Positions 1 through 64,000 of a stretch of 64,000 bases of DNA are shown piece by piece. The notes beneath the pieces are model-generated. The model ran no database searches, had not been told where the DNA came from, and saw only the letters and a list, made by a program, of their open reading frames with translations. Each line of letters opens with the position of its first letter. The stretch's first letter is position 1. The stretch is from Streptomyces sp. NBC_01244. Lineage in GTDB: Bacteria; Actinomycetota; Actinomycetes; Streptomycetales; Streptomycetaceae. The DNA lies in NCBI RefSeq assembly GCF_035987325.1, contig NZ_CP108488.1, positions 4,154,001 to 4,218,000 on the forward strand, given 5' to 3'. Both the position numbers and the translations under genes were made by a program.

Positions 1-2
1 TC

Positions 3-770
3 GGTTGCGGGGCGGGCCACTTCCTGCGCACCTGGCTGGAGCGCTCGGGGCCCGCGATCGGCTCCGACCTGGTGTTCTCCCATCTATGGCTCGCCCGGGT
101 CTTCGTCGCTCCCCGGGCCCACCTGGTCTGCTTCGACGCCGAGGGTTCCTTCCCGCTCGCCGACGGCGCGGCCCAGGTCGCCCTGAGCCACGACAGCTTC
201 CACTACTTCCGCGACAAGGGGCACGTCCTGGACGAGCTGCTGCGGATCGGCGGCACCGGACCGGTGCTGCTGGGGCACGTCCACAACGCCTCCTACGACA
301 ACTTCTCCGCAGGGCTGCCGCTGCCCACCGACGGCTACACCGCCACCGTGGACCCGGACCTCTGTTACGACGACGCCGCGCTCACCACCGCCGCGCTCGA
401 CGGGAGGACGGCGTCCCCGCAGAGCGCCGAGGAGTTGCGCGAGGTGGCGGCACTGGCCTTCGCCTGCCGCACGACCGGCTCGCCGGCGGTGCCCGGGAAG
501 CTCACCGACCCGGTGCCCGGACGGCTCACCAGCCCGCTGCCCGGACGCCCGCTGACCGTCAATCCGCTCCTCGGCGACCACGGGCCGCGCTGGCCCGACG
601 AGAAGTTCGCCCGCGAGTTCACCGACGGCTGGTCCTACCTGCGCGACCTCGCCAGGCCCGACGAGGCCACGGTGACCGCAGCGCGCGCGGGCCTCGTCGA
701 CCGCGACCCCGAAGTCGCCCGCCTCGCCGCCCGGCGCGTGTTCCTGGACCTCCCTGAAAGCTGGATCTGA
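3..770 (+). CDS. SAM-dependent methyltransferase-like protein, 5' end outside the window
   Basis: The reading frame is already open at the left edge. Its first codons read GCGAGHFLRTWLE, the glycine-rich SAM-binding loop (motif I) of class I methyltransferases, so the true start lies upstream. A later LADGAAQVALSHDSFHYF stretch resembles the motif around the post-loop acidic residue and the DxxxHY-like region of this family. About 255 codons are visible. The C-terminal half (from about residue 130) is not a standard methyltransferase core and looks like an added domain. The stop is followed after one base by the ATG of the acyltransferase gene, so the two are almost certainly one operon. The substrate cannot be told from the sequence. 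An internal GTG at 72 would cut off motif I and is not the start. Confidence 0.65.
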   Translation, partial: GCGAGHFLRTWLERSGPAIGSDLVFSHLWLARVFVAPRAHLVCFDAEGSFPLADGAAQVALSHDSFHYFRDKGHVLDELLRIGGTGPVLLGHVHNASYDNFSAGLPLPTDGYTATVDPDLCYDDAALTTAALDGRTASPQSAEELREVAALAFACRTTGSPAVPGKLTDPVPGRLTSPLPGRPLTVNPLLGDHGPRWPDEKFAREFTDGWSYLRDLARPDEATVTAARAGLVDRDPEVARLAARRVFLDLPESWI

Positions 771-771
771 G

Positions 772-2013
772 ATGAGCCCCACTCCCCCGCCCGACACCCT
801 GCCGCTGACCCCGCTCATCCCGGTCGTCCCGCTCGCGAGCCTCCCGGACTCCTGCACGGCAGGCCCTGGAGTCCGCATCCATGCACGCCGGCTGACCGTC
901 GGCGAAGGCGTCAGGATCGGCGCCGGCGCCACCATCGTGGGCGACGAAGTGGTGCTGGGCGACCGGACGACCATCGGTGACGGCGCCGATCTGCGTGCCG
1001 CGACACTGCACGTCGGCGCCGGCTCGGAGGTCGGCCCGCGGGTTCGGGTGCTGGTCGCCGAGCGCTTCGTGGTCGGCGCTGCCGCGCGCATCGGCCCTGA
1101 CGCGCAGGTGCTGTGCCGTGACTTCGTCGCCGGACGGCTGTTCTACTTCGGCGACGGCGCACGCGTCGGCTACGGCGGGACGACGACCTCCACCGCCCGG
1201 GTCGAGATCGGCAACCGGGTGACGATCGGCCAGCACACCATCCTGAACGCGAACCACGAGATCACGGTCGGCGACGGCGTCGGCACCGGGTCCTACCTGG
1301 CCGTCTGGACGCACGGCTACCACTTCGGGCACGGCCCCCTCAACGGCACCCAACCCGCCTACGCCCCGGTCCACATCGGACGCGACGTCTGGCTCGGCTA
1401 CCACGTCACCCTGCTGCCCGGCGCCCACATCGGGGACGGCACCGTGGTGGCGGCCGGCTCGGTCGTCACCGCCCCGATTCCCGCCGGCGTGCTGGCGGGC
1501 GGAGTTCCCGCCCGGGTGAAGCGGCAGCTCGACCTGAGCCCCGTCGCCGACCGGCAGGCTCATGACGCCGTCCTGGAGGTGCTGCGCGCCTGGCGCACCG
1601 AGCTCGGCTGGAAGGGGTGCCGGGTCCAGTGGCAGGAGTGCCCCGACGCCTTGGCCGGACTGACCGTCAGCCTGCCGGACGGCTCCCACCGCACCCGGGT
1701 GCTCTTGCTCGCCCCCGACGCCGACGGGCCCGCCGCCCCGCCGGCCGCCCCGCCGGCCGCCCCGCCGGCCGCCCCGCCCGAAGGAGAGGCCCTCGCGATC
1801 ATCACGCTGACCGACAGCGGTGCCACGGTGCGGCCCGACGGCCCGGTCGCCCTGTTCGAGCTGCGCACCGGGCAGCTGTCGGGCCACACCTCGCCGGTCA
1901 TCGAGGACCTGCGTGACCAACTGCGACGGCACGCGATGCCGTGCGGTGACGACCGCGGCTTCTCCTCGATCGAACCCGGCGCGTTCGCCCGGCTCAGGGG
2001 AGCTGCCGTATGA
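772..2013 (+). CDS. Left-handed beta-helix (hexapeptide-repeat) acyltransferase with C-terminal extension
   Basis: A 413-residue protein. Residues about 30-250 are built from imperfect hexapeptide repeats ([LIV]-G-x4), for example GEGVRIGAGATIVGDEVVLG, which form the left-handed beta-helix of acetyl/acyltransferases. WTHGYHFGHGP contains the histidines expected at the acyl-CoA site, and the helix ends with the family-typical AGSVVTAPIPAGVLAGGVPA. Residues about 260-413 are an extra domain of unknown role. It is interrupted by a PPAAPPAAPP linker encoded by a 12-bp tandem repeat. The gene starts one base after the methyltransferase stop and overlaps the racemase by ATGA, so the three proteins probably act on one small molecule or glycan. 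The acyl acceptor is unknown. Confidence 0.8.
   Translation: MSPTPPPDTLPLTPLIPVVPLASLPDSCTAGPGVRIHARRLTVGEGVRIGAGATIVGDEVVLGDRTTIGDGADLRAATLHVGAGSEVGPRVRVLVAERFVVGAAARIGPDAQVLCRDFVAGRLFYFGDGARVGYGGTTTSTARVEIGNRVTIGQHTILNANHEITVGDGVGTGSYLAVWTHGYHFGHGPLNGTQPAYAPVHIGRDVWLGYHVTLLPGAHIGDGTVVAAGSVVTAPIPAGVLAGGVPARVKRQLDLSPVADRQAHDAVLEVLRAWRTELGWKGCRVQWQECPDALAGLTVSLPDGSHRTRVLLLAPDADGPAAPPAAPPAAPPAAPPEGEALAIITLTDSGATVRPDGPVALFELRTGQLSGHTSPVIEDLRDQLRRHAMPCGDDRGFSSIEPGAFARLRGAAV
1741..1776 (+). repeat. 12-bp tandem repeat, three units
   Basis: Three perfect copies of CCGGCCGCCCCG lie inside the acyltransferase gene and encode the Pro/Ala linker. The unit length is a multiple of three, so copy-number changes would keep the frame. 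Confidence 0.9.
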
Positions 2014-2744
2014 CGCCTGTCGAATCCCGGCGGGAGCCCGCAGTCATCGGCCTGCTCGGCGGCATGAGCTGGCCCTCCACGATCACCTACTACCGGGCGA
2101 TCAACGAGGCGGTCGCCGGCCGACTCGGCGGTTCGCACTCCGCGCGCATCGTGGTCTGGTCCCAGGACTATGCCGAAGTGGAACAGCGGCAGTTGGCCGA
2201 GGACTGGCAGGGAGCGGGAGAGCTGCTCGCCCTCGGAGCACGACGGCTGGAGGCGGCGGGCGCGGACCTGCTGGCGATCGCCTGCAACACCATGCACCGG
2301 GTGGCCGACGCCGTACGGGCCGCCGGCAGCCTGCCGCTGATCGACATCGTGGAGGTGGCGGCGGAGGCCGCCGGCGACCGCGGCATCACCCGCGCCGCGG
2401 TGCTGGGGACCCGCTTCACCGCCGAGGGCGGCCAGTTCGCGCGCGCTCTGACCGCCCGGGGCATCGAACCGGTACTGCCCGCCCCCGGGGACCAGGCACT
2501 GATCGACCGCCTCATCTACGAGGAGCTGTGCCTGGGCACCGTCAGCGCCTCGGGCTCAGCGGCGTTCCGCGACGTGCGGGCCCGGCTGTGTGCCGACGGC
2601 GTCGACGGCGTGGTCCTCGCCTGCACCGAACTCGGCCTGCTGCTGACCCCGGCCGAACGCGCCGCACGGGAGCTGGTCGACACCGTCGAGGCCCACGTCG
2701 ACGCGTTGGTCAACGCCTCCCTCCAGGCCGACCCGCCCCGGTGA
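2010..2744 (+). CDS. Aspartate/glutamate racemase family protein
   Basis: A 244-residue protein of the cofactor-independent Asp/Glu racemase (YgeA-like) family. The N-terminal GLLGGMSWPSTITYY is the family signature. Both catalytic cysteines are present, in AIACNTMH and LACTELGLL, so the enzyme should be active. The start ATG overlaps the acyltransferase stop (ATGA), which indicates translational coupling. In this context it may supply a D-amino acid for a product modified by the upstream methyltransferase and acyltransferase. The exact amino acid cannot be read from the sequence. Confidence 0.88.
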   Translation: MTPVESRREPAVIGLLGGMSWPSTITYYRAINEAVAGRLGGSHSARIVVWSQDYAEVEQRQLAEDWQGAGELLALGARRLEAAGADLLAIACNTMHRVADAVRAAGSLPLIDIVEVAAEAAGDRGITRAAVLGTRFTAEGGQFARALTARGIEPVLPAPGDQALIDRLIYEELCLGTVSASGSAAFRDVRARLCADGVDGVVLACTELGLLLTPAERAARELVDTVEAHVDALVNASLQADPPR

Positions 2745-2865
2745 CGACCACCTCCTTCGCCCCGCCTCCTCCTCACCCGGAACGCCACCAGCGCGACCTC
2801 GGAAGGCCTCACCTCCTCCCCCAAGAACTGAGCCGCGGAGCCCCCCACTGATCCGCTACCCTGTC

Positions 2866-2892
2866 CCTGGGCTGCCCTTGTGGCAGCCCAGG
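2866..2892 (+). terminator. Hairpin after the racemase operon
   Basis: An 11-bp perfect stem (CCTGGGCTGCC / GGCAGCCCAGG) with a 5-nt loop lies between the racemase gene and the tRNA. It has no T-run, as is common in high-GC actinobacteria. It probably ends the three-gene operon. Confidence 0.55.
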
Positions 2893-2953
2893 ACCTTGCC
2901 GAGGCGAGCCGGATTCTCACGCAGAGTATTCAGCCACGTTTCACGCAAGGCCC

Positions 2954-3026
2954 GCCTTCGTAGCTCAGGGGATAGAGCACCGCTCTCCTAAAGCGGGTGT
3001 CGCAGGTTCGAATCCTGCCGAGGGCA
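2954..3026 (+). tRNA. tRNA-Arg (anticodon CCT)
   Basis: A 73-nt cloverleaf. The acceptor stem GCCTTCG pairs with CGAGGGC, allowing one G-U pair. The D arm is TAGCTCAGGGGATAGAGCA. The anticodon loop CTCCTAA carries CCT, which reads AGG, and the T arm is GCAGGTTCGAATCCTGC. The discriminator base is A and the 3' CCA is not encoded. The gene stands alone, followed by two hairpins. Confidence 0.95.
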
Positions 3027-3039
3027 CAGCATGTAAGCC

Positions 3040-3068
3040 GCTGCCCTGGGGTTTCTCCCCAGGGCAGC
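3040..3068 (+). terminator. Hairpin after tRNA-Arg
   Basis: A perfect 12-bp stem (GCTGCCCTGGGG / CCCCAGGGCAGC) with a TTTCT loop starts 14 nt after the tRNA. It is likely the tRNA terminator. Confidence 0.7.
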
Positions 3069-3076
3069 GCCCCGTT

Positions 3077-3106
3077 CGGCCCCGGACTCCTCGTCCGGGG
3101 CCGTTT
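3077..3106. terminator. Second hairpin, between tRNA-Arg and the convergent sortase gene
   Basis: A 10-bp stem (CGGCCCCGGA / TCCGGGGCCG) followed by TTT on the plus strand. It lies between the tRNA (+) and the 3' end of the sortase gene (-), so it may serve both. Confidence 0.6.
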
Positions 3107-3138
3107 GCGATGGCCTTGTGGCGGGGGCTCCGGGGGGA

Positions 3139-3741
3139 TCAGGCCGTCAGGTCGGCGTAGAGGATCACGTTGTTCGTGCGGTGGCCGTTCTTGATCTCGC
3201 CGCCGCAGGTCAGCAGGCGCAGTTCGGGGCGGTTGGTCTCCCCGTAGACCTTGTCGGTCGGGAAGTCCTTCTTGGCCACGTCCTCGATCTCGCGGATCTT
3301 GAACCTGGCCGTCTTCCCGTCCTCGCGCGGCACCTCGATCAGGTCGCCGAGCTTGATCTTCTTGACGTTCTTCATCACCGCGGGCCCGTACTTCGTGTCG
3401 AAGTGCGCGACGAGGACGGCCGCCCCCTTCTCGCCCGGGGTCACCCCCTGGGTCCACCAGCCCGGGTTGTCCGCGTCGGTGTCCGCGTTCGGCACGCCGA
3501 GCTCGCCCGTGGCCGGGTCCACCGTGAGGTCGACCATCTTCTTCGCGTCCACGCCCGCCGCGTCGATCTTCATGCCGGTCGGCTTCGACCCCGGGAGGGC
3601 GGGCGCGGCCTCGCCCGCGGGAGCGGGGGCCGCCGTGCTGCCCACCTTGGGGTCCGGCGGCAGCCCGGCACCACTGCCGGTGCCGCACGCGGTGAGGGTG
3701 GCGAGCGCCGCGACGGCGGCGGTACGGACAGTGGCGCGCAT
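3139..3741 (-). CDS. Class F sortase with lipoprotein-type signal
   Basis: A 200-residue exported protein. The chosen ATG at 3741 has a GAGGGA ribosome site and gives a short signal MRATVRTAAVAALATLTAC. The L-T-A-C looks like a lipobox, with the cysteine at about residue 19. The catalytic domain carries the sortase triad candidates: His in LVAHFDTKYG, Cys in LLTCGG, and Arg in HRTNNVILYA. This matches actinobacterial class F (class E/F-like) sortases, cysteine transpeptidases acting outside the membrane, which often occur without a neighbouring substrate gene, as here. A longer in-frame start at 3786 exists but would put extra residues before the signal. Confidence 0.85.
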   Translation of the reverse strand: MRATVRTAAVAALATLTACGTGSGAGLPPDPKVGSTAAPAPAGEAAPALPGSKPTGMKIDAAGVDAKKMVDLTVDPATGELGVPNADTDADNPGWWTQGVTPGEKGAAVLVAHFDTKYGPAVMKNVKKIKLGDLIEVPREDGKTARFKIREIEDVAKKDFPTDKVYGETNRPELRLLTCGGEIKNGHRTNNVILYADLTA

Positions 3742-3886
3742 GAGTGTTTCCCTCGGGTCGGCGTCACCTGCGGTGGCGACGACCACGACGTTACGAGGGT
3801 CGTGTCCGGGTCATCCGCCGGAGACGTAACAGCCGGCCGGAGACCTCCCCGCGAAGCGGTTAAGGGGCAGGGCAGGGCAGACGAAA

Positions 3887-3912
3887 GCCCTTCCGGCCGG
3901 AGCCGGAAGGGC
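3887..3912 (-). terminator. Hairpin between the small protein gene and the sortase gene
   Basis: An 11-bp perfect stem (GCCCTTCCGGC / GCCGGAAGGGC) with a 4-nt loop. On the minus strand it is followed by TTTCGT, so it fits a terminator for the 69-codon gene just upstream. Confidence 0.65.
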
Positions 3913-3958
3913 CACATCACCACGTCACGACATCAGGGCTCGGACTTCGGCCCCGTCC

Positions 3959-4168
3959 TCAGCTGAGGCCTCTGCTGCGCTCGCCGATGCGGTCGCCCTG
4001 CGGGGTCCCGGCCCGCTTGAGTTCCGCCTTCGTGTGCGCTCCGCCCTTGATCTTGCTCCGGACCGGACCGGAGAAGCCGTGCGCGTGTTGCACGGTGCGG
4101 GGCAGGTTGGTCGCTTCCGCGGCCTTCGCGACAGCCGTCTGGAAGTCCTGCTTCTGCTCTTTGCTCAT
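3959..4168 (-). CDS. Small hydrophilic protein of unknown function
   Basis: A 69-residue charged protein starting MSKEQKQDFQ, with an AGGGAG ribosome site. No signal peptide, membrane segment or known motif is visible. It contains a basic central KIKGGAHTKAELKRAG stretch and ends in ERSRGLS. A good ribosome site, codon use typical of the window and a following terminator support it as a real single-gene unit. An ATG upstream in frame (4201) lacks a ribosome site. I do not recognise the family. Confidence 0.6.
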   Translation of the reverse strand: MSKEQKQDFQTAVAKAAEATNLPRTVQHAHGFSGPVRSKIKGGAHTKAELKRAGTPQGDRIGERSRGLS

Positions 4169-4314
4169 CCCGTCGTCACTCCCTAAAAAGACTCGGGGCA
4201 CCCAATCGGACTACTGGGATCGTATGCATATAAAGGGCCCAACGCACCCGGACCGGACGTAAAGAATGGTCGATCAAGGTCGGGCCGGGATGGTCAGAGA
4301 GGGTCAGGGGACGG

Positions 4315-6240
4315 TCAAGGACGCGGCGGAGCCGGGCGCTCCGGTGGCCCCAGTACCTCGTAGAGCAGCTCGTCGGGACACGGGGTGCCCCGCGGGAGCT
4401 GGTACTTCGCCGCGATCCGGTACTCCCCCGGCGCCGGGGCCAGCAGCTCCGTCCACTCGTCCCCGCTACCGTCCGAGGCCGCCTTGAACAGGCATCCGGC
4501 CGTGTTCGCGTAGACCTTGGGCTCGGCGACCGTGCCCTTCGGCGTCGCCTTCCCCGCGGCCTTGGAGGCCTCCGTCTCCTGCGGCGGCTCCACCGGCTTG
4601 CCCGCACCGTCCACCAGGCCCAGCCACGGGGAATGCGGGATGCGCACCATCACCCGGCCGGGCTGCTTCACGTCGATGACCAGCTGGTCGGCGCCGGCCC
4701 GCACCACCGTCGCGGGGCCGGCGACCAGGTTCGTCGGGTCCGTGACCTTGAAGAGCTGCCAGTTCGCGTCGCCCCACACCTGCTGGAGGTACGGGACACC
4801 CTCGCGCACCAGCTTCGCCTCGTCCCGCCCGCCCTCATCGGGTTTGTCGGCGGGCAGCACCACGTAGTGCACGGCCCAGCGGTCCAGCCATTCGCGGTAG
4901 CTGTCGGGGGTCAGGGTGTCGTCGTAGAAGACCGGGTTGCGCTCCAGATCGGCCTGCCGGTTCCAGCCGCGCGCGAGGTTGACGTACGCGGGGAAGGCGG
5001 AGGACTCCCGGTGGCTGCTGGCCGGGACCACCTCGACGCGGCCCCGGTCGGCGCCCGCCTTCTGGAGCTGGTCCACCAGCGGGGCGAGCTCCCGGCTCCA
5101 GGAGGCCAGCGGGGTGGTGCGGACGATGTCGGTGACGCTGTTGACGGTGATCCAGGCGGTCACCCCGGTGAGGGCGAGGAGCAGCCCGTACCAGCGGCGC
5201 GTGCGCGGGGCCTCGTACGGGAGGGCCGCGAGCAGCACCACTGCGCCGAACAGCATTGCCAGCCGGGTCACGTTCGAACCGACCTGGGAGTCGATCGCCC
5301 AGGTCAGCGCCACCCCGAGGGCGTAGATCGCGGACGCGGTCCGGACCGTTTTCCAGCTCTTCGGTACGAGGAACAGCGCGGCCAGCGCGCACGCGAACGG
5401 CAGCGCCGCCGAGATCAGCTTCATCGGCTGGGTCCCCGAGAAGGGGAACAGCCAGGACGACAGTCCGACCACCGCGGCAGGGGCCAGGCCGAGGGCGTAC
5501 GCGCCCGGGCGCCGGCCGTTCAGGAACAGCGCGGCCGCGATCACCCCTAGGAACAGTCCGGCGACCGGGCTGGAGGCGGTGGCGATCGCCGCGAGCGGAG
5601 CCGCCACGGCGGCCTTCGCCCAGCGCCGCTCGGCCCATTTGCGGGGCCAGCAGAAGACGGCGGCGACGGCCCCGAGGGCGAACATCACGCCGAGGCCGAA
5701 GGTGACGCGGCCGGACAGGGCGTTGCACAGGAGCCCGTACACCCCGGCCAGGGCGGGCCACAGGGGCTCGCGGACGGCGCCGCGGCAGCGGGTCAGGATC
5801 ATCGCGAGCAGCCCGGCCGAGATCGTTCCGGCGATCATCATCGTGGTGCGGACGCCGAGCACGTGCATCACGTACGGCGAGACCACGCTGTACGAGACCG
5901 GGTGCATGCCGCCGTACCAGGCGAGGTTGTACGCCGAGTCGGGATGGCGGCCCACGAACTCCGCCCAGGCGTCCTGCGCGGCCAGGTCGCCGCCGCTGTT
6001 GGCCACGGCGAAGAACCAGATCAGGTGCAGCAGCCCGGCCAGCGCGGTGGCCACGGCCACGGGGTGCCGGCGGGCCCAGCCGAGGGCACGACGGACCGGC
6101 CCGGGGCCGCCGGCCTGCGTCCCCGGGGCTCCGGGGACTCCGGGCGCTCGGGTCGGAGCCTCGTCCCGGACCGGGCCCTGGCCCTGGCCACGGTCCCGGC
6201 TCTGCTCCCGGCCTTGCTCCTGCCGCTCAGCGGTGGTCAC
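4315..6240 (-). CDS. Multispanning membrane protein with C-terminal extracytoplasmic domain
   Basis: A 641-residue protein. The GTG start at 6240 has a GGGGAG site and begins MTTAERQEQGREQ. Residues about 1-50 are polar and cytoplasmic. Residues about 60-370 contain roughly ten hydrophobic segments (for example VAVATALAGLLHLIWFF and AAVVGLSSWLFPF). The last about 260 residues are soluble and probably face outside, beginning after VTAWITVNSVTDIV. The topology recalls GT-C-like or YfhO-like membrane proteins, but I see no decisive catalytic motif. It lies downstream of the carboxypeptidase gene on the same strand with a 164-bp gap, so a role at the cell envelope is a reasonable inference only. 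Confidence 0.8.
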   Translation of the reverse strand: MTTAERQEQGREQSRDRGQGQGPVRDEAPTRAPGVPGAPGTQAGGPGPVRRALGWARRHPVAVATALAGLLHLIWFFAVANSGGDLAAQDAWAEFVGRHPDSAYNLAWYGGMHPVSYSVVSPYVMHVLGVRTTMMIAGTISAGLLAMILTRCRGAVREPLWPALAGVYGLLCNALSGRVTFGLGVMFALGAVAAVFCWPRKWAERRWAKAAVAAPLAAIATASSPVAGLFLGVIAAALFLNGRRPGAYALGLAPAAVVGLSSWLFPFSGTQPMKLISAALPFACALAALFLVPKSWKTVRTASAIYALGVALTWAIDSQVGSNVTRLAMLFGAVVLLAALPYEAPRTRRWYGLLLALTGVTAWITVNSVTDIVRTTPLASWSRELAPLVDQLQKAGADRGRVEVVPASSHRESSAFPAYVNLARGWNRQADLERNPVFYDDTLTPDSYREWLDRWAVHYVVLPADKPDEGGRDEAKLVREGVPYLQQVWGDANWQLFKVTDPTNLVAGPATVVRAGADQLVIDVKQPGRVMVRIPHSPWLGLVDGAGKPVEPPQETEASKAAGKATPKGTVAEPKVYANTAGCLFKAASDGSGDEWTELLAPAPGEYRIAAKYQLPRGTPCPDELLYEVLGPPERPAPPRP

Positions 6241-6404
6241 GCCGACGTACTCCCCACTCCGGTCACCTCGGGTGCGTCCCTCGGTTCGTAGACGCGGTCC
6301 GGCGCCTCCGGGTTGCCCCGGGCGCCGGACCCGCTCCGCGCTCGTGCGCGGCGTCGGCCGACGCGTCGGCGGTCCGGCGGTCGGCCGGCGCCCCGGCCCG
6401 CGCC

Positions 6405-9400
6405 TCAGCCGACGCGCGTCAGCTTCTTGCCGATGCCGGGGGCGACGAGATCGCTCTGCAGCGCCACCGGCACCTTCACCTGGCTGGCGCCCTCGCCGAC
6501 GGTCAGCACGCCGATCTCCGAGCCCGCCTTGGCGGTCTGCGGGAGCTTGCCGGCGGCGTCTGCCAGCTTGGTGGAGATGGTGAGGGTCGGCCAGCCGACC
6601 GCGTCGACGTCGGCGGTGGCCACGACCGGGACCCGGGTGCCGAGTCCGTCGTCCACGTAGCCGACGACAGCGCCCTTCTTGACGACGGGCGCGGCCTTCA
6701 GCATCTTCTGCGTGGCGATCATGATGTCCTTGCTCGCCTCGATCGCGGTGCCGAGGATCGGCACGCCGTGCTGGCCGAGGACGGCTCCGACGATCAGCTG
6801 GTCGGTCTTGCCGACCTCCTTGTGGGCGGCGAAGAGCAGGTTTCCGCCGGCCTTGGTGGTGGAGCCGGTCTTGATGCCGAGCGAGCCGTTGTACGGAACC
6901 AGGTCGTTGTAGTTCCGCCACTTCTTGCCCGAGGGGTCGATCCAGTACGGCTTCTTGGTGATCGCGATCAGCTCCGGCATCTCGACGATCTTGAGGCCGA
7001 GCTTGACCTGGTCCTCGGCGGTGCTGACCGTGGTCGCGTCCAGACCCGAGGGGTCCGTGTACGTGGTGTTGGTCATGCCGAGTTCCTTGGCGGTGTCGTT
7101 CATCTTCTTGACGAACGCCTCCTGCCCGCCGTCCCAGCGCGCGAGCAGGCGCGCGACGTTGTTGGCGGACGGGATCATGATCGCGTTGAGGGCGTCGTCC
7201 TGGGAGATCTTGTCGCCCTCCTTCAGGTTGTTGACCGTGGACTCGCCCTCGGTCTCCTTCTTGCCGTCCTCGACCGCCGTCCTGTCGACGGGGATCATCT
7301 GGCCCTTCTCCCCCTTCTTCATGGGGAAGTCCTTGAGGATGACGTAGGCGGTCATGGCCTTGGCGACGCTGCCGATCGCCACGGGCTTCTGCTCGCCGAA
7401 GCTGCCGACGGGGCCGAGGCCGGCCGCGGCCATGGCCGCCTGGCCCTCCTTCGGCCACGGCAGGTTCGGGGCGCTGCCCTCGAAGGTGTACGAGGTGTTC
7501 GCGGTCACCTTCAGCGTCGGCGTGGGCAGCGGGCGCACGAGCTGGACGACTCCGAGGATCACCGCGAGGAGCACGAGGATCGGCGCGTAGATCTTGAACC
7601 GGCGTACGGCGGTGCGGGCCGCACTCGGCGGCGGGGGCGGGTTGTTGGTGAGGTCCGCCAGCATGTCGAGCGGCGGCTTGGGCGGCAGCGGCTGCTGCGT
7701 GGTCCGCTCCGGGGACTCGTACGTCACCGGGGTCCGCACCCCGGCGGGCACCGGAGTCCGGCCCGGCGCCTGTGCCTGTGCCTGCGCCTGCGCCGCGCCG
7801 GCCGCGGCCCTCGGAGTCCCGGGGGCGGGGGGCGCGCCCGGGGCGGGTCGTGCGGCTACGTCGTCGCTCCGCAGCGGTACGAAGGTGCTCGCCCGCTCCC
7901 CTCCGACGGCGCGCGGGGGCGTCGGCTGGGCGGCGCCGTTGCCCTGCCGGGCCGTGCCGGGGCCGCTCGCGCCCGGGGTGGCGGTGTCGGGCTTGATGGC
8001 CCGGAACACGGCGGTCCGCTCGCTGTCGGAGGCCTCCCCACCGGCCGGAGTGGCCGGGGTGGCCGGGGCGGCCGGAGCCGGGGGCTTGACCGCCCGGAAC
8101 ACAGCCGTCCGCTCGCTGTCCTCCGCCTGCCCGCCCGAAGCGGAGCCGGAGCCGGAGCCGGGCTTGACCGCCCGGAACACGGCGGTCCGCTCGCTGTCGA
8201 CCGGCTCACCGCCTCCGGAGCCGCCGCGGGCACGCGGATCACCGGACCCGACCGGCGCACGCGGAGGCGGCGCCTGCCCGCCCGAGGGGGCCCGAGTTCC
8301 CGGCGCGGCCGGCGCGCCCGAAGCACCGTGCGGCACCTGGCTGCCCGGGGGCGTCTGGTTGCCCGGGGCGGCCGAGGGCGCCCGAGTTCCCGGCGCGGCC
8401 TGATGGCCCGAGGCGCCCGGAGCCGCCGGGGTACCGGGCGGCACCTGGCCACCCGGAGCCGTCCGGCCGCCCTGGTTGCCCGGGGCACTCGCGGAGTCCT
8501 GGGTTCCCGGGGTCGTCTGGTTGCCCGGAACGCTCGCGGAGGCCCTGCGGGCCGGAGCCGCCAGGCTGTCTGAGGCTCCCGGGGTTCCCGGAGCGGCCGA
8601 GGCAGGCGAAGTAGCCGGGGCGCTCGCGGAGGCCCGGGGGGCCGAAGACGCAGGGCTACCCGAGGCCGCCGGAGCGGCCGAAGGGGCTCGGGTGCCCGAG
8701 GCCGGTGTGGCCGGGCCCTGACCCGGAGCCGAAGCACCAGAAGCCGGAGCACCAGAGGCGGACGTGCCGGAGCCCGAAGCACCCGAGGCGGACGTGCCCG
8801 AGGCCAAGGCACCCGAGGCGGAGGTACCGGAGGCCGAAGCCCCCGAGGCCGAAGCACCGAAGGCCGAACCACGCGAAGCGGACGGGCCCGAGGCGGAAGT
8901 GCTGGAGCCCGACCCGCCCGAGGCGGAGGTACCCGGGGCGGACGTGCCCGAGGCCGGAGCGCCGGAGTCGGACGTACCGGAGGCCGAGGCCCCCGAGGCG
9001 GACACGCCGGAGGCCGACCCACGCGAGGCGGACAGGCCCGAGGCGGAAGCGCTGGAGGCCGACGAGCCCGGGGCGGAGGTACCGGAGGCCGAAGCACCCG
9101 GAGCCGACGGGCCCGGGGCCGGAGCGCCGGAGTCGGACGTGCCGGAGGCCGAGGCCCCCGGGGCGGACATGCCCGAGGCCGACCCACGCGAGGCGGACGG
9201 GCCCGAGCCGGAAGCGCTGGAGGCCGACGCACCCGGGGTGGAGGTACCGGAGGCCGACGCACCCGAGGCGGACATGCCCGAGGCCGACCCACGCGAGGCG
9301 GACAGGCCCGAGGCGGAAGCGCTGGAGGCCGACGCACCCGGGGTGGAGGTACCGGAGGCCGACGCACCCGGGGCGGACGTGCCCGGGGACGACGCCGACG

Positions 9401-10367
9401 TGCCCGAGGACGACCTGCCGGAGGAGGCCGGGGCGTCCGAGGTGGGGGCGCTCGTGGTGCGGAAGACTGCCGTGCGCTCGCTGTCGGCGGGCTCGTTGGA
9501 GGGTGCGGGGTCGTCGGCCCGCGTTGAAGCGGAATCCGACGGGCGATCGGTGACGGCCGACGGCGGAGTGACCGTACGGAACACCGCGGTGCGCTCGCTG
9601 TCGACCTGGCCGGCGCCCGTCGCGGGCTCACCCGAGGCGCCGCGCGCCCGGTCGGTGCCAGAAGCGGAATCAGCGGACAGGCGGCCCGTACCGGCCGGAG
9701 GTGTTGCCGTACGGAACGAGGTCGTACGGTCGCTCCCGGCCCGACCAGCGGCATCCGCGGGCTCACCCGAAGCGGAACCCACAGGCGCGGCCGAGGGATC
9801 GGACGTGGAAGCGGAACCAGAAGGCGTGGGCCGGTCGGCGGCTGCCGGAGGTGTCGCGGTACGGGACTCGGCCGCGCTCCCACGGTCGGCGGACGCGGCT
9901 GCGACCCGAGCATCCGAGGTACCCGAGGAACCCGTACGCACAGAAGCGGAATCTGCTGACGGGGGCGCCACGGTGCGGAACACCGCCGTGCGCTCGCTCT
10001 CGACCGACCCGCCGGCAGCGGACTCGTCACCCTCGGACTCGGACCCCGAAGAGGATTCCGAAGCCGAACCCGCCGCAGCCGGAACCGCAGCCGCGGGCAG
10101 GGCCTCGAAGACCTCGGTCTCCGCGCCCGGAGCGGCCGGAGCGCCCGGCGCGTCGGAGGGCTCGTCCCCGGAGGGCGAGGGCTCCGACGTGGCCACCCAC
10201 GCGGCCACGGCGTCGCGCAGCGGATCCGCGTCGCGCAGCGGATCCGCGGGCCCGTCCTCCGAGTCCCTCGGACGGAACAGCGACGCCCTCGGATCACGCC
10301 CCTCGGACGACTCCGCCGTCCCCGACGTTCCTTCATCAACCGACTTGTCGGGGGACTCGCCCGCCAC
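6405..10367 (-). CDS. D-alanyl-D-alanine carboxypeptidase with very long repetitive cytoplasmic region
   Basis: The C-terminal about 350 residues are a penicillin-binding D,D-carboxypeptidase (peptidase S11). The S-V-A-K active-site tetrad is at about residue 1000, S-A-N at about 1067, and K-T-G at about 1166. One membrane segment (IYAPILVLLAVILGVVQLV, about residues 925-945) precedes it, so the enzyme acts outside the membrane and trims pentapeptide stems. The first about 900 residues would be cytoplasmic. They hold Ser/Ala/Gly/Pro-rich degenerate repeats plus seven clear copies of an [S]ERTAVFR-type motif. I prefer the GTG at 10367, which follows a perfect GAGGAGG. The upstream in-frame GTG at 10391 has no ribosome site. 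Family members are usually 300-450 residues, so 1320 is exceptional. Confidence 0.9.
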   Translation of the reverse strand: MAGESPDKSVDEGTSGTAESSEGRDPRASLFRPRDSEDGPADPLRDADPLRDAVAAWVATSEPSPSGDEPSDAPGAPAAPGAETEVFEALPAAAVPAAAGSASESSSGSESEGDESAAGGSVESERTAVFRTVAPPSADSASVRTGSSGTSDARVAAASADRGSAAESRTATPPAAADRPTPSGSASTSDPSAAPVGSASGEPADAAGRAGSDRTTSFRTATPPAGTGRLSADSASGTDRARGASGEPATGAGQVDSERTAVFRTVTPPSAVTDRPSDSASTRADDPAPSNEPADSERTAVFRTTSAPTSDAPASSGRSSSGTSASSPGTSAPGASASGTSTPGASASSASASGLSASRGSASGMSASGASASGTSTPGASASSASGSGPSASRGSASGMSAPGASASGTSDSGAPAPGPSAPGASASGTSAPGSSASSASASGLSASRGSASGVSASGASASGTSDSGAPASGTSAPGTSASGGSGSSTSASGPSASRGSAFGASASGASASGTSASGALASGTSASGASGSGTSASGAPASGASAPGQGPATPASGTRAPSAAPAASGSPASSAPRASASAPATSPASAAPGTPGASDSLAAPARRASASVPGNQTTPGTQDSASAPGNQGGRTAPGGQVPPGTPAAPGASGHQAAPGTRAPSAAPGNQTPPGSQVPHGASGAPAAPGTRAPSGGQAPPPRAPVGSGDPRARGGSGGGEPVDSERTAVFRAVKPGSGSGSASGGQAEDSERTAVFRAVKPPAPAAPATPATPAGGEASDSERTAVFRAIKPDTATPGASGPGTARQGNGAAQPTPPRAVGGERASTFVPLRSDDVAARPAPGAPPAPGTPRAAAGAAQAQAQAQAPGRTPVPAGVRTPVTYESPERTTQQPLPPKPPLDMLADLTNNPPPPPSAARTAVRRFKIYAPILVLLAVILGVVQLVRPLPTPTLKVTANTSYTFEGSAPNLPWPKEGQAAMAAAGLGPVGSFGEQKPVAIGSVAKAMTAYVILKDFPMKKGEKGQMIPVDRTAVEDGKKETEGESTVNNLKEGDKISQDDALNAIMIPSANNVARLLARWDGGQEAFVKKMNDTAKELGMTNTTYTDPSGLDATTVSTAEDQVKLGLKIVEMPELIAITKKPYWIDPSGKKWRNYNDLVPYNGSLGIKTGSTTKAGGNLLFAAHKEVGKTDQLIVGAVLGQHGVPILGTAIEASKDIMIATQKMLKAAPVVKKGAVVGYVDDGLGTRVPVVATADVDAVGWPTLTISTKLADAAGKLPQTAKAGSEIGVLTVGEGASQVKVPVALQSDLVAPGIGKKLTRVG
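8700..9430 (-). repeat. Degenerate short tandem repeats encoding Ser/Ala/Gly/Pro-rich sequence
   Basis: Within the carboxypeptidase gene this stretch is made of many 12-30 bp units encoding variants of SASGTSAPGASASG and SASRGSASGMSA. A longer unit of roughly 120 bp appears more than once, for example around 9170-9260 and 9290-9370. All unit lengths keep the frame. Confidence 0.85.
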
Positions 10368-10422
10368 CAGTTCCTCCTCGATCGCCTTCACGTCCGGCTG
10401 TCCGAATGTCTAACAGTGTCCC

Positions 10423-10451
10423 GTCTAGGGGGCATCGCCCCCGTGCTAGAC
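10423..10451. promoter_or_regulatory. Inverted repeat upstream of the carboxypeptidase gene
   Basis: GTCTAG and CTAGAC are separated by an inner GGGGC/GCCCC stem in the 5' region of the carboxypeptidase gene, between it and the divergent GOLPH3-like gene. It may be an operator or a leader hairpin. Nothing else in the interval identifies it. Confidence 0.4.
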
Positions 10452-10554
10452 GAGAACGACATAGCTGACGGTTCCCCCACAAAGCGGCCAGGCACTCTCG
10501 ACAGATGAATGTGAGAGGCGTCACCCTGTCACTCATCCACGCGGGGAGGCATGG

Positions 10555-11289
10555 ATGGGCAAGAGCCGCAGAACGATTCCGGAGGAGCTTTTGCTGCTCG
10601 CCTTGGACCCGGCCACGGGTACCACGGCGCAGCCGCAGTCGCTCGACCTCGGCCTGGCCGGGGCACAGCTAGTGGAGCTGGCTCTGGCAGGACGGATAGC
10701 CCCTGATGGGGATCGTATCGCCGTGGTGATGCCACGGCCGACAGGAGATCCGACTCTGGACTCCGCACTGGAACTGCTGCGCAGGCGCGGCAGCCCGGTT
10801 CGGGCTGTCCACTGGATCGGCGGACCCCGACTGGGGCTCCGTCAGATTTACCTCGCTCACCTGGAGCGTTGCGGCATGGTTCATGCCGTCGCGGGCCAGA
10901 TGTGCGGGGTGCTGCCGACGACTCGCTACCAAGCGACCGACACAGCGATCAGCCGGGAGATCCGAGGCCGGCTGGACAGTGCGATCCGCACCGGTGTACC
11001 GCCGGACCCGCGGACCGCGGCGCTTGCCGCACTGGCCCACGCGGTCGGACTCGGCAAGCACCTGTACCCCGGCAACGAGGGGCGGTCGTCCAGGTCCCGG
11101 CTCCGGGACCTGATCCGGCACGACCCGATGGGCGGACTGGTGGCTCACGCCGTCATGGACGTCCAGAACGGCGTGGCCCAACAGCCGCGCCGCGACCGGG
11201 CACCGGCCCAGCCCGCCCGGGCAACGGCGGCAGCCGTTCCGCTGCAGCCGCGCCGGACCGGTGCGATGGCCCGCGCGGCCGCGCACTGA
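10555..11289 (+). CDS. GOLPH3/VPS74 (GPP34) family protein
   Basis: A 244-residue protein. IPEELLLLALDPATG at the N terminus followed by LGLAGAQLVELALAGRIA matches the conserved start of the GPP34 fold. In eukaryotes that fold binds phosphoinositides at Golgi membranes. Actinobacteria carry many copies whose role is unknown. The C-terminal about 45 residues are Ala/Arg/Pro-rich and probably disordered. It is transcribed away from the carboxypeptidase gene. The ATG at 10555 is preceded by a GGGGAGG site. Confidence 0.8.
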   Translation: MGKSRRTIPEELLLLALDPATGTTAQPQSLDLGLAGAQLVELALAGRIAPDGDRIAVVMPRPTGDPTLDSALELLRRRGSPVRAVHWIGGPRLGLRQIYLAHLERCGMVHAVAGQMCGVLPTTRYQATDTAISREIRGRLDSAIRTGVPPDPRTAALAALAHAVGLGKHLYPGNEGRSSRSRLRDLIRHDPMGGLVAHAVMDVQNGVAQQPRRDRAPAQPARATAAAVPLQPRRTGAMARAAAH

Positions 11290-11527
11290 TCCACCGGCAG
11301 GACACGTAGGGCACGTAGGGCACGCACGACAGCAGTAATCGCAACCGCCTGCGCGCGGGGCGACGTGGCCGGTACGCCGGTCCCGTCGCTCCGCGCGTTT
11401 GCTTTTCCCGCCCGTTCCCCAGCGAGGCCACACGCTTCGGTGGCAGTCTGCTCACCAGCAGACACGCAGAGAGACAGCAAAAGAGACAGCAACAACGGCA
11501 ACAGAAGAAGGCGGAGGTGCCGTTCAC

Positions 11528-12412
11528 GTGGCGTCCAATGTCAATCCCACCGTCCGACGCCGCCGACTGGGCATGGAGTTGCGCAAGCTGCGCGAGGACA
11601 AAGGCATGACGGCCGAGCAGGTCGCGGAACGCCTGCTCGTCTCCCAGTCGAAGATCAGCCGGCTGGAGAACGGCCGCCGTTCCATCAGTCAGCGCGACGT
11701 CCGCGATCTGTGCGACGTCTACGAGGTCGAGGACAGGCGACTCGTCGACTCCCTCATGCAAATGGCCAAGGATTCCCGCCAGCAGGGCTGGTGGCACGCC
11801 TTCGGCGACATCCCGTACAGCGTCTACATCGGCCTCGAGACGGACGCCGCCAGCCTGCGCACCTACGAACCCCTGGTGATCCCGGGCCTGCTCCAGACCC
11901 CGGAGTACGCCCAGTCGCTGGTCCGCGGCGCGTGGCCGGAGACGGCTCCCGTCGACGTGGAGAAGCGCGTGCAGGTCCGGATGCACCGCCAGAAGCGGCT
12001 CTCCGAGACCGAGAACAGCAATCCCGAGATCGGGCCGCTGCGCCTGTGGGCGGTCATCGACGAGGCCGCCCTGCGGCGGCACGTGGGCGATGCGCAGCTC
12101 ATGATCCGGCAGCTGGAGTTCCTGATAGAGCAGTCGGAGAAGCCGCACGTCACCGTCCAGGTGATGCCCTTCTCGGTGGGAGCCCACCCGGGCGTCAACG
12201 GCCAGTACGCCATTCTGGAATTCCCGGACGCCTCGGACTCGACGGTGGTCTACATCGAAGGCGTGACGAGCGACCTGTACCTCGAGAAGGCCAACGACGT
12301 CCAGAAATACAGCGTGATGTACGAACATCTGCGCGCACAGGCCCACAATGTGGACCAGACGAGGCAGTTCATCGCGCAGATCATCGAGGACTTCGCGGGC
12401 AAGGGGAAATGA
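11528..12412 (+). CDS. Scr1-type helix-turn-helix regulator (XRE HTH + DUF5753)
   Basis: A 294-residue protein. An XRE helix-turn-helix occupies residues about 10-65 (MTAEQVAERLLVSQSKISRLENG). It is followed by a DUF5753-like sensor/effector region beginning near YIGLETDAASLRTYEPLVIPGLLQT and carrying the family landmarks PGLLQTPEYA and GAHPGVNGQYAILEFP. I chose the GTG at 11528 because GGAGG lies 11 nt upstream and the product begins MASNVNPTVRRRRLG like its relatives. Longer in-frame extensions upstream lack this. It is followed after about 180 bp by a DUF397 gene, the usual partner in Streptomyces, where such pairs act as developmental or antibiotic regulators and have been compared with toxin-antitoxin pairs. 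Confidence 0.9.
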   Translation: MASNVNPTVRRRRLGMELRKLREDKGMTAEQVAERLLVSQSKISRLENGRRSISQRDVRDLCDVYEVEDRRLVDSLMQMAKDSRQQGWWHAFGDIPYSVYIGLETDAASLRTYEPLVIPGLLQTPEYAQSLVRGAWPETAPVDVEKRVQVRMHRQKRLSETENSNPEIGPLRLWAVIDEAALRRHVGDAQLMIRQLEFLIEQSEKPHVTVQVMPFSVGAHPGVNGQYAILEFPDASDSTVVYIEGVTSDLYLEKANDVQKYSVMYEHLRAQAHNVDQTRQFIAQIIEDFAGKGK

Positions 12413-12596
12413 GGTCCGACGAAAAGGCCGGTACGGTACACCGTCACTCCCCGGCCACAGAAGACCTGAATGGAATATGCCACTCGGTCGGGTGAACGCC
12501 TCCTTCACGCACCGGGAGCTGCGGGTAGCGTCGATCACGTCAGCCGGAGCAATGGCCGACATGACACCGGAACCACTCGCTGAACCGGAGAGAAAC

Positions 12597-12806
12597 ATGG
12601 CTATTCGTCAAGGTGCAACGGAAAACTGGACCAAGTCCTCGTACTCCGCCAACGGCGCCTGCGTCGAGGTCAAGTCCCCCGTCATGGAGGCCATCGCGGT
12701 CCGTGACTCGAAGGTGCAGGACGGCCCGTCCCTCACCTTCGCGCCCGGCTCCTGGACCTCGTTCGTCGCCGAGGTGACCGAGGGCCGCCTGGGGCGCCTC
12801 GCCTGA
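12597..12806 (+). CDS. DUF397 small protein
   Basis: A 69-residue protein with the DUF397 pattern: WTKSSYSANGACVEV, then IAVRDSKVQDGPSLTF, then WTSFVAEV. The ATG at 12597 follows GGAGAG. DUF397 proteins are small partners of the upstream Scr1-type HTH family. An upstream in-frame extension to 12348 overlaps the regulator and is not coding. The same frame stays open for 57 sense codons after the TGA stop and would encode a His-rich tail (see findings). Confidence 0.9.
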   Translation: MAIRQGATENWTKSSYSANGACVEVKSPVMEAIAVRDSKVQDGPSLTFAPGSWTSFVAEVTEGRLGRLA

Positions 12807-13051
12807 ACGTCCAGGCGACCCTCCCCGTCCTCCGTCACACGACAAGCGCCACCAGCTCCACCCGCTCCACCGCACGACCCGTACGACCATCAAGACCCGT
12901 ACGGCAAGCACAACCAGCAGCACCTGCACGACCAGCACCACACGCACTACCAGCAGCACCTGCACCACCTGCACCACTGACTGGAGCCCTCTCGACCGGC
13001 CCGCCGTCGCCTGCCGAGGGGGCTCGGCCATGTCCGGAAGGACCTCCCGGA
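12807..13051 (+). other. Spacer with CAC/CTG-rich low-complexity sequence, no start codon
   Basis: This 245-bp interval lies between DUF397 and the convergent barrel protein gene. Bases about 12900-12977 are built from CACCTGCAC and CAGCAC units. Directly in frame with DUF397 and after its TGA, it reads as a Pro- then His-rich peptide ending at the TGA at 12978. No ATG, GTG or TTG lies in that frame, so I do not call a gene. Confidence 0.6.
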
Positions 13052-13897
13052 CTACCTCAGCCGATCGACGTAGCGGTCCGTCCCCGGCACCGTCGGGATG
13101 AAGGGCGCCACCAGCTCGACCCGCCCCAGCCCCGACTCCGCGACCTCCGCGTCCAGCCCCTGGAACCGGTCCCAGCAGCTGCGCGGGTCGGCTTCCAGGA
13201 ACCACAGCAGGGTCAGCCGGGTGTCGACCCCCTCGACCTGCTTCACGTACGTCATCCGGTCCCCGGGCAGCGGCGTCGGCCGGAAGACCGTGACCATCGC
13301 GGCCGGTGAACCGGCCAGCCGCTTCGGCAGGGCGCGCGAGCGCAGCCACTCCAGCAGCTCGGCCCGCCGCTCCGGGCCCTCCGCGTCGATGACCTGGACG
13401 ACGAGCCCGCCGTACGGGTGGTCGAGGGCGTGGAAGTCCCGGGGGCCGACGGCGCCGTCCCGGTAGACGGTGGCCTCGTGGTCCTGGAACGCCGTGAAGA
13501 CGTGGGTGCGGTCCTGGTAGACGCGGCCGTCGCGGTTGAGGCGCTTGTTGATGCCGACGGTCCACTTCATGTGCTCGTCGTAGCGGCCCTCGGTGACCCA
13601 GTACGTCGAGATGTAGCACCCGGCGGTCACGGGCTGGGCGACGGCCGACTTCTCCGGGTAGCGCAGCTCCTGGAGGTCGCGGGTGGCGACCCAGCGGCGG
13701 CCGGCGTACATCCAGGGCATGGCCATGGCGCCGGCGTAGTAGTGGTCGTCCTCGTACCAGCGGTTGTACGCGAACTCGTGGCCCGGGTGCGGTTCGACCA
13801 TGGTGATCAGCGCGTGGCCGGGGTGGACTCCGTAGGGGCCGACCGAGGCGAGCTCGGCGTAGTCGTCGGCCCGGGTGTTCCGCTCGTCTGCTGTCAT
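13052..13897 (-). CDS. Dimeric alpha/beta-barrel (EthD-like) protein of unknown function
   Basis: A 281-residue soluble protein. I infer two ferredoxin-like halves: the first from about residue 25 (HALITMVEPHPGHEFAYNRWYEDDHYY) and the second from about 150 (GLVVQVIDAEG). N-R-W-Y-E-D-D-H resembles the xxWYxxxH signature of EthD-like or other dimeric-barrel enzymes and steroid/polyketide-associated proteins. The start is ATG at 13897. A near-perfect copy of the CTGACG-N3-CGTCAG palindrome lies 15 bp upstream, linking it to the SDR at 15.8 kb, the oxidoreductase cluster at 35.6-42.2 kb and the amidohydrolase at 59.3 kb. No catalytic activity can be assigned. Confidence 0.6.
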   Translation of the reverse strand: MTADERNTRADDYAELASVGPYGVHPGHALITMVEPHPGHEFAYNRWYEDDHYYAGAMAMPWMYAGRRWVATRDLQELRYPEKSAVAQPVTAGCYISTYWVTEGRYDEHMKWTVGINKRLNRDGRVYQDRTHVFTAFQDHEATVYRDGAVGPRDFHALDHPYGGLVVQVIDAEGPERRAELLEWLRSRALPKRLAGSPAAMVTVFRPTPLPGDRMTYVKQVEGVDTRLTLLWFLEADPRSCWDRFQGLDAEVAESGLGRVELVAPFIPTVPGTDRYVDRLR

Positions 13898-13911
13898 GGG
13901 AGACGGTCTAG

Positions 13912-13926
13912 CTGATGCGACGTCAG
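13912..13926. promoter_or_regulatory. CTGACG-N3-CGTCAG operator-like palindrome, site A (one mismatch)
   Basis: The sequence is CTGATGCGACGTCAG, with a single mismatch to the perfect sites elsewhere in the window. It sits 15 bp upstream of the barrel-protein ATG (minus strand). A TetR-like operator is inferred. Confidence 0.6.
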
Positions 13927-14037
13927 ATGGGGAGCCCCTGGGGGGCGTTCAGTGGGACGTTCAGCATCCGATACATAGGTGCCGTCTACACCTTCCCGCC
14001 GCTACGATGCGCGCACCCGCCTCCCGAAGGAGCTCCC

Positions 14038-15288
14038 GTGCCCGCCCTCGTGCCCGCTCCAGCGCCCGCCTCCACACCCGCAGCCGCAGCCGCAGCCGCG
14101 TCCGGCGGCGTGCTCGCCCCCGCTCCGCCGCCGCCCTTCGCCGCCCGGATCCGTACGACCGCCCCCTCCGCCGTGCGCGAGATCCTCGCCGTCACCGCGC
14201 AGCCCGGCATGATCTCCTTCGCCGGCGGCCTGCCCGCGCCCGAACTCTTCGACACCGAGGGCCTGCGGGCCGCGTACGACTCCGCCTTCGCGCGGTCCGC
14301 CCGCCGCGCCCTCCAGTACTCGACCACCGAGGGCGCCCCGGAACTGCGCGCGGCCGTGGCGGCCCGGATCGACCGGCGGGGACTGGCGACCACCGGGGAC
14401 GACCTGCTGATCACCACCGGATCGCAGCAGGGGCTCGGCCTGATCACGACCGCGCTGATCGAGCCCGGCGACGCGGTGCTCGTCGAGAACCCCACCTACC
14501 TGGCCGCCCTCCAGGGATTCGCGCTCGCCGGCGCCCGCGTCATCCCCGTGCCGTGCGACGACGAGGGCATCCTCCCGGACGCGCTGGCCGAGATCGTGGC
14601 CCGCGAACGCCCCAAACTCCTCTACACGATCCCCACCTTCCAGAACCCGACCGGCCGCACCCTGCCCGCCGCCCGCCGCGCGGAGATCGCATCGCTCGCG
14701 GCCCGGCTCGGACTGTGGCTGCTGGAGGACGACCCGTACGGGGACCTGCGCTACGAGGGCCACAGCGTCCCCTGGCTGGCCGCGCACCCGGGGGCCGAGG
14801 ACCGCACCGCGCTGCTCGGCAGCTTCTCGAAGGTGATGGCCCCCGGGCTCCGGCTCGGCTGGCTGCGCGCCCCGGCCGCGCTGCTGCGCGGGGCGGTGCT
14901 CGCGAAGCAGGCGGCGGACCTGCACACCTCGACGGTGGACCAGCTGGCGGCGGCGGAGTACCTGCGGACGGCGGACCTGGACGCGCACGTGGCCCGGGTC
15001 CGGAGCGCCTACCGAGTACGGCGCGACGCGCTCCTGTCGGGCCTGGCCGCCGCGCTCCCGGCGGGCTCCACGTGGAACCGCCCGGAGGGCGGCATGTTCG
15101 TCTGGGCCCGCCTCCCCGAGGGTCACGACGCGACGGCCCTGCTCCGCGCGGCGACCTCCCGAGGGGTCGCCTTCGTCCCCGGGGCCCCCTTCTACGCCCG
15201 GTCCCCGGACCCCCGGACCCTGCGGCTGTCGTTCACGACGCACACGGCGGACGAGATCACGGAGGGCCTCCACCGCCTGGCCGCGTAG
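14038..15288 (+). CDS. PLP-dependent aminotransferase, fold type I
   Basis: A 416-residue protein. After an Ala/Pro-rich N terminus (residues about 1-30) comes the class I/II aminotransferase domain: MISFAGGLPAPELFD, TTGSQQGLGLI (cofactor-phosphate loop), IPTFQNPTGRTL (substrate and PLP contacts) and the Schiff-base lysine in LLGSFSKVMAPGLRLGW. This pattern is that of the 2-aminoadipate or multifunctional aminotransferase subgroup, related to the enzyme domain of MocR. The GTG at 14038 has GAAGGAG upstream. The longer in-frame start at 13915 overlaps the operator-like site and has no ribosome site. No HTH domain is attached, so it should be an enzyme. The amino donor is unknown. Confidence 0.85.
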   Translation: MPALVPAPAPASTPAAAAAAASGGVLAPAPPPPFAARIRTTAPSAVREILAVTAQPGMISFAGGLPAPELFDTEGLRAAYDSAFARSARRALQYSTTEGAPELRAAVAARIDRRGLATTGDDLLITTGSQQGLGLITTALIEPGDAVLVENPTYLAALQGFALAGARVIPVPCDDEGILPDALAEIVARERPKLLYTIPTFQNPTGRTLPAARRAEIASLAARLGLWLLEDDPYGDLRYEGHSVPWLAAHPGAEDRTALLGSFSKVMAPGLRLGWLRAPAALLRGAVLAKQAADLHTSTVDQLAAAEYLRTADLDAHVARVRSAYRVRRDALLSGLAAALPAGSTWNRPEGGMFVWARLPEGHDATALLRAATSRGVAFVPGAPFYARSPDPRTLRLSFTTHTADEITEGLHRLAA

Positions 15289-15357
15289 CCGCGTCGCCGC
15301 GTCGCCGACTGGCCGCGTAGCCGCGTGGCCGCCTGGCCGCCTGGCCGCCTGGCCGCC
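15275..15357 (+). repeat. Short tandem repeats (GGCCGC[CG]T units) at the aminotransferase 3' end
   Basis: Degenerate 8-9 bp units such as GCCGCGT and GGCCGCCT are repeated from the last codons of the aminotransferase past its TAG stop. The stop codon itself lies in a repeat unit. Confidence 0.75.
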
Positions 15358-15417
15358 CCTGCGGGGCCGTCCCCGACCCGCCCTTCCTCCGTTCCCCGGG
15401 CGCTGCCCCGAGCCCGG

Positions 15418-15738
15418 TCCTCAAGCGCCGGACGGGCTGAGGAGGGGATGCCGGGCTGCGCCCAGACCCCCCTGGGGCTCCGCCCGCAACCCCGCGCCTC
15501 AAGCGCCGGACGGGCTGGGAGGGGGATGCCGGGCTGCGCCCGGACCCCCTGGGGCTCCGCCCCAGACCCCGCCCCTCAAACGCCGGAGGGGCTGGATTTC
15601 CCAGCCCCGGCACTCAAGTGCAGGCCGACGCCGGCCATCTCCAGCCCCGCCGGCGTTTGAGGCGCCGCCGGAGGCAAATACAGCCCCTCCGGCGTTTGAG
15701 GAGCGGGGGTCCGGGGGCCGGCCCCCGGCAGCGGCGCC
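15418..15738. repeat. Cluster of five dispersed GC-rich palindromic repeats
   Basis: The gene-free stretch 15289-15837 is filled by repeats. A core of the form CTCAA[AG]CGCCGGA[CG]GGGCTG occurs near 15418, 15498 and 15575. It recurs in reverse orientation near 15641 and 15681. The last copy extends into a 58-bp block (15681-15738) that is identical to 38955-39012 and nearly identical, inverted, to 20723-20780. I see no coding sequence here, only repeats and, at the right end, operator site B. Confidence 0.85.
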
Positions 15739-15794
15739 ACACGCACCCACGGCGGGGTCCCCGCCCCTTCCCTCCCCGCGCCCCGCGCCGTAGC

Positions 15795-15809
15795 CTGACG
15801 ACCCGTCAG
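15795..15809. promoter_or_regulatory. CTGACG-N3-CGTCAG operator-like palindrome, site B (perfect)
   Basis: CTGACGACCCGTCAG, 28 bp upstream of the SDR ATG. The arms are identical to sites C, E and F. Confidence 0.7.
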
Positions 15810-15837
15810 ATCCGCTGGGCCGTCGGGAGGCCGCACC

Positions 15838-16629
15838 ATGTCGCCGCTACTACTGCAAGGCAAGACCGTCATCGTCTCCGGCGTGGGCGCCGGCCTCGGC
15901 CACCAGGTCGCCGCCACCGTCGTCCGCGACGGCGGCAACGCCGTGCTCGGGGCGCGGACCGAGGCCAACCTCGCCAAGGCCGCCGCCGAGATCGACCCCG
16001 ACGGCACGCACACCGCGTACCTGCCGACCGACATCTCCGACGAGCGCCAGTGCGAGGCCCTCGCCGCCCTCGCCGAGGAGCGGTTCGGCGGGGTCGACGC
16101 CGTCGTGCACGTCGCCGCCTGGGACTCGTACTTCGGGGGCCTGGAGGACGCCGACTTCGGCACCTGGCAGCAGATCCTCGACGTCAACCTGCTCGGCACC
16201 CTGCGCATGACCCGCGCCTGCCTGCCCGCGCTGAAGCGCACCGGCGGCTCCGTCGTCATCATCGGCACCCAGTCCGCCATCGCCTCCCCCAACGAGGTGC
16301 AGCAGGCCGCCTACGCCGCCTCCAAGGGCGCGCTGACCTCCGCCATGTACTCCATGGCCCGCGAGCTCGGCCCGCACCGCATCCGCGTGAACACCGTGCT
16401 CCCCGGCTGGATGTGGGGTCCCCCGGTGCAGGCCTTCGTCACCTTCACCGCGCACACCGAAGGCGTGCCGGAGGCCGAGGTGCACGCACGGCTCACCGAC
16501 CGCATGGCGCTGCCGGACCTGGCCACCGACGGGGACGTCGCCGACGCCGCCGCCTTCCTCGCCTCCGACCGGGCACGGGCGATAACCGGCCAGTCTCTGC
16601 TGGTCAACGCCGGGGAGCTGATGCGATGA
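15838..16629 (+). CDS. Short-chain dehydrogenase/reductase
   Basis: A 263-residue classical SDR. The nucleotide-binding motif is GVGAGLG (residues about 15-21) and the catalytic motif is YAASKG with an upstream Ser in GTQSAIA. The C terminus has the family ending [12 protein letters not shown]. It should oxidise or reduce a hydroxyl/carbonyl using NAD(P). The ATG at 15838 follows GGGAGG. A perfect operator-like palindrome lies 28 bp upstream. The gene is followed after 40 bp by fbiC, but its operator ties it to the distant oxidoreductase loci rather than to F420 synthesis. The substrate is unknown. Confidence 0.88.
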
Positions 16630-16669
16630 GCCCCTCCGTGCGCGCGCGAGCGGATCGTATGCTCGGGCC

Positions 16670-19267
16670 ATGACCACTCCGAGTGACGCTCCGACCGAGA
16701 ACTCGATGCGCCGCGCGCTCCGCCGCGCCCGCGACGGCGTCGCGCTCGACGCGACCGAGGCGGCCGTACTCCTGCAGGCGCGCGGCGAGGCCCTGAAGGA
16801 CCTCGCCGCCTCCGCCGCCCGGGTGCGGGACTCCGGACTCGAAGCCGCCGGCCGGCCCGGCGTCATCACGTACTCGCGCAAGGTCTTCATCCCCCTCACC
16901 CGCCTGTGCCGCGACAAGTGCCACTACTGCACCTTCGTCACGGTTCCCGGCAAGCTCCGCCGCGACGGCCACGGAATGTACCTCTCCCCCGACGAGGTCC
17001 TCGACATAGCCCGCCAGGGCGCGGCCATGGGCTGCAAGGAAGCCCTGTTCACGCTCGGCGACCGGCCCGAGGACCGCTGGCCCGAGGCCCGCGAGTGGCT
17101 CGACGCGCACGGCTACGACGACACCCTCGCCTACGTGCGCGCCATGGCCATCCGCGTCCTGGAGGAGACCGGCCTCCTCCCGCACCTGAACCCCGGCGTG
17201 CTGTCCTGGTCGGACCTCCAGCGCCTCAAGCCGGTGGCCCCCTCGATGGGGATGATGCTGGAGACCACCGCCACCCGGCTGTGGTCCGAGCCCGGCGGCC
17301 CCCACCACGGCTCCCCCGACAAGGACCCGGCCGTCCGGCTGCGCGTGCTCGAAGACGCCGGACGCTCCAACGTCCCCTTCACCACGGGCGTGCTGATCGG
17401 CATCGGCGAGTCCTACGAGGAGCGCGCGGACGCCTTCTTCGAGCTGCGCCGGATCCAGCGCAGCTACCACGGCATCCAGGAAGTCATCGTCCAGAACTTC
17501 CGGGCCAAGCCCGACACGGCCATGCGCGGGATGCCCGACGCGGAGCTGGAGGAACTCGCGGCGGCCATCGCCGTGGCCCGCCACCTCCTCGGCCCGAGCG
17601 CCCGCATCCAGGCCCCGCCGAACCTGGTGGACTCCGAGTACGCGCTGCTCATCGGCGCCGGCATCGACGACTGGGGCGGCGTCTCCCCCCTCACCCCCGA
17701 CCATGTGAACCCCGAGCGCCCCTGGCCGCACATCGAGGAGTTGGCCGAGCGCACCGCCGCCGCCGGCTTCGAGCTCCGCGAACGCCTCACGATCTACCCG
17801 GAGTTCCTCCAGCGCGGCGAACCCTGGCTGGACCCGCGCCTGCTGCCCCACGTACGCGCGCTGGCCGACGCGGAGAGCGGGCTCGCGGACGAGTCCGCGA
17901 AGGTCGAGGGCCGGCCGTGGCAGGAGCCGGACGAGGGCTTCACCGCCTACGGCCGCACCGACCTGCACACCACCATCGACACGCAGGGCCGTACCGGCGA
18001 CCGCCGCGACGACTTCGACGAGGTCTACGGCGACTGGGAGGCCCTGCGCGAGGCCGCGGCCCCGGGCATGGTCCCCGATCCCGAGCGCATCGACACGGAC
18101 GTACGGGCGGCGCTCGCGCAGGCCGCCGACGACCCGGTGAAGCTCACCGACGAGCAAGCGCTCGCCCTCCTGCACGCGGACGGCCCGGCGCTGGACGCCC
18201 TCTGCCGGATCGCGGACGACCTGCGCAAGTCGGTGGTGGGCGAGGACGTCACGTACATCGTGACCCGCAACATCAACTTCACCAACGTCTGTTACACCGG
18301 CTGCCGCTTCTGCGCCTTCGCGCAGCGCCGCACCGACGCGGACGCGTACACCCTCTCCCTCGACCAGGTCGCCGACCGGGCCGCCCAGGCCTGGGACGTG
18401 GGCGCGGTCGAGGTGTGCATGCAGGGCGGCATCCACCCGGACCTGCCCGGCACGGCCTACTTCGACATCGCGCGGGCCGTGAAGGAGCGCGTGCCCGGCA
18501 TGCACGTGCACGCCTTCTCCCCGATGGAGGTGGTCAACGGGGCCACGCGCACGGGGATGTCGGTACGGGACTGGCTGACGGCGGCCAAGGAGGCCGGCCT
18601 CGACTCGATCCCCGGCACGGCGGCGGAGATCCTGGACGACGAGGTCCGCTGGGTCCTCACCAAGGGCAAGCTGCCCACGGCGGACTGGATCGACGTCGTC
18701 TCGACGGCGCACGAGCTCGGCATCCGCTCCTCCTCCACCATGATGTACGGCCATGTGGACCAGCCCCGGCACTGGCTGGGCCACTTCCGCACGCTGGCCC
18801 GCATCCAGCAGGACGCGCACGCGAAGGGCGTCGAGGGCTTCACGGAGTTCGTGACGCTTCCCTTCATCCACACCAACGCCCCCGTCTACCTGGCGGGCAT
18901 CGCCCGCCCCGGTCCGACGGTGCGCGACAACCGCGCGGTGACGGCCATGGCCCGCCTCCTGCTCCACCCGCACATCACCAACATCCAGACCAGCTGGGTG
19001 AAGCTGGGCTCGGAGGGCGCGGCCGAGATGCTGCGCTCGGGCGCCAACGACCTCGGCGGAACCTTGATGGAGGAGACCATCTCCCGGATGGCGGGCTCCG
19101 GTTACGGCTCGTACAAGTCCGTCCAGGACCTGATCGCCGTCGCCGAGGCGGCCGGCCGTCCCGCGAAGGCCCGTACGACCCTCTACGGCGAGGTCCCGGA
19201 GGAACGCCAGGCCGCGGCCCGCGCCTCGGACGGCCACCTGCCGGAGCTGCTGCCGGTCCTGGACTGA
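16670..19267 (+). CDS. fbiC: 7,8-didemethyl-8-hydroxy-5-deazariboflavin (FO) synthase, CofG-CofH fusion
   Basis: An 865-residue radical-SAM fusion. The CofG half carries CRDKCHYC (Cys 80, 84, 87) and the CofH half carries CYTGCRFC (Cys 541, 545, 548), so both [4Fe-4S] clusters can form. Together the halves make FO, the chromophore of coenzyme F420, from tyrosine and a ribitylaminouracil. The full length matches actinobacterial FbiC. At least three other products in the window look like F420 users (22.7, 32.5 and 41.2 kb). The ATG at 16670 is close to the SDR stop. Downstream a shared hairpin separates it from the convergent phosphatase gene. Confidence 0.97.
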
Positions 19268-19283
19268 CGGGTGTGGTGAACGC

Positions 19284-19323
19284 GTGCGGGCCCGGCCGGG
19301 GAACAGCCCGGCAGGGCCCGCAC
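19284..19323. terminator. Bidirectional hairpin between fbiC and the phosphatase gene
   Basis: GTGCGGGCCC and GGGCCCGCAC form a 10-bp outer stem, and CCGGG/CCCGG-type pairing is possible inside. It lies between two convergent genes and has no T-run. Confidence 0.65.
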
Positions 19324-19346
19324 GTCGAGGTTCGCCCTGTGGCTGA

Positions 19347-20441
19347 TCAGCCGACCAGGAGGTCCTTCTTCAGCTGCTTCAGCTCGCGGCCGTCGATGCC
19401 GAGGCCGTCCTTGAGGTAGGCGTCGAAGCTGCCGAACTTCGCGGTGACCTCGTCGTACCCGGCGTTGAGGTACTCGGGGCGCACGTCGAGCAGCGGCTTG
19501 TAGACGGCGGCGTGCGAGGCCGGCAGGTGCGAGAGGATCGCGTCGTTGGCGGCCTTGCGGTAGTCGTTGCTGGCCAGGTAGTCGGCCATCACGGTCTCGC
19601 TCGGCACGCCGAGGGCGGTCAGCAGGGAGGCGTTCGCCCAGCCCGTACGGTCCTTGCCCGCGGTGCAGTGGAACAGGACGGAGCGGTTGCGGTTGCGGTC
19701 GCGCTCGATGCCTTCAAAGACCTGCGTGTAGGCCTTCTTCCCGCCCTCCCCGCTGACCATGGCCTTTTCGGCGTCGACCATGGCCTTGACGGCCTCGTCG
19801 GGGGTCTTGGGCATGGTCTGGAAGGAGCCGGAGCCCGCGAAGACGTCGGCGACGACGTAGCGCGCGCCGGCCGGGACCTTGTCCACGTCCGTGGTGCGCT
19901 CGCTCTCCATGCGGAGGTCGAAGACCGTCTTGACGCGCAGGCGCTGGAGCTTGGCGAGGTCGTTCTCGGTGAGCTTGTTGAGGGCGTCGGAGCGGTAGAT
20001 CTCGCCCATCTTGACCCACTGGCCGTTCGTGGTGCGGTAGCCGCCCGCGTCACGGAAGTTGGTGGTGCCGTCCAGCTTGATCAGCCGGTCGGCCAGGCGC
20101 AGGCCCTCACCGCGCTCGGGCTCGAAGTCGAACCACTGCCGGTCGGCGGCGGGCAGCCCGCCGACCACGGCCTCGCCCTGCGCGCCGCCCTTGGCGACGA
20201 CCTTGCCGTTCGCCTTGATCTCGACGCGCTTGGTGCCCTTGGCGTTCCACTTCAGGGTGTACGCGCCGTCGGCACCGGCGGTGACGGTGGCCTCGGTGAA
20301 GGGAATGGAGGAGTTGCCGTGGTGCCGGCCGCCCCAGGAGAGGTCCCACCCGGAGGCGGAGGCGGAGGCGGCGGGGGCCGCGACGACGGCGACGGTGAGC
20401 GTGGAAGCGACGACGGTCGCGGCGAGCAGTGCCTTCTTCAT
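19347..20441 (-). CDS. Secreted tyrosine/dual-specificity phosphatase
   Basis: A 364-residue protein starting at the ATG at 20441 with a Sec signal peptide (MKKALLAATVVASTLTVAVV, cleavage expected after APAASA). An Ig-like beta-rich region (residues about 30-110) precedes the phosphatase domain. That domain has TTNFRDAGGYRT, IYRSDAL and the P-loop HCTAGKDRTGWA with the catalytic Cys and Arg. This is the Y_phosphatase3 family of extracellular tyrosine phosphatases. Longer starts upstream would precede the signal peptide and are rejected. Confidence 0.9.
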   Translation of the reverse strand: MKKALLAATVVASTLTVAVVAAPAASASASGWDLSWGGRHHGNSSIPFTEATVTAGADGAYTLKWNAKGTKRVEIKANGKVVAKGGAQGEAVVGGLPAADRQWFDFEPERGEGLRLADRLIKLDGTTNFRDAGGYRTTNGQWVKMGEIYRSDALNKLTENDLAKLQRLRVKTVFDLRMESERTTDVDKVPAGARYVVADVFAGSGSFQTMPKTPDEAVKAMVDAEKAMVSGEGGKKAYTQVFEGIERDRNRNRSVLFHCTAGKDRTGWANASLLTALGVPSETVMADYLASNDYRKAANDAILSHLPASHAAVYKPLLDVRPEYLNAGYDEVTAKFGSFDAYLKDGLGIDGRELKQLKKDLLVG

Positions 20442-21344
20442 GCCCCGAGACTCTTGGCCTGCGAATAACGCAACGTGAACACGGCATGGCCGAAACCGGC
20501 CGGGTGTAAGTCCACTGTCAAAACGTGCCACCCGCCTGGCCGGCGCGGGAACCCACCCCGCGCGAAGCCCGCCCCGGGCCGCCCCCCGAGCCGCTGCCCC
20601 GGGCCGCTGCCCCGGGCCGCCGCCCCGAGCCGCCCGCCGCGGGGGCCGGCGGGGCCGGCCACCGGCGTGCCCGCCGCTGCGGCCACTCCCCGGGGCTGCG
20701 CCCCGGACCCGTTACCGGGTGCGGCGCCGTTCCCGGGGGCCAGCCCCCGGACCCCCGCTCCTCAAACGCCGGAGGGGCTGGATTTCCCCCGGCGCCGGCC
20801 ATATCCAGCCCCGCCGGCGCTTGAGGCGCGGGGTCCGGGGCCGGAGCCCCAGGGCGGGTCCGGGCGCACCCCTGCACCCCTCCAGCCCGTCCGGCGCTGG
20901 AGGACCGGGGACCGAGGCGGAGCCCCAGTGGGTCCGGGCGCACCCCGGCACCCCCTCCCAGCCGTCCGGCGCTGGAGGACCGGGGACCGCGGCAGAGCCC
21001 CAGGGGGTCCGGGCGGAGCCCGGTACCCCCTCCTAGCCCGTCCGGCGTTTGAGGACCGGGGTCCGGGCAGCGCCCGGGGAACGGGCGAAGGGTGGGTAGG
21101 GGACCCAGCCCCGCAGGGCCGCCCACCAGCACCCGCCCACCGGCTGCCGGTGGTGCGCCACCGACCGGCCACCACCCGACGGAGTCCGGCGCAGCGGTGC
21201 GAGCTCCGCGTCAGGAAGGGGACCGGCTGAATCCAGCCGTTCCCCGCCCCCCTACCGCCCGCATGACCGACTACTTCCGGACCCGATCGGTACTGTCCAC
21301 TACAGTGCCCGCCAGAGCACGCGCGGGAGTCCGGGGGGATCGAA
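20442..21344. repeat. 903-bp gene-free region with dispersed GC-rich palindromic repeats
   Basis: The same repeat family as at 15.4 kb fills this interval. Copies lie near 20761 and 20805 (inverted relative to each other), 20883, 20958 and 21034. The last three share a longer C[AT]GCC[GC]TCCGGCG...GGACCGGGG unit. Bases 20723-20780 match, in reverse and with a few differences, the 58-bp block seen at 15681 and 38955. Open frames here have no ribosome sites and repeat each other because the DNA repeats, so I call no gene. The promoter of the ADP-ribosylglycohydrolase-like gene should be in the last about 100 bp. Confidence 0.8.
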
Positions 21345-22607
21345 ATGGACACGGCGACGGAAACGTCCGGGGAGCAACAGAGCAGGCCCGGGGCAGCCCA
21401 GCCCCTCCAGCCCCTGCAGCCGCCACCCGCACCCACCGGCGGAGCCACCGGCCTGGGCCCCGCCACAGGCCCCGCCGCCGGCGCGACCATCGGCGGCCGT
21501 GCCGCCGTCACCACCGGCCTCTGGGGCCGCACCGAGCAGCAGGACTTCCGTAGCCGCGTCAGGGGAACTCTCCTCGGCTCGGCCATCGGCGACGCCCTCG
21601 GCGCACCCGTCGCCGCCCTCTCCCTCCCCGAACTCCTCCAGGCCCACGGCCCGTCGGGCCTGACCGAGCCGGCCCCCCGCGCGAAGGTCACCGCCGCCAC
21701 CCAGCTCGGCCTGTTCACCGTGGACGGCCTGATACGGGCCCACGTGCGCCGGGACACCGGCGCCTGGCACCCGCCGACCGACGTGCACCGCGCGTACCTC
21801 CGCTGGGCCCTCACCCAGCACGACTGGGGCCCCGACGAGCGCCGCGAGGACAACGGCTGGCTCGCGCAGGAGGAGTGGCTGTACGCCCGCCGCTCCCCCG
21901 ACCGCTCCTGCCTGACCGGCTTCGCCGACGGAGTCCTCGGCACGCTCGCCCAGCCGAAGAACCCGACCGCCCTGGACCCGGCCGCCGCCACCCGTTCCGC
22001 CCCCTTCGGGCTGCTGGTCGGCTGGGAACCGGCCCTGGTCCTGCAACTGGCCGTCGAATGCGCCGCGCAGAGCCACGGACACCCCACCGCCTACCTGTCG
22101 GCCGGCGCCCACGCGGTCATCGTCCACGGCCTGACCCGCGGCGAATCCCTCGACTCCGCCGTCCAGCGCGCGCTGGGCCTGCTCGGCGTCCGCCCCGGCC
22201 ACCAGCCGGTCACGGACGCCTTGCAGCGCGCGCTCGGCGCCGTCACCACGGGCGTCCCCTCGCCGCAGACCATCGAGGGCCTGTCCCCCGGCCCCGGCCG
22301 CCAGGCCGAGGAGGTCCTCGCCGTCGCCGTGTACTGCGCCCTCGTCGCCGAGAACGTGGCACACGGTTTGCACCTCGCGGTGAACCACGGCGGCGACTCC
22401 GCGGCCGCCGGCACCCTGTGCGGCTCCCTGCTCGGCGCACAGCACGGCGAAACGGCCCTCCCCGCGGCCTGGCTCGCCGGCCTCGAAGGCCGCGCCACGG
22501 TCCTGGAACTCGCCGACGACTTCGCCCTGGAGATGACCCAGGGCCCCGCCCTCCACGGCCCGGCGGCCACCTCCACCGCCTGGCTGACCCGGTACCCGCG
22601 GGGCTGA
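21345..22607 (+). CDS. ADP-ribosylglycohydrolase (DraG/ARH)-like protein lacking the metal ligands
   Basis: A 420-residue protein. After an Ala/Pro-rich N terminus of about 60 residues comes the ARH fold: RVRGTLLGSAIGDALGAPV near the start and NHGGDSAAAGTLCGSLLGA near the end. In active members the first metal site reads T-D-D-T; here the same position reads VTAATQLGLF. The second site normally reads GGD[ST]D[ST][TI]; here it is GGDSAAAG. Three or more conserved Asp/Thr ligands are therefore replaced by Ala while the rest of the fold is kept. It is probably an inactive binding or regulatory homologue. It is transcribed alone, with the ATG at 21345 following a GGGGGGAT site. Confidence 0.85.
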   Translation: MDTATETSGEQQSRPGAAQPLQPLQPPPAPTGGATGLGPATGPAAGATIGGRAAVTTGLWGRTEQQDFRSRVRGTLLGSAIGDALGAPVAALSLPELLQAHGPSGLTEPAPRAKVTAATQLGLFTVDGLIRAHVRRDTGAWHPPTDVHRAYLRWALTQHDWGPDERREDNGWLAQEEWLYARRSPDRSCLTGFADGVLGTLAQPKNPTALDPAAATRSAPFGLLVGWEPALVLQLAVECAAQSHGHPTAYLSAGAHAVIVHGLTRGESLDSAVQRALGLLGVRPGHQPVTDALQRALGAVTTGVPSPQTIEGLSPGPGRQAEEVLAVAVYCALVAENVAHGLHLAVNHGGDSAAAGTLCGSLLGAQHGETALPAAWLAGLEGRATVLELADDFALEMTQGPALHGPAATSTAWLTRYPRG

Positions 22608-22621
22608 CCCGGTACCCCCGG
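22582..22621 (+). repeat. 20-bp tandem duplication at the stop codon of the ARH-like gene
   Basis: GGCTGACCCGGTACCCGCGG is followed immediately by the same 20 bp with one change. The TGA stop of the gene is supplied by the first bases of the second copy. Confidence 0.85.
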
Positions 22622-22727
22622 GGCTGACACCGGGGGCTGACACGGCCATGGCCGACGCACGCCCCTGCCCTCCGCACGCGCGAAGCCGTACTTTGGCCCT
22701 CCCCACACCACGGAGGTGTCAGCGCAC

Positions 22728-23588
22728 ATGCGGATCGCCACGACCGTCTTCCTCACCGACCGCACCATCGCTCCCGTACCCCTCGCCCGGGCCCTGGAGG
22801 AGCGCGGCTTCTCCGGCCTCTACCTCCCCGAGCACACCCACATCCCGGTCAGCCGCGTCACCCCGGCCCCGATGGGCGGCGAACTCCCGGAGATGTACGG
22901 CCGCACCCTGGACCCCTTCGTGGCCCTCGGCCAGGCCTCCGCCGTCACCGAGCGGCTCCACCTCGGCACCGGCATCACCCTCGTCGCCCAGCACGACCCC
23001 ATCGACCTCGCGAAGCAGGTCGCCACGCTGGACCACCTGTCCGACGGCCGCGTCACCCTCGGCATCGGCTACGGCTGGAACGTCGAGGAGGCCGCCGACC
23101 ACGGAGTCGAGTGGCGCACCCGCCGCGAACTGGTCCGCGACCGCATGGCCTTGATGCGGACCCTGTGGTCCCCGGACCCCACGGCGTACGTGGGCCAGTT
23201 CTCCTCCGTCCAGGCCAGCTCGGCCCACCCCAAGCCGGTCCAGTCCCCGCGCGAACTCGCCCCGGGCGTGCCCCTGTACGGCCCGCGCACCCTGATCGGC
23301 GGCCAGGCCGGCCCGAAGCTGTTCGCAGCCATCGCCGACCACAGCGACGGCTGGCTCCCGATCGGCGGCGGCGGCCTGACGGAGTCCCTCCCGGCCCTGC
23401 GCCAGGTCTGGGAGGCCGCCGGCCGCGACCCCAAGTCCCTCCAGGTGGTCCCGTACGCCGTCCAGCCGACCCCCGGGAAGATGTCCCACTACGCCGACCT
23501 GGGCATCGAGGAGGTCGTCCTCCAGCTCCCCTCGGAGGGGGAGGCGGAGATCCTGCGGATCCTCGACGGGTTCGGGCAGTACCTGTAG
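22728..23588 (+). CDS. LLM-class F420-dependent oxidoreductase
   Basis: A 286-residue bacterial luciferase-like TIM barrel of the F420-dependent (TIGR03619-like) subgroup. MRIATTVFLTDRTIAPV opens the first strand. YLPEHTHIP, HLGTGITLVAQHDPI, DHLSDGRVTLGIGYGWN and GWLPIGGGG are typical landmarks. The ATG at 22728 lies 11 nt after GGAGG. The in-frame GTG at 22716 overlaps that ribosome site and is unlikely. It should use F420 made through FbiC. The substrate is unknown and no operator of the CTGACG type is seen upstream. Confidence 0.85.
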   Translation: MRIATTVFLTDRTIAPVPLARALEERGFSGLYLPEHTHIPVSRVTPAPMGGELPEMYGRTLDPFVALGQASAVTERLHLGTGITLVAQHDPIDLAKQVATLDHLSDGRVTLGIGYGWNVEEAADHGVEWRTRRELVRDRMALMRTLWSPDPTAYVGQFSSVQASSAHPKPVQSPRELAPGVPLYGPRTLIGGQAGPKLFAAIADHSDGWLPIGGGGLTESLPALRQVWEAAGRDPKSLQVVPYAVQPTPGKMSHYADLGIEEVVLQLPSEGEAEILRILDGFGQYL

Positions 23589-23667
23589 CGGGGGCCGGGG
23601 CGAGGTGAAACCCCGGCCGGTCGAAACCCGATGGCATCGGGGAGCCATCCACGGCGAACATGACCCC

Positions 23668-23922
23668 ATGCCGGGCCAACGCAAGCGCGCACGCACACGC
23701 AGCAGGATTCGAGCCACCCAGCGGACGGCGGACGCCCCCGGCCGCTGGGAGCCGCTGTTCTCGACGACCGAGCAGTCGGAGCTCCGGACGTACCTCGACC
23801 GCCTGCGGGCCGACGGCACCGTCACCGACCCGTCGCAGCTCCGCATCGACCTCCTCTGCGGCCGCCTCGCGCACCCGACGACCTACCGGGTCAGCCTGTT
23901 CGTCCCGGAGGACTCGGCATGA
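23668..23922 (+). CDS. Small basic protein of unknown function
   Basis: An 84-residue protein beginning MPGQRKRARTRSRIRATQ. The basic N-terminal third is followed by a more ordinary part with STTEQSELRTYLDRLRADG and a Val/Phe-rich end. No domain is recognised. The ATG at 23668 is chosen over an in-frame start at 23605 because of its position and composition. Its stop overlaps the start of the next gene (ATGA), so the two are made together. Confidence 0.6.
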   Translation: MPGQRKRARTRSRIRATQRTADAPGRWEPLFSTTEQSELRTYLDRLRADGTVTDPSQLRIDLLCGRLAHPTTYRVSLFVPEDSA

Positions 23923-24530
23923 GCGAGGACCTGCACGGACTGCACGGACTGCACGAACTGCACGAACTGCACGAACTGCACGAACTGCACGAACTGTGGG
24001 AGCACCTCCCGGAAGGCATCCGCCGCCAGGTGGACGGGTACGTCCTCCAGGACCGCCTGATGAACGCCGTCCGCGTGGTCTGGGAGGCCCGCCGCGCCCA
24101 GGGGGTGGGCCTCTACGAGGCCCAGAAACTGGTCTCCGACCGGTACGTCCACTTCGGCGACCGGGTGGCCCGCACCCCCGACTGTCCGCTCGACCTGGAG
24201 TCACTCGCCGCCATCGCCTCCGGCATCCGGGCCCGGGTGGTGGCGATCGAGGCCGTCTGGGACGGGGACACGGTCCACGGCTGGTTCGTGCGGCTGCTCG
24301 CCCTGACGGCAGACCCGGCCGGGGAACACGAACTGGCCACCGTCTACTGGGGCACGGGCACCCGCGCCCTCGAAGCCGAAGGCGCCGACCGCGGCCCCCT
24401 GGACCCGCACGCCGCCGCGGCCACCCGAGCCGGCACCGCCCTGGCGGCCCACCTCGGAGTCCCGTTCCACTTCGCGAGCCCGGACCAGCCGGACGACAGT
24501 GCCCCGCGCTACCGGTGCCGGACGACCTGA
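23919..24530 (+). CDS. Unknown protein with N-terminal LHE tandem repeat
   Basis: A 203-residue protein coupled to the preceding gene by ATGA. Residues 5-25 are seven Leu-His-Gly/Glu triplets, followed by WEHLPEGIRRQVDGYVLQDR. Residues about 30-90 look alpha-helical (MNAVRVVWEARRAQGVGLYE). Residues about 95-200 are alpha/beta with a Pro-rich end. Repeated His and Glu at every third residue could bind metal or form an amphipathic helix, but this is inference. I do not recognise the family. Confidence 0.65.
   Translation: MSEDLHGLHGLHELHELHELHELHELWEHLPEGIRRQVDGYVLQDRLMNAVRVVWEARRAQGVGLYEAQKLVSDRYVHFGDRVARTPDCPLDLESLAAIASGIRARVVAIEAVWDGDTVHGWFVRLLALTADPAGEHELATVYWGTGTRALEAEGADRGPLDPHAAAATRAGTALAAHLGVPFHFASPDQPDDSAPRYRCRTT
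23931..23993 (+). repeat. 9-bp tandem repeat, seven units
   Basis: Two copies of CTGCACGGA followed by five of CTGCACGAA, all in frame at the start of the coding sequence. Such near-perfect units are prone to slippage, which would change the number of LHE triplets without a frameshift. Confidence 0.95.
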
Positions 24531-24579
24531 TGGACCGTCCCTGCCCCCACCCAAGTAGCCGGAGCTGGGCTGCGTTCGC

Positions 24580-24614
24580 GGGTGGGGGTGGGGGTGGGGG
24601 TGGGGGTGGTGGGT
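24580..24614 (+). repeat. G-rich GGGGGT tandem tract
   Basis: Repeated G-runs of four to five (GTGGGGGTGGGGGT...) immediately precede the 473-bp element. Four or more G-runs in a row could form a G-quadruplex on the plus strand. Confidence 0.8.
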
Positions 24615-24622
24615 GTGCTTGT

Positions 24623-25095
24623 GCTGCGGGTGGGGCGGTGGCTTTGACAGTGGTTCGGGGGGCGTCCCGGTAGTCCAGTGTTCTTTCGGCGTGGGCCGGT
24701 CCCTCAAGGGCGCTCCCTTCGGTCGCGTCGCTTCGCGATGGCCTTCGGCCACCCTTGACCGACCGACCCACGCCGAAAAGCCACAAGACTTCCGGGATCC
24801 CCCCGGGGAACGGCCGGGAGGGAAGTGTGGGGAGGAGCGGCCTCGTCCGACATGCGCAGCCCCCAAGGGCCGGTGGTCATCTGGACACGGCCCCGGCAGG
24901 ACCGTGACCTCGGCCGGTACGGACGCGCGGGGCGATCAGAGCATCCAGGACCGGGCGCCTGAACACCCTTCCCGTGACCGTCGACCGCCACCACGAGCGC
25001 AAGGACGACGGGAAGGGCTTCAGGGTCGGTGGGCGCGACAGATCGCTACACACTCCCACTCGGCTAAGCGACTACCGACCGTCCGTGGCTGATCC
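24623..25095 (+). repeat. Three-copy structured non-coding element, copy 1
   Basis: A 473-bp element starting GCTGCGGGTGGGG and ending CCGTCCGTGGCTGATCC. It is present again, direct and of equal length, at 52529-53001, and inverted at 27195-27661. Inside is a large imperfect inverted repeat: TTCGGCGTGGG (24685) pairs with CCCACGCCGAA (24767-24777), enclosing smaller hairpins. A second inverted pair is CCCTTCCCGT (24966-24975) and ACGGGAAGGG (25008-25017). Open frames inside have no ribosome sites. A few substitutions and one multi-base replacement distinguish the copies. Its right end lies 117 bp before a gene start. Confidence 0.9.
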
Positions 25096-25118
25096 ATGGC
25101 GGAACAGGGCGGAACAGG

Positions 25119-25151
25119 GCTTGACCTCAAGTGAAGTTCAGGTTGGAAGCT
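25119..25151 (+). promoter_or_regulatory. MerR/SoxR-like promoter with imperfect dyad
   Basis: TTGACC (25121-25126) is directly followed by a dyad-like CCTCAAGTGAAGTTCAGG. A long spacer of about 19 bp to GAAGCT is typical of promoters activated by MerR-family regulators. The dyad has two mismatches. No MerR gene is in the window. Confidence 0.4.
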
Positions 25152-25212
25152 TCCTCGTATGACGCTGGCCGTACGGCAGCGCAACAACACTTCACGTGCT
25201 GGAGGAAGTCCC

Positions 25213-25650
25213 ATGTCTAGCAATGCCGTTCCTACCTCTGTGCCCACCACAGCCCCGGTCCGCCGTTCCGGCCTCGCCTGGTGGAAGGCGCTGGCCATCG
25301 GCGTGGGCGGTGCGGTCGCGGTGAATCTGATCGTTCTTGCCGTCGCCAAGCTCGCTGGTGCACCGCTCGTCATCGTCAACGGCGGCACGGAGCACCCGAT
25401 CACCGTCGGGGGTGTCATCGGTGCCTCCGTCGTCCCGTTGGTCGTCGGGACGGGCGCTGCCTTCTTGCTGGCCCTGTGGAAGCCGGTCTTCCTGCGGATC
25501 GCGCAGTACGTGGGCGGCGGGCTGGCCCTGCTGTCGGCTGCCGGCCCGTTGTCGTCCGGCGCCGACGGAGGCACCGTCGCAGCCCTGTCCCTGATGCACA
25601 TCACCCTCGGGCTGGCGGTCGTCGCCACTCTGCAGATCCACCGCAGATGA
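25213..25650 (+). CDS. Four-helix membrane protein (DUF6069-like)
   Basis: A 145-residue protein with four hydrophobic segments: ALAIGVGGAVAVNLIVLAVA, VGGVIGASVVPLVVGTGAAF, a third around YVGGGLALLSAAG and a fourth around LSLMHITLGLAVVATL. Small four-helix proteins with this spacing fit DUF6069, of unknown function. The ATG at 25213 follows a strong GGAGGAAG. An in-frame upstream start at 25159 has none. It lies 117 bp after the right end of element copy 1 and downstream of a MerR-type promoter-like sequence. Its stop abuts the stop of the convergent GNAT gene. Confidence 0.75.
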   Translation: MSSNAVPTSVPTTAPVRRSGLAWWKALAIGVGGAVAVNLIVLAVAKLAGAPLVIVNGGTEHPITVGGVIGASVVPLVVGTGAAFLLALWKPVFLRIAQYVGGGLALLSAAGPLSSGADGGTVAALSLMHITLGLAVVATLQIHRR

Positions 25651-26091
25651 TCATTTGGGATCGCGCACCATGAACACGTCCACCGGATCCTCGGTCTCAA
25701 GTCTGAACCCGTGCCGCTCGTACAACCCCCGGGCCGCACTACCCTGCAGCACATTCAGCCGGACCCGGGTGCCGTTGCGGTCGCGCTGCTCCAGCAGCCC
25801 ACGCAGCACGGCCGCGCCGATGCCTCTGCCCTGTAGGTGTGGGGCGAGGTAGAAGTGCTCCAGCCAGTGGGCGTCCTCGGCCGGCCGCAGCGACACGCAA
25901 CCGGCGAACGTACCGCCCACCTCGATCACCCAGGTGTGCGCGGGCTCGAACCCGTCCCGCAGCCGCTGCCGTACCCCCTGCTCGTCGTACCGCCCGAGCC
26001 GCTCGAGATCCGCCCGCAGCACCACGGCCCTCAGCTCGGCCACCGCCTCGACGTCCCCCACCGAAGCCGGCCGCATCTCCCAGTCCCCCAT
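25651..26091 (-). CDS. GNAT-family N-acetyltransferase
   Basis: A 146-residue GNAT protein. MRPASVGDVEAVAELRAVVL opens the fold. The acetyl-CoA binding stretch LAPHLQGRGIGAAVLRGLLE carries the Q/R-x-x-G-x-G/A motif, and GLYERHGFRLE is the typical C-terminal motif. The ATG at 26091 is selected. The longer open frame to 26517 is non-coding. The acceptor substrate is unknown. It lies in the segment bracketed by the inverted element copies. Confidence 0.8.
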   Translation of the reverse strand: MGDWEMRPASVGDVEAVAELRAVVLRADLERLGRYDEQGVRQRLRDGFEPAHTWVIEVGGTFAGCVSLRPAEDAHWLEHFYLAPHLQGRGIGAAVLRGLLEQRDRNGTRVRLNVLQGSAARGLYERHGFRLETEDPVDVFMVRDPK

Positions 26092-26158
26092 GATCGCCAG
26101 ACTACGGTGACTGCGGAGCAGGCCGCGTGGCCGTCGGGTGATTTGGATCTTTCGAGGA

Positions 26159-26551
26159 TGAACGGAGTGCAGAGTGAAGGCCTTTGTGCGGGGGACCGTG
26201 TGTCGTGGCGCTGGTGGCGGCACTGACCGGCTGCGGGGGTGACGCGGATCCGGATGCGGCTGCGGCCGTAGGGGTGGTCGGAATCGACGGCGGGAAGGGA
26301 AAGACCTCCGGCGCACTGTCGGCGGAGCAAGTCCGGTCGGCACTGCCGACCAACGAGAAACTCGGAGGCGTCTTCGTCGGTGATGACTCGGCGCGGACGA
26401 AACCGAGGCGCTCACCGACGGCAGGGGCGGCACCGAGGTCGTCATGCGCGTCGGCAATGTCGTGGCGTACGTGAGGGTGAGCTTGACCGACATCGAAGAC
26501 GCCAAGCACATGGCCATGCTTCAGGTTGACCTGATCAAGAAGGCCGCCTGA
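26159..26551 (+). pseudogene. Frameshifted remnant of a small lipoprotein gene
   Basis: Three pieces in different frames read as one exported lipoprotein. The first is a start region near 26159/26174. The second is a lipobox-like VALVAALTGCGGD followed by LSAEQVRSALPTNEKLGG (frame of 26184-26400). The third is TEVVMRVGNVVAYVRV...TDIEDAKHMAMLQ ending at the TGA at 26549-26551. The frame changes near 26180 and again near 26400, and the middle seems shortened. Streptomyces lipoproteins with such a D-G-R-G-x-x-V...RVGNVVAYV ending are common. This copy looks dead. Confidence 0.6.
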
Positions 26552-26582
26552 CGGTCCTGATGGCTCACCGCCCCGAACCGTC

Positions 26583-27125
26583 CTAGACCTTCGGGGCCGG
26601 CTTCCAGTCCTGGGCCAGGAGGCCGAGGAGGACCTCGTCCAGGAACTCGCCCATCACCCAAGCCGAGGAGCGCAACACGCCCTCGCGAACGAACCCGTTG
26701 CGCTCGGCGGACCGGAGCATCGCCGTATTGTCCGCCAGGGTCTCGATCTGCAGCCGGTGCAGGCCGCGTACGACGAATCCGTAGTGGCACAGGACCGCGA
26801 CCACGTCGGTGCTGTAGCCCTTGCCCCGAGCAGACGGCAACAGCCCGAGCCCGACGTGCGCGGACCGACTGTGGTTGTCGATGCCCCAGAGCGTCGCGGT
26901 GCCGACCAACTCGCCGCTCTCCAGGTCCACCACGGAGAACGGAACGTGGCCCTGCTCCTTGTCGTCCACCAAGAACGACAGGGCCTCCGAGCCGGCCATG
27001 AGCGGACGCCACGGGTGACCAGTAGCCCGCGAAGCGGTGGCCACGTCGTCATGAAGCCCGGCATGCAGGATGGGGATGTCGTCTTCGTGCCGGGCCCTGA
27101 GCCCAACCGTGTTGCCCTTTAGCAT
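26583..27125 (-). CDS. RimJ/RimL-like GNAT N-acetyltransferase
   Basis: A 180-residue GNAT of the ribosomal-protein-acetylase type. LRARHEDDIPILHAGLHDDV is the usual N terminus. LGLLPSARGKGYSTDVVAVLCHY contains the acetyl-CoA loop R-G-K-G-Y, and RLQIETLADNTAMLRSAERNGF is the typical C-terminal motif. The ATG at 27125 follows GGAAA. Its upstream region adjoins the right end of element copy 2, the same arrangement as the genes next to copies 1 and 3. Relatives acetylate N termini or antibiotics; the target here is unknown. Confidence 0.82.
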   Translation of the reverse strand: MLKGNTVGLRARHEDDIPILHAGLHDDVATASRATGHPWRPLMAGSEALSFLVDDKEQGHVPFSVVDLESGELVGTATLWGIDNHSRSAHVGLGLLPSARGKGYSTDVVAVLCHYGFVVRGLHRLQIETLADNTAMLRSAERNGFVREGVLRSSAWVMGEFLDEVLLGLLAQDWKPAPKV

Positions 27126-27194
27126 GCAAGTTTCCTATCCGACCGCGCCGCCCGACGGCAACCCAATAGATCCCGGTCACCCGTGCATCTCTCG

Positions 27195-27661
27195 GCCACG
27201 GACGGTCGGTAGTCGCTAAGCCGAGTGGGAGTGTGTAGCGATCTGTCGCGCCCACCGACCCTGAAGCCCTTCCCGTCACTCTCTCGCTCATGGTGGCGGT
27301 CGACGGTCACGGGAAGGGTGTTCAGGCGCCCGGTCCTGGATGCTCTGATCGCCCCGCGCGTCCGTACCGGCCGAGGTCACGGTCCTGCCGGGGCCGTGTC
27401 CAGATGACCACCGACCCATGGGGGCTGCGCATCCCAGACGAGGCCGCTCCTCCCCACACTTCCCTCCCGGCCGTTCCCCGGGGGGATCCCGGAAGTCTTG
27501 TGGCTTTTCGGCGTGGGTCGGTCGGTCAAGGGTGGCCGAAGGCCATCGCGAAGCGACGCGACCGAAGGGAGCGCCCTTGAGGGACCGGCCCACGCCGAAA
27601 GAACACTGGACTACCGGGACGCCCCCCGAACCACTGTCAAAGCCACCACCCCACCCGCAGC
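27195..27661 (-). repeat. Three-copy structured non-coding element, copy 2 (inverted)
   Basis: The reverse complement of copy 1, 467 bp within the shared limits. Similarity to copy 1 at its left end extends a further 6 bp (to 27667). The CCCTTCCCGT/ACGGGAAGGG stem is kept although the loop differs. It faces copy 1, so the two bracket 25096-27194. Its right end points at the GNAT gene starting at 27125; its left end is 65 bp before the LysE gene. It accounts for most of the gene-free stretch 27126-27726. Confidence 0.9.
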
Positions 27662-27726
27662 ACAAGCCCTGGTGACCCCGCCCCCCGCCTGAAAACCCCT
27701 TCCCCTCCCACCCCCCGTCCGGAACG

Positions 27727-28374
27727 ATGAACCGCATGGTGTCCACTGACCGGCTGCTGGCGTTCGCCGCCATGTCGTTGCTGTTGATCCTCATTCCCGG
27801 GCCGAGCGTGCTCTTCGTCATCGGGCGGGCGCTGTCCCAGGGGTGGCGGGCCGCGCTGATCACGGTGGCCGGGAACACCCTGGGGGCGTACGTGCTCGTC
27901 GTCGCCGTGGCTTTCGGTGTGGGGTCGGTCGTGGAGCGGTCCGTGCTCGTGTTCACGGCGCTCAAGCTCGCGGGGGCCGCGTACCTCGTCTACCTCGGGG
28001 TCAAGGCCTTCCGGCAGCGGCATTCGCTGCGTGCGGAGTTCGGGGCGGGCGCAGCCGAGTACGGGAACTGGCGGTCGCTGTGGGAAGGGTTCGCCGTCGG
28101 GGTGGCCAATCCGAAGACCATCGTGTTCTTCGCGGCCGTCCTGCCGCAGTTCGTGGACCGCGACCAGGGGCACGTCACCTCCCAAATGCTGCTTCTCGGG
28201 CTCGTGTTCAACCTCATCGCCGTAGTCTGCGACAGCGCCTGGGGCATGGTCGCCGCGACTGCCCGCAGCTGGTTCTCTCGGTCGCCGCAGCGACTCTCCG
28301 CCGTCGGCGGGGCCGGCGGGCTCGCGATGATCGGTCTGGGTGTGACCGTCGCCGCGACCGGGCGCAAGGACTGA
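27727..28374 (+). CDS. LysE/RhtB-family exporter
   Basis: A 215-residue membrane protein with about six helices. The family signature LLLILIPGPSVLFVIGRALS is in the first helix, and FAVGVANPKTIVFFAAVLPQF is the conserved central motif. It exports amino acids or related small molecules. The ATG at 27727 gives MNRMVSTDRLL; a second ATG four codons later is also possible. It begins 65 bp after element copy 2. Confidence 0.88.
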   Translation: MNRMVSTDRLLAFAAMSLLLILIPGPSVLFVIGRALSQGWRAALITVAGNTLGAYVLVVAVAFGVGSVVERSVLVFTALKLAGAAYLVYLGVKAFRQRHSLRAEFGAGAAEYGNWRSLWEGFAVGVANPKTIVFFAAVLPQFVDRDQGHVTSQMLLLGLVFNLIAVVCDSAWGMVAATARSWFSRSPQRLSAVGGAGGLAMIGLGVTVAATGRKD

Positions 28375-28422
28375 TCCGAAGCCCGGCCCGGAGCACGACC
28401 CGAGGACTCCCCAGGGGGAACC

Positions 28423-29010
28423 ATGCACGTCCGCTTACCGCTCGCCTCGGCCGTCACCGTCGGCGTGACCTGCGCCCTCGGTGCCGCCCTGCTCACCGGA
28501 TGCGCAGGGGAGCCCGAGATCACCCCGCCGAAGACGAACGTGAGCTTCAAGCCCGCGCCGACCTTCACCGCCCCGACCCCCAGCGCCACGGGGCCGGTCA
28601 ATCCCGGCCCGGGCGTGATCCAGTGGTACGGGACCGGCGGTGAGAAGCTGCTCCACGGGCTGATCTCCGCAGCGCGAACCGCTCGGGGCCAGCACGAGGA
28701 CGGCAAGATCGTCATCGACCTCGGCCCCCTGTCGGACCGGCTGGAGGAGGCTCGGGGGTACACCGTCGCCTACATCCCCGAGCAGAAGACCCACGACACC
28801 TGGACCAAGGCCCGCGAGCACCTCTCCTCCGGCATGCACAGGGTGTTGAACGCCTCGGGCCTCGCCGTGTCGCCGACGAACAAGGAAAAGGCCGCCGAGG
28901 CGGCGGCCGGCGGCTGGGCGGAGATCAGCGAGGGGATCCAGGGGCTCAAGGAGACCGACGACCGGCTCCGCGCGCTGGGCTGCATGCCGACCGAGGACCC
29001 CTGGAAGTAG
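28423..29010 (+). CDS. Lipoprotein of unknown function
   Basis: A 195-residue protein with signal MHVRLPLASAVTVGVTCALG and lipobox LLTGC. A Pro/Thr-rich spacer (residues about 30-65) leads into a largely helical domain containing GKIVIDLGPLSDRLEEARGY. No known motif is seen. The ATG at 28423 follows GGGGGA. It begins 48 bp after the LysE gene on the same strand and may be co-transcribed. Confidence 0.75.
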   Translation: MHVRLPLASAVTVGVTCALGAALLTGCAGEPEITPPKTNVSFKPAPTFTAPTPSATGPVNPGPGVIQWYGTGGEKLLHGLISAARTARGQHEDGKIVIDLGPLSDRLEEARGYTVAYIPEQKTHDTWTKAREHLSSGMHRVLNASGLAVSPTNKEKAAEAAAGGWAEISEGIQGLKETDDRLRALGCMPTEDPWK

Positions 29011-29080
29011 CGGAGTTTCGACGAGGCCGGATGATCTACTGAATCGACCGGTCGGGAACTCAGTACGGGGGTACACGGGC

Positions 29081-30103
29081 ATGAGCATGGGCGTGGAGAC
29101 ACACGCAAGCGGCGACGGGCACGCGGACACGAACGCGCACGGGCACGCGAACGCGCACGCGGCCTCCGGCCTCCACCCAGACGGCCGGCCCCTCCTGGCC
29201 CTCCGCTTCGAGGAGCACCGCTCCCATCTCCGGGCCGTCGCCTACCGGATGCTCGGGTCGATCGGTGAGGCCGAGGACGCGGTCCAGGAGGCCTGGCTGC
29301 GGTTGAGCCGTACCGATGTCAGTGACGTGGAGAACCTCGGCGGCTGGCTGACGACGGTCGTGGCCCGGCTGTGTCTGAACGGACTGCGGGCCCGCGAGAC
29401 CCGCCGGGAGGACTCCCTCGACGACCGGCTGGAACGGCTGGGCCGGCTGGACCGGGGCGGCTCTGCTCCCCGGATGCCCGACCCCCTCCTCGCCCGCGAA
29501 GGCACCGTCGACCCCGAGGTCGAGGTACTGCTGGCCGATTCCGTCGGACTGGCGTTGCTCGTGGTGCTCGAATCCCTCGCTCCGGCGGAGCGGCTGGCGT
29601 TCGTCCTGCACGACATGTTCTCCGTGCCCTTCGACGAGATCGCCCTGATGCTCGACAGGACACCGGCGGCCACCCGGCAGCTCGCCAGCCGTGCGCGGCG
29701 CCGCGTCCAGGGCCGGGCGCCCGCACCGGATCCGGACCTGGCCCGACAGCGCGAGGCGGTCAGCGCGTTCTTCGCGGCCACCCGCGACGGGGACTTCGAC
29801 GCGCTCCTCGCCCTGCTCCACCCCGACGTGGTCCTGCGTTCCGACGGCGGCGTGGCACGCGCCGGACAGTCGGTGGTGCTGACCGGTGCCCGGATCGTGG
29901 GGTCGCAGGCGACCCTCTACGGCACGCTCGCCCCGTTCGTCCGCCCCGTGCTCGTCAACGGGGCCGCCGGCGTGCTGTGCGTGGTCGAGGGCCGGCTGAT
30001 GTCGGTGATGGCCTTCACGGTGACCGACGGCCGGATCGCCGCCATCGACGTGCTCACCGATCCCGACCGGCTGGACCTCATCGATCTCGGCCCCCTCACC
30101 TGA
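29081..30103 (+). CDS. ECF sigma factor with SnoaL-like C-terminal domain (ECF41-like)
   Basis: A 340-residue protein. After a His/Ala/Asn-rich N terminus of about 45 residues come sigma region 2 (HLRAVAYRMLGSIGEAEDAV) and sigma region 4 (LAPAERLAFVLHDMFSVPFD). A SnoaL-like NTF2-fold domain starts near AVSAFFAATRDGDFDALLAL. In ECF41-type factors this fused domain controls sigma activity in place of an anti-sigma protein. An adjacent oxidoreductase or carboxymuconolactone decarboxylase target is usual for ECF41 but not obvious here. The ATG at 29081 is chosen over an in-frame ATG two codons later. Confidence 0.88.
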   Translation: MSMGVETHASGDGHADTNAHGHANAHAASGLHPDGRPLLALRFEEHRSHLRAVAYRMLGSIGEAEDAVQEAWLRLSRTDVSDVENLGGWLTTVVARLCLNGLRARETRREDSLDDRLERLGRLDRGGSAPRMPDPLLAREGTVDPEVEVLLADSVGLALLVVLESLAPAERLAFVLHDMFSVPFDEIALMLDRTPAATRQLASRARRRVQGRAPAPDPDLARQREAVSAFFAATRDGDFDALLALLHPDVVLRSDGGVARAGQSVVLTGARIVGSQATLYGTLAPFVRPVLVNGAAGVLCVVEGRLMSVMAFTVTDGRIAAIDVLTDPDRLDLIDLGPLT

Positions 30104-30124
30104 CGGGCCCGTACCCTCTCGTCC

Positions 30125-30523
30125 ATGATCGACTCACGCGCGCACATCCGGATCGCCCGGCCCTCCCTCGATCTCGCGGCCGCCGAGCGGTTCTACGTGG
30201 ACGGGCTGGGGCTCGACGTGCAGTGGCGCTCCACCGAGCGGGTCTCCGGGGAGCACGACCTGCTGATGGTCGGGCCCCTCGGGGGCGGCTGGCACTTCGA
30301 GTTGACCCGCGACCCCGAGAACCCGGTGGCGCCCTCCCCCACCGCCGAGGACCTCTTCGTCGTCTACCTGGGCGAGGAGCCCGACGAGGCCCTCGTGGCC
30401 CGGCTCGTCGAGCACGGCGGGACCCGTACGCCCGCCTCCAACCCGTACTGGGACACCCACGGGGTCACCGTCACCGACCCCGACGGCTACCAGCTCGTCC
30501 TGTCCTCCCGCACCTGGGGTTGA
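30125..30523 (+). CDS. VOC (glyoxalase/bleomycin-resistance fold) protein
   Basis: A 132-residue protein of the vicinal oxygen chelate fold. IRIARPSLDLAAAERFYVDG opens the first beta-alpha-beta unit, and WDTHGVTVTDPDGYQLVL is the typical ending. Candidate metal ligands are His in AHIRI, Glu in WHFELTRDP and the C-terminal region. It starts 21 bp after the sigma factor stop. The substrate is unknown. Confidence 0.85.
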   Translation: MIDSRAHIRIARPSLDLAAAERFYVDGLGLDVQWRSTERVSGEHDLLMVGPLGGGWHFELTRDPENPVAPSPTAEDLFVVYLGEEPDEALVARLVEHGGTRTPASNPYWDTHGVTVTDPDGYQLVLSSRTWG

Positions 30524-30609
30524 ACGCGGCGGGCCGGGCTGAACGCAGCGGGCGGTCCGGAAGCGGCGGGCGGGGCCGGAACCGGCGGCGCTACCGGAGC
30601 CGGCAGCCC

Positions 30610-31398
30610 CTAGCGCCAGAACTGCGCCAGTGCCGCGTCCTTGAACGGTGCGGGGCTCACGCTCAGTTCCCCGGCGAAGGGGCGGTCGAGGGCCACCACC
30701 AGCAGCAGGCTGAAGCCGATCAGTCCCGCCACCGCCGAGACGAACAGCAGCTGCATCTTCAGGCTCCGCAGCCCGAAGAGGAAGGTGAGCGGGAGGATCA
30801 CCAGCGCACCGCCGTACACGAGCACTTGGAGCAGCGGCGGCAGCGAGGTCTCGGCCATCGTCACGCGCGCCCGGCGCTGCGCGGCGACGTCGTTGAGGCG
30901 GCCGACGGCCTCTCCGTAGAAGGTCTCGCTCCGGGGGCCGGAGGGCTCGTAGGCCTGGAGTGCCGTGTACAGGGCGTGCGTCTGGTCGGCGGTGGCCTCG
31001 TAGCTGGGCCTGCCCTCGCGCATGAGGGGCCACTGGATCTCCACGACGGCGTGGACGTAGTCGCCCACCGCCCGCTCCACGCGGGCGCGTTCGGCCGGCG
31101 GGAAGACCTCGGCGCTGCGGACGACCAGGGCCAGGTCGGTGGCCTCGGTCGCGACGATGGTCTGGGTGTTCTCCAGTTGCGTCCACAGGGTGACGACGAC
31201 GAAGGCGAGGATGATGCCGTAGATCGCGCCGAACATCCCGAGGGCCACCCCGACCATCTCGTTGTGGTCGCCGCCCGCGAGGTGCGGGAAGCGGCGGCGC
31301 GCGGCCACGCTGCCGCCGATGGCGAGGGCGACGAAGCCGCCGACGAGGAGGACACCGAGGAAGAACGTGCTGAGGTGGTTGAGCAACCAGAGGATCAT
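30610..31398 (-). CDS. Membrane protein of the DUF4239 type
   Basis: A 262-residue protein. Two hydrophobic segments lie at the N terminus (STFFLGVLLVGGFVALAIGG and GMFGAIYGIILAFVVVTLW), then a soluble helical domain, then two more (VLVYGGALVILPLTFLFGL and LLFVSAVAGLIGFSLLLVVA). This 2+2 layout is that of bestrophin-like DUF4239 proteins. I take the ATG at 31398 (MILWLLNHL) since the upstream extension is Gly/Pro-rich and would precede the first helix. Confidence 0.75.
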   Translation of the reverse strand: MILWLLNHLSTFFLGVLLVGGFVALAIGGSVAARRRFPHLAGGDHNEMVGVALGMFGAIYGIILAFVVVTLWTQLENTQTIVATEATDLALVVRSAEVFPPAERARVERAVGDYVHAVVEIQWPLMREGRPSYEATADQTHALYTALQAYEPSGPRSETFYGEAVGRLNDVAAQRRARVTMAETSLPPLLQVLVYGGALVILPLTFLFGLRSLKMQLLFVSAVAGLIGFSLLLVVALDRPFAGELSVSPAPFKDAALAQFWR

Positions 31399-31441
31399 GT
31401 CCTGCCCAACGACCACCCCGCCGGGAGGGCCCGCCCAGAAA

Positions 31442-31852
31442 TCAGCGCGATCCGCCGGCACTGGGCGGGCCGGTCGCCCCCGCCTCCTGGGCGTCGAGCA
31501 GTTCGTCCCAGTGCTCCCGCGTCCACTCGCACGCCGCGTCCAGGGGGTCGAGCAGCCCCCGGCCGAGCGGGGTGAGGGCGTACTCGACCCGGCGCGCCGG
31601 GGTCTCGTACTCCGTGCGCGCCACGAAGCCGTCCCGCTCCAGCCCGCGCAGGGACTGGGTGAGGGACTTGGCGGTGATCTCGCGCAGCGGGACCTTGAGT
31701 TCCGAGAATCGGCGGGGGCCGTCCTGGAGGCAGCGCAGGATCAGCGCGGCCCATTTGTCGCCGATCCGGAACGGCACCAGGGGCGAGGGGCAGACCGGGT
31801 CGAACATCTCGGGATCGAGCGGTGGGGGCGTGAGCGGCGGCCTCTGCGTCAT
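31442..31852 (-). CDS. HxlR-family transcriptional regulator
   Basis: A 136-residue winged-helix protein. VCPSPLVPFRIGDKWAALIL carries the conserved Cys and the first helix of HxlR. FSELKVPLREITAKSLTQSL is the recognition region, and ARTEYETPARRVEYALTPLG is the wing. The start at 31852 (MTQRPP) is preferred to one three codons upstream. It is divergent from the NAD(P)-binding protein gene at 31912, and a palindrome lies in the 59-bp gap, the usual arrangement for HxlR and its target. Confidence 0.88.
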   Translation of the reverse strand: MTQRPPLTPPPLDPEMFDPVCPSPLVPFRIGDKWAALILRCLQDGPRRFSELKVPLREITAKSLTQSLRGLERDGFVARTEYETPARRVEYALTPLGRGLLDPLDAACEWTREHWDELLDAQEAGATGPPSAGGSR

Positions 31853-31869
31853 GATCCACACGGTAGGCC

Positions 31870-31887
31870 GGTATCCGATCGGTAACC
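31870..31887. promoter_or_regulatory. Palindromic operator candidate for HxlR
   Basis: GGTATCCGATCGGTAACC has seven of nine matched pairs and a perfect CCGATCGG core. It lies centrally in the 59-bp divergent promoter region. Confidence 0.6.
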
Positions 31888-31911
31888 AGTCCTCCCCCTA
31901 GGGTCCGTGGC

Positions 31912-32535
31912 ATGACGAAGCAGGGGAACACAGGGAACACACACAACAGAATCATCGTCTTCGGCGCCGCCGGCCGCGTCGGCCGGGCCGTCGTCGCCGA
32001 GGCGCGGGCGCGGGGCCACGAGGTGACCGAGGCCGGGCGGGGCGACGGGGACGTCACCTCGGCGGCGGACGTGGCGCGGCTCGCCGCCGGGCACGACGCG
32101 GCGGTGGCGGCGGTGTACGACATGGGGGCCGCTCCGGGCGAGTTCTTCCCGGCGGCCGCCCGCGCGCTCGCGGCGGGGCTGGGCGGGGCCGGAGTGCGGC
32201 GCCTGGTCTCCGTCGGGCTGGCGTCGGTACTGCCGACCCGCTCCGGGGCGCTGCTGATGGACACCCCGGGCTACCCGCAGGAGTGGCGGGAGTTCTACGT
32301 CGGCCACGGCGCCGGCACCGAGGCGCTGCGGGCGGCCGCCCCGGCGGGCCTGGACTGGGCGGTGCTGAGCCCTTCGGGCGACTTCGCCGCCGAGGGGGAG
32401 CCCGGAGGCGGCTACGCCTTCGCCCCCGCCGACGCCGGGGCCCGGATCCCGCACCCGGACTTCGCCCGGGCCGTCCTGGACGAGGCGCTCGCCCCGACCG
32501 TGCACCGCACGCACGCCGGGGTGACGGGCGCATGA
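31912..32535 (+). CDS. NAD(P)-binding (NmrA/SDR-like) protein
   Basis: A 207-residue Rossmann protein. IIVFGAAGRVGRAVVAEARA holds the GxxGxxG dinucleotide loop, and RRLVSVGLASVLPTRSGALL follows the fourth strand. It lacks the YxxxK pair of classical SDRs and looks like atypical NmrA/flavin-reductase-like members. It is divergent from HxlR, with which it should be co-regulated, possibly in response to quinone, aldehyde or electrophile stress. Its stop overlaps the next gene (ATGA). Confidence 0.8.
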   Translation: MTKQGNTGNTHNRIIVFGAAGRVGRAVVAEARARGHEVTEAGRGDGDVTSAADVARLAAGHDAAVAAVYDMGAAPGEFFPAAARALAAGLGGAGVRRLVSVGLASVLPTRSGALLMDTPGYPQEWREFYVGHGAGTEALRAAAPAGLDWAVLSPSGDFAAEGEPGGGYAFAPADAGARIPHPDFARAVLDEALAPTVHRTHAGVTGA

Positions 32536-33020
32536 CCGGCACCACCCCCTCCGCGCCCCCGGCCCCCACCGACAGCCCGAACCCCTGGGTGGCGGACCAC
32601 ATCCGCCGCTTCGAGGAGACCGGCGGGGTGCCGCGCCCCGGGATCCGCGATCTGCTGCTGACCACCCGGGGGCGCCGCTCCGGGGTGCTGCGCCGCACGG
32701 CGCTGGCCTACGTACCCGACGCGGAGGCCGCCGAGGCCACGTACGTCCTCACGGCGTCCAACGCTGGGGCCGGGCAGCACCCGGCCTGGTACCTGAACCT
32801 GAGCGCCGACCCGGCCGTCACGCTGCACGTCGGCACGGAGAGCTTCCCGGCGCTCGCCCGCCCCGCGACCCCGGCGGAGACGGAGCGGCTGTGGCCGGTG
32901 GTGGTGGCCGTGATGCCCTCGTACGCGGCCTACCGGGACACGGCCGCCGGGACGGCCGGCCGCGAGGTCCCACTGGTCCTGGTCACTCGCGTCACCGCCA
33001 TCGCGGCCGGGGCCTGCTGA
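32532..33020 (+). CDS. Deazaflavin (F420)-dependent nitroreductase-family protein
   Basis: A 162-residue protein of the Ddn-like split beta-barrel family. LLLTTRGRRSGVLRRTAL and GQHPAWYLNLSADPAVTLHVG are the characteristic F420-binding stretches. It is translationally coupled to the upstream Rossmann protein, so the pair probably forms a redox unit under HxlR. F420 would come from the fbiC pathway. Confidence 0.87.
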   Translation: MTGTTPSAPPAPTDSPNPWVADHIRRFEETGGVPRPGIRDLLLTTRGRRSGVLRRTALAYVPDAEAAEATYVLTASNAGAGQHPAWYLNLSADPAVTLHVGTESFPALARPATPAETERLWPVVVAVMPSYAAYRDTAAGTAGREVPLVLVTRVTAIAAGAC

Positions 33021-33023
33021 ACC

Positions 33024-33320
33024 TCAGCCCCGCACCTTCGGTGCCTTCGGCAGCCCGGCGGACAGTGCGGTGCCGGCTCCGCCGAGGGAGGCGTCGGTGG
33101 CCTTCGACGCGGAACCGGCGGCTCCGGCGGTGATCTCCACCGCCGTCTTCGCGTCCTTGACGGCGCCTCCGGGGTGGTCGACGATCTCGCCGACGCGCTG
33201 GGTGATCGGGGGCCCCTGGATGGCGGGCTCGTCGGCCGCGTGCGCGATGGTGGGGCAGAGGGCGAGGGCCGCTCCTCCGGACAGGACGAGGGCGGCGAGG
33301 CTGCGCTTGATGGCGTTCAT
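33024..33320 (-). CDS. Small secreted protein of unknown function
   Basis: A 98-residue protein with a clear Sec signal peptide (MNAIKRSLAALVLSGGAALA, cleavage after IAHA). The mature part is about 70 residues rich in Ala, Gly and Thr, with no cysteines and no known motif. It is convergent with the nitroreductase-like gene and separated from it by 3 bp. Confidence 0.7.
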   Translation of the reverse strand: MNAIKRSLAALVLSGGAALALCPTIAHAADEPAIQGPPITQRVGEIVDHPGGAVKDAKTAVEITAGAAGSASKATDASLGGAGTALSAGLPKAPKVRG

Positions 33321-33405
33321 GCCAGTCCCAACGACCCCGCCGCACCCCGAGTCACCGCTGCGGCCCCCTTTGGAGTGAGATCAGAATCGTCCACACCCCA
33401 GAAAT

Positions 33406-33738
33406 ATGCCCCTCCCGCTGAGGCGAGCGATCTCCCTCGTCGGCGGAGACAAGGCCGGCGCCTTCTCGCCCGCCGAGCAGGCGGAGATCGACCGGGGGGC
33501 GGCGGAGATGACCTCCGTCGTGCGCGCACACCGCCTGGCGGAGGTCCGCAAACGGCGGCACACCACGCAGGTCCAGGTCGCGGAAGCCATGGGGGTCACT
33601 CAAGCGCGCGTCTCCCGGATCGAGAACGGCGAGCTGGAGCGCAGTGAGGTCGAGACCCTCGCCGCCTACGTACGCGCCCTCGGCGGCAAGCTGAAGATCG
33701 TCGCCGAGTTCGGTGACGAGCAGTACACCCTCGGCTGA
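33406..33738 (+). CDS. XRE-family HTH protein resembling HigA-type antitoxins, without a toxin neighbour
   Basis: A 110-residue protein. The N-terminal about 40 residues (SPAEQAEIDRGAAEMTSVVR) are helical. The HTH is TQVQVAEAMGVTQARVSRIE and the end is LGGKLKIVAEFGDEQYTLG. This arrangement is that of chromosomal RelE/HigB-linked XRE antitoxins. The upstream 85 bp are too short for a toxin gene, so it is an orphan regulator or the survivor of a lost pair. A weaker start inside (ATG at about 33508) would remove the N-terminal helix. Confidence 0.8.
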   Translation: MPLPLRRAISLVGGDKAGAFSPAEQAEIDRGAAEMTSVVRAHRLAEVRKRRHTTQVQVAEAMGVTQARVSRIENGELERSEVETLAAYVRALGGKLKIVAEFGDEQYTLG

Positions 33739-33741
33739 CAA

Positions 33742-33785
33742 CGCCCGCGGCCCCGGATCGGGGGATCGATCCGGGGCCGCGGGCG
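33742..33785. terminator. Strong hairpin between the XRE gene and the permease gene
   Basis: An 18-bp perfect stem (CGCCCGCGGCCCCGGATC and its complement) with an 8-nt loop lies between convergent genes. It has no T-run. Confidence 0.8.
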
Positions 33786-33830
33786 TGCATGACACAGCGG
33801 GGGGGGGAGGGGCTTGAGGGCCCCCCGGGG

Positions 33831-35408
33831 TCAGTCCTGGACCACCAGGGACGGGGTGGACTTCGTCAGGACCTCGCCGCGGAAGAAGGCGGGGCTGCGG
33901 CGTTCGGTGACGAACATGACCACCAGGCCGAGGGCCAGCAGGCCGACGCCGATGATGAAGACGCTGCCGACGCCGAGGACCGTGGAGCCGGAGCCGTACG
34001 ACGGGTTCCACATGTCGATCAGGGTCTTGAAGAAGACGGTCGCCAGGAGCAGGCCGCCCAGGACCGGGAAGACGCCCTTGAAGAAGAGGTCTCGGGTGGA
34101 GCGGCGCAGCTCGGAGCGGAAGTACCAGGCGCAGGCGAAGGCCGTCAGCGAGTAGTAGAAGCAGATCATCAGGCCGAGCGCGAAGATCGTGTCGGTGAGG
34201 ACGTTCTCGCTGATCAGGGTCATCACGGTGTAGAAGGCGCCGGTCGCGGCGCCGGCCATGACGGTGGCGCGGCCGGGGGTCTTGAACTTCGGGTGGACCT
34301 TGGCGTAGGAGGGTGGCAGCGCCTCGTACGTGGACATGGCCAGGACCGTGCGGGCGACCGGGATGAAGGTGGTCTGCAGGGAGGCCGTCGCGGAGGCCAG
34401 GACGGCCACGAGGAGCAGGACGCCGAGCACCCAGGGGCCCATGACCGGGCCGGCGAGGGCGGCGAAGACGTTGTCGGAGGTCTCCGGGTTGCCGAGGCCG
34501 AGGCCTTCGGTGCCGGAGCCGACGGCCATCTGGGCGGCGATGCCGGTGGCCAGGTACGAGCCGACGAGGACGACCATCGCGATGAGCGAGGCCCGGCCGG
34601 GGGTCTTGGCGGAGCCGGTGGTCTCCTCGTTGGTGGCCAGGCAGGCGTCCCAGCCCCAGTACATGAAGATCGAGAGCGAGAGGCCGGCGGTGAAGGCCGC
34701 CATGGACTCGATCGCGAAGGGGTTCATCCACTGCCAGGAGAAGTCCAGGCCGGTGTCGAAGGTGCCCGCGGAGGCCTTCTGGAAGGCCATCGCCACGAAG
34801 ATGGCGAGGACGGCGAGCTGGAGGCCGACCAGCGCGTACTGGACGCCCTTGGTGGCCGTCATGCCGCGGTAGCTGATGGCGGTCGCGACGGCGATCAGGG
34901 TGAGGCAGGTGGCGATGTGGACGAGCTTGTTGTCGTCCAGGGCGGCGATCGCCGGGTTGCTCGTGATCTCGCCGGCCAGCAGCCAGAAGTAGGAGGTGGC
35001 GACGCCGGCCAGGTTGGAGAGCACGATGATCGTGGCGATCACCAGGCCCCAGCCGCACATCCAGCCGATCCGCGGGCCGAAGGCCTTCACGGTCCAGGTG
35101 AAGGAGGTGCCGCAGTCCGGCATGGCCTTGTTGAGCTCGCGGTACGCGAAGGCGACCAGCAGCATCGGCAGGAAGCCGGCCAGGAAGACGGCCGGCATCT
35201 GGACGCCGACCTCTCCGGCGGTGGACCCGAGGGTGGAGGTCAGGCAGTAGACGGGGGCGACGGTGGAGATGCCGATGACGGCGCTTCCCACGAGGCCGAC
35301 GGAGCCCTTGCCGAGGCCCTTGCCCCGTACGTCACCGTCGGAGCCACCCCGGGGGGTGGCTCCGTTTACCGTGTCTCCGGCCTGGGGCCGGACGTCCAGC
35401 TGTGTCAT
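33831..35408 (-). CDS. APC-superfamily amino acid permease
   Basis: A 525-residue membrane protein with about 12 helices. The first helix region VGSAVIGISTVAPVYCLTST and YRELNKAMPDCGTSFTWTVK match amino acid/polyamine/organocation permeases. The ATG at 35408 gives MTQLDVRP and follows CTGAGG. The upstream region (35409-35639) is unusually AT-rich for this window, contains a small GCGGAAACCGC hairpin and probably holds its promoter. The transported amino acid cannot be told. It lies next to the aldehyde dehydrogenase/deacylase genes on the same strand, but a 231-bp gap separates them. Confidence 0.87.
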   Translation of the reverse strand: MTQLDVRPQAGDTVNGATPRGGSDGDVRGKGLGKGSVGLVGSAVIGISTVAPVYCLTSTLGSTAGEVGVQMPAVFLAGFLPMLLVAFAYRELNKAMPDCGTSFTWTVKAFGPRIGWMCGWGLVIATIIVLSNLAGVATSYFWLLAGEITSNPAIAALDDNKLVHIATCLTLIAVATAISYRGMTATKGVQYALVGLQLAVLAIFVAMAFQKASAGTFDTGLDFSWQWMNPFAIESMAAFTAGLSLSIFMYWGWDACLATNEETTGSAKTPGRASLIAMVVLVGSYLATGIAAQMAVGSGTEGLGLGNPETSDNVFAALAGPVMGPWVLGVLLLVAVLASATASLQTTFIPVARTVLAMSTYEALPPSYAKVHPKFKTPGRATVMAGAATGAFYTVMTLISENVLTDTIFALGLMICFYYSLTAFACAWYFRSELRRSTRDLFFKGVFPVLGGLLLATVFFKTLIDMWNPSYGSGSTVLGVGSVFIIGVGLLALGLVVMFVTERRSPAFFRGEVLTKSTPSLVVQD

Positions 35409-35639
35409 ACCTCAGGACGTTAGACGCTGCGTTTTCCACATCTGGAGGACTCAAGTCCGAATCCCCACACGACCAAAGTCCTTGGAATCTCGACACCGAG
35501 AGTCTTCACGAGGACGCAATACAAGGTTCACAGGCCCGCCGATCATCGTTTCGGCAGGCCTGGACCTTTTATTTCGCCATGCGGAAACCGCAGCACTGTC
35601 CGTTTTGGCCGGTTTCAAACTTTCCGGGTCAACATTTGG

Positions 35640-37136
35640 TCAAGCCCAGACGATCGACTGCATCTCGCTGTAGGCGTGCAGTGCGTACGAGCCCACGTCC
35701 CGGCCGACCCCCGAGCGCTTGAAGCCGCCGAACGGCGCCTCCATGTTCCGCCCGATGGTGTTCACCCCGACCCCGCCCGCCCGCAGCCGCCGCGCCACGC
35801 GGAAAGCGCGGGCCGCGTCCGCGGACCACACGTAACTGATCAGGCCGAAGTCGCTGTCGTTGGCCAGCGCCACCGCCTCGTCCTCATCCCCGGCAGCTCC
35901 GTCGAACGGGACGACCACGACGACCGGCCCGAAGATCTCCTCCCGGACCACGCGCATGTCGTTCGTGCAGTCGACGAGGAGGGTCGGGGCCACGTAGAAC
36001 CCCTTGCCCGCGGCGGCACCCTCACCCACCATCGGGCGCTCGCCGCCGAAGGCGATCCGGGCGCCCTCCTTCTTGCCCAGCTCGATGTACGACTCCACGC
36101 GGTCCCGGTGCGCCGCCGAGATGACCGGGCCCACCACGGTGCCGCGCACCGCCGGGTCTCCGACCTTCATGAAGGCCAGATAGCCCTGCAGCTTCTCCAC
36201 CAGCTGCTCGTACACCGACCGGTGGACGATCACCCGGGTCGGAGCCGTGCAGATCTGCCCGGAGTAGAAGGAGAAGGTGGTGCCGATCCCCATCACCGCC
36301 GCGTCCAGGTCGGCGTCCGCGAGGACGATCGCCGCGCCCTTGCCGCCCAGCTCCATCAGCTGCCGCTTCATCGTGCGGCCGCAGACCTCGGCGATGCGCT
36401 GCCCGACGCCCGTGGAGCCGGTGAAGGACACCATGTCCACGTCCGGGGAATCCACGGCCGCCTCGCCGACCTCCACCGAGGTGCCGGAGACCACGTTCAC
36501 CACGCCCGCCGGGACCCCGGCCTCGTGCAGGGCCTCGGCCATCCGGAACACCGACAGCGGGTCCTGCGGGGCCGGCTTGACCACCACGGTGTTGCCCATG
36601 GCCAGCGCCGGGGCCACCTTGCCCGCGGGATTGGCCCACGGGTTGTTGTACGAGGTGATGCAGGTGACGACCCCGACCGGCTGGCGCACCTCCAGGGCGC
36701 CGAGGATGCTCGCCGCACCCATCGGCCCGGCCTCGGTGACCTGCGGCGGCAGCCCGCGCTCGACCGGTTCCAGCGCGCCCTTCGCGTACCGACGGAAGCG
36801 GGCCACGCCCACCCCGACCTGCATGCCGCGCGCGATCCCGGTGGGGGCGCCCGTCTCGGCCTGCGCGAGCGCCGCCCAGGGCTCGTACTCGCGCTGGATG
36901 ATGTCCGCGGCCCGGTCCAGGATCGCGGCCCGCTCCTCCGGCTTCGTCCGGGACCAGCCCTCGAAGGCCGCCGCCGCGGCGCGCGCCGCGTCCTCGACCT
37001 GGCCGCGCGAGGCCTCGGGGGCCAGGCCGACGACGGATTCGTCGGCCGGGTTGACCACCTCGTAGTGCCCGCCCGCCGGCTCGACCCACTCGCCGCCGAC
37101 GAAGAGCTTCTGCGGGTTGTCCGTAGCACTGCTCAC
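35640..37136 (-). CDS. Aldehyde dehydrogenase (NAD(P)+)
   Basis: A 498-residue protein of the classical ALDH superfamily. Catalytic Cys is in YSGQICTAPTR, general-base Glu in LMELGGKGAAIV, the cofactor loop in FTGSTGVGQRIA, and Asn in ITSYNNPWANP. It oxidises an aldehyde to an acid. The GTG at 37136 overlaps the TGA of the upstream deacylase gene (GTGA), so they are co-translated. It is last in the minus-strand cluster 42136-35640. Confidence 0.92.
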   Translation of the reverse strand: MSSATDNPQKLFVGGEWVEPAGGHYEVVNPADESVVGLAPEASRGQVEDAARAAAAAFEGWSRTKPEERAAILDRAADIIQREYEPWAALAQAETGAPTGIARGMQVGVGVARFRRYAKGALEPVERGLPPQVTEAGPMGAASILGALEVRQPVGVVTCITSYNNPWANPAGKVAPALAMGNTVVVKPAPQDPLSVFRMAEALHEAGVPAGVVNVVSGTSVEVGEAAVDSPDVDMVSFTGSTGVGQRIAEVCGRTMKRQLMELGGKGAAIVLADADLDAAVMGIGTTFSFYSGQICTAPTRVIVHRSVYEQLVEKLQGYLAFMKVGDPAVRGTVVGPVISAAHRDRVESYIELGKKEGARIAFGGERPMVGEGAAAGKGFYVAPTLLVDCTNDMRVVREEIFGPVVVVVPFDGAAGDEDEAVALANDSDFGLISYVWSADAARAFRVARRLRAGGVGVNTIGRNMEAPFGGFKRSGVGRDVGSYALHAYSEMQSIVWA

Positions 37137-38872
37137 CTGGTGCTCACCGTCCTCGTGTCCCGGCCCGAACGGAGCACGATCCCCGGGATCGCGCCCGTCA
37201 CCTCGTCGTCGCGGATGGTCTCCACGCCGTTGACGCGTACGGACACCATGCCGATCGCCCGCGCGTCCAGCCGCGGGCTGTCCCCGGGCAGGTCGTGCAC
37301 GAGCGTGGCCGGTCCCGCCTCGATCCGCTCCGGGTCGAAGAGCACCAGGTCCGCGTGGAAGCCCTCGGTGATCCGGCCGCGCTCGCGCAGCCCGAACAGC
37401 TGGGCCGGGTCGTCGGTGAGCATCCGTACCGCCTGCTCCAGCGGCACCAGCTTGCGGCCGCGCAGGCAGTCCCCGAGGAACCGGGTGGTGTACGGGGCTC
37501 CGCACATGCGGTCCAGGTGCGCGCCGGCGTCGGAGCCGCCGAGCATGACGTCCTCGTGCTGCCAGGTCTCGGCGCGCAGCGCCCAGCTCGCCGGGTCGTT
37601 GTCGGTCGGCATGGGCCAGAGCACCGTACGCAGGTCGTCGTTGGCGCAGATCTCCACCAGGCACTGGAAGGCGTCCTGGCCGCGCTCGGCCGCGATGTCG
37701 TTGACGACGCGGCCCGACAGGCCCTCGTTCGCCTCGCTGTAGGTGTCGCCGATGACGTAGCGCCCGAAGTTGGCCAGGCGCCGGAAGACCCCGGCCTCCT
37801 TGCTGGCCGCGCGGACCAGCATCTCGGCGCGCACGTCGGCGTCGCGGAGCTTCTCGATGCGCTCGGGGACGGGCAGGCCCAGGATCTCCCCCCAGCCGGG
37901 GATGAGGTTGAGGGCGCAGAAGGTGCCCAGCGACATGTTCATGGGGGTCAGGATCGGCATCGTCAGCGCGACGATGCGGCCGCCGGCCTTGCGGGCGCGC
38001 TCGCTGGGGATCAGCTGGCGCGGCACGCGCTCGGGGACGGAGGCGTCGATCGTGAGCACGTTCCAGTTCAGGGGCCGTCCCGCGGCCGCGCTCATCTCGA
38101 CGAAGAGGTCGATCTCCTCGTCGGCGAACTGGTCGAGGCAGCCCGCGACGATCGCTTCGAGCTGGGTGCCCTCGTGCTCGGAGACCGCCCGGGAGAGCGC
38201 GAGGAGTTCCTCGGGCGCCGCGTGCCGGGAGGCGACGGGGGCGCCGGAGCCGTCGGAGTGGGTGGAGGACTGGGTGGTCGACAGGCCCCAGGCACCGGCG
38301 TTCATGGCGTCGTGGAACAGGTCGAGCATCTCCTGCATCTGCTCTTCGGTGGGTTGGCCGCCGACGGCGTCCTCGCCCATGACGTGCCGGCGCAGCGCGC
38401 AGTGGCCGACCATGAACCCGGCGTTGACGGCGATCCGGCCGTCGAGCGCGTCGAGGTACTCGCCGAAGGTGGACCAGGTCCAGTCGACGCCCTCTTCGAG
38501 GGCCTTGAGCGCCATGCCCTCGACCTTGCTCATCATGCGGCGGGTGTAGTCGGCGTCCTCGGGGCGGGCGGGGTTGAGGGGGGCCAGGGTGAATCCGCAG
38601 TTGCCGCCCGCGACGGTGGTCACTCCGTGGTTCATGGAGGGGGTCGCGTACGGGTCCCAGAAGAGCTGGGCGTCGTAGTGCGTGTGGGGGTCTACGAACC
38701 CGGGGGTCAGGACGAGGCCGGTCGCGTCCTCGCTGCTCGCCGCGGGTTCGGTGACGGTTCCCGGCGGGGCGATGACGGCGATGCGGCCGTCGCGTATCCC
38801 CACGTCGGCCACGCGGGCCGGGGCGCCGGTCCCGTCCACGACGGTGGCGCCCTTGATCAAGTGGTCGAGCAT
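37133..38872 (-). CDS. N-acyl-D-amino-acid deacylase/D-aminoacylase-like amidohydrolase
   Basis: A 579-residue metal-dependent hydrolase. The signature PGFVDPHTHYDAQLFWDP holds the first metal histidines, followed by GNCGFTLAP. LGGSDAGAHLDRMCG holds the late metal Asp, and RGRITEGFHADLVLFDP is the end of the beta-sandwich. Members cleave N-acyl-D-amino acids or cyclic amides. The ATG at 38872 follows GAGAGGA. The longer open frame upstream is repeat DNA. It is coupled to the ALDH gene and lies 272 bp downstream of the LLM gene. Confidence 0.88.
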   Translation of the reverse strand: MLDHLIKGATVVDGTGAPARVADVGIRDGRIAVIAPPGTVTEPAASSEDATGLVLTPGFVDPHTHYDAQLFWDPYATPSMNHGVTTVAGGNCGFTLAPLNPARPEDADYTRRMMSKVEGMALKALEEGVDWTWSTFGEYLDALDGRIAVNAGFMVGHCALRRHVMGEDAVGGQPTEEQMQEMLDLFHDAMNAGAWGLSTTQSSTHSDGSGAPVASRHAAPEELLALSRAVSEHEGTQLEAIVAGCLDQFADEEIDLFVEMSAAAGRPLNWNVLTIDASVPERVPRQLIPSERARKAGGRIVALTMPILTPMNMSLGTFCALNLIPGWGEILGLPVPERIEKLRDADVRAEMLVRAASKEAGVFRRLANFGRYVIGDTYSEANEGLSGRVVNDIAAERGQDAFQCLVEICANDDLRTVLWPMPTDNDPASWALRAETWQHEDVMLGGSDAGAHLDRMCGAPYTTRFLGDCLRGRKLVPLEQAVRMLTDDPAQLFGLRERGRITEGFHADLVLFDPERIEAGPATLVHDLPGDSPRLDARAIGMVSVRVNGVETIRDDEVTGAIPGIVLRSGRDTRTVSTR

Positions 38873-38954
38873 GACGTCCTCTCCGACAGTGTTCACGTTG
38901 CGCGCCGTCTCCGGACCGTTGGCGGTCACGTGCGGGCTGACGCCGATCAAAATC

Positions 38955-39012
38955 CAGCCCCTCCGGCGTTTGAGGAGCGGGGGTCCGGGGGCCGGCCCCC
39001 GGCAGCGGCGCC
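38955..39012 (+). repeat. 58-bp dispersed GC-rich repeat, identical to 15681-15738
   Basis: CAGCCCCTCCGGCGTTTGAG begins a 58-bp block that matches 15681-15738 base for base and, inverted and with a few changes, 20723-20780. It contains the self-complementary CCGGGGGCCGGCCCCCGG. It lies in the gap between the deacylase and LLM genes and may end transcription or act as a dispersed palindromic unit. Confidence 0.9.
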
Positions 39013-39144
39013 GCACGTTCAGGGCCGCAGCCCAGGGCCCCGGCCGGAGTCCGCCGGGCCGGCCGCGGCCTCGACATGGCTCCGGCCGGGGCCGGTTCCG
39101 GGGCGGCGGTCCGGGAAGACGCCGCCCCGAGTTCCCCCGCCGGG

Positions 39145-40266
39145 TCAGACGGCCTCGCGGAAGCGGGTGGTGCGGTGCACCGGGTCGGTGTCGATGTGCG
39201 GGATGACGTGCTCGCCGATGAGCTTGATGGTGGTCATCGTGTCCTCGGGCGAGACCCCGGTCGGCAGACCGAAGGAGAGCTGGTCGGCGCCGGCCTCCTC
39301 CCAGCGCTTGCACTGCGCGCGGACCTCGGACGGGTCGCCGCAGATGAGCAGCTCCTCGGCGATCAGCAGCTCGATGATCTCCGCGTTGTACTCGGGGAGG
39401 ATCTCGGGCCACTCGGGGATCATCTCGGGGCGCGGGAAGGTGTCGTGGTAGCGGAAGACCAGCGACTGGAAGCGGTTCATGTTGGCGTTGACGGCGATCT
39501 CGACGGCCTTGTCGTGGGTCTCGGCGCAGATCGCGGTCGAGGTGACCATGACGTTGTCGTTGACGAAGGCGCCGATGGCCTTCGCCTCCTGGATCGCGGT
39601 CTTGTACTGCTCCAGCACCCAGGCCATGTCGGAGACCTTCTGGACGCTGAAGCCGAGGACTCCGAGGCCCTTCTTGGCGGCCATGGCGTACGAGGAGGGG
39701 GAGCCGGCGGCGTACCACATGGCCGGGTGGGCCTTGCCGTACGGCTTGGGGAAGATCTTGCGCGGCGGGAGCGACCAGTGCTTGCCCTGGAACCCCTCGT
39801 ACTCCTCCTGGAGGAACATCTTGGGGAACTCGGCGATGGTCTCTTCCCAGATCTCCTTGGTGCCGTTCATGTCCTCGATGCCGGGAAGGAAGCCGAGGAT
39901 CTCGTGGCTGCCGGCGCCGCGGCCGGTGCCGAACTCGAAGCGCCCCTTGGAGAGGTGGTCGAGCATGGCGACCTTCTCGGCCACCTTGACCGGGTGGTTG
40001 ACCGGGGCGAGCGGGTTGAAGATGCCGGAGCCGAGGTGGATGCGCTCGGTGGCGTGAGCGAGGTACCCGAGGAACACCTCGTTCGCCGACAGGTGCGAGT
40101 ACTCCTCCAGGAAGTGGTGCTCGGAGGCCCAGGCGTACTTGAACCCGGACTTGTCCGCCTGGATGACGTACTCGGTCTCCTCGATCAGCGCCTTGTGCTC
40201 TGCCTCGGGGTCGACCTTGGACCGTGCCTCAGGCACGTATCCCTGCACAAAGAGCCCGAATTCCAA
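39145..40266 (-). CDS. LLM-class flavin-dependent oxidoreductase (luciferase-like monooxygenase)
   Basis: A 373-residue luciferase-like TIM barrel. MEFGLFVQGYVPEARSKV opens the barrel, and WASEHHFLEEYSHLSAN, HLGSGIFNPLAPVNHP and GTGRGAGSHE are conserved landmarks. The E-H-H-F motif is typical of FMN-type LLM monooxygenases and suggests FMNH2 rather than F420. The start codon is TTG at 40266, with GAAGGA upstream. A perfect operator-like palindrome lies 23 bp upstream and a second, imperfect one lies further back. The substrate is unknown. Confidence 0.85.
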   Translation of the reverse strand: MEFGLFVQGYVPEARSKVDPEAEHKALIEETEYVIQADKSGFKYAWASEHHFLEEYSHLSANEVFLGYLAHATERIHLGSGIFNPLAPVNHPVKVAEKVAMLDHLSKGRFEFGTGRGAGSHEILGFLPGIEDMNGTKEIWEETIAEFPKMFLQEEYEGFQGKHWSLPPRKIFPKPYGKAHPAMWYAAGSPSSYAMAAKKGLGVLGFSVQKVSDMAWVLEQYKTAIQEAKAIGAFVNDNVMVTSTAICAETHDKAVEIAVNANMNRFQSLVFRYHDTFPRPEMIPEWPEILPEYNAEIIELLIAEELLICGDPSEVRAQCKRWEEAGADQLSFGLPTGVSPEDTMTTIKLIGEHVIPHIDTDPVHRTTRFREAV

Positions 40267-40289
40267 GGGGATTCACCGTCCTTCTGTTT

Positions 40290-40304
40290 CTGACGTTGCG
40301 TCAG
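40290..40304. promoter_or_regulatory. CTGACG-N3-CGTCAG operator-like palindrome, site C (perfect)
   Basis: CTGACGTTGCGTCAG, 23 bp upstream of the LLM gene starting at 40266. One more base pairs on each side (T...A). Confidence 0.7.
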
Positions 40305-40350
40305 ATTCGATGTCACGACTGTTCCATCGCGAGGGCGGGAGCGTCAATAC

Positions 40351-40365
40351 CTGACGCTCCATCAG
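40351..40365. promoter_or_regulatory. CTGACG-N3-CGTCAG operator-like palindrome, site D (one mismatch)
   Basis: CTGACGCTCCATCAG, 61 bp from site C, in the same 127-bp gap between the SDR stop and the LLM start. A minus-strand TTGACG -35-like sequence lies between the two sites, so they may bracket a promoter. Confidence 0.55.
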
Positions 40366-40393
40366 ATATAGCCACGGGGCCGCCGGAGCGGTG

Positions 40394-41179
40394 CTAGAGG
40401 ATGCTGACGCCCGCCATCCAGCCGCCGTCGATCACGAACGGCTGGCCGGTGATGTACGAGGAGTCCTCGCTGGTCAGGAACAGCGCCAGCTTGGCTATCT
40501 CCTCGGGCTGCCCCACCCTGCCCATCGGCACCACGCGCTTGTAGAGCTCCGCCATGGCGTCCCGTGCCTCCTGGGGCAGGTCCGCCGGATTGGTGTTCCC
40601 TGGGGTGGCCATCGCGGTGTCCACGGCCCCCGGGCACATCGCGTTGACCCTGATGTTCTTCGCGGCCAGCTCCAGCGCGGCCACCCGGGTCAGGCCGAGG
40701 ATCGCCGCCTTGGTCGCCGCATACGTGCCCACGTACGCCATGCCCGTCAGGCCCGTGTACGAGGAGGTGTTGACGATCGTGCCGCCACCGGCGGCCTCGA
40801 TCTCCGGAGCCACCGACTTGATGCCGAGGAAGGCGCCGACCTGGTTGACCTGGACCACCTGCTGGAACTCCTCCAGCGGGGTCGCGGTCAGCTCGTTGAA
40901 GCGCAGGATGCCCGCGTTGTTGACCAGCCCGTTCACCGGGCCGAAGGCCTCCTTCGCCGCCGCGATGGCCGAGGCCCAGTCCTCTTCGCGGCTCACGTCC
41001 ATCCGTACGTACCGGGCCCGGTCCTCGCCGATCTCCTTCGCGACCGCCGTGCCCTGCTCGTCCAGTACGTCGCCCAGGAGCACCTTGGCACCCTCCGAGG
41101 CGAAGAGCCGGGCCTCCTGCTCGCCCTGGCCGCGCGCGGCACCCGTGATGATGACGACGCGTCCGTCCAGCTTGCCCAT
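40394..41179 (-). CDS. Short-chain dehydrogenase/reductase, hydroxysteroid-dehydrogenase-like
   Basis: A 261-residue classical SDR. TGAARGQGEQEARLF is the cofactor loop, NNAGIL follows beta-4, the catalytic Ser lies in NTSSYTG and the Y-x-x-x-K is in YAATKAA. ITGQPFVIDGGWMAG ends the protein. R-G-Q-G-E-x-E and the overall pattern resemble 3alpha/20beta-hydroxysteroid dehydrogenases. The ATG at 41179 follows AGGGG, which overlaps the upstream LLM stop by a few bases, so the two genes are one transcript. Confidence 0.9.
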   Translation of the reverse strand: MGKLDGRVVIITGAARGQGEQEARLFASEGAKVLLGDVLDEQGTAVAKEIGEDRARYVRMDVSREEDWASAIAAAKEAFGPVNGLVNNAGILRFNELTATPLEEFQQVVQVNQVGAFLGIKSVAPEIEAAGGGTIVNTSSYTGLTGMAYVGTYAATKAAILGLTRVAALELAAKNIRVNAMCPGAVDTAMATPGNTNPADLPQEARDAMAELYKRVVPMGRVGQPEEIAKLALFLTSEDSSYITGQPFVIDGGWMAGVSIL

Positions 41180-41188
41180 GCCGTACCC

Positions 41189-42136
41189 CTAATCGTTGAG
41201 GAGCGGGCCCACTTCGGACCCGAAAGCCGTGATCTGGTCGATGAGTTCGGCCCGGTCGCGATTGCGGAAGCGGACCTGGATCTGATCGATGCCGATCGCC
41301 TTGTACGCGCGCAGCGACTCGGCGAGCGCCTCCGCCTTGCCGGTGAGGGTCCGCCGGCCGGTCTCCCAGCCGGGCTCGCCGACGTACAGCGGCGCGGTGA
41401 TCGCGCCGAACTCGACGGGTCCGGTGACCCCGGCCTCGGCGCGGAGCTCCTTGATCCGGGCAATCTGCGCCGGGAGCTTGTCGAGCGGGTCGCCCTGCGG
41501 GAGCCAGCCGTCGCCGCGCACGGCGGCCCGGCGGACGGCGGCGGGCGAGGAACCGCCCACCCAGACGGGGATCCGGGCCTGGACGGGGCGGGGCAGCTGC
41601 CCGAGGTCCTTGAAGGAGAACAGCTCCCCCTCGAACTCCGGGTACTCCTCGGGGCCGAGGGCGGCGCGCAGCGCGTCGAGGGTCTCGTCGAGGACGGCTC
41701 CGCGGCGCGCGAAGTCCACGCCGAGCACCTCGAACTCCTCCTTCACGTGCCCGGCGCCGACGCCGAGGATCAGCCGGCCGCCGGAGAGGTGGTCGACGGT
41801 TGCGTACTGCTTGGCGCTGAGCAGCGGGTGGCGCAGGCCGAGGATCGCGACGTGGCTCAGCAGCCGCACGTTCTCGGTGATCCCGGCCAGGAAGGAGAGG
41901 GTGGCCACCGGGTCGTACCAGATGGTGCTCATGGGGCCGGCCATGTGCCGCGGGATGGCCACGTGGTCACAGGTGGCGACGTAGCCGAAGCCGGCCCGGT
42001 CGGCCGCCCGCGCGACCGCGGCGAGGTCGGCCGCGCCGGCCGTCGCCTCCCAGGGCTCGGCGTAGATGGTGCTCTGCGACTGGATCGGGAGCTGCATCCC
42101 GTAGACCAGCCGACCTTCCGGAAACACGCGCGCCAT
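41189..42136 (-). CDS. LLM-class F420-dependent oxidoreductase (TIGR03619-like)
   Basis: A 315-residue luciferase-like TIM barrel. GFGYVATCDHVAIPRHM, LLSHVAILGLRHPLLSAKQY, DHLSGGRLILGVGAGHV and VGGSSPAAVRRA are typical of F420-dependent members. I chose the ATG at 42136 (MARVFPEGRLVYG) because the barrel starts soon after. An in-frame ATG at 42175 is an alternative and would sit 25 bp from operator site E. First gene of the minus-strand cluster. It likely uses F420 made through fbiC. Confidence 0.85.
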   Translation of the reverse strand: MARVFPEGRLVYGMQLPIQSQSTIYAEPWEATAGAADLAAVARAADRAGFGYVATCDHVAIPRHMAGPMSTIWYDPVATLSFLAGITENVRLLSHVAILGLRHPLLSAKQYATVDHLSGGRLILGVGAGHVKEEFEVLGVDFARRGAVLDETLDALRAALGPEEYPEFEGELFSFKDLGQLPRPVQARIPVWVGGSSPAAVRRAAVRGDGWLPQGDPLDKLPAQIARIKELRAEAGVTGPVEFGAITAPLYVGEPGWETGRRTLTGKAEALAESLRAYKAIGIDQIQVRFRNRDRAELIDQITAFGSEVGPLLND

Positions 42137-42200
42137 GGGCCGTACCCGCCTCGTCCTCGACTGCCGATTCGTCATACCGGTGCGGGGGCCATCGTCGTAG

Positions 42201-42215
42201 CTGACGGTCCGTCAG
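42201..42215. promoter_or_regulatory. CTGACG-N3-CGTCAG operator-like palindrome, site E (perfect)
   Basis: CTGACGGTCCGTCAG, upstream of the first gene of the 35.6-42.2 kb cluster (25 bp from the in-frame ATG at 42175, 64 bp from 42136). Confidence 0.7.
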
Positions 42216-42313
42216 GCAAGGGGTTGACGCGAAGACGGCGGCCCGGTGGCTTCCGGAGCCGAGCGGACGATCTTGCGCGGCGGGTCCGCCGTGGACCGGG
42301 CCCCGACACGCAG

Positions 42314-42343
42314 GAGACCCCGCGCCCGAAGGCGCGGGGTCTC
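42314..42343 (-). terminator. Hairpin downstream of the I36-VCBS gene
   Basis: A 13-bp perfect stem GAGACCCCGCGCC / GGCGCGGGGTCTC with CGAA loop, 43 bp past the stop of the gene ending at 42386. It is followed by CTGCG rather than T-runs. Confidence 0.75.
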
Positions 42344-42385
42344 GGTGCTCGGGGTCTCGATGCTCGGGGGACGGGGTCCCCGGGG

Positions 42386-43627
42386 TCAGAAGACGCGGAC
42401 CCGGTCGGCCGTGTCCCAGAGCATGCTGCCCTCGGGGCCGCGCAGGCTGCCCTTCCCGGTGCCCGGGTACACGAAGGCCTGCCAGCCGATGGGGCGCAGC
42501 AGGTCGCTGATGCCGTCGGCGGTGGAGTCGCCGGTGGCCACGATCGGGGAGTCCGACGGCCAGGCGTACGGCAGCTGCTTGCGCGCGCCGAAAGCGCCCG
42601 CGCCGTTGCCCGGGTAGAGCCACAGGCGCCGCGAGCCGTCCCGGGCCACGAGGTCGGCCCGGCCGTCGCCGGACAGGTCGCCCGGCGAGACGAGCTGGTT
42701 CATGGTGTTCCAGCCGCCGCCCAGGTTCTTGCGCGTGCCGAACCAGCCCTTGCCGTTGCCCGGGTACGACCACAGCGTGCCGGCCGTGTCGCGGGCGAGC
42801 AGGTCGCCGCGCCCGTCGCCGGTCAGGTCGCCGGCCGCGCTGATCTCGCGCATGGCGTTCCAGCCGCCGCCCAGGCTCATCCGATTGCCGAAGGAACCGG
42901 TGCCGAGGCCCGGGTAGAACCACAGGACACCGCCCTTGTCGCGGGCGAAGATGTCCTCCTTGCCGTCGGAGTTGTAGTCGCCGTGGCGGACGAGCTGGGT
43001 CATGGCGTTCCAGCCGCCGCCGAGGAACTTGCCCTGCGTACGGCCCTCGGCGTCCCGCTTTCCGGGCAGGAACCACAGGCGGCCGTCGTCGGCACGCTCC
43101 AGCAGGTCGGCGATGCGGTCGTTGTTGAGGTCGGCGAAGTTCGCGACGGCCGGAACCGGCGCGGGCCGCGGCAGGTCGGGCCACGCCGTCCAGTCCATGT
43201 ACGGGACGCCCTGGATGGCCTCGTACGAGGTGGTGGCGATCCGGATGGAGCTGATCGCGTTGTCGAACCGGCCCATGATCGAGCCGTCGAGGTCGTTGGG
43301 GCCGTTGTACGGGGTGACGTAGAGGTAGTCGCCCGAGAAGTTCGCGTCCGGGTACACGGTCGCGTACAGGCCGCTGTTGTTGACCAGCGAGGAGATCTTG
43401 TTGTTCCAGGTGCCGAGCGAGGCCTGGGGGGTCGAGAAGGTCTTCATCTCGCCCGTGTAGTCGTCGCCGGCGAAGACGCAGAACTTGCCCGCAGGGCAGC
43501 GCTCGGAGTTGTCGGCCGCGGCGGCGGTGGGCGCGGTGGTGAGCAGGGCCGCCACCGAGGCGGCCGTGGTGACGGCCGCGCCGAGGGCGCGGCGCAGGGA
43601 ACGGGATCGGGAACCGGGTCGGGTCAT
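42386..43627 (-). CDS. Secreted protein: peptidase-inhibitor I36 domain plus FG-GAP/VCBS repeats (paralogue 1)
   Basis: A 413-residue exported protein. The signal peptide ends near TAPTAAAA. Residues about 40-140 are a small Cys-containing domain (CPAGKFCVFAGDDYTGEMKT) typical of the I36 inhibitor or gamma-crystallin-like family. Residues about 165-413 are FG-GAP/VCBS beta-propeller repeats of the form GDLTGDGRGDLLARDTAGTL, with Ca-binding D-x-D/N-x-D-G motifs. A tandem paralogue follows at 43756. The function may be protease inhibition or surface binding. Confidence 0.88.
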   Translation of the reverse strand: MTRPGSRSRSLRRALGAAVTTAASVAALLTTAPTAAAADNSERCPAGKFCVFAGDDYTGEMKTFSTPQASLGTWNNKISSLVNNSGLYATVYPDANFSGDYLYVTPYNGPNDLDGSIMGRFDNAISSIRIATTSYEAIQGVPYMDWTAWPDLPRPAPVPAVANFADLNNDRIADLLERADDGRLWFLPGKRDAEGRTQGKFLGGGWNAMTQLVRHGDYNSDGKEDIFARDKGGVLWFYPGLGTGSFGNRMSLGGGWNAMREISAAGDLTGDGRGDLLARDTAGTLWSYPGNGKGWFGTRKNLGGGWNTMNQLVSPGDLSGDGRADLVARDGSRRLWLYPGNGAGAFGARKQLPYAWPSDSPIVATGDSTADGISDLLRPIGWQAFVYPGTGKGSLRGPEGSMLWDTADRVRVF

Positions 43628-43755
43628 GGGGAAGGCGGTCCGTTCTGAACTGAAGTCCGGAGTACGAAGACTGAAGGGGGTGCCGATAACCGGGCGGCCG
43701 GGCCGTGGCCCGGAAGGAACCGGGCCGCTGCCCGAGCCGCTTCCGGGCCGCGGGC

Positions 43756-44985
43756 TCAGAACACGAGGTGCGCGTCCGAGGCGTTGCCGATGACCTTGGC
43801 GCGGCCGAGGTGGCCGTCCTTCGCACCCGTCCCGGGGTACAGGAGCAGGTAGTTGTCGGCGTGCGAGTGCGCGAGGAGGTCGGGTCGCCCGTCGCCGTTG
43901 TAGTCGCCGACGCCCGCCAGCTCCTTGAAGCCGTTCCAGCCGCCGGTGCCGATCAGGCTGCGCGTACCGAAGCCGCCGCGGCCGTTGCCCGGGTAGAACC
44001 AGAGCCGCCCGGAGGTGTCACGGGCCACCAGGTCGCAGACGCGGTCGGAGTTCATGTCGCCGGCGCCGACGAGTTCGTTCATCACGCCCCAGCCGCCGCC
44101 GAGGTTCTTGCGCGCGCCGAACGAGCCCTTGCCGTTGCCGGGGTACATCCACAGCGTGCCGGCCGTGTCGCGGGCGAGCAGGTCGCGCTTGCCGTCACCG
44201 GTGAGGTCGCCGGCCGCGGCGAGGTCCCGCATCCCGTTCCAGCCGCCACCGAGCCCGGTGCGCGTACCGAGGGCCGAGCCGGTGCCCGGGTAGAACCACA
44301 GGACGCCGTCCTTGTCGCGGGCGAAGACGTCTTCCTTGCCGTCCGCGTTGTAGTCGCCGTGGCGGACGAGCTGGGTCATCCCGTTCCAGCCGGTGCCGAT
44401 GCGGTGGGTCTTGTTGTTCTCGTTCGCGTTCACGGCCCACAGCGCGCCGTACCGGGTGCGGCCGACCAGGTCGGTGCGGCCGTCGCCGTCGAGGTCGCCG
44501 AAGGCCGCCTCGGCGGTCGGGGGCGCCGGACGCGTCCGCGGCTCCTCGCCGTACCACCAGGACGGGTAGGTGGAGAAGCTGCCGCAGTCCTCCGCGTCCG
44601 GCAGGAGCTGGATCGAGCTGACGGCGTCGTCGAGTTCCGGGCGCATGCTCTCGTCGAAGGACACCTGGCCGCCGTAGTAGTGCCCGGCGCCCTCCCAGCC
44701 GTAGTCGGGATCGGGGCTGACGCACACCGTGTGGTCGCTGTAGTTGGCGAGCGAGCTGATGCGGTCGTCCCAGGTGCCGAGGCGGGCCAGGCTGCTCTTG
44801 ACGATCTTCATGTCGCCGGTGCCGACGGGCCCGCTGAAGACGCAGACCTGGCCCCAGGGACAGCGGTCGTAACCGCCGGCGGCCTGGGCGGCCGAGGCGC
44901 CGCCGAGCAGGCCGGCCGTGGTGGCCAGCGCCGTGGCGGCGGCCAGGAGCGCACCGCGGACGGCGCGCGGAACGGAAAGGGTCAC
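43756..44985 (-). CDS. Secreted protein: peptidase-inhibitor I36 domain plus FG-GAP/VCBS repeats (paralogue 2)
   Basis: A 409-residue exported protein with the same layout as its neighbour at 42386. A signal peptide (ends GGASAAQA) is followed by the I36-like domain (CPWGQVCVFSGPVGTGDMKI) and then VCBS repeats (GDYNADGKEDVFARDKDGVL). The GTG at 44985 has a GGGGGGAT site. An ATG at 45024 would precede the signal peptide. The two paralogues share near-identical blocks in the repeat region, for example GWNxMTQLVRHGDYN and DLLARDTAGTLW, while the I36 parts have diverged. They arose by tandem duplication. Confidence 0.88.
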   Translation of the reverse strand: MTLSVPRAVRGALLAAATALATTAGLLGGASAAQAAGGYDRCPWGQVCVFSGPVGTGDMKIVKSSLARLGTWDDRISSLANYSDHTVCVSPDPDYGWEGAGHYYGGQVSFDESMRPELDDAVSSIQLLPDAEDCGSFSTYPSWWYGEEPRTRPAPPTAEAAFGDLDGDGRTDLVGRTRYGALWAVNANENNKTHRIGTGWNGMTQLVRHGDYNADGKEDVFARDKDGVLWFYPGTGSALGTRTGLGGGWNGMRDLAAAGDLTGDGKRDLLARDTAGTLWMYPGNGKGSFGARKNLGGGWGVMNELVGAGDMNSDRVCDLVARDTSGRLWFYPGNGRGGFGTRSLIGTGGWNGFKELAGVGDYNGDGRPDLLAHSHADNYLLLYPGTGAKDGHLGRAKVIGNASDAHLVF

Positions 44986-45118
44986 AGATCCCCCCGGATG
45001 TGTGTGGAACAGCCGCGTTCGCACAGGCCCGCGGGAGCCGGCCCCCCTGGAACACGGATTCGAGTGTCAGGATCATAGCCCTGGCCCCCGAGCCGGACGC
45101 ACCGCTAGGGTGCCGCGC

Positions 45119-45778
45119 GTGGAACTGTTTCTGACCCTGGTCAGCGGGGTGGCGTGGACCCTCGTGTACGCCGAGGCGATCCGGGTGGGGCTGCGGGACC
45201 GGGCGTACGCGATGCCGGTCGCGGCGCTCGCGCTGAACTTCGCCTGGGAGTCGACCTACGCCGTCAACGACATCCGTACCGGCCTCTCGGCCCAGGGCGT
45301 CGTCAACGTGGTGTGGGCCCTCGCCGACATCGTCATCGTGTACACCTACCTGCGCTACGGGCGGGCCGAGCTGCCCGGCTTCGTGACCCGGCCGCTGTTC
45401 GCCGTCTGGACGGTGCTCCTCTTCGCGAGCGCCTTCACCGTGCAGTGGCTCTTCCTCGCCCACTTCGGCGCGCACGACGCGAGCCGGTACTCGGCGTTCC
45501 TGCAGAACCTGCTGATGTCCGGGCTGTTCATCGCCCTCTACGCGAGCCGGCGCGGCCCGCTCGGACAGTCCCTGGTCATCGCGGTCGCCAAATGGATCGG
45601 CACGCTCGCGCCGACCTTCCTCTTCGGCGTCATCGAGGACGCCCCGTTCATCCTCGGCCTGGGGCTGATGTGCGCGGTCTTCGACCTCGCGTACATCGCG
45701 CTGCTGGCCCGGAACCCGGCGGGCGGGCGGCGCGGCGTCGTGGCGGACCTCAGAAGCCCCGCGGCCCCATCACGATGA
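45119..45778 (+). CDS. Seven-helix membrane protein, candidate transmembrane-type terpene cyclase
   Basis: A 219-residue protein with about seven hydrophobic segments. ALALNFAWESTYAVNDIR has the acidic residue within an N-F-A-W-E context, and VVWALADIVIVYTYLRYG and CAVFDLAYIALL follow the order of Pyr4/PaxB-like membrane terpene cyclases, known in fungi and in Streptomyces meroterpenoid pathways. The GTG at 45119 is selected because the hydrophobic protein begins there. No prenyltransferase or epoxidase is nearby, so the assignment rests on pattern alone. The last 29 bp overlap, convergently, the end of the L,D-transpeptidase gene. Confidence 0.55.
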   Translation: MELFLTLVSGVAWTLVYAEAIRVGLRDRAYAMPVAALALNFAWESTYAVNDIRTGLSAQGVVNVVWALADIVIVYTYLRYGRAELPGFVTRPLFAVWTVLLFASAFTVQWLFLAHFGAHDASRYSAFLQNLLMSGLFIALYASRRGPLGQSLVIAVAKWIGTLAPTFLFGVIEDAPFILGLGLMCAVFDLAYIALLARNPAGGRRGVVADLRSPAAPSR

Positions 45779-46640
45779 CCGGCTTCGCCGCCGGGTCGAG
45801 GGTCTCAAGGACCTGCTTCATCGCGGCCTTCGGGATGCCCACGCAGCCCTGCGAGGGGCCGTCGTGGTCCACGTGGAGCCAGATGTTGCCGCCCTTCTCC
45901 TCGCCGTCCGGCTTCGCCGGGTCGAGGGGGCTCACCCCCGTCTTGCGGTTGAAGTCGATGGCGACGACGTAGTCGAAGGAGCCGAGCAGCGACTCGCCGT
46001 TGACCCCGCGGCCCGTCGCCACGAAGGAGGCGTCCTGGTCGTACGGGAACTTCGTGCCCGGCGGCTTCGCCAGCAGCCCGCCCGCGTCGGTCAGCGCGAA
46101 CACGCCCTCGGGGGAGGTCAGGTCCCCGTACGTACGCTCCGTGGACCAGCCCTTGGCTCCGTTGCGCGCGGGCCAGCTGTCGCTCTTCAGCCAGTCGGCG
46201 CCGGTCGCCGGACGGGTGTACAGGGCCGCGGTGGACTCCGAGGAGTTCTTGGCCTTGCCGGTGACCAGGATGAGCTGGCGGGCGGCCGCGGGGATCTTCG
46301 CCCGGGTCTGCTCGCTGACCTCGGGCAGGCCCTGGAAGGGGTCGCGTTCGGCGGCCCGCGCGGCCCGCTCCTCGGCCGGGGGCCGGGCGTCGGAGGCGGC
46401 CAGGGCCGCGGCGTTGGCCGGCGGGTCCTGCGCGAGGTACGCCCAGCCCACGCCGAAGCCGAGCAGTCCGAGCGCGGCCGCGAAGGCGAGCGGGCGCGAA
46501 CCGCGGGCACCCCGGGAACCGCGCGGGGCACCGCCGGCGCGCCGCGCACCACCGGCGCGGAAGCGGCGGGTCGGGCGGGACGCCCCGGGTGTGCGGGACG
46601 GACGGGACGCGCGGGAGCCGGCTCGGGCGTGCTTGCTCAT
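45750..46640 (-). CDS. L,D-transpeptidase (YkuD) family protein
   Basis: A 296-residue protein. The N-terminal about 50 residues are Arg/Gly-rich and cytoplasmic. One membrane anchor follows (LAFAAALGLLGFGVGWAYLA), then an extracellular YkuD-type domain. The active site is HVDHDGPSQGCVGIP, the H-x(n)-S-x-G-C-[IV] motif in which Cys is the nucleophile. It cross-links or modifies peptidoglycan through L,D bonds, complementing the D,D-carboxypeptidase at 6.4 kb. The start is ATG at 46640. It is preceded on the same strand by the two-component genes, 42 bp away. Confidence 0.85.
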   Translation of the reverse strand: MSKHARAGSRASRPSRTPGASRPTRRFRAGGARRAGGAPRGSRGARGSRPLAFAAALGLLGFGVGWAYLAQDPPANAAALAASDARPPAEERAARAAERDPFQGLPEVSEQTRAKIPAAARQLILVTGKAKNSSESTAALYTRPATGADWLKSDSWPARNGAKGWSTERTYGDLTSPEGVFALTDAGGLLAKPPGTKFPYDQDASFVATGRGVNGESLLGSFDYVVAIDFNRKTGVSPLDPAKPDGEEKGGNIWLHVDHDGPSQGCVGIPKAAMKQVLETLDPAAKPVIVMGPRGF

Positions 46641-46682
46641 TGACCCGACCGTACACAGCCGATCTTCATTTTTGTTGACCGG

Positions 46683-47954
46683 TCAAGCTCCCGGCGTTTC
46701 CTCGGCGGGTCGCGCCGCCGGGGGCGCCGGCGACTCGGCCGGGAACCAGACCCGGACCATCAGCCCGCCGCCCGGCGCCGGGTTGGCCCGCGCCGTCAGT
46801 TCCGCGCCGTGCGCCCGCGCGATCGACGCGACGATCGAGAGCCCCAACCCGGCGCCCTCGCCCGCCGTATGCTGCCGTTCCGCCCGCCGCCGGAAGGGCT
46901 CCAGCAGCCGCGGCACGTCGCCCGGCTCGATCACCGGGCCGGTGTTGGAGACCGTCAGCACCCCCTCCCGGGAGGTCGCCACCTCCAGGCGGCCGCCCGC
47001 GCGGTTGTGACGTACGGCATTGGCCAGCAGGTTCCGCACGAGATGGCCGAGGAGGGTCCGGTCGCCCGTGACGGTCAGCGGCGCCAGATCCCGTACGACC
47101 ACCAGGTCCTGAGGGGCCGTCCCCTCGATGCCCGCGAGTTCCGCCTCCGCGAGCCCCGCCAGATCCACCGGCTCCGTCACCTCCAGCCCCTCTTCCGAGA
47201 CGGCGAGCAGGAGCAGCGACTCGACGAGGTGCTGACTGGAGTCCGCGACCTCGATGAGCTTGGAGCGGATCCGCGCCACCTTCTCCGGCGGCGGCTGACC
47301 CGCCAGCCCGATCTCGGCGGCCGCCCGCTGGACGGCGAGCGGGGTGCGCAGCTCGTGGGCGGCGTTCGCGGCGAACCGGCGCTGCGCCCCGACCAGGTCC
47401 TCCATCCGGTCGAGCATCCCGTCGAAGGTGTCCGCCAGCCGCTTGAGTTCGCCGGGCGGGGCCTGGAGACCGATCCGCTCGTGGAGGTTGGCGCCGGACA
47501 GGCGCCGGGCCGTCTCGGTGATCACGCCGACGGGGCGCAGGACGCGGCCGGCCATCCACCAGGCCAGCCAGATGGACAGGACGGCGAAGACGGCGAGGGC
47601 GAGGAGGGAGACGACGAGGAGCTCGTGGAGGGTGGCCTGCTCGACGGCGGCGGTCAGGTTGCGGGTGGCCCGCCACTGTTCGAGCTGTTCGGGGCTGGGG
47701 GTGGCGCCGGAGTCGAGCTTCTCGGCGGGGATCGGCAGGCGCTGGCCCGGGATCATGGGCGGGAGGGTGCCCTGGCCGCGGGGGGTGGCCGGGACGATGC
47801 TGGTCGTGGTGGTGACGGCGCCGCTGATGCGGCTGTAGAGGCCGTTGCGGAGCAGGATGTTGATCAGTGCGATGAGGCCGCCGCCCGCGAGGAGCAGCAG
47901 GGAGCCGTACAGGACGGTGAGACGGGCGCGCTCGGAGTGGAGCACTGCTCTCAT
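46683..47954 (-). CDS. Sensor histidine kinase
   Basis: A 423-residue protein. Two membrane segments (VLYGSLLLLAGGGLIALINI and LLVVSLLALAVFAVLSIWLA) enclose an extracellular loop of about 75 residues. A HAMP domain follows, then the H-box AANAAHELRTPLAVQ, the N-box LVRNLLANAVRHN and the G-box GEGAGLGLSIV. The ATG start overlaps the regulator stop (ATGA), so they form a coupled pair. The signal is unknown. The divergent exporter genes at 48707-52525 are the likely target. Confidence 0.92.
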   Translation of the reverse strand: MRAVLHSERARLTVLYGSLLLLAGGGLIALINILLRNGLYSRISGAVTTTTSIVPATPRGQGTLPPMIPGQRLPIPAEKLDSGATPSPEQLEQWRATRNLTAAVEQATLHELLVVSLLALAVFAVLSIWLAWWMAGRVLRPVGVITETARRLSGANLHERIGLQAPPGELKRLADTFDGMLDRMEDLVGAQRRFAANAAHELRTPLAVQRAAAEIGLAGQPPPEKVARIRSKLIEVADSSQHLVESLLLLAVSEEGLEVTEPVDLAGLAEAELAGIEGTAPQDLVVVRDLAPLTVTGDRTLLGHLVRNLLANAVRHNRAGGRLEVATSREGVLTVSNTGPVIEPGDVPRLLEPFRRRAERQHTAGEGAGLGLSIVASIARAHGAELTARANPAPGGGLMVRVWFPAESPAPPAARPAEETPGA

Positions 47955-48616
47955 CGTGGATCACCGATCCGGTATCCGGCGCCGGGGACGGTCTCGATCA
48001 GCGGCGGCTCCCCCAGCTTGGCGCGCAGCTTGCTCAGGGTCACCCGTACCGCGTTGGTGCTGTACGAGGTGTCCTCCTCCCACACCTGCTCGATCAGGTC
48101 GTCGCTGCTGAGGACCGCGCCCTCGGCGCGCAGCAGCGACTCCAGCACCGCGAACTCCTTGCGGGAGAGCGCCAGCCTGCGCCCCTCGCGGGTGGCGGTG
48201 CGCCGCGCCACGTCCACGGCCACCCCCGCCCGCTCCAGCACCGGCGGCAGGGCGGGCTGGGCGCGCCGCCCCAGCGCCAGGACGCGGGCGAGCAGCTCGT
48301 CGTAGGCGAAGGGCTTGGTGAGGTAGTCGTCTGCGCCGAGGCCCAGGCCCTCCACCCGGTCGCGTACGGTCCCGGAGGCCGTCAGCATCAGGACGCGGGT
48401 CAGCAGCCGCTCGCGCACCACCTGGCGGCAGACCTCGTCGCCGTGCAGGCCCGGCAGGTCGCGGTCGAGGATCAAGACGTCGTACGCGCCCAGGCGCAGG
48501 CGGCGCAGGGCCTCCAGGCCGTCGCCGGCCTCGTCGACGGCCAGGGCGTCGCCGCGCAGCCCCTCGGCGATCATCTCCCGCAGGAACTCCTCGTCCTCCA
48601 CCACCAGAACTCGCAT
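47951..48616 (-). CDS. OmpR/PhoB-type response regulator
   Basis: A 221-residue protein. The receiver domain starts MRVLVVEDEEFLREM, with phospho-acceptor Asp in ILDRDLPG and the conserved Lys in YLTKPFA. A winged-helix DNA-binding domain (residues about 125-220) ends in NAVRVTLSKLRAKLGEPPL. I chose the ATG at 48616. An upstream in-frame start at 48643 is less likely. It is coupled to the kinase gene and transcribed away from the exporter operon. Confidence 0.92.
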   Translation of the reverse strand: MRVLVVEDEEFLREMIAEGLRGDALAVDEAGDGLEALRRLRLGAYDVLILDRDLPGLHGDEVCRQVVRERLLTRVLMLTASGTVRDRVEGLGLGADDYLTKPFAYDELLARVLALGRRAQPALPPVLERAGVAVDVARRTATREGRRLALSRKEFAVLESLLRAEGAVLSSDDLIEQVWEEDTSYSTNAVRVTLSKLRAKLGEPPLIETVPGAGYRIGDPR

Positions 48617-48706
48617 GGCGTCCTCTTTACCGGAGAGCGGCATTTCGCCGTTGTAAGCACGAGCCGTTAGAGAAGCGAAACCCGCTCTTCGCGCAGTCTC
48701 GGGCCC

Positions 48707-49243
48707 ATGAAGCGATCCACGACCATGACCACGGCCGCGCTCCTCACCGGCCTCACCCTCTTCGTCACCGCGTGCACGGGCGGCGTCGGCGGCTCGGACG
48801 GAAAGCAGGACGGGAAGAAGGACGAGAAGCAGGACTCCTCGAACTCCAGCGGCACGGGCGGCAGCGGTGGCGGTGGCGGTGGCGGCGCGGACGCCGACAA
48901 TGCCCTCAAGATGCGCAAGTGCCTGCGCGAGAACGGCGTCGAAGCCCCCGACCCGAAGCCCGGCGAGGACCCGCGCGGTATGACGCTCGGCGCGGGCATG
49001 GACCAGGAGGTCCTGAAGAAGGCCATGGACAAGTGCGGGATGAAGGGCCCCGGCTCGGGAGGCGAGGTCTCGCAGGCGGAGAAGGACAAGGCCCTGAAGC
49101 AGGCCAAGTGCATGCGGGACAACGGCTTCGACATGCCGGACCCGGAGTTCAACGGGAACGCGCGGACCGGGTTCTCCATACCCGAGGGCGCCGACAAGGA
49201 CGCATTCATGGCCCAGCTGAACAAGTGCAGCGCGGACCAGTGA
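48707..49243 (+). CDS. Lipoprotein with Gly-rich linker, first gene of the exporter operon
   Basis: A 178-residue lipoprotein. The signal ends in VTAC (lipobox about residues 20-23). A Lys/Asp/Ser/Gly-rich linker containing GTGGSGGGGGGGADADN leads to a helical domain with two similar blocks, KMRKCLRENGVEAPDP and KQAKCMRDNGFDMPDP. Each has one Cys and a second Cys at its end (KCGMK, KCSAD). It overlaps the adaptor gene by GTGA. Being first in the operon, it may be the extracellular sensing or scavenging part of the exporter. Confidence 0.8.
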   Translation: MKRSTTMTTAALLTGLTLFVTACTGGVGGSDGKQDGKKDEKQDSSNSSGTGGSGGGGGGGADADNALKMRKCLRENGVEAPDPKPGEDPRGMTLGAGMDQEVLKKAMDKCGMKGPGSGGEVSQAEKDKALKQAKCMRDNGFDMPDPEFNGNARTGFSIPEGADKDAFMAQLNKCSADQ

Positions 49244-50472
49244 GGAAGCGCGGGAAGTGGCTCCTGGGCTCGCTGGCCGTCGTGCTCGCCGTCACGGGCG
49301 GCGGGTACGCGGTCGTCGCCCAGGCCGGGACGGACGGCGGCAGCGGCAGCGGCAGCGGCTCGAAGCAGGACCGTGCGGACGGACTGCCGGGGGCCACGCA
49401 GCCGGTCACGCGCGGCGACCTGAGCTCCGGGTTCAAGGTCGACGGGACGCTCGGCTTCGCGAAGGAGCGCAAGCTCAATGCGGTGGGTGCGGACTCGGCG
49501 GGTGGGGCGGGTGGGGCCCCCGGAGCGGGCGGGGCGGGGGCGGGGTCCGGGTCGGGCTCGGGCTCGGGCTCCGGCTCGGGCCCCGGCTCCGCGACCCTGA
49601 CCTGGGTGGCGCCGGCCGGGTCCTCCGTGGAGCGCGACGGCAAGCTCTACGAGGTCAACGGCAAGCCGGTGCGCCTGATGTACGGAACCACCCCCGTGTA
49701 CCGGTCCCTGAAGTCCGGGGACAAGGGCGAGGACGTCAAACAGCTCAAGCAGAACCTCCAGGCCCTCGGCTTCGGCACCGGCCTGGACACCACGGACGGC
49801 ACCTTCACCGCCGGGACGGCCACCGCCGTCAAGCGCTGGCAGAAGTCCCACAAGGTGAAGGAGACCGGCGAGGTCGGCAAGGGCGACATCGCCTTCGCCT
49901 CCGGCCCCCAGCGGATCCAGAAGAACGACATGGCGGTCGGCGACGAGGCCGCCGCCGGCAAGCCCGTCATGACCCTGACCGGCACCGAGCGGATGGTCCG
50001 CCTGCAGCTGGACGTGGCCAAGGCGGGCAAGGTCAAGACCGGTGACCCGGTGACCGTGAGCCTGCCCGGCGGGGGCACCGGCAAGGGCAAGATCAGCTCG
50101 GTCGGCGCCACCGCCAACGGCGACGACCCGTCCTCGGGCGGCGGGCCCGGAGGCGGCGGAGGCGGCGGGGGCGGCGGGGACAAGAAGCCGAAGGTCGACG
50201 TCGAGGTCGCCCTCGACAAACCCTCCGAAGCCACGGGCCCCGACCAGTCCCCGGTCTCGGTGAGCCTGACGGGCGAGGTCCGCACGGGGGTGCTCTCCGT
50301 ACCGGTCAACTCGCTCCTCGCCCTCGCCGAGGGCGGCTTCGGAGTCCAGGTCGTCGAGGACGGCAAGGTCCGCGAGGTCAAGGTCGAGCTCGGCATGTTC
50401 GGCCAGGGCCGGGTGGAGGTGAAGGGGGACGCCCTCAAGGAGGGCATGCTCGTGGGAGTTCCCGCGTCATGA
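49240..50472 (+). CDS. Exporter periplasmic-adaptor-like (MacA-type) protein with peptidoglycan-binding domain
   Basis: A 410-residue protein starting at the GTG at 49240. An N-terminal membrane anchor (WLLGSLAVVLAVTGGGYAVV) is followed by Gly/Ser-rich linkers and a PG_binding_1 domain (LKSGDKGEDVKQLKQNLQAL...GTFTAGTATAVKRWQ). An adaptor beta-barrel region ends near FGVQVVEDGKVREVKVELG. A run of Gly near residue 310 interrupts the barrel. It connects the MacB-like permease to the wall. It overlaps both neighbours. Confidence 0.85.
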   Translation: MRKRGKWLLGSLAVVLAVTGGGYAVVAQAGTDGGSGSGSGSKQDRADGLPGATQPVTRGDLSSGFKVDGTLGFAKERKLNAVGADSAGGAGGAPGAGGAGAGSGSGSGSGSGSGPGSATLTWVAPAGSSVERDGKLYEVNGKPVRLMYGTTPVYRSLKSGDKGEDVKQLKQNLQALGFGTGLDTTDGTFTAGTATAVKRWQKSHKVKETGEVGKGDIAFASGPQRIQKNDMAVGDEAAAGKPVMTLTGTERMVRLQLDVAKAGKVKTGDPVTVSLPGGGTGKGKISSVGATANGDDPSSGGGPGGGGGGGGGGDKKPKVDVEVALDKPSEATGPDQSPVSVSLTGEVRTGVLSVPVNSLLALAEGGFGVQVVEDGKVREVKVELGMFGQGRVEVKGDALKEGMLVGVPAS

Positions 50473-51245
50473 ACACACACGCCCACGCGGTCGTCGAACT
50501 GACCGGAGTCACCAAGGAGTACCCCGGCGGGGTCGCGGCCCTGCGCGGAGTCGACCTCACCGTCATGAACGGCGAACTCCTCGCCATCGTAGGCCCGTCG
50601 GGATCGGGAAAGTCCACGCTCCTGCACATCGTGGGGACGCTGGACCGGCCGACCGCCGGCCGCGTCGCCATCGCCGGGTACGACATCGCGAGCCTGTCCG
50701 ACCGCTCCCTGTCGGCGCTGCGCTCCCGCCACGTCGGCTTCGTGTTCCAGTCCTTCCACCTGGTACCGGGCATCAGCGCCCGGGCGAACGTCGCCGAGGG
50801 GCTGCTGTACTCCGGCCTGTCCCGCGCCGAACGCGGACGGCGGGCGGAACGCGCCCTGGAGCGCGTCGGCCTCGGCGACCGCATGGACCACCGGCCGCAC
50901 GAACTGTCCGGCGGCCAGAAGCAGCGCGTGGCGATCGCCCGCGCGGTGGCGGGCGAACCGGACCTGCTGCTCGCCGACGAGCCGACGGGCGCCCTCGACA
51001 CGGCGTCCGGCGAGTCGGTGATGGAACTGCTGCACGAGCTCAACCAGGACGGGGCCACCATCGCCGTGATCACCCACGACAACGAGATCGCGGCGAGCCT
51101 GCCCCGGCAGGTCCGCATCCGCGACGGCGAGATCGTGGCGGACGTGTGGAACGCGGACGGGAACGCGGACGGGAACGCGGACGGGAACACGCACACGAAC
51201 GCGACTGCCGGCGCGGACACGGACACGCTGGGGGTGGGCGCGTAA
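50469..51245 (+). CDS. ABC transporter ATP-binding protein (MacB/LolD-like)
   Basis: A 258-residue ATPase. Walker A is GPSGSGKST, the signature is LSGGQKQRVAIA and Walker B is LLLADEPTGALD, with H-loop ITHDN. It belongs to the MacB/LolD subgroup. The C terminus carries an Asn/Asp/Gly-rich tail encoded by a 12-bp repeat. It overlaps the adaptor gene (ATGA) and the permease gene (TAATG). Confidence 0.93.
   Translation: MNTHAHAVVELTGVTKEYPGGVAALRGVDLTVMNGELLAIVGPSGSGKSTLLHIVGTLDRPTAGRVAIAGYDIASLSDRSLSALRSRHVGFVFQSFHLVPGISARANVAEGLLYSGLSRAERGRRAERALERVGLGDRMDHRPHELSGGQKQRVAIARAVAGEPDLLLADEPTGALDTASGESVMELLHELNQDGATIAVITHDNEIAASLPRQVRIRDGEIVADVWNADGNADGNADGNTHTNATAGADTDTLGVGA
51150..51185 (+). 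repeat. 12-bp tandem repeat, three units
   Basis: AACGCGGACGGG three times in frame encodes the N-A-D-G repeats in the tail of the ABC ATPase. Confidence 0.9.
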
Positions 51246-52525
51246 TGGGTTCCGGTACCCGTACGAAGCCTCGCGCGGCCGAGAAGAAGGCGCGCGGCGC
51301 CGAGAGGAAGGCCCGCCGCGCCGAGCAGAAGGCCCGCAAGCTGTCTCCGCCACGCCTCGGCCCCCGGGACGTGTTCCACGTGGGATCGGCGGGGCTGCGC
51401 TCGCGGCCCATGCGCGTGTTCCTGTCCGCGCTCGGGATCGCGATCGGCATCGCGACGATGATCGCGGTCGTCGGCATCTCCTCGTCGAGCCAGGCCAAGC
51501 TGCTCCAGGAGCTCGACAAGCTCGGCACGAACATGATGGTCGCGACACCCGGCCCGTCGATGTTCTCGGGGCAGGACACCAAGCTGCCGAAGGACGCCCC
51601 CGGCATGATCGCCCGGATCGACGGGGTCGAATCGGTCGGCACGACGGGCGACGTGAAGGAGTCCGTCCGCCGCAGCGAGAACATCCCGAAGGAGGAGACG
51701 AACGGCATCGCCCTCAAGGCGGCGAAGGACGAGCTCCTGAAGACGCTCCGGGCCCGGATGCACAGCGGCAGCTGGCTCAACGACGCGACGGGCCGCTACC
51801 CGTCCGTGGTCCTCGGACACGTCACCGCCGAGCGCCTGGGCATCACGGGGCCGGGCGGGCAGGTCTTCATCGGCGGGCAGTACTTCACCGTCATCGGCGT
51901 CCTGGAGCCGATCCCCCTCGCGCCGGAGATCGAACGCTCGGCACTGATCGGCTGGGACGCCGCCCAGAGCCTCCTGGGCTTCGACGGCCACCCCACGTCC
52001 GTCTACGAGCGCTCCGCCGACGACCTCGTCCAGCAGGTCCGGGGCCTCATCGCCAAGACGGCCAACCCGGAGAGCCCGAGCACGGTCTCGGTCACGGACC
52101 CGTCGGCGGCCCTCCAGGCGAAGGCCGCCACCGAGGGCGCCTTCAGCACCCTCCTCCTCGGCCTGGGCGGCATCGCCCTGCTGGTGGGTGGGGTCGGGGT
52201 GGCCAACACCATGATCATCTCCGTACTGGAACGCCGCCACGAGATCGGCCTGCGCCGCTCCCTGGGCGCCACCAAGGGCCAGATCCGTATCCAGTTCGTC
52301 ACGGAGTCCCTGCTCCTGTCGGGCCTGGGCGGCCTGGCGGGCATCGTGCTGGGCGGCGCGGCCACGGCGGTGTACGCCCGAGCCGGCGACCTCCCCTGGG
52401 TGGTCCCCCTCTGGGCCGTCACGGGCGGCTTCGCATCAACCCTGGCCATCGGCACGGTGGCAGGCCTCTACCCGGCGGTCCGCGCGGCAAGGCTGTCGCC
52501 GACGCTGGCCTTGCAGGCGGGGTAG
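51245..52525 (+). CDS. MacB-like FtsX-family ABC permease
   Basis: A 426-residue protein. The N-terminal about 45 residues are Lys/Arg/Ala-rich. Helix 1 (LSALGIAIGIATMIAVVGIS), an extracellular domain and three C-terminal helices (LLLGLGGIALLVGGVGVANT and onward) give the FtsX/MacB topology, with the conserved ERRHEIGLRRSLGATKGQI. It works with the preceding ATPase and adaptor. Element copy 3 begins 4 bp after its stop. Confidence 0.9.
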   Translation: MGSGTRTKPRAAEKKARGAERKARRAEQKARKLSPPRLGPRDVFHVGSAGLRSRPMRVFLSALGIAIGIATMIAVVGISSSSQAKLLQELDKLGTNMMVATPGPSMFSGQDTKLPKDAPGMIARIDGVESVGTTGDVKESVRRSENIPKEETNGIALKAAKDELLKTLRARMHSGSWLNDATGRYPSVVLGHVTAERLGITGPGGQVFIGGQYFTVIGVLEPIPLAPEIERSALIGWDAAQSLLGFDGHPTSVYERSADDLVQQVRGLIAKTANPESPSTVSVTDPSAALQAKAATEGAFSTLLLGLGGIALLVGGVGVANTMIISVLERRHEIGLRRSLGATKGQIRIQFVTESLLLSGLGGLAGIVLGGAATAVYARAGDLPWVVPLWAVTGGFASTLAIGTVAGLYPAVRAARLSPTLALQAG

Positions 52526-52528
52526 GGG

Positions 52529-53001
52529 GCTGCGGGTGGGGTGGTGGCTTTGACAGTGGTTCGGGGGGCGTCCCGGTAGTCCAGTGTTCTTTCGGCGTGG
52601 GCCGGTCCCTCAAGGGCGCTCCCTGCGGTCGCGTCGCTTCGCGATGGCCTTCGGCCACCCTTGACCGACCGACCCACGCCGAAAAGCCACAAGACTTCCG
52701 GGATCCCCCCGGGGAACGGCCGGGAGGGAAGTGTGGGGAGGAGCGGCCTCGTCTGACATGCGCAGCCCCCAAGGGCCGGTGGTCATCTGGACACGGCCCC
52801 GGCAGGACCGCGACCTCGGCCGGAACGAACGCGCGGGGCGATCAGAGCATCCAGGACCGGGCGCCTGAACACCCTTCCCGTGACCGTCGACCGCCACCAC
52901 GAGCGCAAGGACGCCCACGAGCCCCTCAGGGTCGGTGGGCGCGACAGATCGCTACACACTCCCACTCGGCCAAGCGACTACCGACCGTCCGTGGCTGATC
53001 C
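52529..53001 (+). repeat. Three-copy structured non-coding element, copy 3
   Basis: 473 bp, direct with copy 1 and of identical length. Differences from copy 1 include CTCCCTGCGG for CTCCCTTCGG and a block replacement near 52915 that destroys the CCCTTCCCGT/ACGGGAAGGG pairing. The large TTCGGCGTGGG/CCCACGCCGAA inverted repeat is kept. Its left end abuts the permease stop. Its right end is 62 bp before the AlkD-like gene. Confidence 0.9.
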
Positions 53002-53062
53002 GGGGAGGTGGCTGCGTAGGGTGAATCTCGTGGGTGGGGGACGTGAGGGAGAGGAGGGCGTG

Positions 53063-53743
53063 GTGGCTGAGACGGTGCTGGCCGAGGTGATGGCCGAGCT
53101 GGCCGCTTTGGAGGACCCGAAGGCGCGTGCGGTGAACGAGAAGCACGGTGACGATCACGGTGTGAACCTCGGCAAGCTGCGCGCGGTCGCCAAGCGGTTG
53201 AAGACACAGCAGGAACTGGCCTGCCGGCTCTGGGAGACGGGTGACACGGCCGCGAGGCTGCTGGCGATCCTGATCTGCCGACCGAAGGCCTTCGGTCGGG
53301 ACGAGCTGGACGCCATGCTGCGGGATGCGCGCAGGCCCAAGGTGCACGACTGGCTCGTGAACTACGTGGTGAAGAAGAGCCCGCACGCCGAAGAGCTGCG
53401 TCTCGTGTGGTTCGCCGATGCCGATCCCGTGGTCGCGAGCGCCGGGTGGGCGCTGACCACCGAGCGAGTGGCGAAGAAGCCCGACGGTCTGGATCTCGCG
53501 GGCCTGCTCGACGTCATCGAGGCGGAGATGAAGGATGCCCCTGACCGCCTGCAGTGGGCGATGAACCACTGCCTGGCCCAGATCGGTATCGAGCACGCCG
53601 AGTACCGCGCCCGCGCGCTCGCCATCGGCGAGCGCCTGGAGGTCCTGAAGGACTACCCGACGCCTCCCGGCTGCACCTCTCCGTACGCGCCCGTCTGGAT
53701 TGCCGAGCTGGTACGTCGGAAGGACGAGAAGAGGGTGGCCTGA
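53063..53743 (+). CDS. AlkD-like DNA alkylation repair family (HEAT-repeat) protein
   Basis: A 226-residue helical protein. Paired helices such as LGKLRAVAKRLKTQQELACR, FGRDELDAMLRDARRPKVHD and ALTTERVAKKPDGLDLAGLL match the HEAT-like repeats of the DNA alkylation repair family (AlkC/AlkD), with W in HDWLVNYVV. The GTG at 53063 has GGAGGG four bases upstream. Members excise alkylated bases. Activity here cannot be confirmed. Its upstream region adjoins the right end of element copy 3. Confidence 0.8.
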   Translation: MAETVLAEVMAELAALEDPKARAVNEKHGDDHGVNLGKLRAVAKRLKTQQELACRLWETGDTAARLLAILICRPKAFGRDELDAMLRDARRPKVHDWLVNYVVKKSPHAEELRLVWFADADPVVASAGWALTTERVAKKPDGLDLAGLLDVIEAEMKDAPDRLQWAMNHCLAQIGIEHAEYRARALAIGERLEVLKDYPTPPGCTSPYAPVWIAELVRRKDEKRVA

Positions 53744-53796
53744 GCGGTCCCGTAAAGCAGTGGACAGGCCTCGGGCGCTGGGTGAGCATCTCCGCG

Positions 53797-54342
53797 ATGA
53801 GCAATGAACTTCTCCCCAAGCGCGTCCGTTTCGTCAAGCTCAACGCACAGGCCCTCAGGGCCCTTGCCGACGGTGACCTGGCAGGTGGCAGCGCCGAGGC
53901 CGGGGTGGCCCTCGACGAATATTTCGTGTCCGACCGTGCCCGCTGGATCTTCGGCTACCGCGCCGACCAGCTCACCAAGGACCCGTCCGCCGCCCGCTGG
54001 ACCACCCGGGCCGCAGTGTCGGAGCCGGACGGGACGGTCATCGGCGACGCCGGATTCCACGGCCCGCCGAACGAGGCGGGCGTGGTGGAGATCGGCTACA
54101 GCGTCGTGTCCGCCCACCGCCGCCGGGGCTACGCCCGCGCCATGCTGACCGCCCTGCTGGCCAGGGCCGCCGAAGAGCCCGATGTCAGGACCGTCCGGGC
54201 CACCATCCGATCCGACAACGCCGCCTCTCTGGCCGCCCTCGCGGGCTTCGGCTTCGCCCGTGTCGCCGAGCAGGGAAACGAGACCGACGGAATCAGTTTT
54301 GTCTTCGAACGCCCGGCGAACCCGTCGCAGCCGCTTCTCTAG
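53797..54342 (+). CDS. GNAT-family N-acetyltransferase
   Basis: A 181-residue protein. VEIGYSVVSAHRRRGYARAML contains the acetyl-CoA loop R-R-R-G-Y-A, and IRSDNAASLAALAGFGFARV is the typical C-terminal motif. The ATG at 53797 begins MSNELLPKRV. It follows the AlkD-like gene by 53 bp and is followed directly by the P450 remnant. The substrate is unknown. Confidence 0.82.
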   Translation: MSNELLPKRVRFVKLNAQALRALADGDLAGGSAEAGVALDEYFVSDRARWIFGYRADQLTKDPSAARWTTRAAVSEPDGTVIGDAGFHGPPNEAGVVEIGYSVVSAHRRRGYARAMLTALLARAAEEPDVRTVRATIRSDNAASLAALAGFGFARVAEQGNETDGISFVFERPANPSQPLL

Positions 54343-54545
54343 CCCGCCTGGTCACGGGCCCGGCTACGGGCCCCATTTCTGCTTCGGTGCCGCGCTGGCC
54401 CGCCTCGAAGGTGCGGTGGCGCTTCCCCTCCTCCTCCGGCGCCTGGGCAGCGTCGCGCTGGCCAAGCCCACCGAAGAACTGCCCTGGCGGCCGGCCCGGG
54501 TCATGCGCGGCTGGCCGCGCTCCCCGTCGTACGGAACTGATCCCG
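54343..54545 (+). pseudogene. C-terminal fragment of a cytochrome P450 gene
   Basis: In one frame this reads GYGPHFCFGAALARLEGAV, the heme-cysteine loop of P450s (FGxGxHxCxGxxLAR), followed by a P450-type C terminus with ELPWRPARVMRGW. Only about 65 codons survive and no start lies in front. The preceding DNA is the end of a GNAT gene, so the first about 330 residues of the P450 are gone. Confidence 0.7.
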
Positions 54546-54575
54546 GCAACTCGCCACCCACGGGAGGGCATCAAC

Positions 54576-55342
54576 ATGCTCGGCAGGCCCGACGCCCCCG
54601 GCCCCGGCCCCGTATTGCTGGCCGAACCCACCCCGGGTGTTCTGCTCATCACCCTCAACAGGCCCCACGTCCGCAACGCCGTGGACCGGCCCCTCGCCGA
54701 GGCGCTGGACGCGGCCCTCACCGGTGCGGAGGGTCACTTCTGCTCGGGGATGGACCTCAAGGCCTTCCCCACCGAAGGCGTCCCCGTCGTCGCCGGGCGG
54801 GGGCTGGGGGGCTGATCCGCGCCCGGCTGCGCAAGCCGCTGATCGCCGCCGTCGAGGGTGCCGCCGTCGCGGGGGGCTTCGAGCTGGCCCTGGCCTGCGA
54901 CCTGATCACCGCGGCCGACACCGCGTTCTTCGCCCTGCCCGAGGTGGCCCGCGGCCTCGTCGCAGCCGAGGGCGGGGCGATCCGCCTGCCCGGCCGGCTC
55001 CCGTACCACGTGGCCATGGAGATGCTCCTGACCACGGCTCCCCTGTCCGCCACCGACGCGGCCCGCTACGGGCTGGTCAACCGCCTCACCCCCGCGGGAC
55101 GGGCCCTGGAAGCGGCCCTCGCCCTGAGCGCCCGCATCCAGGCCCACTCCCCCCACGCCGTCCACGTCACGAAGCAGATCGTCCAGAACACCCGAGGCCT
55201 GGACGACCACGCCGCCTATGCCCTCCAAGACCCGCTCAGCACACCCGTGTTCGCCACCACCGCCGCCACGGAGGGCGCCCGGGCCTTCACCCAGAAACGT
55301 TCTCCCGCCTGGGACGGGCCGGCGGCGTCCCGCCACCTCTGA
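54576..55342 (+). pseudogene. Crotonase (enoyl-CoA hydratase-like) gene with internal deletion and frameshift
   Basis: The first piece, from the ATG at 54576, reads LLITLNRPHVRNAVDRPLAE then GHFCSGMDLKAFP. About 20 residues normally between these are missing. It stops at a TGA just after a G-run (near 54805-54815). The fold continues in another frame with KPLIAAVEGAAVAGGFELAL, LPEVARGLVAAEGGAIRLPG and a normal end. Both the oxyanion-hole regions are recognisable. It is a broken enoyl-CoA hydratase/isomerase unless the G-run is a sequencing error. Confidence 0.7.
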
Positions 55343-55451
55343 TCCGCCGGACCGGCCCCCGGCTCCGGCCCACCGCCGCCGGTCCCCGGGCCGGACCCCG
55401 CCCCGATCACACCTCTCCCGCCCCGCGCACCCCCCGTCGTACGCTGGTCTG

Positions 55452-55892
55452 ATGCGAACTCCTCGGCAGGCCGCAAGAATCGTCGTCCTCAACCCCGCCG
55501 GATCCGTGTTCCTGTTTCGCGAGAACAACGTGGAAGTCGGCATCCACTGGCTGCCGCCCGGCGGTGGCATCGATCCCGGGGAGACGCCCGAGGAGTGCGT
55601 GCGGCGGGAGTTGCGGGAAGAGACGGGCTGGACGGACCTGGAGCCGGAGCGGCTGCTCTGCACCTGGGAGCACGACTTCACCCACCAGGGCATCCCCGTG
55701 CGCCAGCACGAGCACATCTACGTGACCACCGGCCCGCACCGCGATCCGGTGCCGGAGTACCCCGAGGCCCACTGGCGGTGGCTGTCCGCGCGGAACCTCG
55801 CCGCCCTCGGGGAGGCGCTGTGGCCCCCGCGCCTCGCGCAGCTGCTCGACGAAGCCCCCGCCGAGCCCGTGCACTTGGGGCTGCTCGCCTGA
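55452..55892 (+). CDS. Nudix hydrolase
   Basis: A 146-residue protein. The Nudix box GGGIDPGETPEECVRRELRE followed by ETGW is complete (Gx5Ex7REUxEExGU). It should hydrolyse nucleoside diphosphate derivatives. The ATG at 55452 gives MRTPRQAARIVVLNPAG. No neighbouring gene points to a specific substrate. Confidence 0.9.
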   Translation: MRTPRQAARIVVLNPAGSVFLFRENNVEVGIHWLPPGGGIDPGETPEECVRRELREETGWTDLEPERLLCTWEHDFTHQGIPVRQHEHIYVTTGPHRDPVPEYPEAHWRWLSARNLAALGEALWPPRLAQLLDEAPAEPVHLGLLA

Positions 55893-55951
55893 CCGCCCGC
55901 CCGGGGAGGCCGTCGCCCGCTGCCCGTTTCCCGCTGTTCGCTGCCCGCCGC

Positions 55952-56335
55952 TCAGCGCGGCATGGCCCCGCTCATCTCCCGGGCGAGCGCGCGCAGCTCG
56001 TCCGCGACCGTGGACTCGTAGGAATTCACCGGGCTCACGGGCCAGTTCACCCGCACTCCCGCCCGTTCCGCCAGCACCAGCACGGTGGCCACGAAGCCCT
56101 CGGAGAGGGCGCGGATCACGGCATGGCCGGTGAGTCCGTGGCGGGTGATGAGGGCTTCGGCGAAGGGGCCGAGGGCGCCCGGGTTGATCTGGCACTCGTC
56201 GTTCTCCATCGGGCCGATGCCCGACGGGACGCCGAGTTCCGCCTCGAAGAGGGCCACTTGGCGGTGGAAGAGGCGGGCGGCGCCGTTCGAGGGGTTCCAG
56301 AGGGATTCCTCGCCGAGGTCGTAGTACTGGCTCAC
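55952..56335 (-). CDS. Small soluble protein, DUF6086-like
   Basis: A 127-residue protein. It starts at the GTG at 56335 (MSQYYDLGEESLWNPSNGAA), overlapping the protease stop (GTGA), and is thus coupled to it. ESLWNPSNGAARLF and SGIGPMENDECQI resemble DUF6086 members, which are often neighbours of secreted or polymorphic-toxin-type genes. A protective or chaperone role for the protease is speculation. Confidence 0.6.
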   Translation of the reverse strand: MSQYYDLGEESLWNPSNGAARLFHRQVALFEAELGVPSGIGPMENDECQINPGALGPFAEALITRHGLTGHAVIRALSEGFVATVLVLAERAGVRVNWPVSPVNSYESTVADELRALAREMSGAMPR

Positions 56336-57186
56336 CGGCCGGTACCGCCGCCCGCGGCCCGCGCGTACAGCTGCGCCGCGTAGTCGCTCAGGATCGTGCT
56401 CGTCGAGACGTCGTCGGTGTCCCCGCCGGTCAGGACGCCGATGATCTTTCCGTCGGCCGCGATCCACGAGCTGCCGCTCGTGCCGCCGGGGAAGTCCGCG
56501 CAGTCGAAGCGCTGTTCCGTGGCGCTGAGCCGTACCGCGCGGGACAGGCAGGTGCGCGGGACCTTGCGGTCCGAGGGGTAGCCCGTCACCGTGACCTGCT
56601 CGTCCGTGCGGCCCGTGGTGTCCAGGACGGCGGCGCCGGTGACGTCCTCGATGTTGCGGCCCGAGGCGTCGGGGGCGAGGCGGGCGAAAGCGAGGTCGTA
56701 GTCGTCGTTCGTCCCGTCCGCCCAGCGCGGGTCCTCGAAGACCTCCGCGATCTTCCAGGTGCCGTACGGGACCCGCCCGTCGGCGTACGCGGGTGCGAAG
56801 GTGGCTGCGCCTTCGCCGGCCCGGCCGGCGAGCAGGCAGTGGCCGGCGGTGACGATGAGGTTCCGCCCGGGACTGTGCACGACGGTCGCCGTACAGAAGT
56901 GATTGCCGGTCACATCACCCTCGAACAGTGCCCCGGCGAACGCCGCGGGCCCGCCCGGTGCGGGCGGTGAAACCGACGGTCCGGGGGTCGCCCCACCGGA
57001 GGGCCGAGCCCGTTCCGGCGATTGCGACTGCGATGGGCGGCCCGTGGAAGACATCGTCGGAGGCGCCGTGTTCGCGTGCGCGGGCGCCTTGCCGTCATCG
57101 GCCGGGACCACCTTCGTCATGGCAGCGGACGCACCCAGCGCCGCCACCGCGCACAACACCGCGGTCACCACGGCCCGCTTGTCCAT
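56332..57186 (-). CDS. Secreted trypsin-like serine protease
   Basis: A 284-residue exported protein. The signal peptide (MDKRAVVTAVLCAVAALGAS) is followed by a Pro/Ser-rich linker and an S1-type protease domain. His is in VTAGHCLL, Asp in DDYDLAFARL and Ser in FPGGTSGSSW, with a preceding Cys in RFDCADF. The GTSGSSW form is typical of Streptomyces V8-like/trypsin-like peptidases. The ATG at 57186 has GGGGGAGGG upstream. It is coupled to the small gene that follows. Confidence 0.87.
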   Translation of the reverse strand: MDKRAVVTAVLCAVAALGASAAMTKVVPADDGKAPAHANTAPPTMSSTGRPSQSQSPERARPSGGATPGPSVSPPAPGGPAAFAGALFEGDVTGNHFCTATVVHSPGRNLIVTAGHCLLAGRAGEGAATFAPAYADGRVPYGTWKIAEVFEDPRWADGTNDDYDLAFARLAPDASGRNIEDVTGAAVLDTTGRTDEQVTVTGYPSDRKVPRTCLSRAVRLSATEQRFDCADFPGGTSGSSWIAADGKIIGVLTGGDTDDVSTSTILSDYAAQLYARAAGGGTGR

Positions 57187-57303
57187 CACAGACAACCCTC
57201 CCCCAATTTGCTCCGGCGAAGCATGCCCTGTCCGCGGCAACCCTCGCAAGCGGGACCCCGGCCCTCGGCTGTTGACACCGCTCCGGACACCCTCCACACT
57301 CTT

Positions 57304-57322
57304 CTGTATCCACTGGATACAG
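57304..57322. promoter_or_regulatory. Palindromic operator candidate upstream of the alpha/beta hydrolase
   Basis: CTGTATCCACTGGATACAG has 8-bp perfect arms with a 3-nt centre, 18 bp before the ATG at 57341. It is AT-richer than its surroundings, and the form fits a TetR-like or GntR-like operator. No regulator gene is adjacent. Confidence 0.6.
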
Positions 57323-57340
57323 TTTACGGAGGACGCAAAA

Positions 57341-58444
57341 ATGATCGCCACCGTCGCCGCGATTGCCGCCACCACCGCCGCCGCAGCCCTCGCCACCCCC
57401 GTGGTCGCTCTCCTCCCCCTCCTCGCCCACCGCGCCCTGCGCCGCGCACAGGCCGCGAAGACCCTGCGGATCGAGTCCGCGCACGGCATCGACGAGCAGG
57501 GCTTCGTCCGCATCGGCGGCATCGACCAATGGATCTCGGTCCGCGGCGAGGACCGGGCCAATCCCGTCGTCGTCGAGATCCACGGCGGCCCCGGCGCCAC
57601 CAACTCCATCTACACCTCGCGCACCCGCAGTTGGGGGCGGCACTTCACGATCGTCCGCTGGGACATGCGCGGCGCCGGCAAGACCTTCGGGCACGGCGGC
57701 CCGCAGGGCCAGGGCGAGGCCACCTTCGAGCGGCTCTACGAGGACGCCCTGGAGGTCACCCGGCACGCCCGGGGCCTACTGGGCGCCGAGCGGGTGGTGC
57801 TCCTGGCCAACTCCTACGGCAGCGTCTTCGGGCTGCGGCTGGCCCGCAACCACCCCGAGCTCTACTCCGCGTACGTGGGCACCGACCAGAACATCCACAC
57901 CGGCGGCCGGGACACCTCCGCCCACGACGCCCTACGGGAGCGGCTGCGCGCGGCCGGGAAGGCCAAACGGCTCGCGCAGGTCGAGGCCATCGGGGCCGAC
58001 CCGCACGCGCGGACCCCGCAGCAGCAGGCGGCGTACGCCAAGATCAGCGCGCAGAGCGACCCGCTGACGCTGGCCACGCTCAAGAAGGTGGTTCTGGGTT
58101 CCATGTGGCTGTCGCCGCTGCACTCGCTGCGCGATCTGCGGGACTTCTTCCGCGGGCAGACCTTCTCGGAGCGGATCACCGAGGGGACGGCGGGGCTCGA
58201 CGACCGGGCCGACGGCACGCGCTTCGAGATCCCGTTCTTCGTCTTCCAGGGCGAGCACGACGTCCTCACTCCGGTGGCCGCGGCCAAGGCCTTCTTCGAC
58301 GAGGTCGAGGCCCCGGTGAAGCGGTTCGCCCTCATCGAGGGCTGCGGTCACTTCGCCTCGTTCAGCCGCCCGGACCACTTCCTGGACCTGCTCCTGACCC
58401 ATGTCCGCCCGGCGGTCACAGGCCGGCGCCGCTCCACCGCCTGA
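57341..58444 (+). CDS. Alpha/beta hydrolase, proline-iminopeptidase-like
   Basis: A 367-residue protein. An N-terminal hydrophobic segment of about 30 residues (membrane anchor or signal) precedes the hydrolase. The oxyanion region is VVEIHGGPGATNSIY, and the nucleophile elbow is LLANSYGSVFG, with Ser in A-N-S-Y-G rather than G-x-S-x-G. Asp is in FQGEHDVLTP and His in IEGCGHFASFSRP. Strong GGAGG site. A 19-bp palindrome immediately upstream suggests repression by a TetR-like protein. Confidence 0.87.
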   Translation: MIATVAAIAATTAAAALATPVVALLPLLAHRALRRAQAAKTLRIESAHGIDEQGFVRIGGIDQWISVRGEDRANPVVVEIHGGPGATNSIYTSRTRSWGRHFTIVRWDMRGAGKTFGHGGPQGQGEATFERLYEDALEVTRHARGLLGAERVVLLANSYGSVFGLRLARNHPELYSAYVGTDQNIHTGGRDTSAHDALRERLRAAGKAKRLAQVEAIGADPHARTPQQQAAYAKISAQSDPLTLATLKKVVLGSMWLSPLHSLRDLRDFFRGQTFSERITEGTAGLDDRADGTRFEIPFFVFQGEHDVLTPVAAAKAFFDEVEAPVKRFALIEGCGHFASFSRPDHFLDLLLTHVRPAVTGRRRSTA

Positions 58445-58473
58445 CCGTCCCCAACCCGCCCCGACCCGGTCCC

Positions 58474-58890
58474 TCAGTCGGCCGTGCCGGGTGCCACGAC
58501 CCACCGCATCGGCTGGCCGGTGACCTTGGCGATCATGTCGTATTCGCCGTCGTAGTGCAGGACGGTGGCTCCGTGCCGTTCGGCGGTCGCCGCGATGATC
58601 AGATCCGGGAGGGAGAGCGCCTTCCAGTTGCCCTCCACGATCAGCAGTCTCTGCACCTCCAAGGCCCGGTCCCAGGTCTCATCGGGAGTGGGGAGCCAGT
58701 CGAAGGCGCCCATGCCTTTGCGGACCCGCTCCGCATCGGCCTTGGAGCGTGCGCTGTACATCACTTCCAGCTCCACGGCGCCGCACACGGCAAGGACTCC
58801 CGCCACGTGGAGCGGAAAGACGACCTTGTGCACGGCCGGCTTGGGGTAGCGCGCCAGAGCAGACTTGTCGATCAGAAAGCGCTCGGTCAT
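58474..58890 (-). CDS. PIN-domain ribonuclease toxin (VapC-like)
   Basis: A 138-residue PIN-domain protein. FLIDKSALARY has the first acidic residue, GAVELEVMYSAR the second, and LPDLIIAATAERHGA the third. VLHYDGEYDMIAKV completes the cluster. It should cleave RNA. Its start overlaps the stop of the antitoxin gene (ATGA), the usual order with antitoxin first. Confidence 0.9.
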   Translation of the reverse strand: MTERFLIDKSALARYPKPAVHKVVFPLHVAGVLAVCGAVELEVMYSARSKADAERVRKGMGAFDWLPTPDETWDRALEVQRLLIVEGNWKALSLPDLIIAATAERHGATVLHYDGEYDMIAKVTGQPMRWVVAPGTAD

Positions 58891-59126
58891 GCCGCCCTGT
58901 CCCTCACGTGCTCGGCCTCGGCGAACGTCTCCGCGGCCGGCTCGACCGGGCCCGTCAGGTCGGGCAGCCCGCCCTCGGCGATCCAGTTCAGGAAATCCTC
59001 CCGCTTGCGCCGGTTGACCACGTCCTGAAGGGCCGCGTTCACCGTGGCCACCTTCGTCTTCGTACCGAAGAGCTCGGCGGCCTCCGCCAGCAGGGCGTCG
59101 TCGACGTCGATCACGGTTCTGGCCAT
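58887..59126 (-). CDS. VapB-like antitoxin
   Basis: A 79-residue protein. MARTVIDVDDALLAEAAELF is the ribbon-helix-helix-type DNA-binding start, and VNRRKREDFLNWIAEGGLPD leads to the acidic toxin-binding tail. I chose the ATG at 59126. An inverted repeat lies upstream. It forms a toxin-antitoxin pair with the next gene. Confidence 0.9.
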   Translation of the reverse strand: MARTVIDVDDALLAEAAELFGTKTKVATVNAALQDVVNRRKREDFLNWIAEGGLPDLTGPVEPAAETFAEAEHVRDRAA

Positions 59127-59170
59127 CGTGAACCTCCTCAGCGAGGGGCCGGTCCGACCCCTGTCCACTT

Positions 59171-59206
59171 AAACGATATCAAGATTGACATCGAGAGATA
59201 TCGTTT
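59171..59206. promoter_or_regulatory. Inverted repeat operator of the VapBC pair
   Basis: AAACGATATC and GATATCGTTT are perfect 10-bp inverted halves, 16 bp apart, 45 bp upstream of the vapB ATG. The region is AT-rich compared with the window. Autoregulation by the VapBC complex is the usual mechanism. Confidence 0.75.
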
Positions 59207-59218
59207 CTGCAAGCAGGC

Positions 59219-59247
59219 AGCCCCGGCCGGAGACTCCGGCCGGGGCT
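59219..59247 (-). terminator. Hairpin downstream of the amidohydrolase gene
   Basis: A 13-bp perfect stem AGCCCCGGCCGGA / TCCGGCCGGGGCT with GAC loop. It lies between the amidohydrolase stop (59270) and the VapBC operator. Confidence 0.75.
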
Positions 59248-59269
59248 GTCTATTGGTGAGCTCGGGCCG

Positions 59270-60490
59270 CTACGCCCCAGGCCAGAGGCCTTCCGGGGTC
59301 AGCCCCAGGAGGTCGATCGCGTTGCCGCGGACGATGCGGTCCACCACGTCCGGGGCCAGGTGGCCCATCTGGGACTCGCCGACCTCGCGGGATTTGGGCC
59401 ACGTGGAGTCGGAGTGCGGGTAGTCCGTCTCGTAGAGGACGTTGGCGACGCCGATGGAGTCGAGGTTCTTCAGGCCGAAGGCGTCGTCGAAGAAGCAGCC
59501 GAAGACGTGTTCTGCGAAGAGCTCCGACGGCGGGCGCAGCACCTTGTCGGCGACGCCGCCCCAGCCGCGGTTCTCCTCCCAGACCACGTTCGCGCGCTCG
59601 AGGATGTACGGGATCCAGCCGATCTGGCCCTCCGCGTACATGATCTTGAGGTTCGGGAAGCGCTCGAACTTTCCGCTCATCAGCCAGTCCACCATCGAGA
59701 AGCAGCAGTTGGCGAAGGTGATGGTGGAGCCGACGGCCGGCGGGGCGTCCGCCGAGGTGGAGGGCATGCGCGAGGAGGAGCCGATGTGCATGGCGATGAC
59801 CGTGCCGGTCTCGTTGCACGCCTCCAGGAAGGGGTCCCACTCGTCCGTGTGGATGGAGGGGAGCCCGAGGTGGGGCGGGATCTCGGAGAAGGCGACCGCA
59901 CGGACGCCGCGGGCCGCGTTGCGGCGGACTTCGGCGGCGGCCAGGCGCGCGTCCCAGAGCGGGACGAGGGTGAGCGGGATGAGGCGGCCTCGCGCATCCG
60001 GGCCGCACCACTCCTCCACCATCCAGTCGTTGTACGCGCGCACGCCGAGCAGGCCGAGCTCGCGGTCCTTGGCCTCGGTGAAGGTCTGGCCGCAAAAGCG
60101 CGGGAAGGTCGGGAAGCAGAGGGCGGACTGGACGTGGTTGACGTCCATGTCGGCGAGCCGGTCGGGAACCGAGAAGGAGCCCGGGCGCATCTGCTCGTAC
60201 GTGATGACTTCGAGCTTGATCTCGTCGCGGTCGTAGCCGACGGCCGTGTCGAGTCGGGTGAGGGGTCGGTGCAGGTCCTCGTACACCCACCAGTCGCCTA
60301 TCGGTCCGTCGTCGCCCTTGGCCCCCATCACGGGGGCGAACTTGCCTCCGAGGAAGGTCATTTCCTTCAGGGGGGCACGGACGACGCGGGGGCCGACGTC
60401 GTGGTACTTGGACGGGAGCCGGTCCCGCCAGACGTTGGGGGGCTCAACCGTGTGGTCGTCCACCGAGATGATCTTCGGGAAGGTCTCCAT
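59270..60490 (-). CDS. Amidohydrolase-2 family (TIM-barrel) hydrolase or decarboxylase
   Basis: A 406-residue protein of the metal-dependent amidohydrolase_2 type. IISVDDHTVEPPNVW carries the early D-x-H metal motif. Later GTVIAMHIGSSSRMP holds the His and LYETDYPHSDSTWP the acidic and His pair near the end. Relatives include ACMSD-type decarboxylases and hydrolases of aromatic or terpenoid breakdown. The ATG at 60490 lies 20 bp from a perfect CTGACG-N3-CGTCAG palindrome, linking it to the distant cluster at 35.6-42.2 kb. Confidence 0.85.
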   Translation of the reverse strand: METFPKIISVDDHTVEPPNVWRDRLPSKYHDVGPRVVRAPLKEMTFLGGKFAPVMGAKGDDGPIGDWWVYEDLHRPLTRLDTAVGYDRDEIKLEVITYEQMRPGSFSVPDRLADMDVNHVQSALCFPTFPRFCGQTFTEAKDRELGLLGVRAYNDWMVEEWCGPDARGRLIPLTLVPLWDARLAAAEVRRNAARGVRAVAFSEIPPHLGLPSIHTDEWDPFLEACNETGTVIAMHIGSSSRMPSTSADAPPAVGSTITFANCCFSMVDWLMSGKFERFPNLKIMYAEGQIGWIPYILERANVVWEENRGWGGVADKVLRPPSELFAEHVFGCFFDDAFGLKNLDSIGVANVLYETDYPHSDSTWPKSREVGESQMGHLAPDVVDRIVRGNAIDLLGLTPEGLWPGA

Positions 60491-60510
60491 GCCCTCACGG
60501 TAGCGTCAAT

Positions 60511-60525
60511 CTGACGAACCGTCAG
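60511..60525. promoter_or_regulatory. CTGACG-N3-CGTCAG operator-like palindrome, site F (perfect)
   Basis: CTGACGAACCGTCAG, 20 bp upstream of the amidohydrolase ATG. Confidence 0.7.
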
Positions 60526-60586
60526 CTAGTTGGGCGGGGCGGGATGCCGGATCCGCGGGGACCGGGGCCCGGATCCGTAAGGACTG

Positions 60587-60601
60587 AGTCCGTTACGGAC
60601 T
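60587..60601. promoter_or_regulatory. Palindrome upstream of afsR
   Basis: AGTCCGTTACGGACT, 7-bp perfect arms around a central T, 64 bp before the afsR ATG. A related GGATCCGTAAGGACT lies just to the left. It may be an operator; the protein is unknown. Confidence 0.45.
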
Positions 60602-60665
60602 GACGTGTACGCGCAACACAGGGCAGACTGGCCCTTACACCTAGGGAAGGCAGGGGGGAGACCAG

Positions 60666-63600
60666 ATGGACGGCACACCGGCCATCCCGCACCAGCGGAA
60701 CCACCCCAAGTCCGGTGACACCGCCATTGCCGCCGCCGCGGGACCCGGAGTCGAAGCGGCGCCCGCCGCGGAACCCGGGACCGACGCCACCACCACCGCC
60801 GCGACCACCGCAACCGCCGCCACCACCACCGGGACCCAGCCGCCGCCCTCCGCCTCCGGCGGCGTCGACGCCGACGCCGACGCCGCCGGAGGCAACCGGT
60901 TCTCCGTGCTCGGGCCCATCCGGGCCTGGCGCGGCGGCGAGGCCCTGAGCTCCGGGACCCCGCAGCAGCGGGCACTGCTCGCCGTGCTCCTGCTCCGCGA
61001 GGGCCGCACCGCGACCGCGCCCGAGCTCATCGACGCCATCTGGGGCGAGGACCCGCCGCAGCAGGCCCTCGCGACCATCCGTACGTACGCCTCCCGCCTG
61101 CGCAAAATCCTCGAACCAGGGCTCCTCGTCAGCGAGTCCGGCGGCTACGCGATCCGCCTGCCCCACCCCGAGGCCCTCGACCTGGGCATCGCGCGCGCCC
61201 TCGCAGCCGACGCCGAAGCCGCGCGCGCCGGGAAGGCGAAGGGCGGCGGCAGGAACGGCGGCAGCAGGGACGGGAGCAGCAGGGACGGCGCCGGCTCCGC
61301 CAAGGGCGACCGCGCGCTCGCCCGTACGCTGCTGGCCCGCGCCCTGGACGTATGGGACGGCGAACCGCTGGCCGGCGTACCCGGGCCGCACGCCGACACC
61401 GAACGCACGAGGCTCGCCGAGTGGCGCCTCCAACTGCTGGAGACCCGCCTCGACCTGGACCTCGATCTCGGCCACCACGCCGAGGCCGTCTCCGAACTCA
61501 CCGCGCTCACCGCCGCCCACCCGCTGCGGGAGCGGCTGCGCGAGCTGCTGATGCTCGCCCTCTACCGCAGCGGCCGCCAGGCCGAGGCCCTCGCCGTGTA
61601 CGCCGACACCCGCCGGCTCCTAGCCGACGAACTCGGCGTCGACCCGCGCCCCGAACTCGCCGAGCTCCAACGGCGCATCCTGCGAGCCGACTCCGAGCTG
61701 GCTCGCGCCGAAGACCCTGCGCCGGCCGCCGAGCCCGTACACGTGAGGCCCGCCCAATTGCCCGCCACCGTCTCCGACTTCACCGGCCGGTCCAGCTTCG
61801 TCCGGGACCTGGGGCAGATCCTCGCGGGCGCCGAGGGCCAGGTGATGGCGGTCTCCGCCCTCGCCGGCATCGGCGGCGTCGGCAAGACCACCCTCGCCGT
61901 GCACGTCGCGCACGCCGCCCGCCCGCACTTCCCCGACGGGCAGCTCTACGTCGACCTCCAGGGCACCGAGTCCCGCCCCGCCGAGCCCGAGGCCGTCCTC
62001 GGCTCCTTCCTGCGCGCGCTGGGCACCCCCGACGCCTCCATCCCCGACTCCCCCGCCGAACGGGCCGCTCTCTACCGCTCCACCCTCGACGGCCGCCGCG
62101 TCCTGGTCCTCCTCGACAACGCCCGCGACGCGGCCCAGGTCCGCCCGCTCCTGCCGGGCACCGCCGGCTGCGCCGCCCTCGTCACCAGCCGGGTCCGGAT
62201 GGCCGGCCTGGCCGGCGCGCACCTCGTCGACCTCGACGTGATGAGCCCCGACGAGGCGCTCCAGCTGTTCACCCGGATCGTCGGAGCCGAGCGCGTCGGC
62301 GCCGAGCGCCAGGCCGCCCTCGACGTGGTCGGCGCCTGCGGGTTCCTGCCACTGGCCATCCGCATCGCCGCCTCCCGGCTCGCCGCGCGCCGCACCTGGA
62401 CCGTCTCCGTGCTCGCCGCGAAGCTCGCCGACGAGCGCCGCCGCCTGGACGAGCTCCAGGCCGGCGACCTCGCCGTCAAGGCCACCTTCGAGCTGGGCTA
62501 CGGGCAGTTGGAGCCCGCGCAGCAGCGCGCGTTCCGCCTGCTGGGGCTGCCCGACGGGCCGGACATCTCCCTCGCGGCCGCAGCGGCCGTACTCGACCGG
62601 CCGGAGCACGACACCGAGGACCTGCTCGAAGCATTAGTGGACTGCTCCCTCCTCGAATCGGCCGCGCCCGGCCGCTACCGCTTCCACGACCTGGTACGCC
62701 TCTACGCGCGTGCCTGCGCCGAGCGCGACGAGCAGCCGCCGAGCGCGCGCGACGCCGCCCTCGACCGGGTGCTCGACTTCTACCTGGCCACCGCCGCCGG
62801 GGTGTACGGCCTGGAGCGGCCCGGCGACCGGCTCGTGGCCCACCTGTCGGCCACCCGCCACCCCGGCCTGGTCTTCACCGAGCCGCATTCCGCCCAGGAC
62901 TGGCTGTACGCCGAGGCCGACCCGCTGCTGGCGTGCGTACGGCAGGCCTCCGTACGCACGACCGGGCGCGAGGACGTGCTGCGCCGGGCCGTGGACCTGC
63001 TGTGGGCGGCCAAGGACCTCGCCGAGTCGGGCGCCAACTCCAAGCAGTACGAGTCGGCCGCGACCGCGCTGCGCGACGCCGCCGAGGCCGCGAAGGACCC
63101 GTACGCCGAGGGGCGTGCCCGCACCACCCTCACCAACACCCACCTGGTCGCGGGCCGGTTCGCCGAGGCCGATGCCGAGGCCAGCCGGGCCATGGTGCTC
63201 GCCCGCGCCGCCGGGGACGTGCTGCCCAGCTGCTGGGCGCCCAACGACCGGGGCATCATCGCCATCTACGAGGGCCGCTACGACGACGGCGAGCGGTACC
63301 TGCTGGAAGCCATCGCGAACTTCCGCGCCGACTCCAACCACGTCGGCGAGGCCAGCGCCCTGTGCAACCTCTCCCGCATCCACGTGGAGCAGGGCCGGCT
63401 CGCCAGCGCCATCGAACTCGCCCAGCAGGGCATCGCCATCTACGACCGCATGGGGCTCACCCTGCGCCTGGCCAACGGCCGCTACGCGCTGGGCATCGCC
63501 CTCACGAAGGCCGAGCGGCTCTCCGAGGCGCACTCCCAGCTCAGCGACGCGCTCACGCTGTTCCACGAGAACCGGCAGCCCTTGTGGGAGGGCGTGACAC

Positions 63601-63866
63601 ACTTCCGTCTCGCCATGGTCCACCTCGCGGCGCGCCGACCCACACAGGCGGCCTCGCACGCCGAACAGGCCATCGCCCTGCGGGGGATCGGCGGCGAGTG
63701 GAATCGTGCCAGGGTGCTGACCGTGCTCGGCAGGGCGCTGCGCCAGTTGGGGCAGCGGGACCGGGCGCGGGTGTGCTGGCGGGACGCCGAGGTGGTGTTC
63801 ACGCAGCTGGGGTCGCCTGAACTGGCCGAGGTCCGGGCGCTGCTGGCGGCGGAGATCGTCGCCTGA
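60666..63866 (+). CDS. afsR: AfsR-type SARP regulator with NB-ARC and TPR domains
   Basis: A 1066-residue protein. The N-terminal about 75 residues are Ala/Thr-rich and low complexity. The SARP winged-helix DNA-binding domain plus bacterial transcriptional activator domain follow (RFSVLGPIRAWRGGEAL; DELGVDPRPELAELQRRIL), then NB-ARC with P-loop AGIGGVGKTTLAVH and kinase-2-like VLVLLDNARDA, then TPRs from about residue 770. AfsR is phosphorylated by AfsK and activates antibiotic production through afsS, which normally lies directly downstream. The DNA after the stop carries SARP-like direct repeats. The low-complexity extension explains the extra length over the typical about 1000 residues. 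Identity with afsR rather than another AfsR paralogue is likely but unproven. Confidence 0.78.
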   Translation: MDGTPAIPHQRNHPKSGDTAIAAAAGPGVEAAPAAEPGTDATTTAATTATAATTTGTQPPPSASGGVDADADAAGGNRFSVLGPIRAWRGGEALSSGTPQQRALLAVLLLREGRTATAPELIDAIWGEDPPQQALATIRTYASRLRKILEPGLLVSESGGYAIRLPHPEALDLGIARALAADAEAARAGKAKGGGRNGGSRDGSSRDGAGSAKGDRALARTLLARALDVWDGEPLAGVPGPHADTERTRLAEWRLQLLETRLDLDLDLGHHAEAVSELTALTAAHPLRERLRELLMLALYRSGRQAEALAVYADTRRLLADELGVDPRPELAELQRRILRADSELARAEDPAPAAEPVHVRPAQLPATVSDFTGRSSFVRDLGQILAGAEGQVMAVSALAGIGGVGKTTLAVHVAHAARPHFPDGQLYVDLQGTESRPAEPEAVLGSFLRALGTPDASIPDSPAERAALYRSTLDGRRVLVLLDNARDAAQVRPLLPGTAGCAALVTSRVRMAGLAGAHLVDLDVMSPDEALQLFTRIVGAERVGAERQAALDVVGACGFLPLAIRIAASRLAARRTWTVSVLAAKLADERRRLDELQAGDLAVKATFELGYGQLEPAQQRAFRLLGLPDGPDISLAAAAAVLDRPEHDTEDLLEALVDCSLLESAAPGRYRFHDLVRLYARACAERDEQPPSARDAALDRVLDFYLATAAGVYGLERPGDRLVAHLSATRHPGLVFTEPHSAQDWLYAEADPLLACVRQASVRTTGREDVLRRAVDLLWAAKDLAESGANSKQYESAATALRDAAEAAKDPYAEGRARTTLTNTHLVAGRFAEADAEASRAMVLARAAGDVLPSCWAPNDRGIIAIYEGRYDDGERYLLEAIANFRADSNHVGEASALCNLSRIHVEQGRLASAIELAQQGIAIYDRMGLTLRLANGRYALGIALTKAERLSEAHSQLSDALTLFHENRQPLWEGVTHFRLAMVHLAARRPTQAASHAEQAIALRGIGGEWNRARVLTVLGRALRQLGQRDRARVCWRDAEVVFTQLGSPELAEVRALLAAEIVA

Positions 63867-63904
63867 GGTGCGGCCCCGCACCCCGCCCCGCGGCGCTGAA
63901 CGAG

Positions 63905-63952
63905 GCGTTCATCGTTCGTTTATCACCATCCACCAGGATGGGGTTCATCGAC
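63905..63952 (+). promoter_or_regulatory. SARP/AfsR-type direct repeats downstream of afsR
   Basis: GTTCATC (63907-63913) and GTTTATC (63918-63924) are spaced exactly 11 bp, one helical turn, as in SARP operators. A further GTTCATC starts at 63943. In known genomes AfsR binds such repeats in the afsS promoter. The downstream gene is outside the window. Confidence 0.5.
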
Positions 63953-64000
63953 TCGACGTGCCGGGGGGCACCAGGGTCGACTGCAGGACCACCCGTTCGG

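Follow-up and report, generated by a model that had tools for sequence, protein, structure and literature searches.

A candidate operator palindrome and a conserved TetR-family protein that very probably reads it at scattered catabolic genes of Streptomyces

The window, a stretch of 64,000 nt from Streptomyces sp. NBC_01244, contains six copies of the palindrome CTGACG-N3-CGTCAG, four perfect and two with one mismatch, each exactly where a preliminary description of this DNA had placed it. The leftmost copy (13912..13926, plus strand as for all six; one mismatch, CTGATGCGACGTCAG) lies 14 bp before the start of a gene for a 281-aa protein (13052..13897, minus strand), and a perfect copy (15795..15809) precedes by 28 bp the start of its target, an SDR oxidoreductase gene (15838..16629, plus strand). 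Another target, a luciferase-like (LLM) oxidoreductase gene (39145..40248, minus strand), has a perfect copy 41 bp upstream of its called start (40290..40304); a second copy, with one mismatch (CTGACGCTCCATCAG; 40351..40365), is 61 bp away from this one and 102 bp upstream of the same gene. Genes for an aldehyde dehydrogenase and an Amidohydro_3 protein (35640..38950) follow behind the LLM gene on the same strand and are probably in one operon with it. A second, F420-type LLM oxidoreductase gene (41189..42136) also has a perfect copy in front (42201..42215), at 64 bp from its called start or 25 bp from an alternative one; with the SDR gene at 40394..41179 this gene probably forms a target operon (40394..42136, minus strand). 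The last perfect copy (60511..60525) is situated between two divergent genes. It lies 20 bp before the start of an Amidohydro_2 protein gene (59270..60490, minus strand), the nearest solved sequence relatives of which are DitZ and PtmU3, and, on the other side, 140 bp upstream of a gene as called for an AfsR-like regulator with BTAD, NB-ARC and TPR domains (60666..63866, plus strand), which we take to be afsR from its domain make-up and neighbors.

Perfect copies of the palindrome are far more numerous than expected by chance. The 10.0 Mb genome holds 13, against none of a reversed control pattern; when up to one mismatch is allowed, there are 107 palindrome copies, 94 of them with one mismatch, and 38 copies of the reversed pattern. 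Markov models of order 1–5 predict 1.3–2.5 perfect copies per 10 Mb and therefore 0.009–0.016 per 64 kb, which bears out the earlier view that even one perfect copy in the window should be rare. Copies with two mismatches were given no weight, because the window total with up to two mismatches (11) is at chance level relative to shuffled sequences (mean 7.49; at least 11 in 15 of 100 shuffles). Within about 380 kb of the genome picked around the sites, the half-sites are separated by 3 bp in 13 cases and never by 0–2 or 4–11 bp. Alignment of the copies yields a 19-bp site, ATCTGACG-N3-CGTCAGAT, with AT flanks in Streptomyces and in families f14 and f16; in family f15 the flanks lack AT.

We counted a site as being in promoter position when it lay −30 to +100 bp upstream of a start predicted by a simple purpose-made gene caller; such zones cover 10.8% (about 11%) of the bases. 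Twelve of the 13 perfect sites of the home genome fall in such zones (binomial P ∼3e-11), as do seven of 13 examined sites with one mismatch, in line with the proposed location in promoter regions. The additional claim that most sites lie within 15–30 bp of a start codon holds for six of these 12 perfect sites, whereas the others extend the range to 15–69 bp and the copy at 40351 is more distant still. For the site at 4047025 a convincing target gene was not found. Eight of the 13 perfect sites lie within 75 kb of a TetR gene with a PF19352 match (P 5e-12, for distances chosen after the sites had been seen). A random scatter of hits is thereby excluded for the home genome.

Sites shortly upstream of start codons could also work at the RNA level, as a hairpin of the 5′ untranslated region that serves as an attenuator or in translation control; the sequence would allow a stem of 6 bp closed by a loop of 3 bases. 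We consider this highly improbable, as the distance to the start varies over the range given above, the presence of sites is tied to that of a DNA-binding protein, and some sites seem by eye to cover −10-like elements, in which case they would be missing from the transcript.

A TetR-like regulator had been postulated outside the window, and the PF19352 gene is indeed found 21.6 kb past its end (window-equivalent 85565–86212, plus strand; G000:C1:4239565–4240212). Its product matches TetR_N (26.8 bits, cut-off 24) and TetR_C_38 (PF19352; 245.4 bits, cut-off 23.9), and the predicted structure (pLDDT 91) has ten helices in an EthR-like fold. The recognition helix, TSPATFYQYF, is invariant at nine of its ten positions in 33 of 33 proteins. 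EthR of Mycobacterium tuberculosis is both the closest fold (TM up to 0.79, ∼20% identity) and the closest PDB sequence, over about residues 15–92 of the regulator. EthR is known for its control of ethA, whereas the regulon described here is dispersed; the comparison with EthR covered fold and sequence. Among the 11 PDB sequences matched, EthR came first and none was named KstR; we therefore do not equate the protein with KstR. The gene adjoins an AfsK-type kinase gene, and this gene order suggests that the protein is probably the orthologue of SCO4421 of S. coelicolor, which is likewise a TetR gene close to afsK (SCO4423) (PMC3878966). According to the parts of that paper covered here, SCO4421 is expressed in spore chains with lowered expression in a whiA mutant, and its deletion mutant, K319, is without phenotype; these parts name no operator, regulon or substrate. 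Nor did we find the operator or the regulon in print in the open-licence literature, searched with spelled-out forms of the operator and, in part, by broader topics.

The TetR_C_38 protein is very probably the regulator that reads the sites, as judged from their distribution among genomes, from copies at its own gene and from its nearly invariant recognition helix. Among 61 relatives, the 51 with PF19352 have 2–32 perfect sites and the remaining ten have 0–2, a co-occurrence that is confounded by kinship. The PF19352 family is present in all 37 same-genus genomes examined. At least five sites occur in 34 genomes of a 246-genome class sample, 32 of which have PF19352 above cut-off by eye count; the other two are G200, which is 68% complete and has 10 sites, and G202, which is 93% complete and has 5. 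Conversely, PF19352 is present with no site in G072 and G081 and with a single site in G106. In G038 six of nine sites surround the TetR gene (P 7e-10, again for distances chosen with the sites in view), at a different chromosomal place than in the home genome; the corresponding counts are 0 of 3 in G150 and 1 of 20 in G045. TetR proteins are generally numerous in Streptomyces, and the operator might be genuine and yet read by another regulator, with the TetR_C_38 gene merely sharing its neighborhood, as the sites of G200 and G202 could indicate. This we hold to be unlikely in view of the co-occurrence in 51 of 61 genomes, the clustering in G038 at its separate location, and the operator copies at the TetR gene itself.

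Judged by sequence, a copy of the site is present at the TetR gene itself, where the preliminary description had suggested looking, at seven of 12 examined loci of families f14, f16 and f20; the Streptomyces copy has two mismatches. The site is perfect and lies 15 bp before the TetR start at locus L211, has one mismatch 22 bp before it at L206 and L208, and has one mismatch over the start region at L245–L248. Should the longer reading-frame start be right, the copy at L245–L248 would fall among the first codons of the gene and could owe some of its conservation to the encoded residues. No site was found within 60 bp upstream of the gene at L205, L207, L209 and L210 (best matches with 5–6 mismatches) or L212 (four), and at the f15 loci L240–L244 the best match has 2–3 mismatches. 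In Streptomyces, the two-mismatch palindrome covers the TetR start codon in all 80 loci compared. Among the 134 loci aligned from residue 1, out of 156 matched, CTGACG occupies −8 to −3 of the start in 133 and ACA is the second codon in all. We rejected the conserved ACA as proof of an operator, since the adjacent A-ending codons (GGA, CAA) are also conserved; it may instead reflect leaderless translation.

The genes behind the sites encode CoA-linked catabolic enzymes, in keeping with the catabolic route that had been suggested. The target classes are acyl-CoA ligases, acyl-CoA dehydrogenases, thiolases, ChsH2-like (DUF35) proteins, DitZ-like amidohydrolases, and LLM and SDR oxidoreductases. 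Pfam matches agree with the description of the genes as being of one flavor, except that the supposed dimeric-barrel protein at 13052..13897 has no Pfam match. Beyond this bacterial family, too, several of the enzyme families have members with sites. Relatives of the 281-aa protein are preceded by the site in G014 and in G038, relatives of the SDR at 15838..16629 carry it in these two genomes and in G064, G086 and G159, and relatives of the Amidohydro_2 protein in G014, G064, G086 and G159. When regulon enzymes were compared by sequence with proteins of solved structure, the lipid-transfer protein of 6ok1 was a first match and the ChsH2 of 6ok1 a second match, Tcur3483 a first and Tcur3481 a second match, and DitZ the first solved match for two enzymes. 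The pathway roles of Ltp2/ChsH2, Tcur3481/3483 and DitZ are presumed from their names. A flavin reductase scored 190 bits with the HsaB model, under the cut-off of 230 bits. This CoA-linked set suggests degradation of polycyclic isoprenoids (steroid- or diterpenoid-like) under a KstR-like repressor, a pathway class built on relatives of single enzymes. KstR of mycobacteria, in the portions of the source consulted, is one highly conserved TetR repressor with a palindrome over the putative −10 in its own promoter and a large scattered set of lipid and sterol catabolic genes, 83 being predicted in M. smegmatis (PMC1995591). The sites and genes described here would make a comparable arrangement, with one conserved TetR protein as putative repressor and scattered CoA-linked catabolic genes, whereas the core of the KstR palindrome, TnnAACnnGTTnnA (PMC1995591), differs from CTGACG-N3-CGTCAG.

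Taken together, we think it likely, with good confidence, that the 19-bp site is the operator of a conserved PF19352 TetR repressor of CoA-dependent, polycyclic-isoprenoid-like catabolism. What the computation shows is the sites, where they are placed, that the same target families recur, and that both the number and the location of sites go with this TetR family; from these we infer binding, repression, inducer and substrate. Our confidence is slightly reduced by the possible coding position of the copies at L245–L248 and by the five of 12 loci that lack a copy within 60 bp. Through its nearly invariant recognition helix, a TetR dimer would sit on the palindrome in the promoter or start region of its targets and block RNA polymerase there, repressing rather than activating, and binding at its own start region would result in autoregulation. 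It would come off the DNA on binding an inducer, which is probably an acid or a CoA thioester of the controlled pathway. The controlled genes together would constitute a CoA-dependent route most like the breakdown of steroid- or diterpenoid-like polycyclic isoprenoids.

The same palindrome behaves differently in the f15 genomes, which have 109–218 perfect copies each and keep the recognition helix. Placement was sampled in G063 and in small stretches of the other four f15 genomes. Of 51 sites examined in G063, five are in promoter position (0 of 14 and 5 of 37), 25 inside called genes and 21 in neither, and we rejected a super-regulon for this genome; the pattern is close to random scatter. 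No AT flanks accompany the palindrome in a set of 25 f15 sites. The densest 250 kb (3.27–3.51 Mb) holds 20 sites (P 0.0012) and lies neither at dnaA (1.788 Mb) nor opposite, and a role linked to origin or terminus was likewise discarded. Could the palindrome in general be an iterated sequence that plays no part in promoters, which seems to be its nature in f15? The copy numbers and placement in f15 would fit, as would G014, where nine of 25 fetched sites (32 in total) lie inside genes only and 11 are in promoter position. The probability of this is very small, given that the f15 copies lack the AT flanks and that promoter position is occupied by 12 of 13 sites in the home genome, 14 of 14 in G159, all six fetched in G038 and 11 of 14 in G086.

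What is new here is the candidate operator with its targets; a TetR catabolic regulon is of a kind already known. A candidate DNA address is thereby given to a regulator of no known role, and the target list flags new enzymes that may act on steroid- or terpene-like molecules. More tentatively, and somewhat less probable than its converse, Streptomyces may carry a core, hitherto unrecognized programme for the catabolism of polycyclic isoprenoids (resembling steroids, diterpenoids or hopanoids, and perhaps the organism's own) under a spore-expressed repressor of the SCO4421 family, with the palindrome in f15 multiplied to more than 100 copies per genome for another purpose. As this programme would be placed around afsR-afsS-afsK, the regulon has a possible link to afsR, and antibiotic control and catabolism may be connected.

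All six copies of the palindrome CTGACG-N3-CGTCAG (the proposed operator) that the preliminary description had claimed were found in the window where it had placed them. It had also argued that perfect copies should be rare by chance, and under a Poisson model the chance of four in the 64-kb window is indeed 2e-10 to 3e-9. The home genome, i.e., the 10.0-Mb Streptomyces genome containing the window, carries 13 perfect copies and none of the reversed pattern, and Markov models predict 1.3–2.5. Allowing one mismatch, the genome has 107 copies vs. 38 in the control; allowing two, the window has 11 copies vs. 7.49 expected, which is chance level. In ~380 kb sampled around such sites, the half-sites were spaced by 3 bp in 13 cases and never by 0–2 or 4–11 bp. 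Aligned distinct sites from Streptomyces (n = 76) and from the bacterial families f14 and f16 (n = 44) show an AT extension, ATCTGACG-N3-CGTCAGAT, with A at position −2 in 80% and 57%, and T at position −1 in 53% and 73%, respectively.

A site counted as being in promoter position when it lay from −30 to +100 bp ahead of a start predicted by a simple gene caller. The promoter placement proposed earlier was confirmed for 12 of the 13 perfect sites in the home genome, at 15–69 bp from the start; promoter zones cover ~11% of bases. No gene stands out as the target of the perfect site at 4047025. One-mismatch sites were in promoter position in 7 of 13 cases examined. Pooling seven genomes, 62 of 81 perfect sites examined were in promoter position: 12/13 in the home genome, 14/14 in G159, 11/14 in G086, and, among the sites fetched from the others, 11/25 in G014 (25 of 32 fetched), 6/7 in G064 (7 of 14), 2/2 in G062 (2 of 3) and 6/6 in G038 (6 of 9).

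A TetR-like regulator had been postulated outside the window. Such a gene lies at window-equivalent 85565–86212 (+), in the same numbering continued past the window end; it matches TetR_C_38 (PF19352) with 245 bits, its predicted structure has an EthR-like fold, and its family co-occurs with the sites. Two called genes away is an AfsK-like kinase with PQQ repeats, and an AfsR-like protein is encoded nearby. SCO4421 of S. coelicolor is described as a TetR gene near afsK (PMC3878966), and from the gene order we take the TetR gene to be its probable orthologue; SCO4421 was named in one of the open-licence PMC papers searched. PF19352 was over the cut-off in 51 of 61 relatives, which have 2–32 perfect sites; the other ten have 0–2. 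In a class sample of 246 genomes, 34 have at least five sites, and PF19352 was over the cut-off in 32 of these and in 19 of the remaining 212 (by-eye counts), a co-occurrence that is confounded by kinship. The two occur together in Streptomyces, f3, f14, f15, f16 and f20. Counter-examples are G200 (68% complete) and G202, which have sites without a PF19352 match, and G072 and G081, which have PF19352 without sites. All 33 proteins, those of f15 among them, share 9 of the 10 residues of the recognition helix TSPATFYQYF.

Eight of the 13 perfect sites of the home genome lie between 4.1698 and 4.2561 Mb, that is, from inside the window to 38 kb past its end. With distances picked after the positions were seen, 8/13 sites in the home genome, 6/9 in G038 and 1/20 in G045 are within 75 kb of the TetR gene, and 3/5 in G161 (main contig), 2/4 in G182 and 0/3 in G150 are within 110 kb.

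The TetR gene is itself a site-bearing target in four f14/f16 genomes, and an own-gene operator copy was found at 7 of 12 loci examined from f14, f16 and f20. It is perfect and 15 bp upstream of the start at L211, and has one mismatch and lies 22 bp upstream at L206 and L208. At L245–L248 a one-mismatch copy overlaps the start region; which start is preferred decides whether it falls directly ahead of the gene or within its first codons. No copy was found within 60 bp at L205, L207, L209, L210 and L212, where the best has 4–6 mismatches; at the five f15 loci L240–L244 the best has 2–3. In Streptomyces, CTGACG is at −8 to −3 of the TetR start at 133 of 134 loci, and the 15-mer covering the start codon (window-equivalent 85557–85571 in the home genome) has two mismatches at 80 of 80. 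A −10-like TAAGCT six bases upstream of the ATG, in the window-equivalent region 85500–85600, suggests that the TetR transcript is leaderless. Codons ending in A are kept after the start: ACA at 134, GGA at 133 and CAA at 128 of 134 loci.

Read by eye, several operators are near −10-like elements and starts, so repression via a polymerase block is expected: the regulator on its operator would block polymerase and would be released by a CoA ester or acid of the pathway. This putative mechanism is modelled on KstR: the KstR motif overlaps a putative −10 in the promoter of the KstR gene itself, and 83 genes are predicted to belong to the KstR regulon in M. smegmatis (PMC1995591). Some operators are paired, at 40290/40351 in the window (61 bp) and at window-equivalent 95942/95966 (24 bp), 119696/119781 (85 bp) and 88102/88190 (88 bp). 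Such pairs might allow cooperative binding or looping; alternatively, the two operators of a pair might serve two divergent genes separately.

Five f15 genomes of 4.3–5.5 Mb (G063, G085, G103, G119, G135) contain 109–218 perfect copies each, with 0–1 in the reversed control (loci L213–L244 and L306–L325). The 135 copies of G063 show a near-Poisson spacing with one dense stretch at 3.27–3.51 Mb. Among the 51 that were examined, called genes contain 25, promoter position applies to 5, and 21 fall in neither class. The 25 aligned f15 sites lack the AT extension. Judged from G063, the f15 copies do not resemble promoter operators. The f15 TetR_C_38 relative retains the recognition helix despite the few promoter copies in G063.

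By Pfam, the window targets are an SDR (15838), two LLM oxidoreductases with an SDR, an Amidohydro_3 protein and an aldehyde dehydrogenase (35640–42136), and an Amidohydro_2 protein (59270); a further target (13052) has no Pfam match. Past the window, sites stand in front of genes for AMP-ligases, thiolases, acyl-CoA dehydrogenases, ChsH2-type (DUF35) proteins, an ATP-grasp CoA ligase, a flavin reductase, a cyclase and a second Amidohydro_2 protein, the ligase at window-equivalent 119826 being classed by similarity. The remaining four promoter sites of the home genome are found ahead of a ChsH2-type/thiolase gene pair, two LLM genes and an AMP-ligase. Acyl-CoA dehydrogenases, AMP-ligases, SDRs, LLM enzymes, amidohydrolases and ChsH2-type proteins are targets in several families.

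The perfect operator at 60511 precedes not only the Amidohydro_2 gene but also an AfsR-like gene (60666), whose called start is 140 bp away; through this site the regulator could influence antibiotic control. Two adjacent proteins at 42386–44985 share the same make-up, Inhibitor_I36 plus FG-GAP repeats. At 45110–45778 is a protein of the Pyr4-like transmembrane terpene cyclase family (PF25129, 81 bits), to our knowledge unusual in bacteria, with no operator copy nearby at up to two mismatches.

TetR-controlled catabolic regulons are well known as a kind. The spelled-out operator forms had no match in the open-licence PMC papers searched, and wider literature searches found no paper on the regulon among the matches listed; the regulon found here, its operator and its targets appear to be new. 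Sequence searches against solved structures gave as first match the lipid-transfer protein of 6ok1 for the thiolase at 73568, and 9myr, followed by ChsH2 of 6ok1, for the ChsH2-type protein at 93410. Behind the second amidohydrolase, the acyl-CoA dehydrogenases at 117287 and 116350 matched Tcur3483 first and Tcur3481 second, and both amidohydrolases matched DitZ first and PtmU3 second. These structures belong to steroid and diterpenoid degradation, and from the matches we infer a CoA-linked pathway that would act on steroid- or diterpenoid-like polycyclic isoprenoids.
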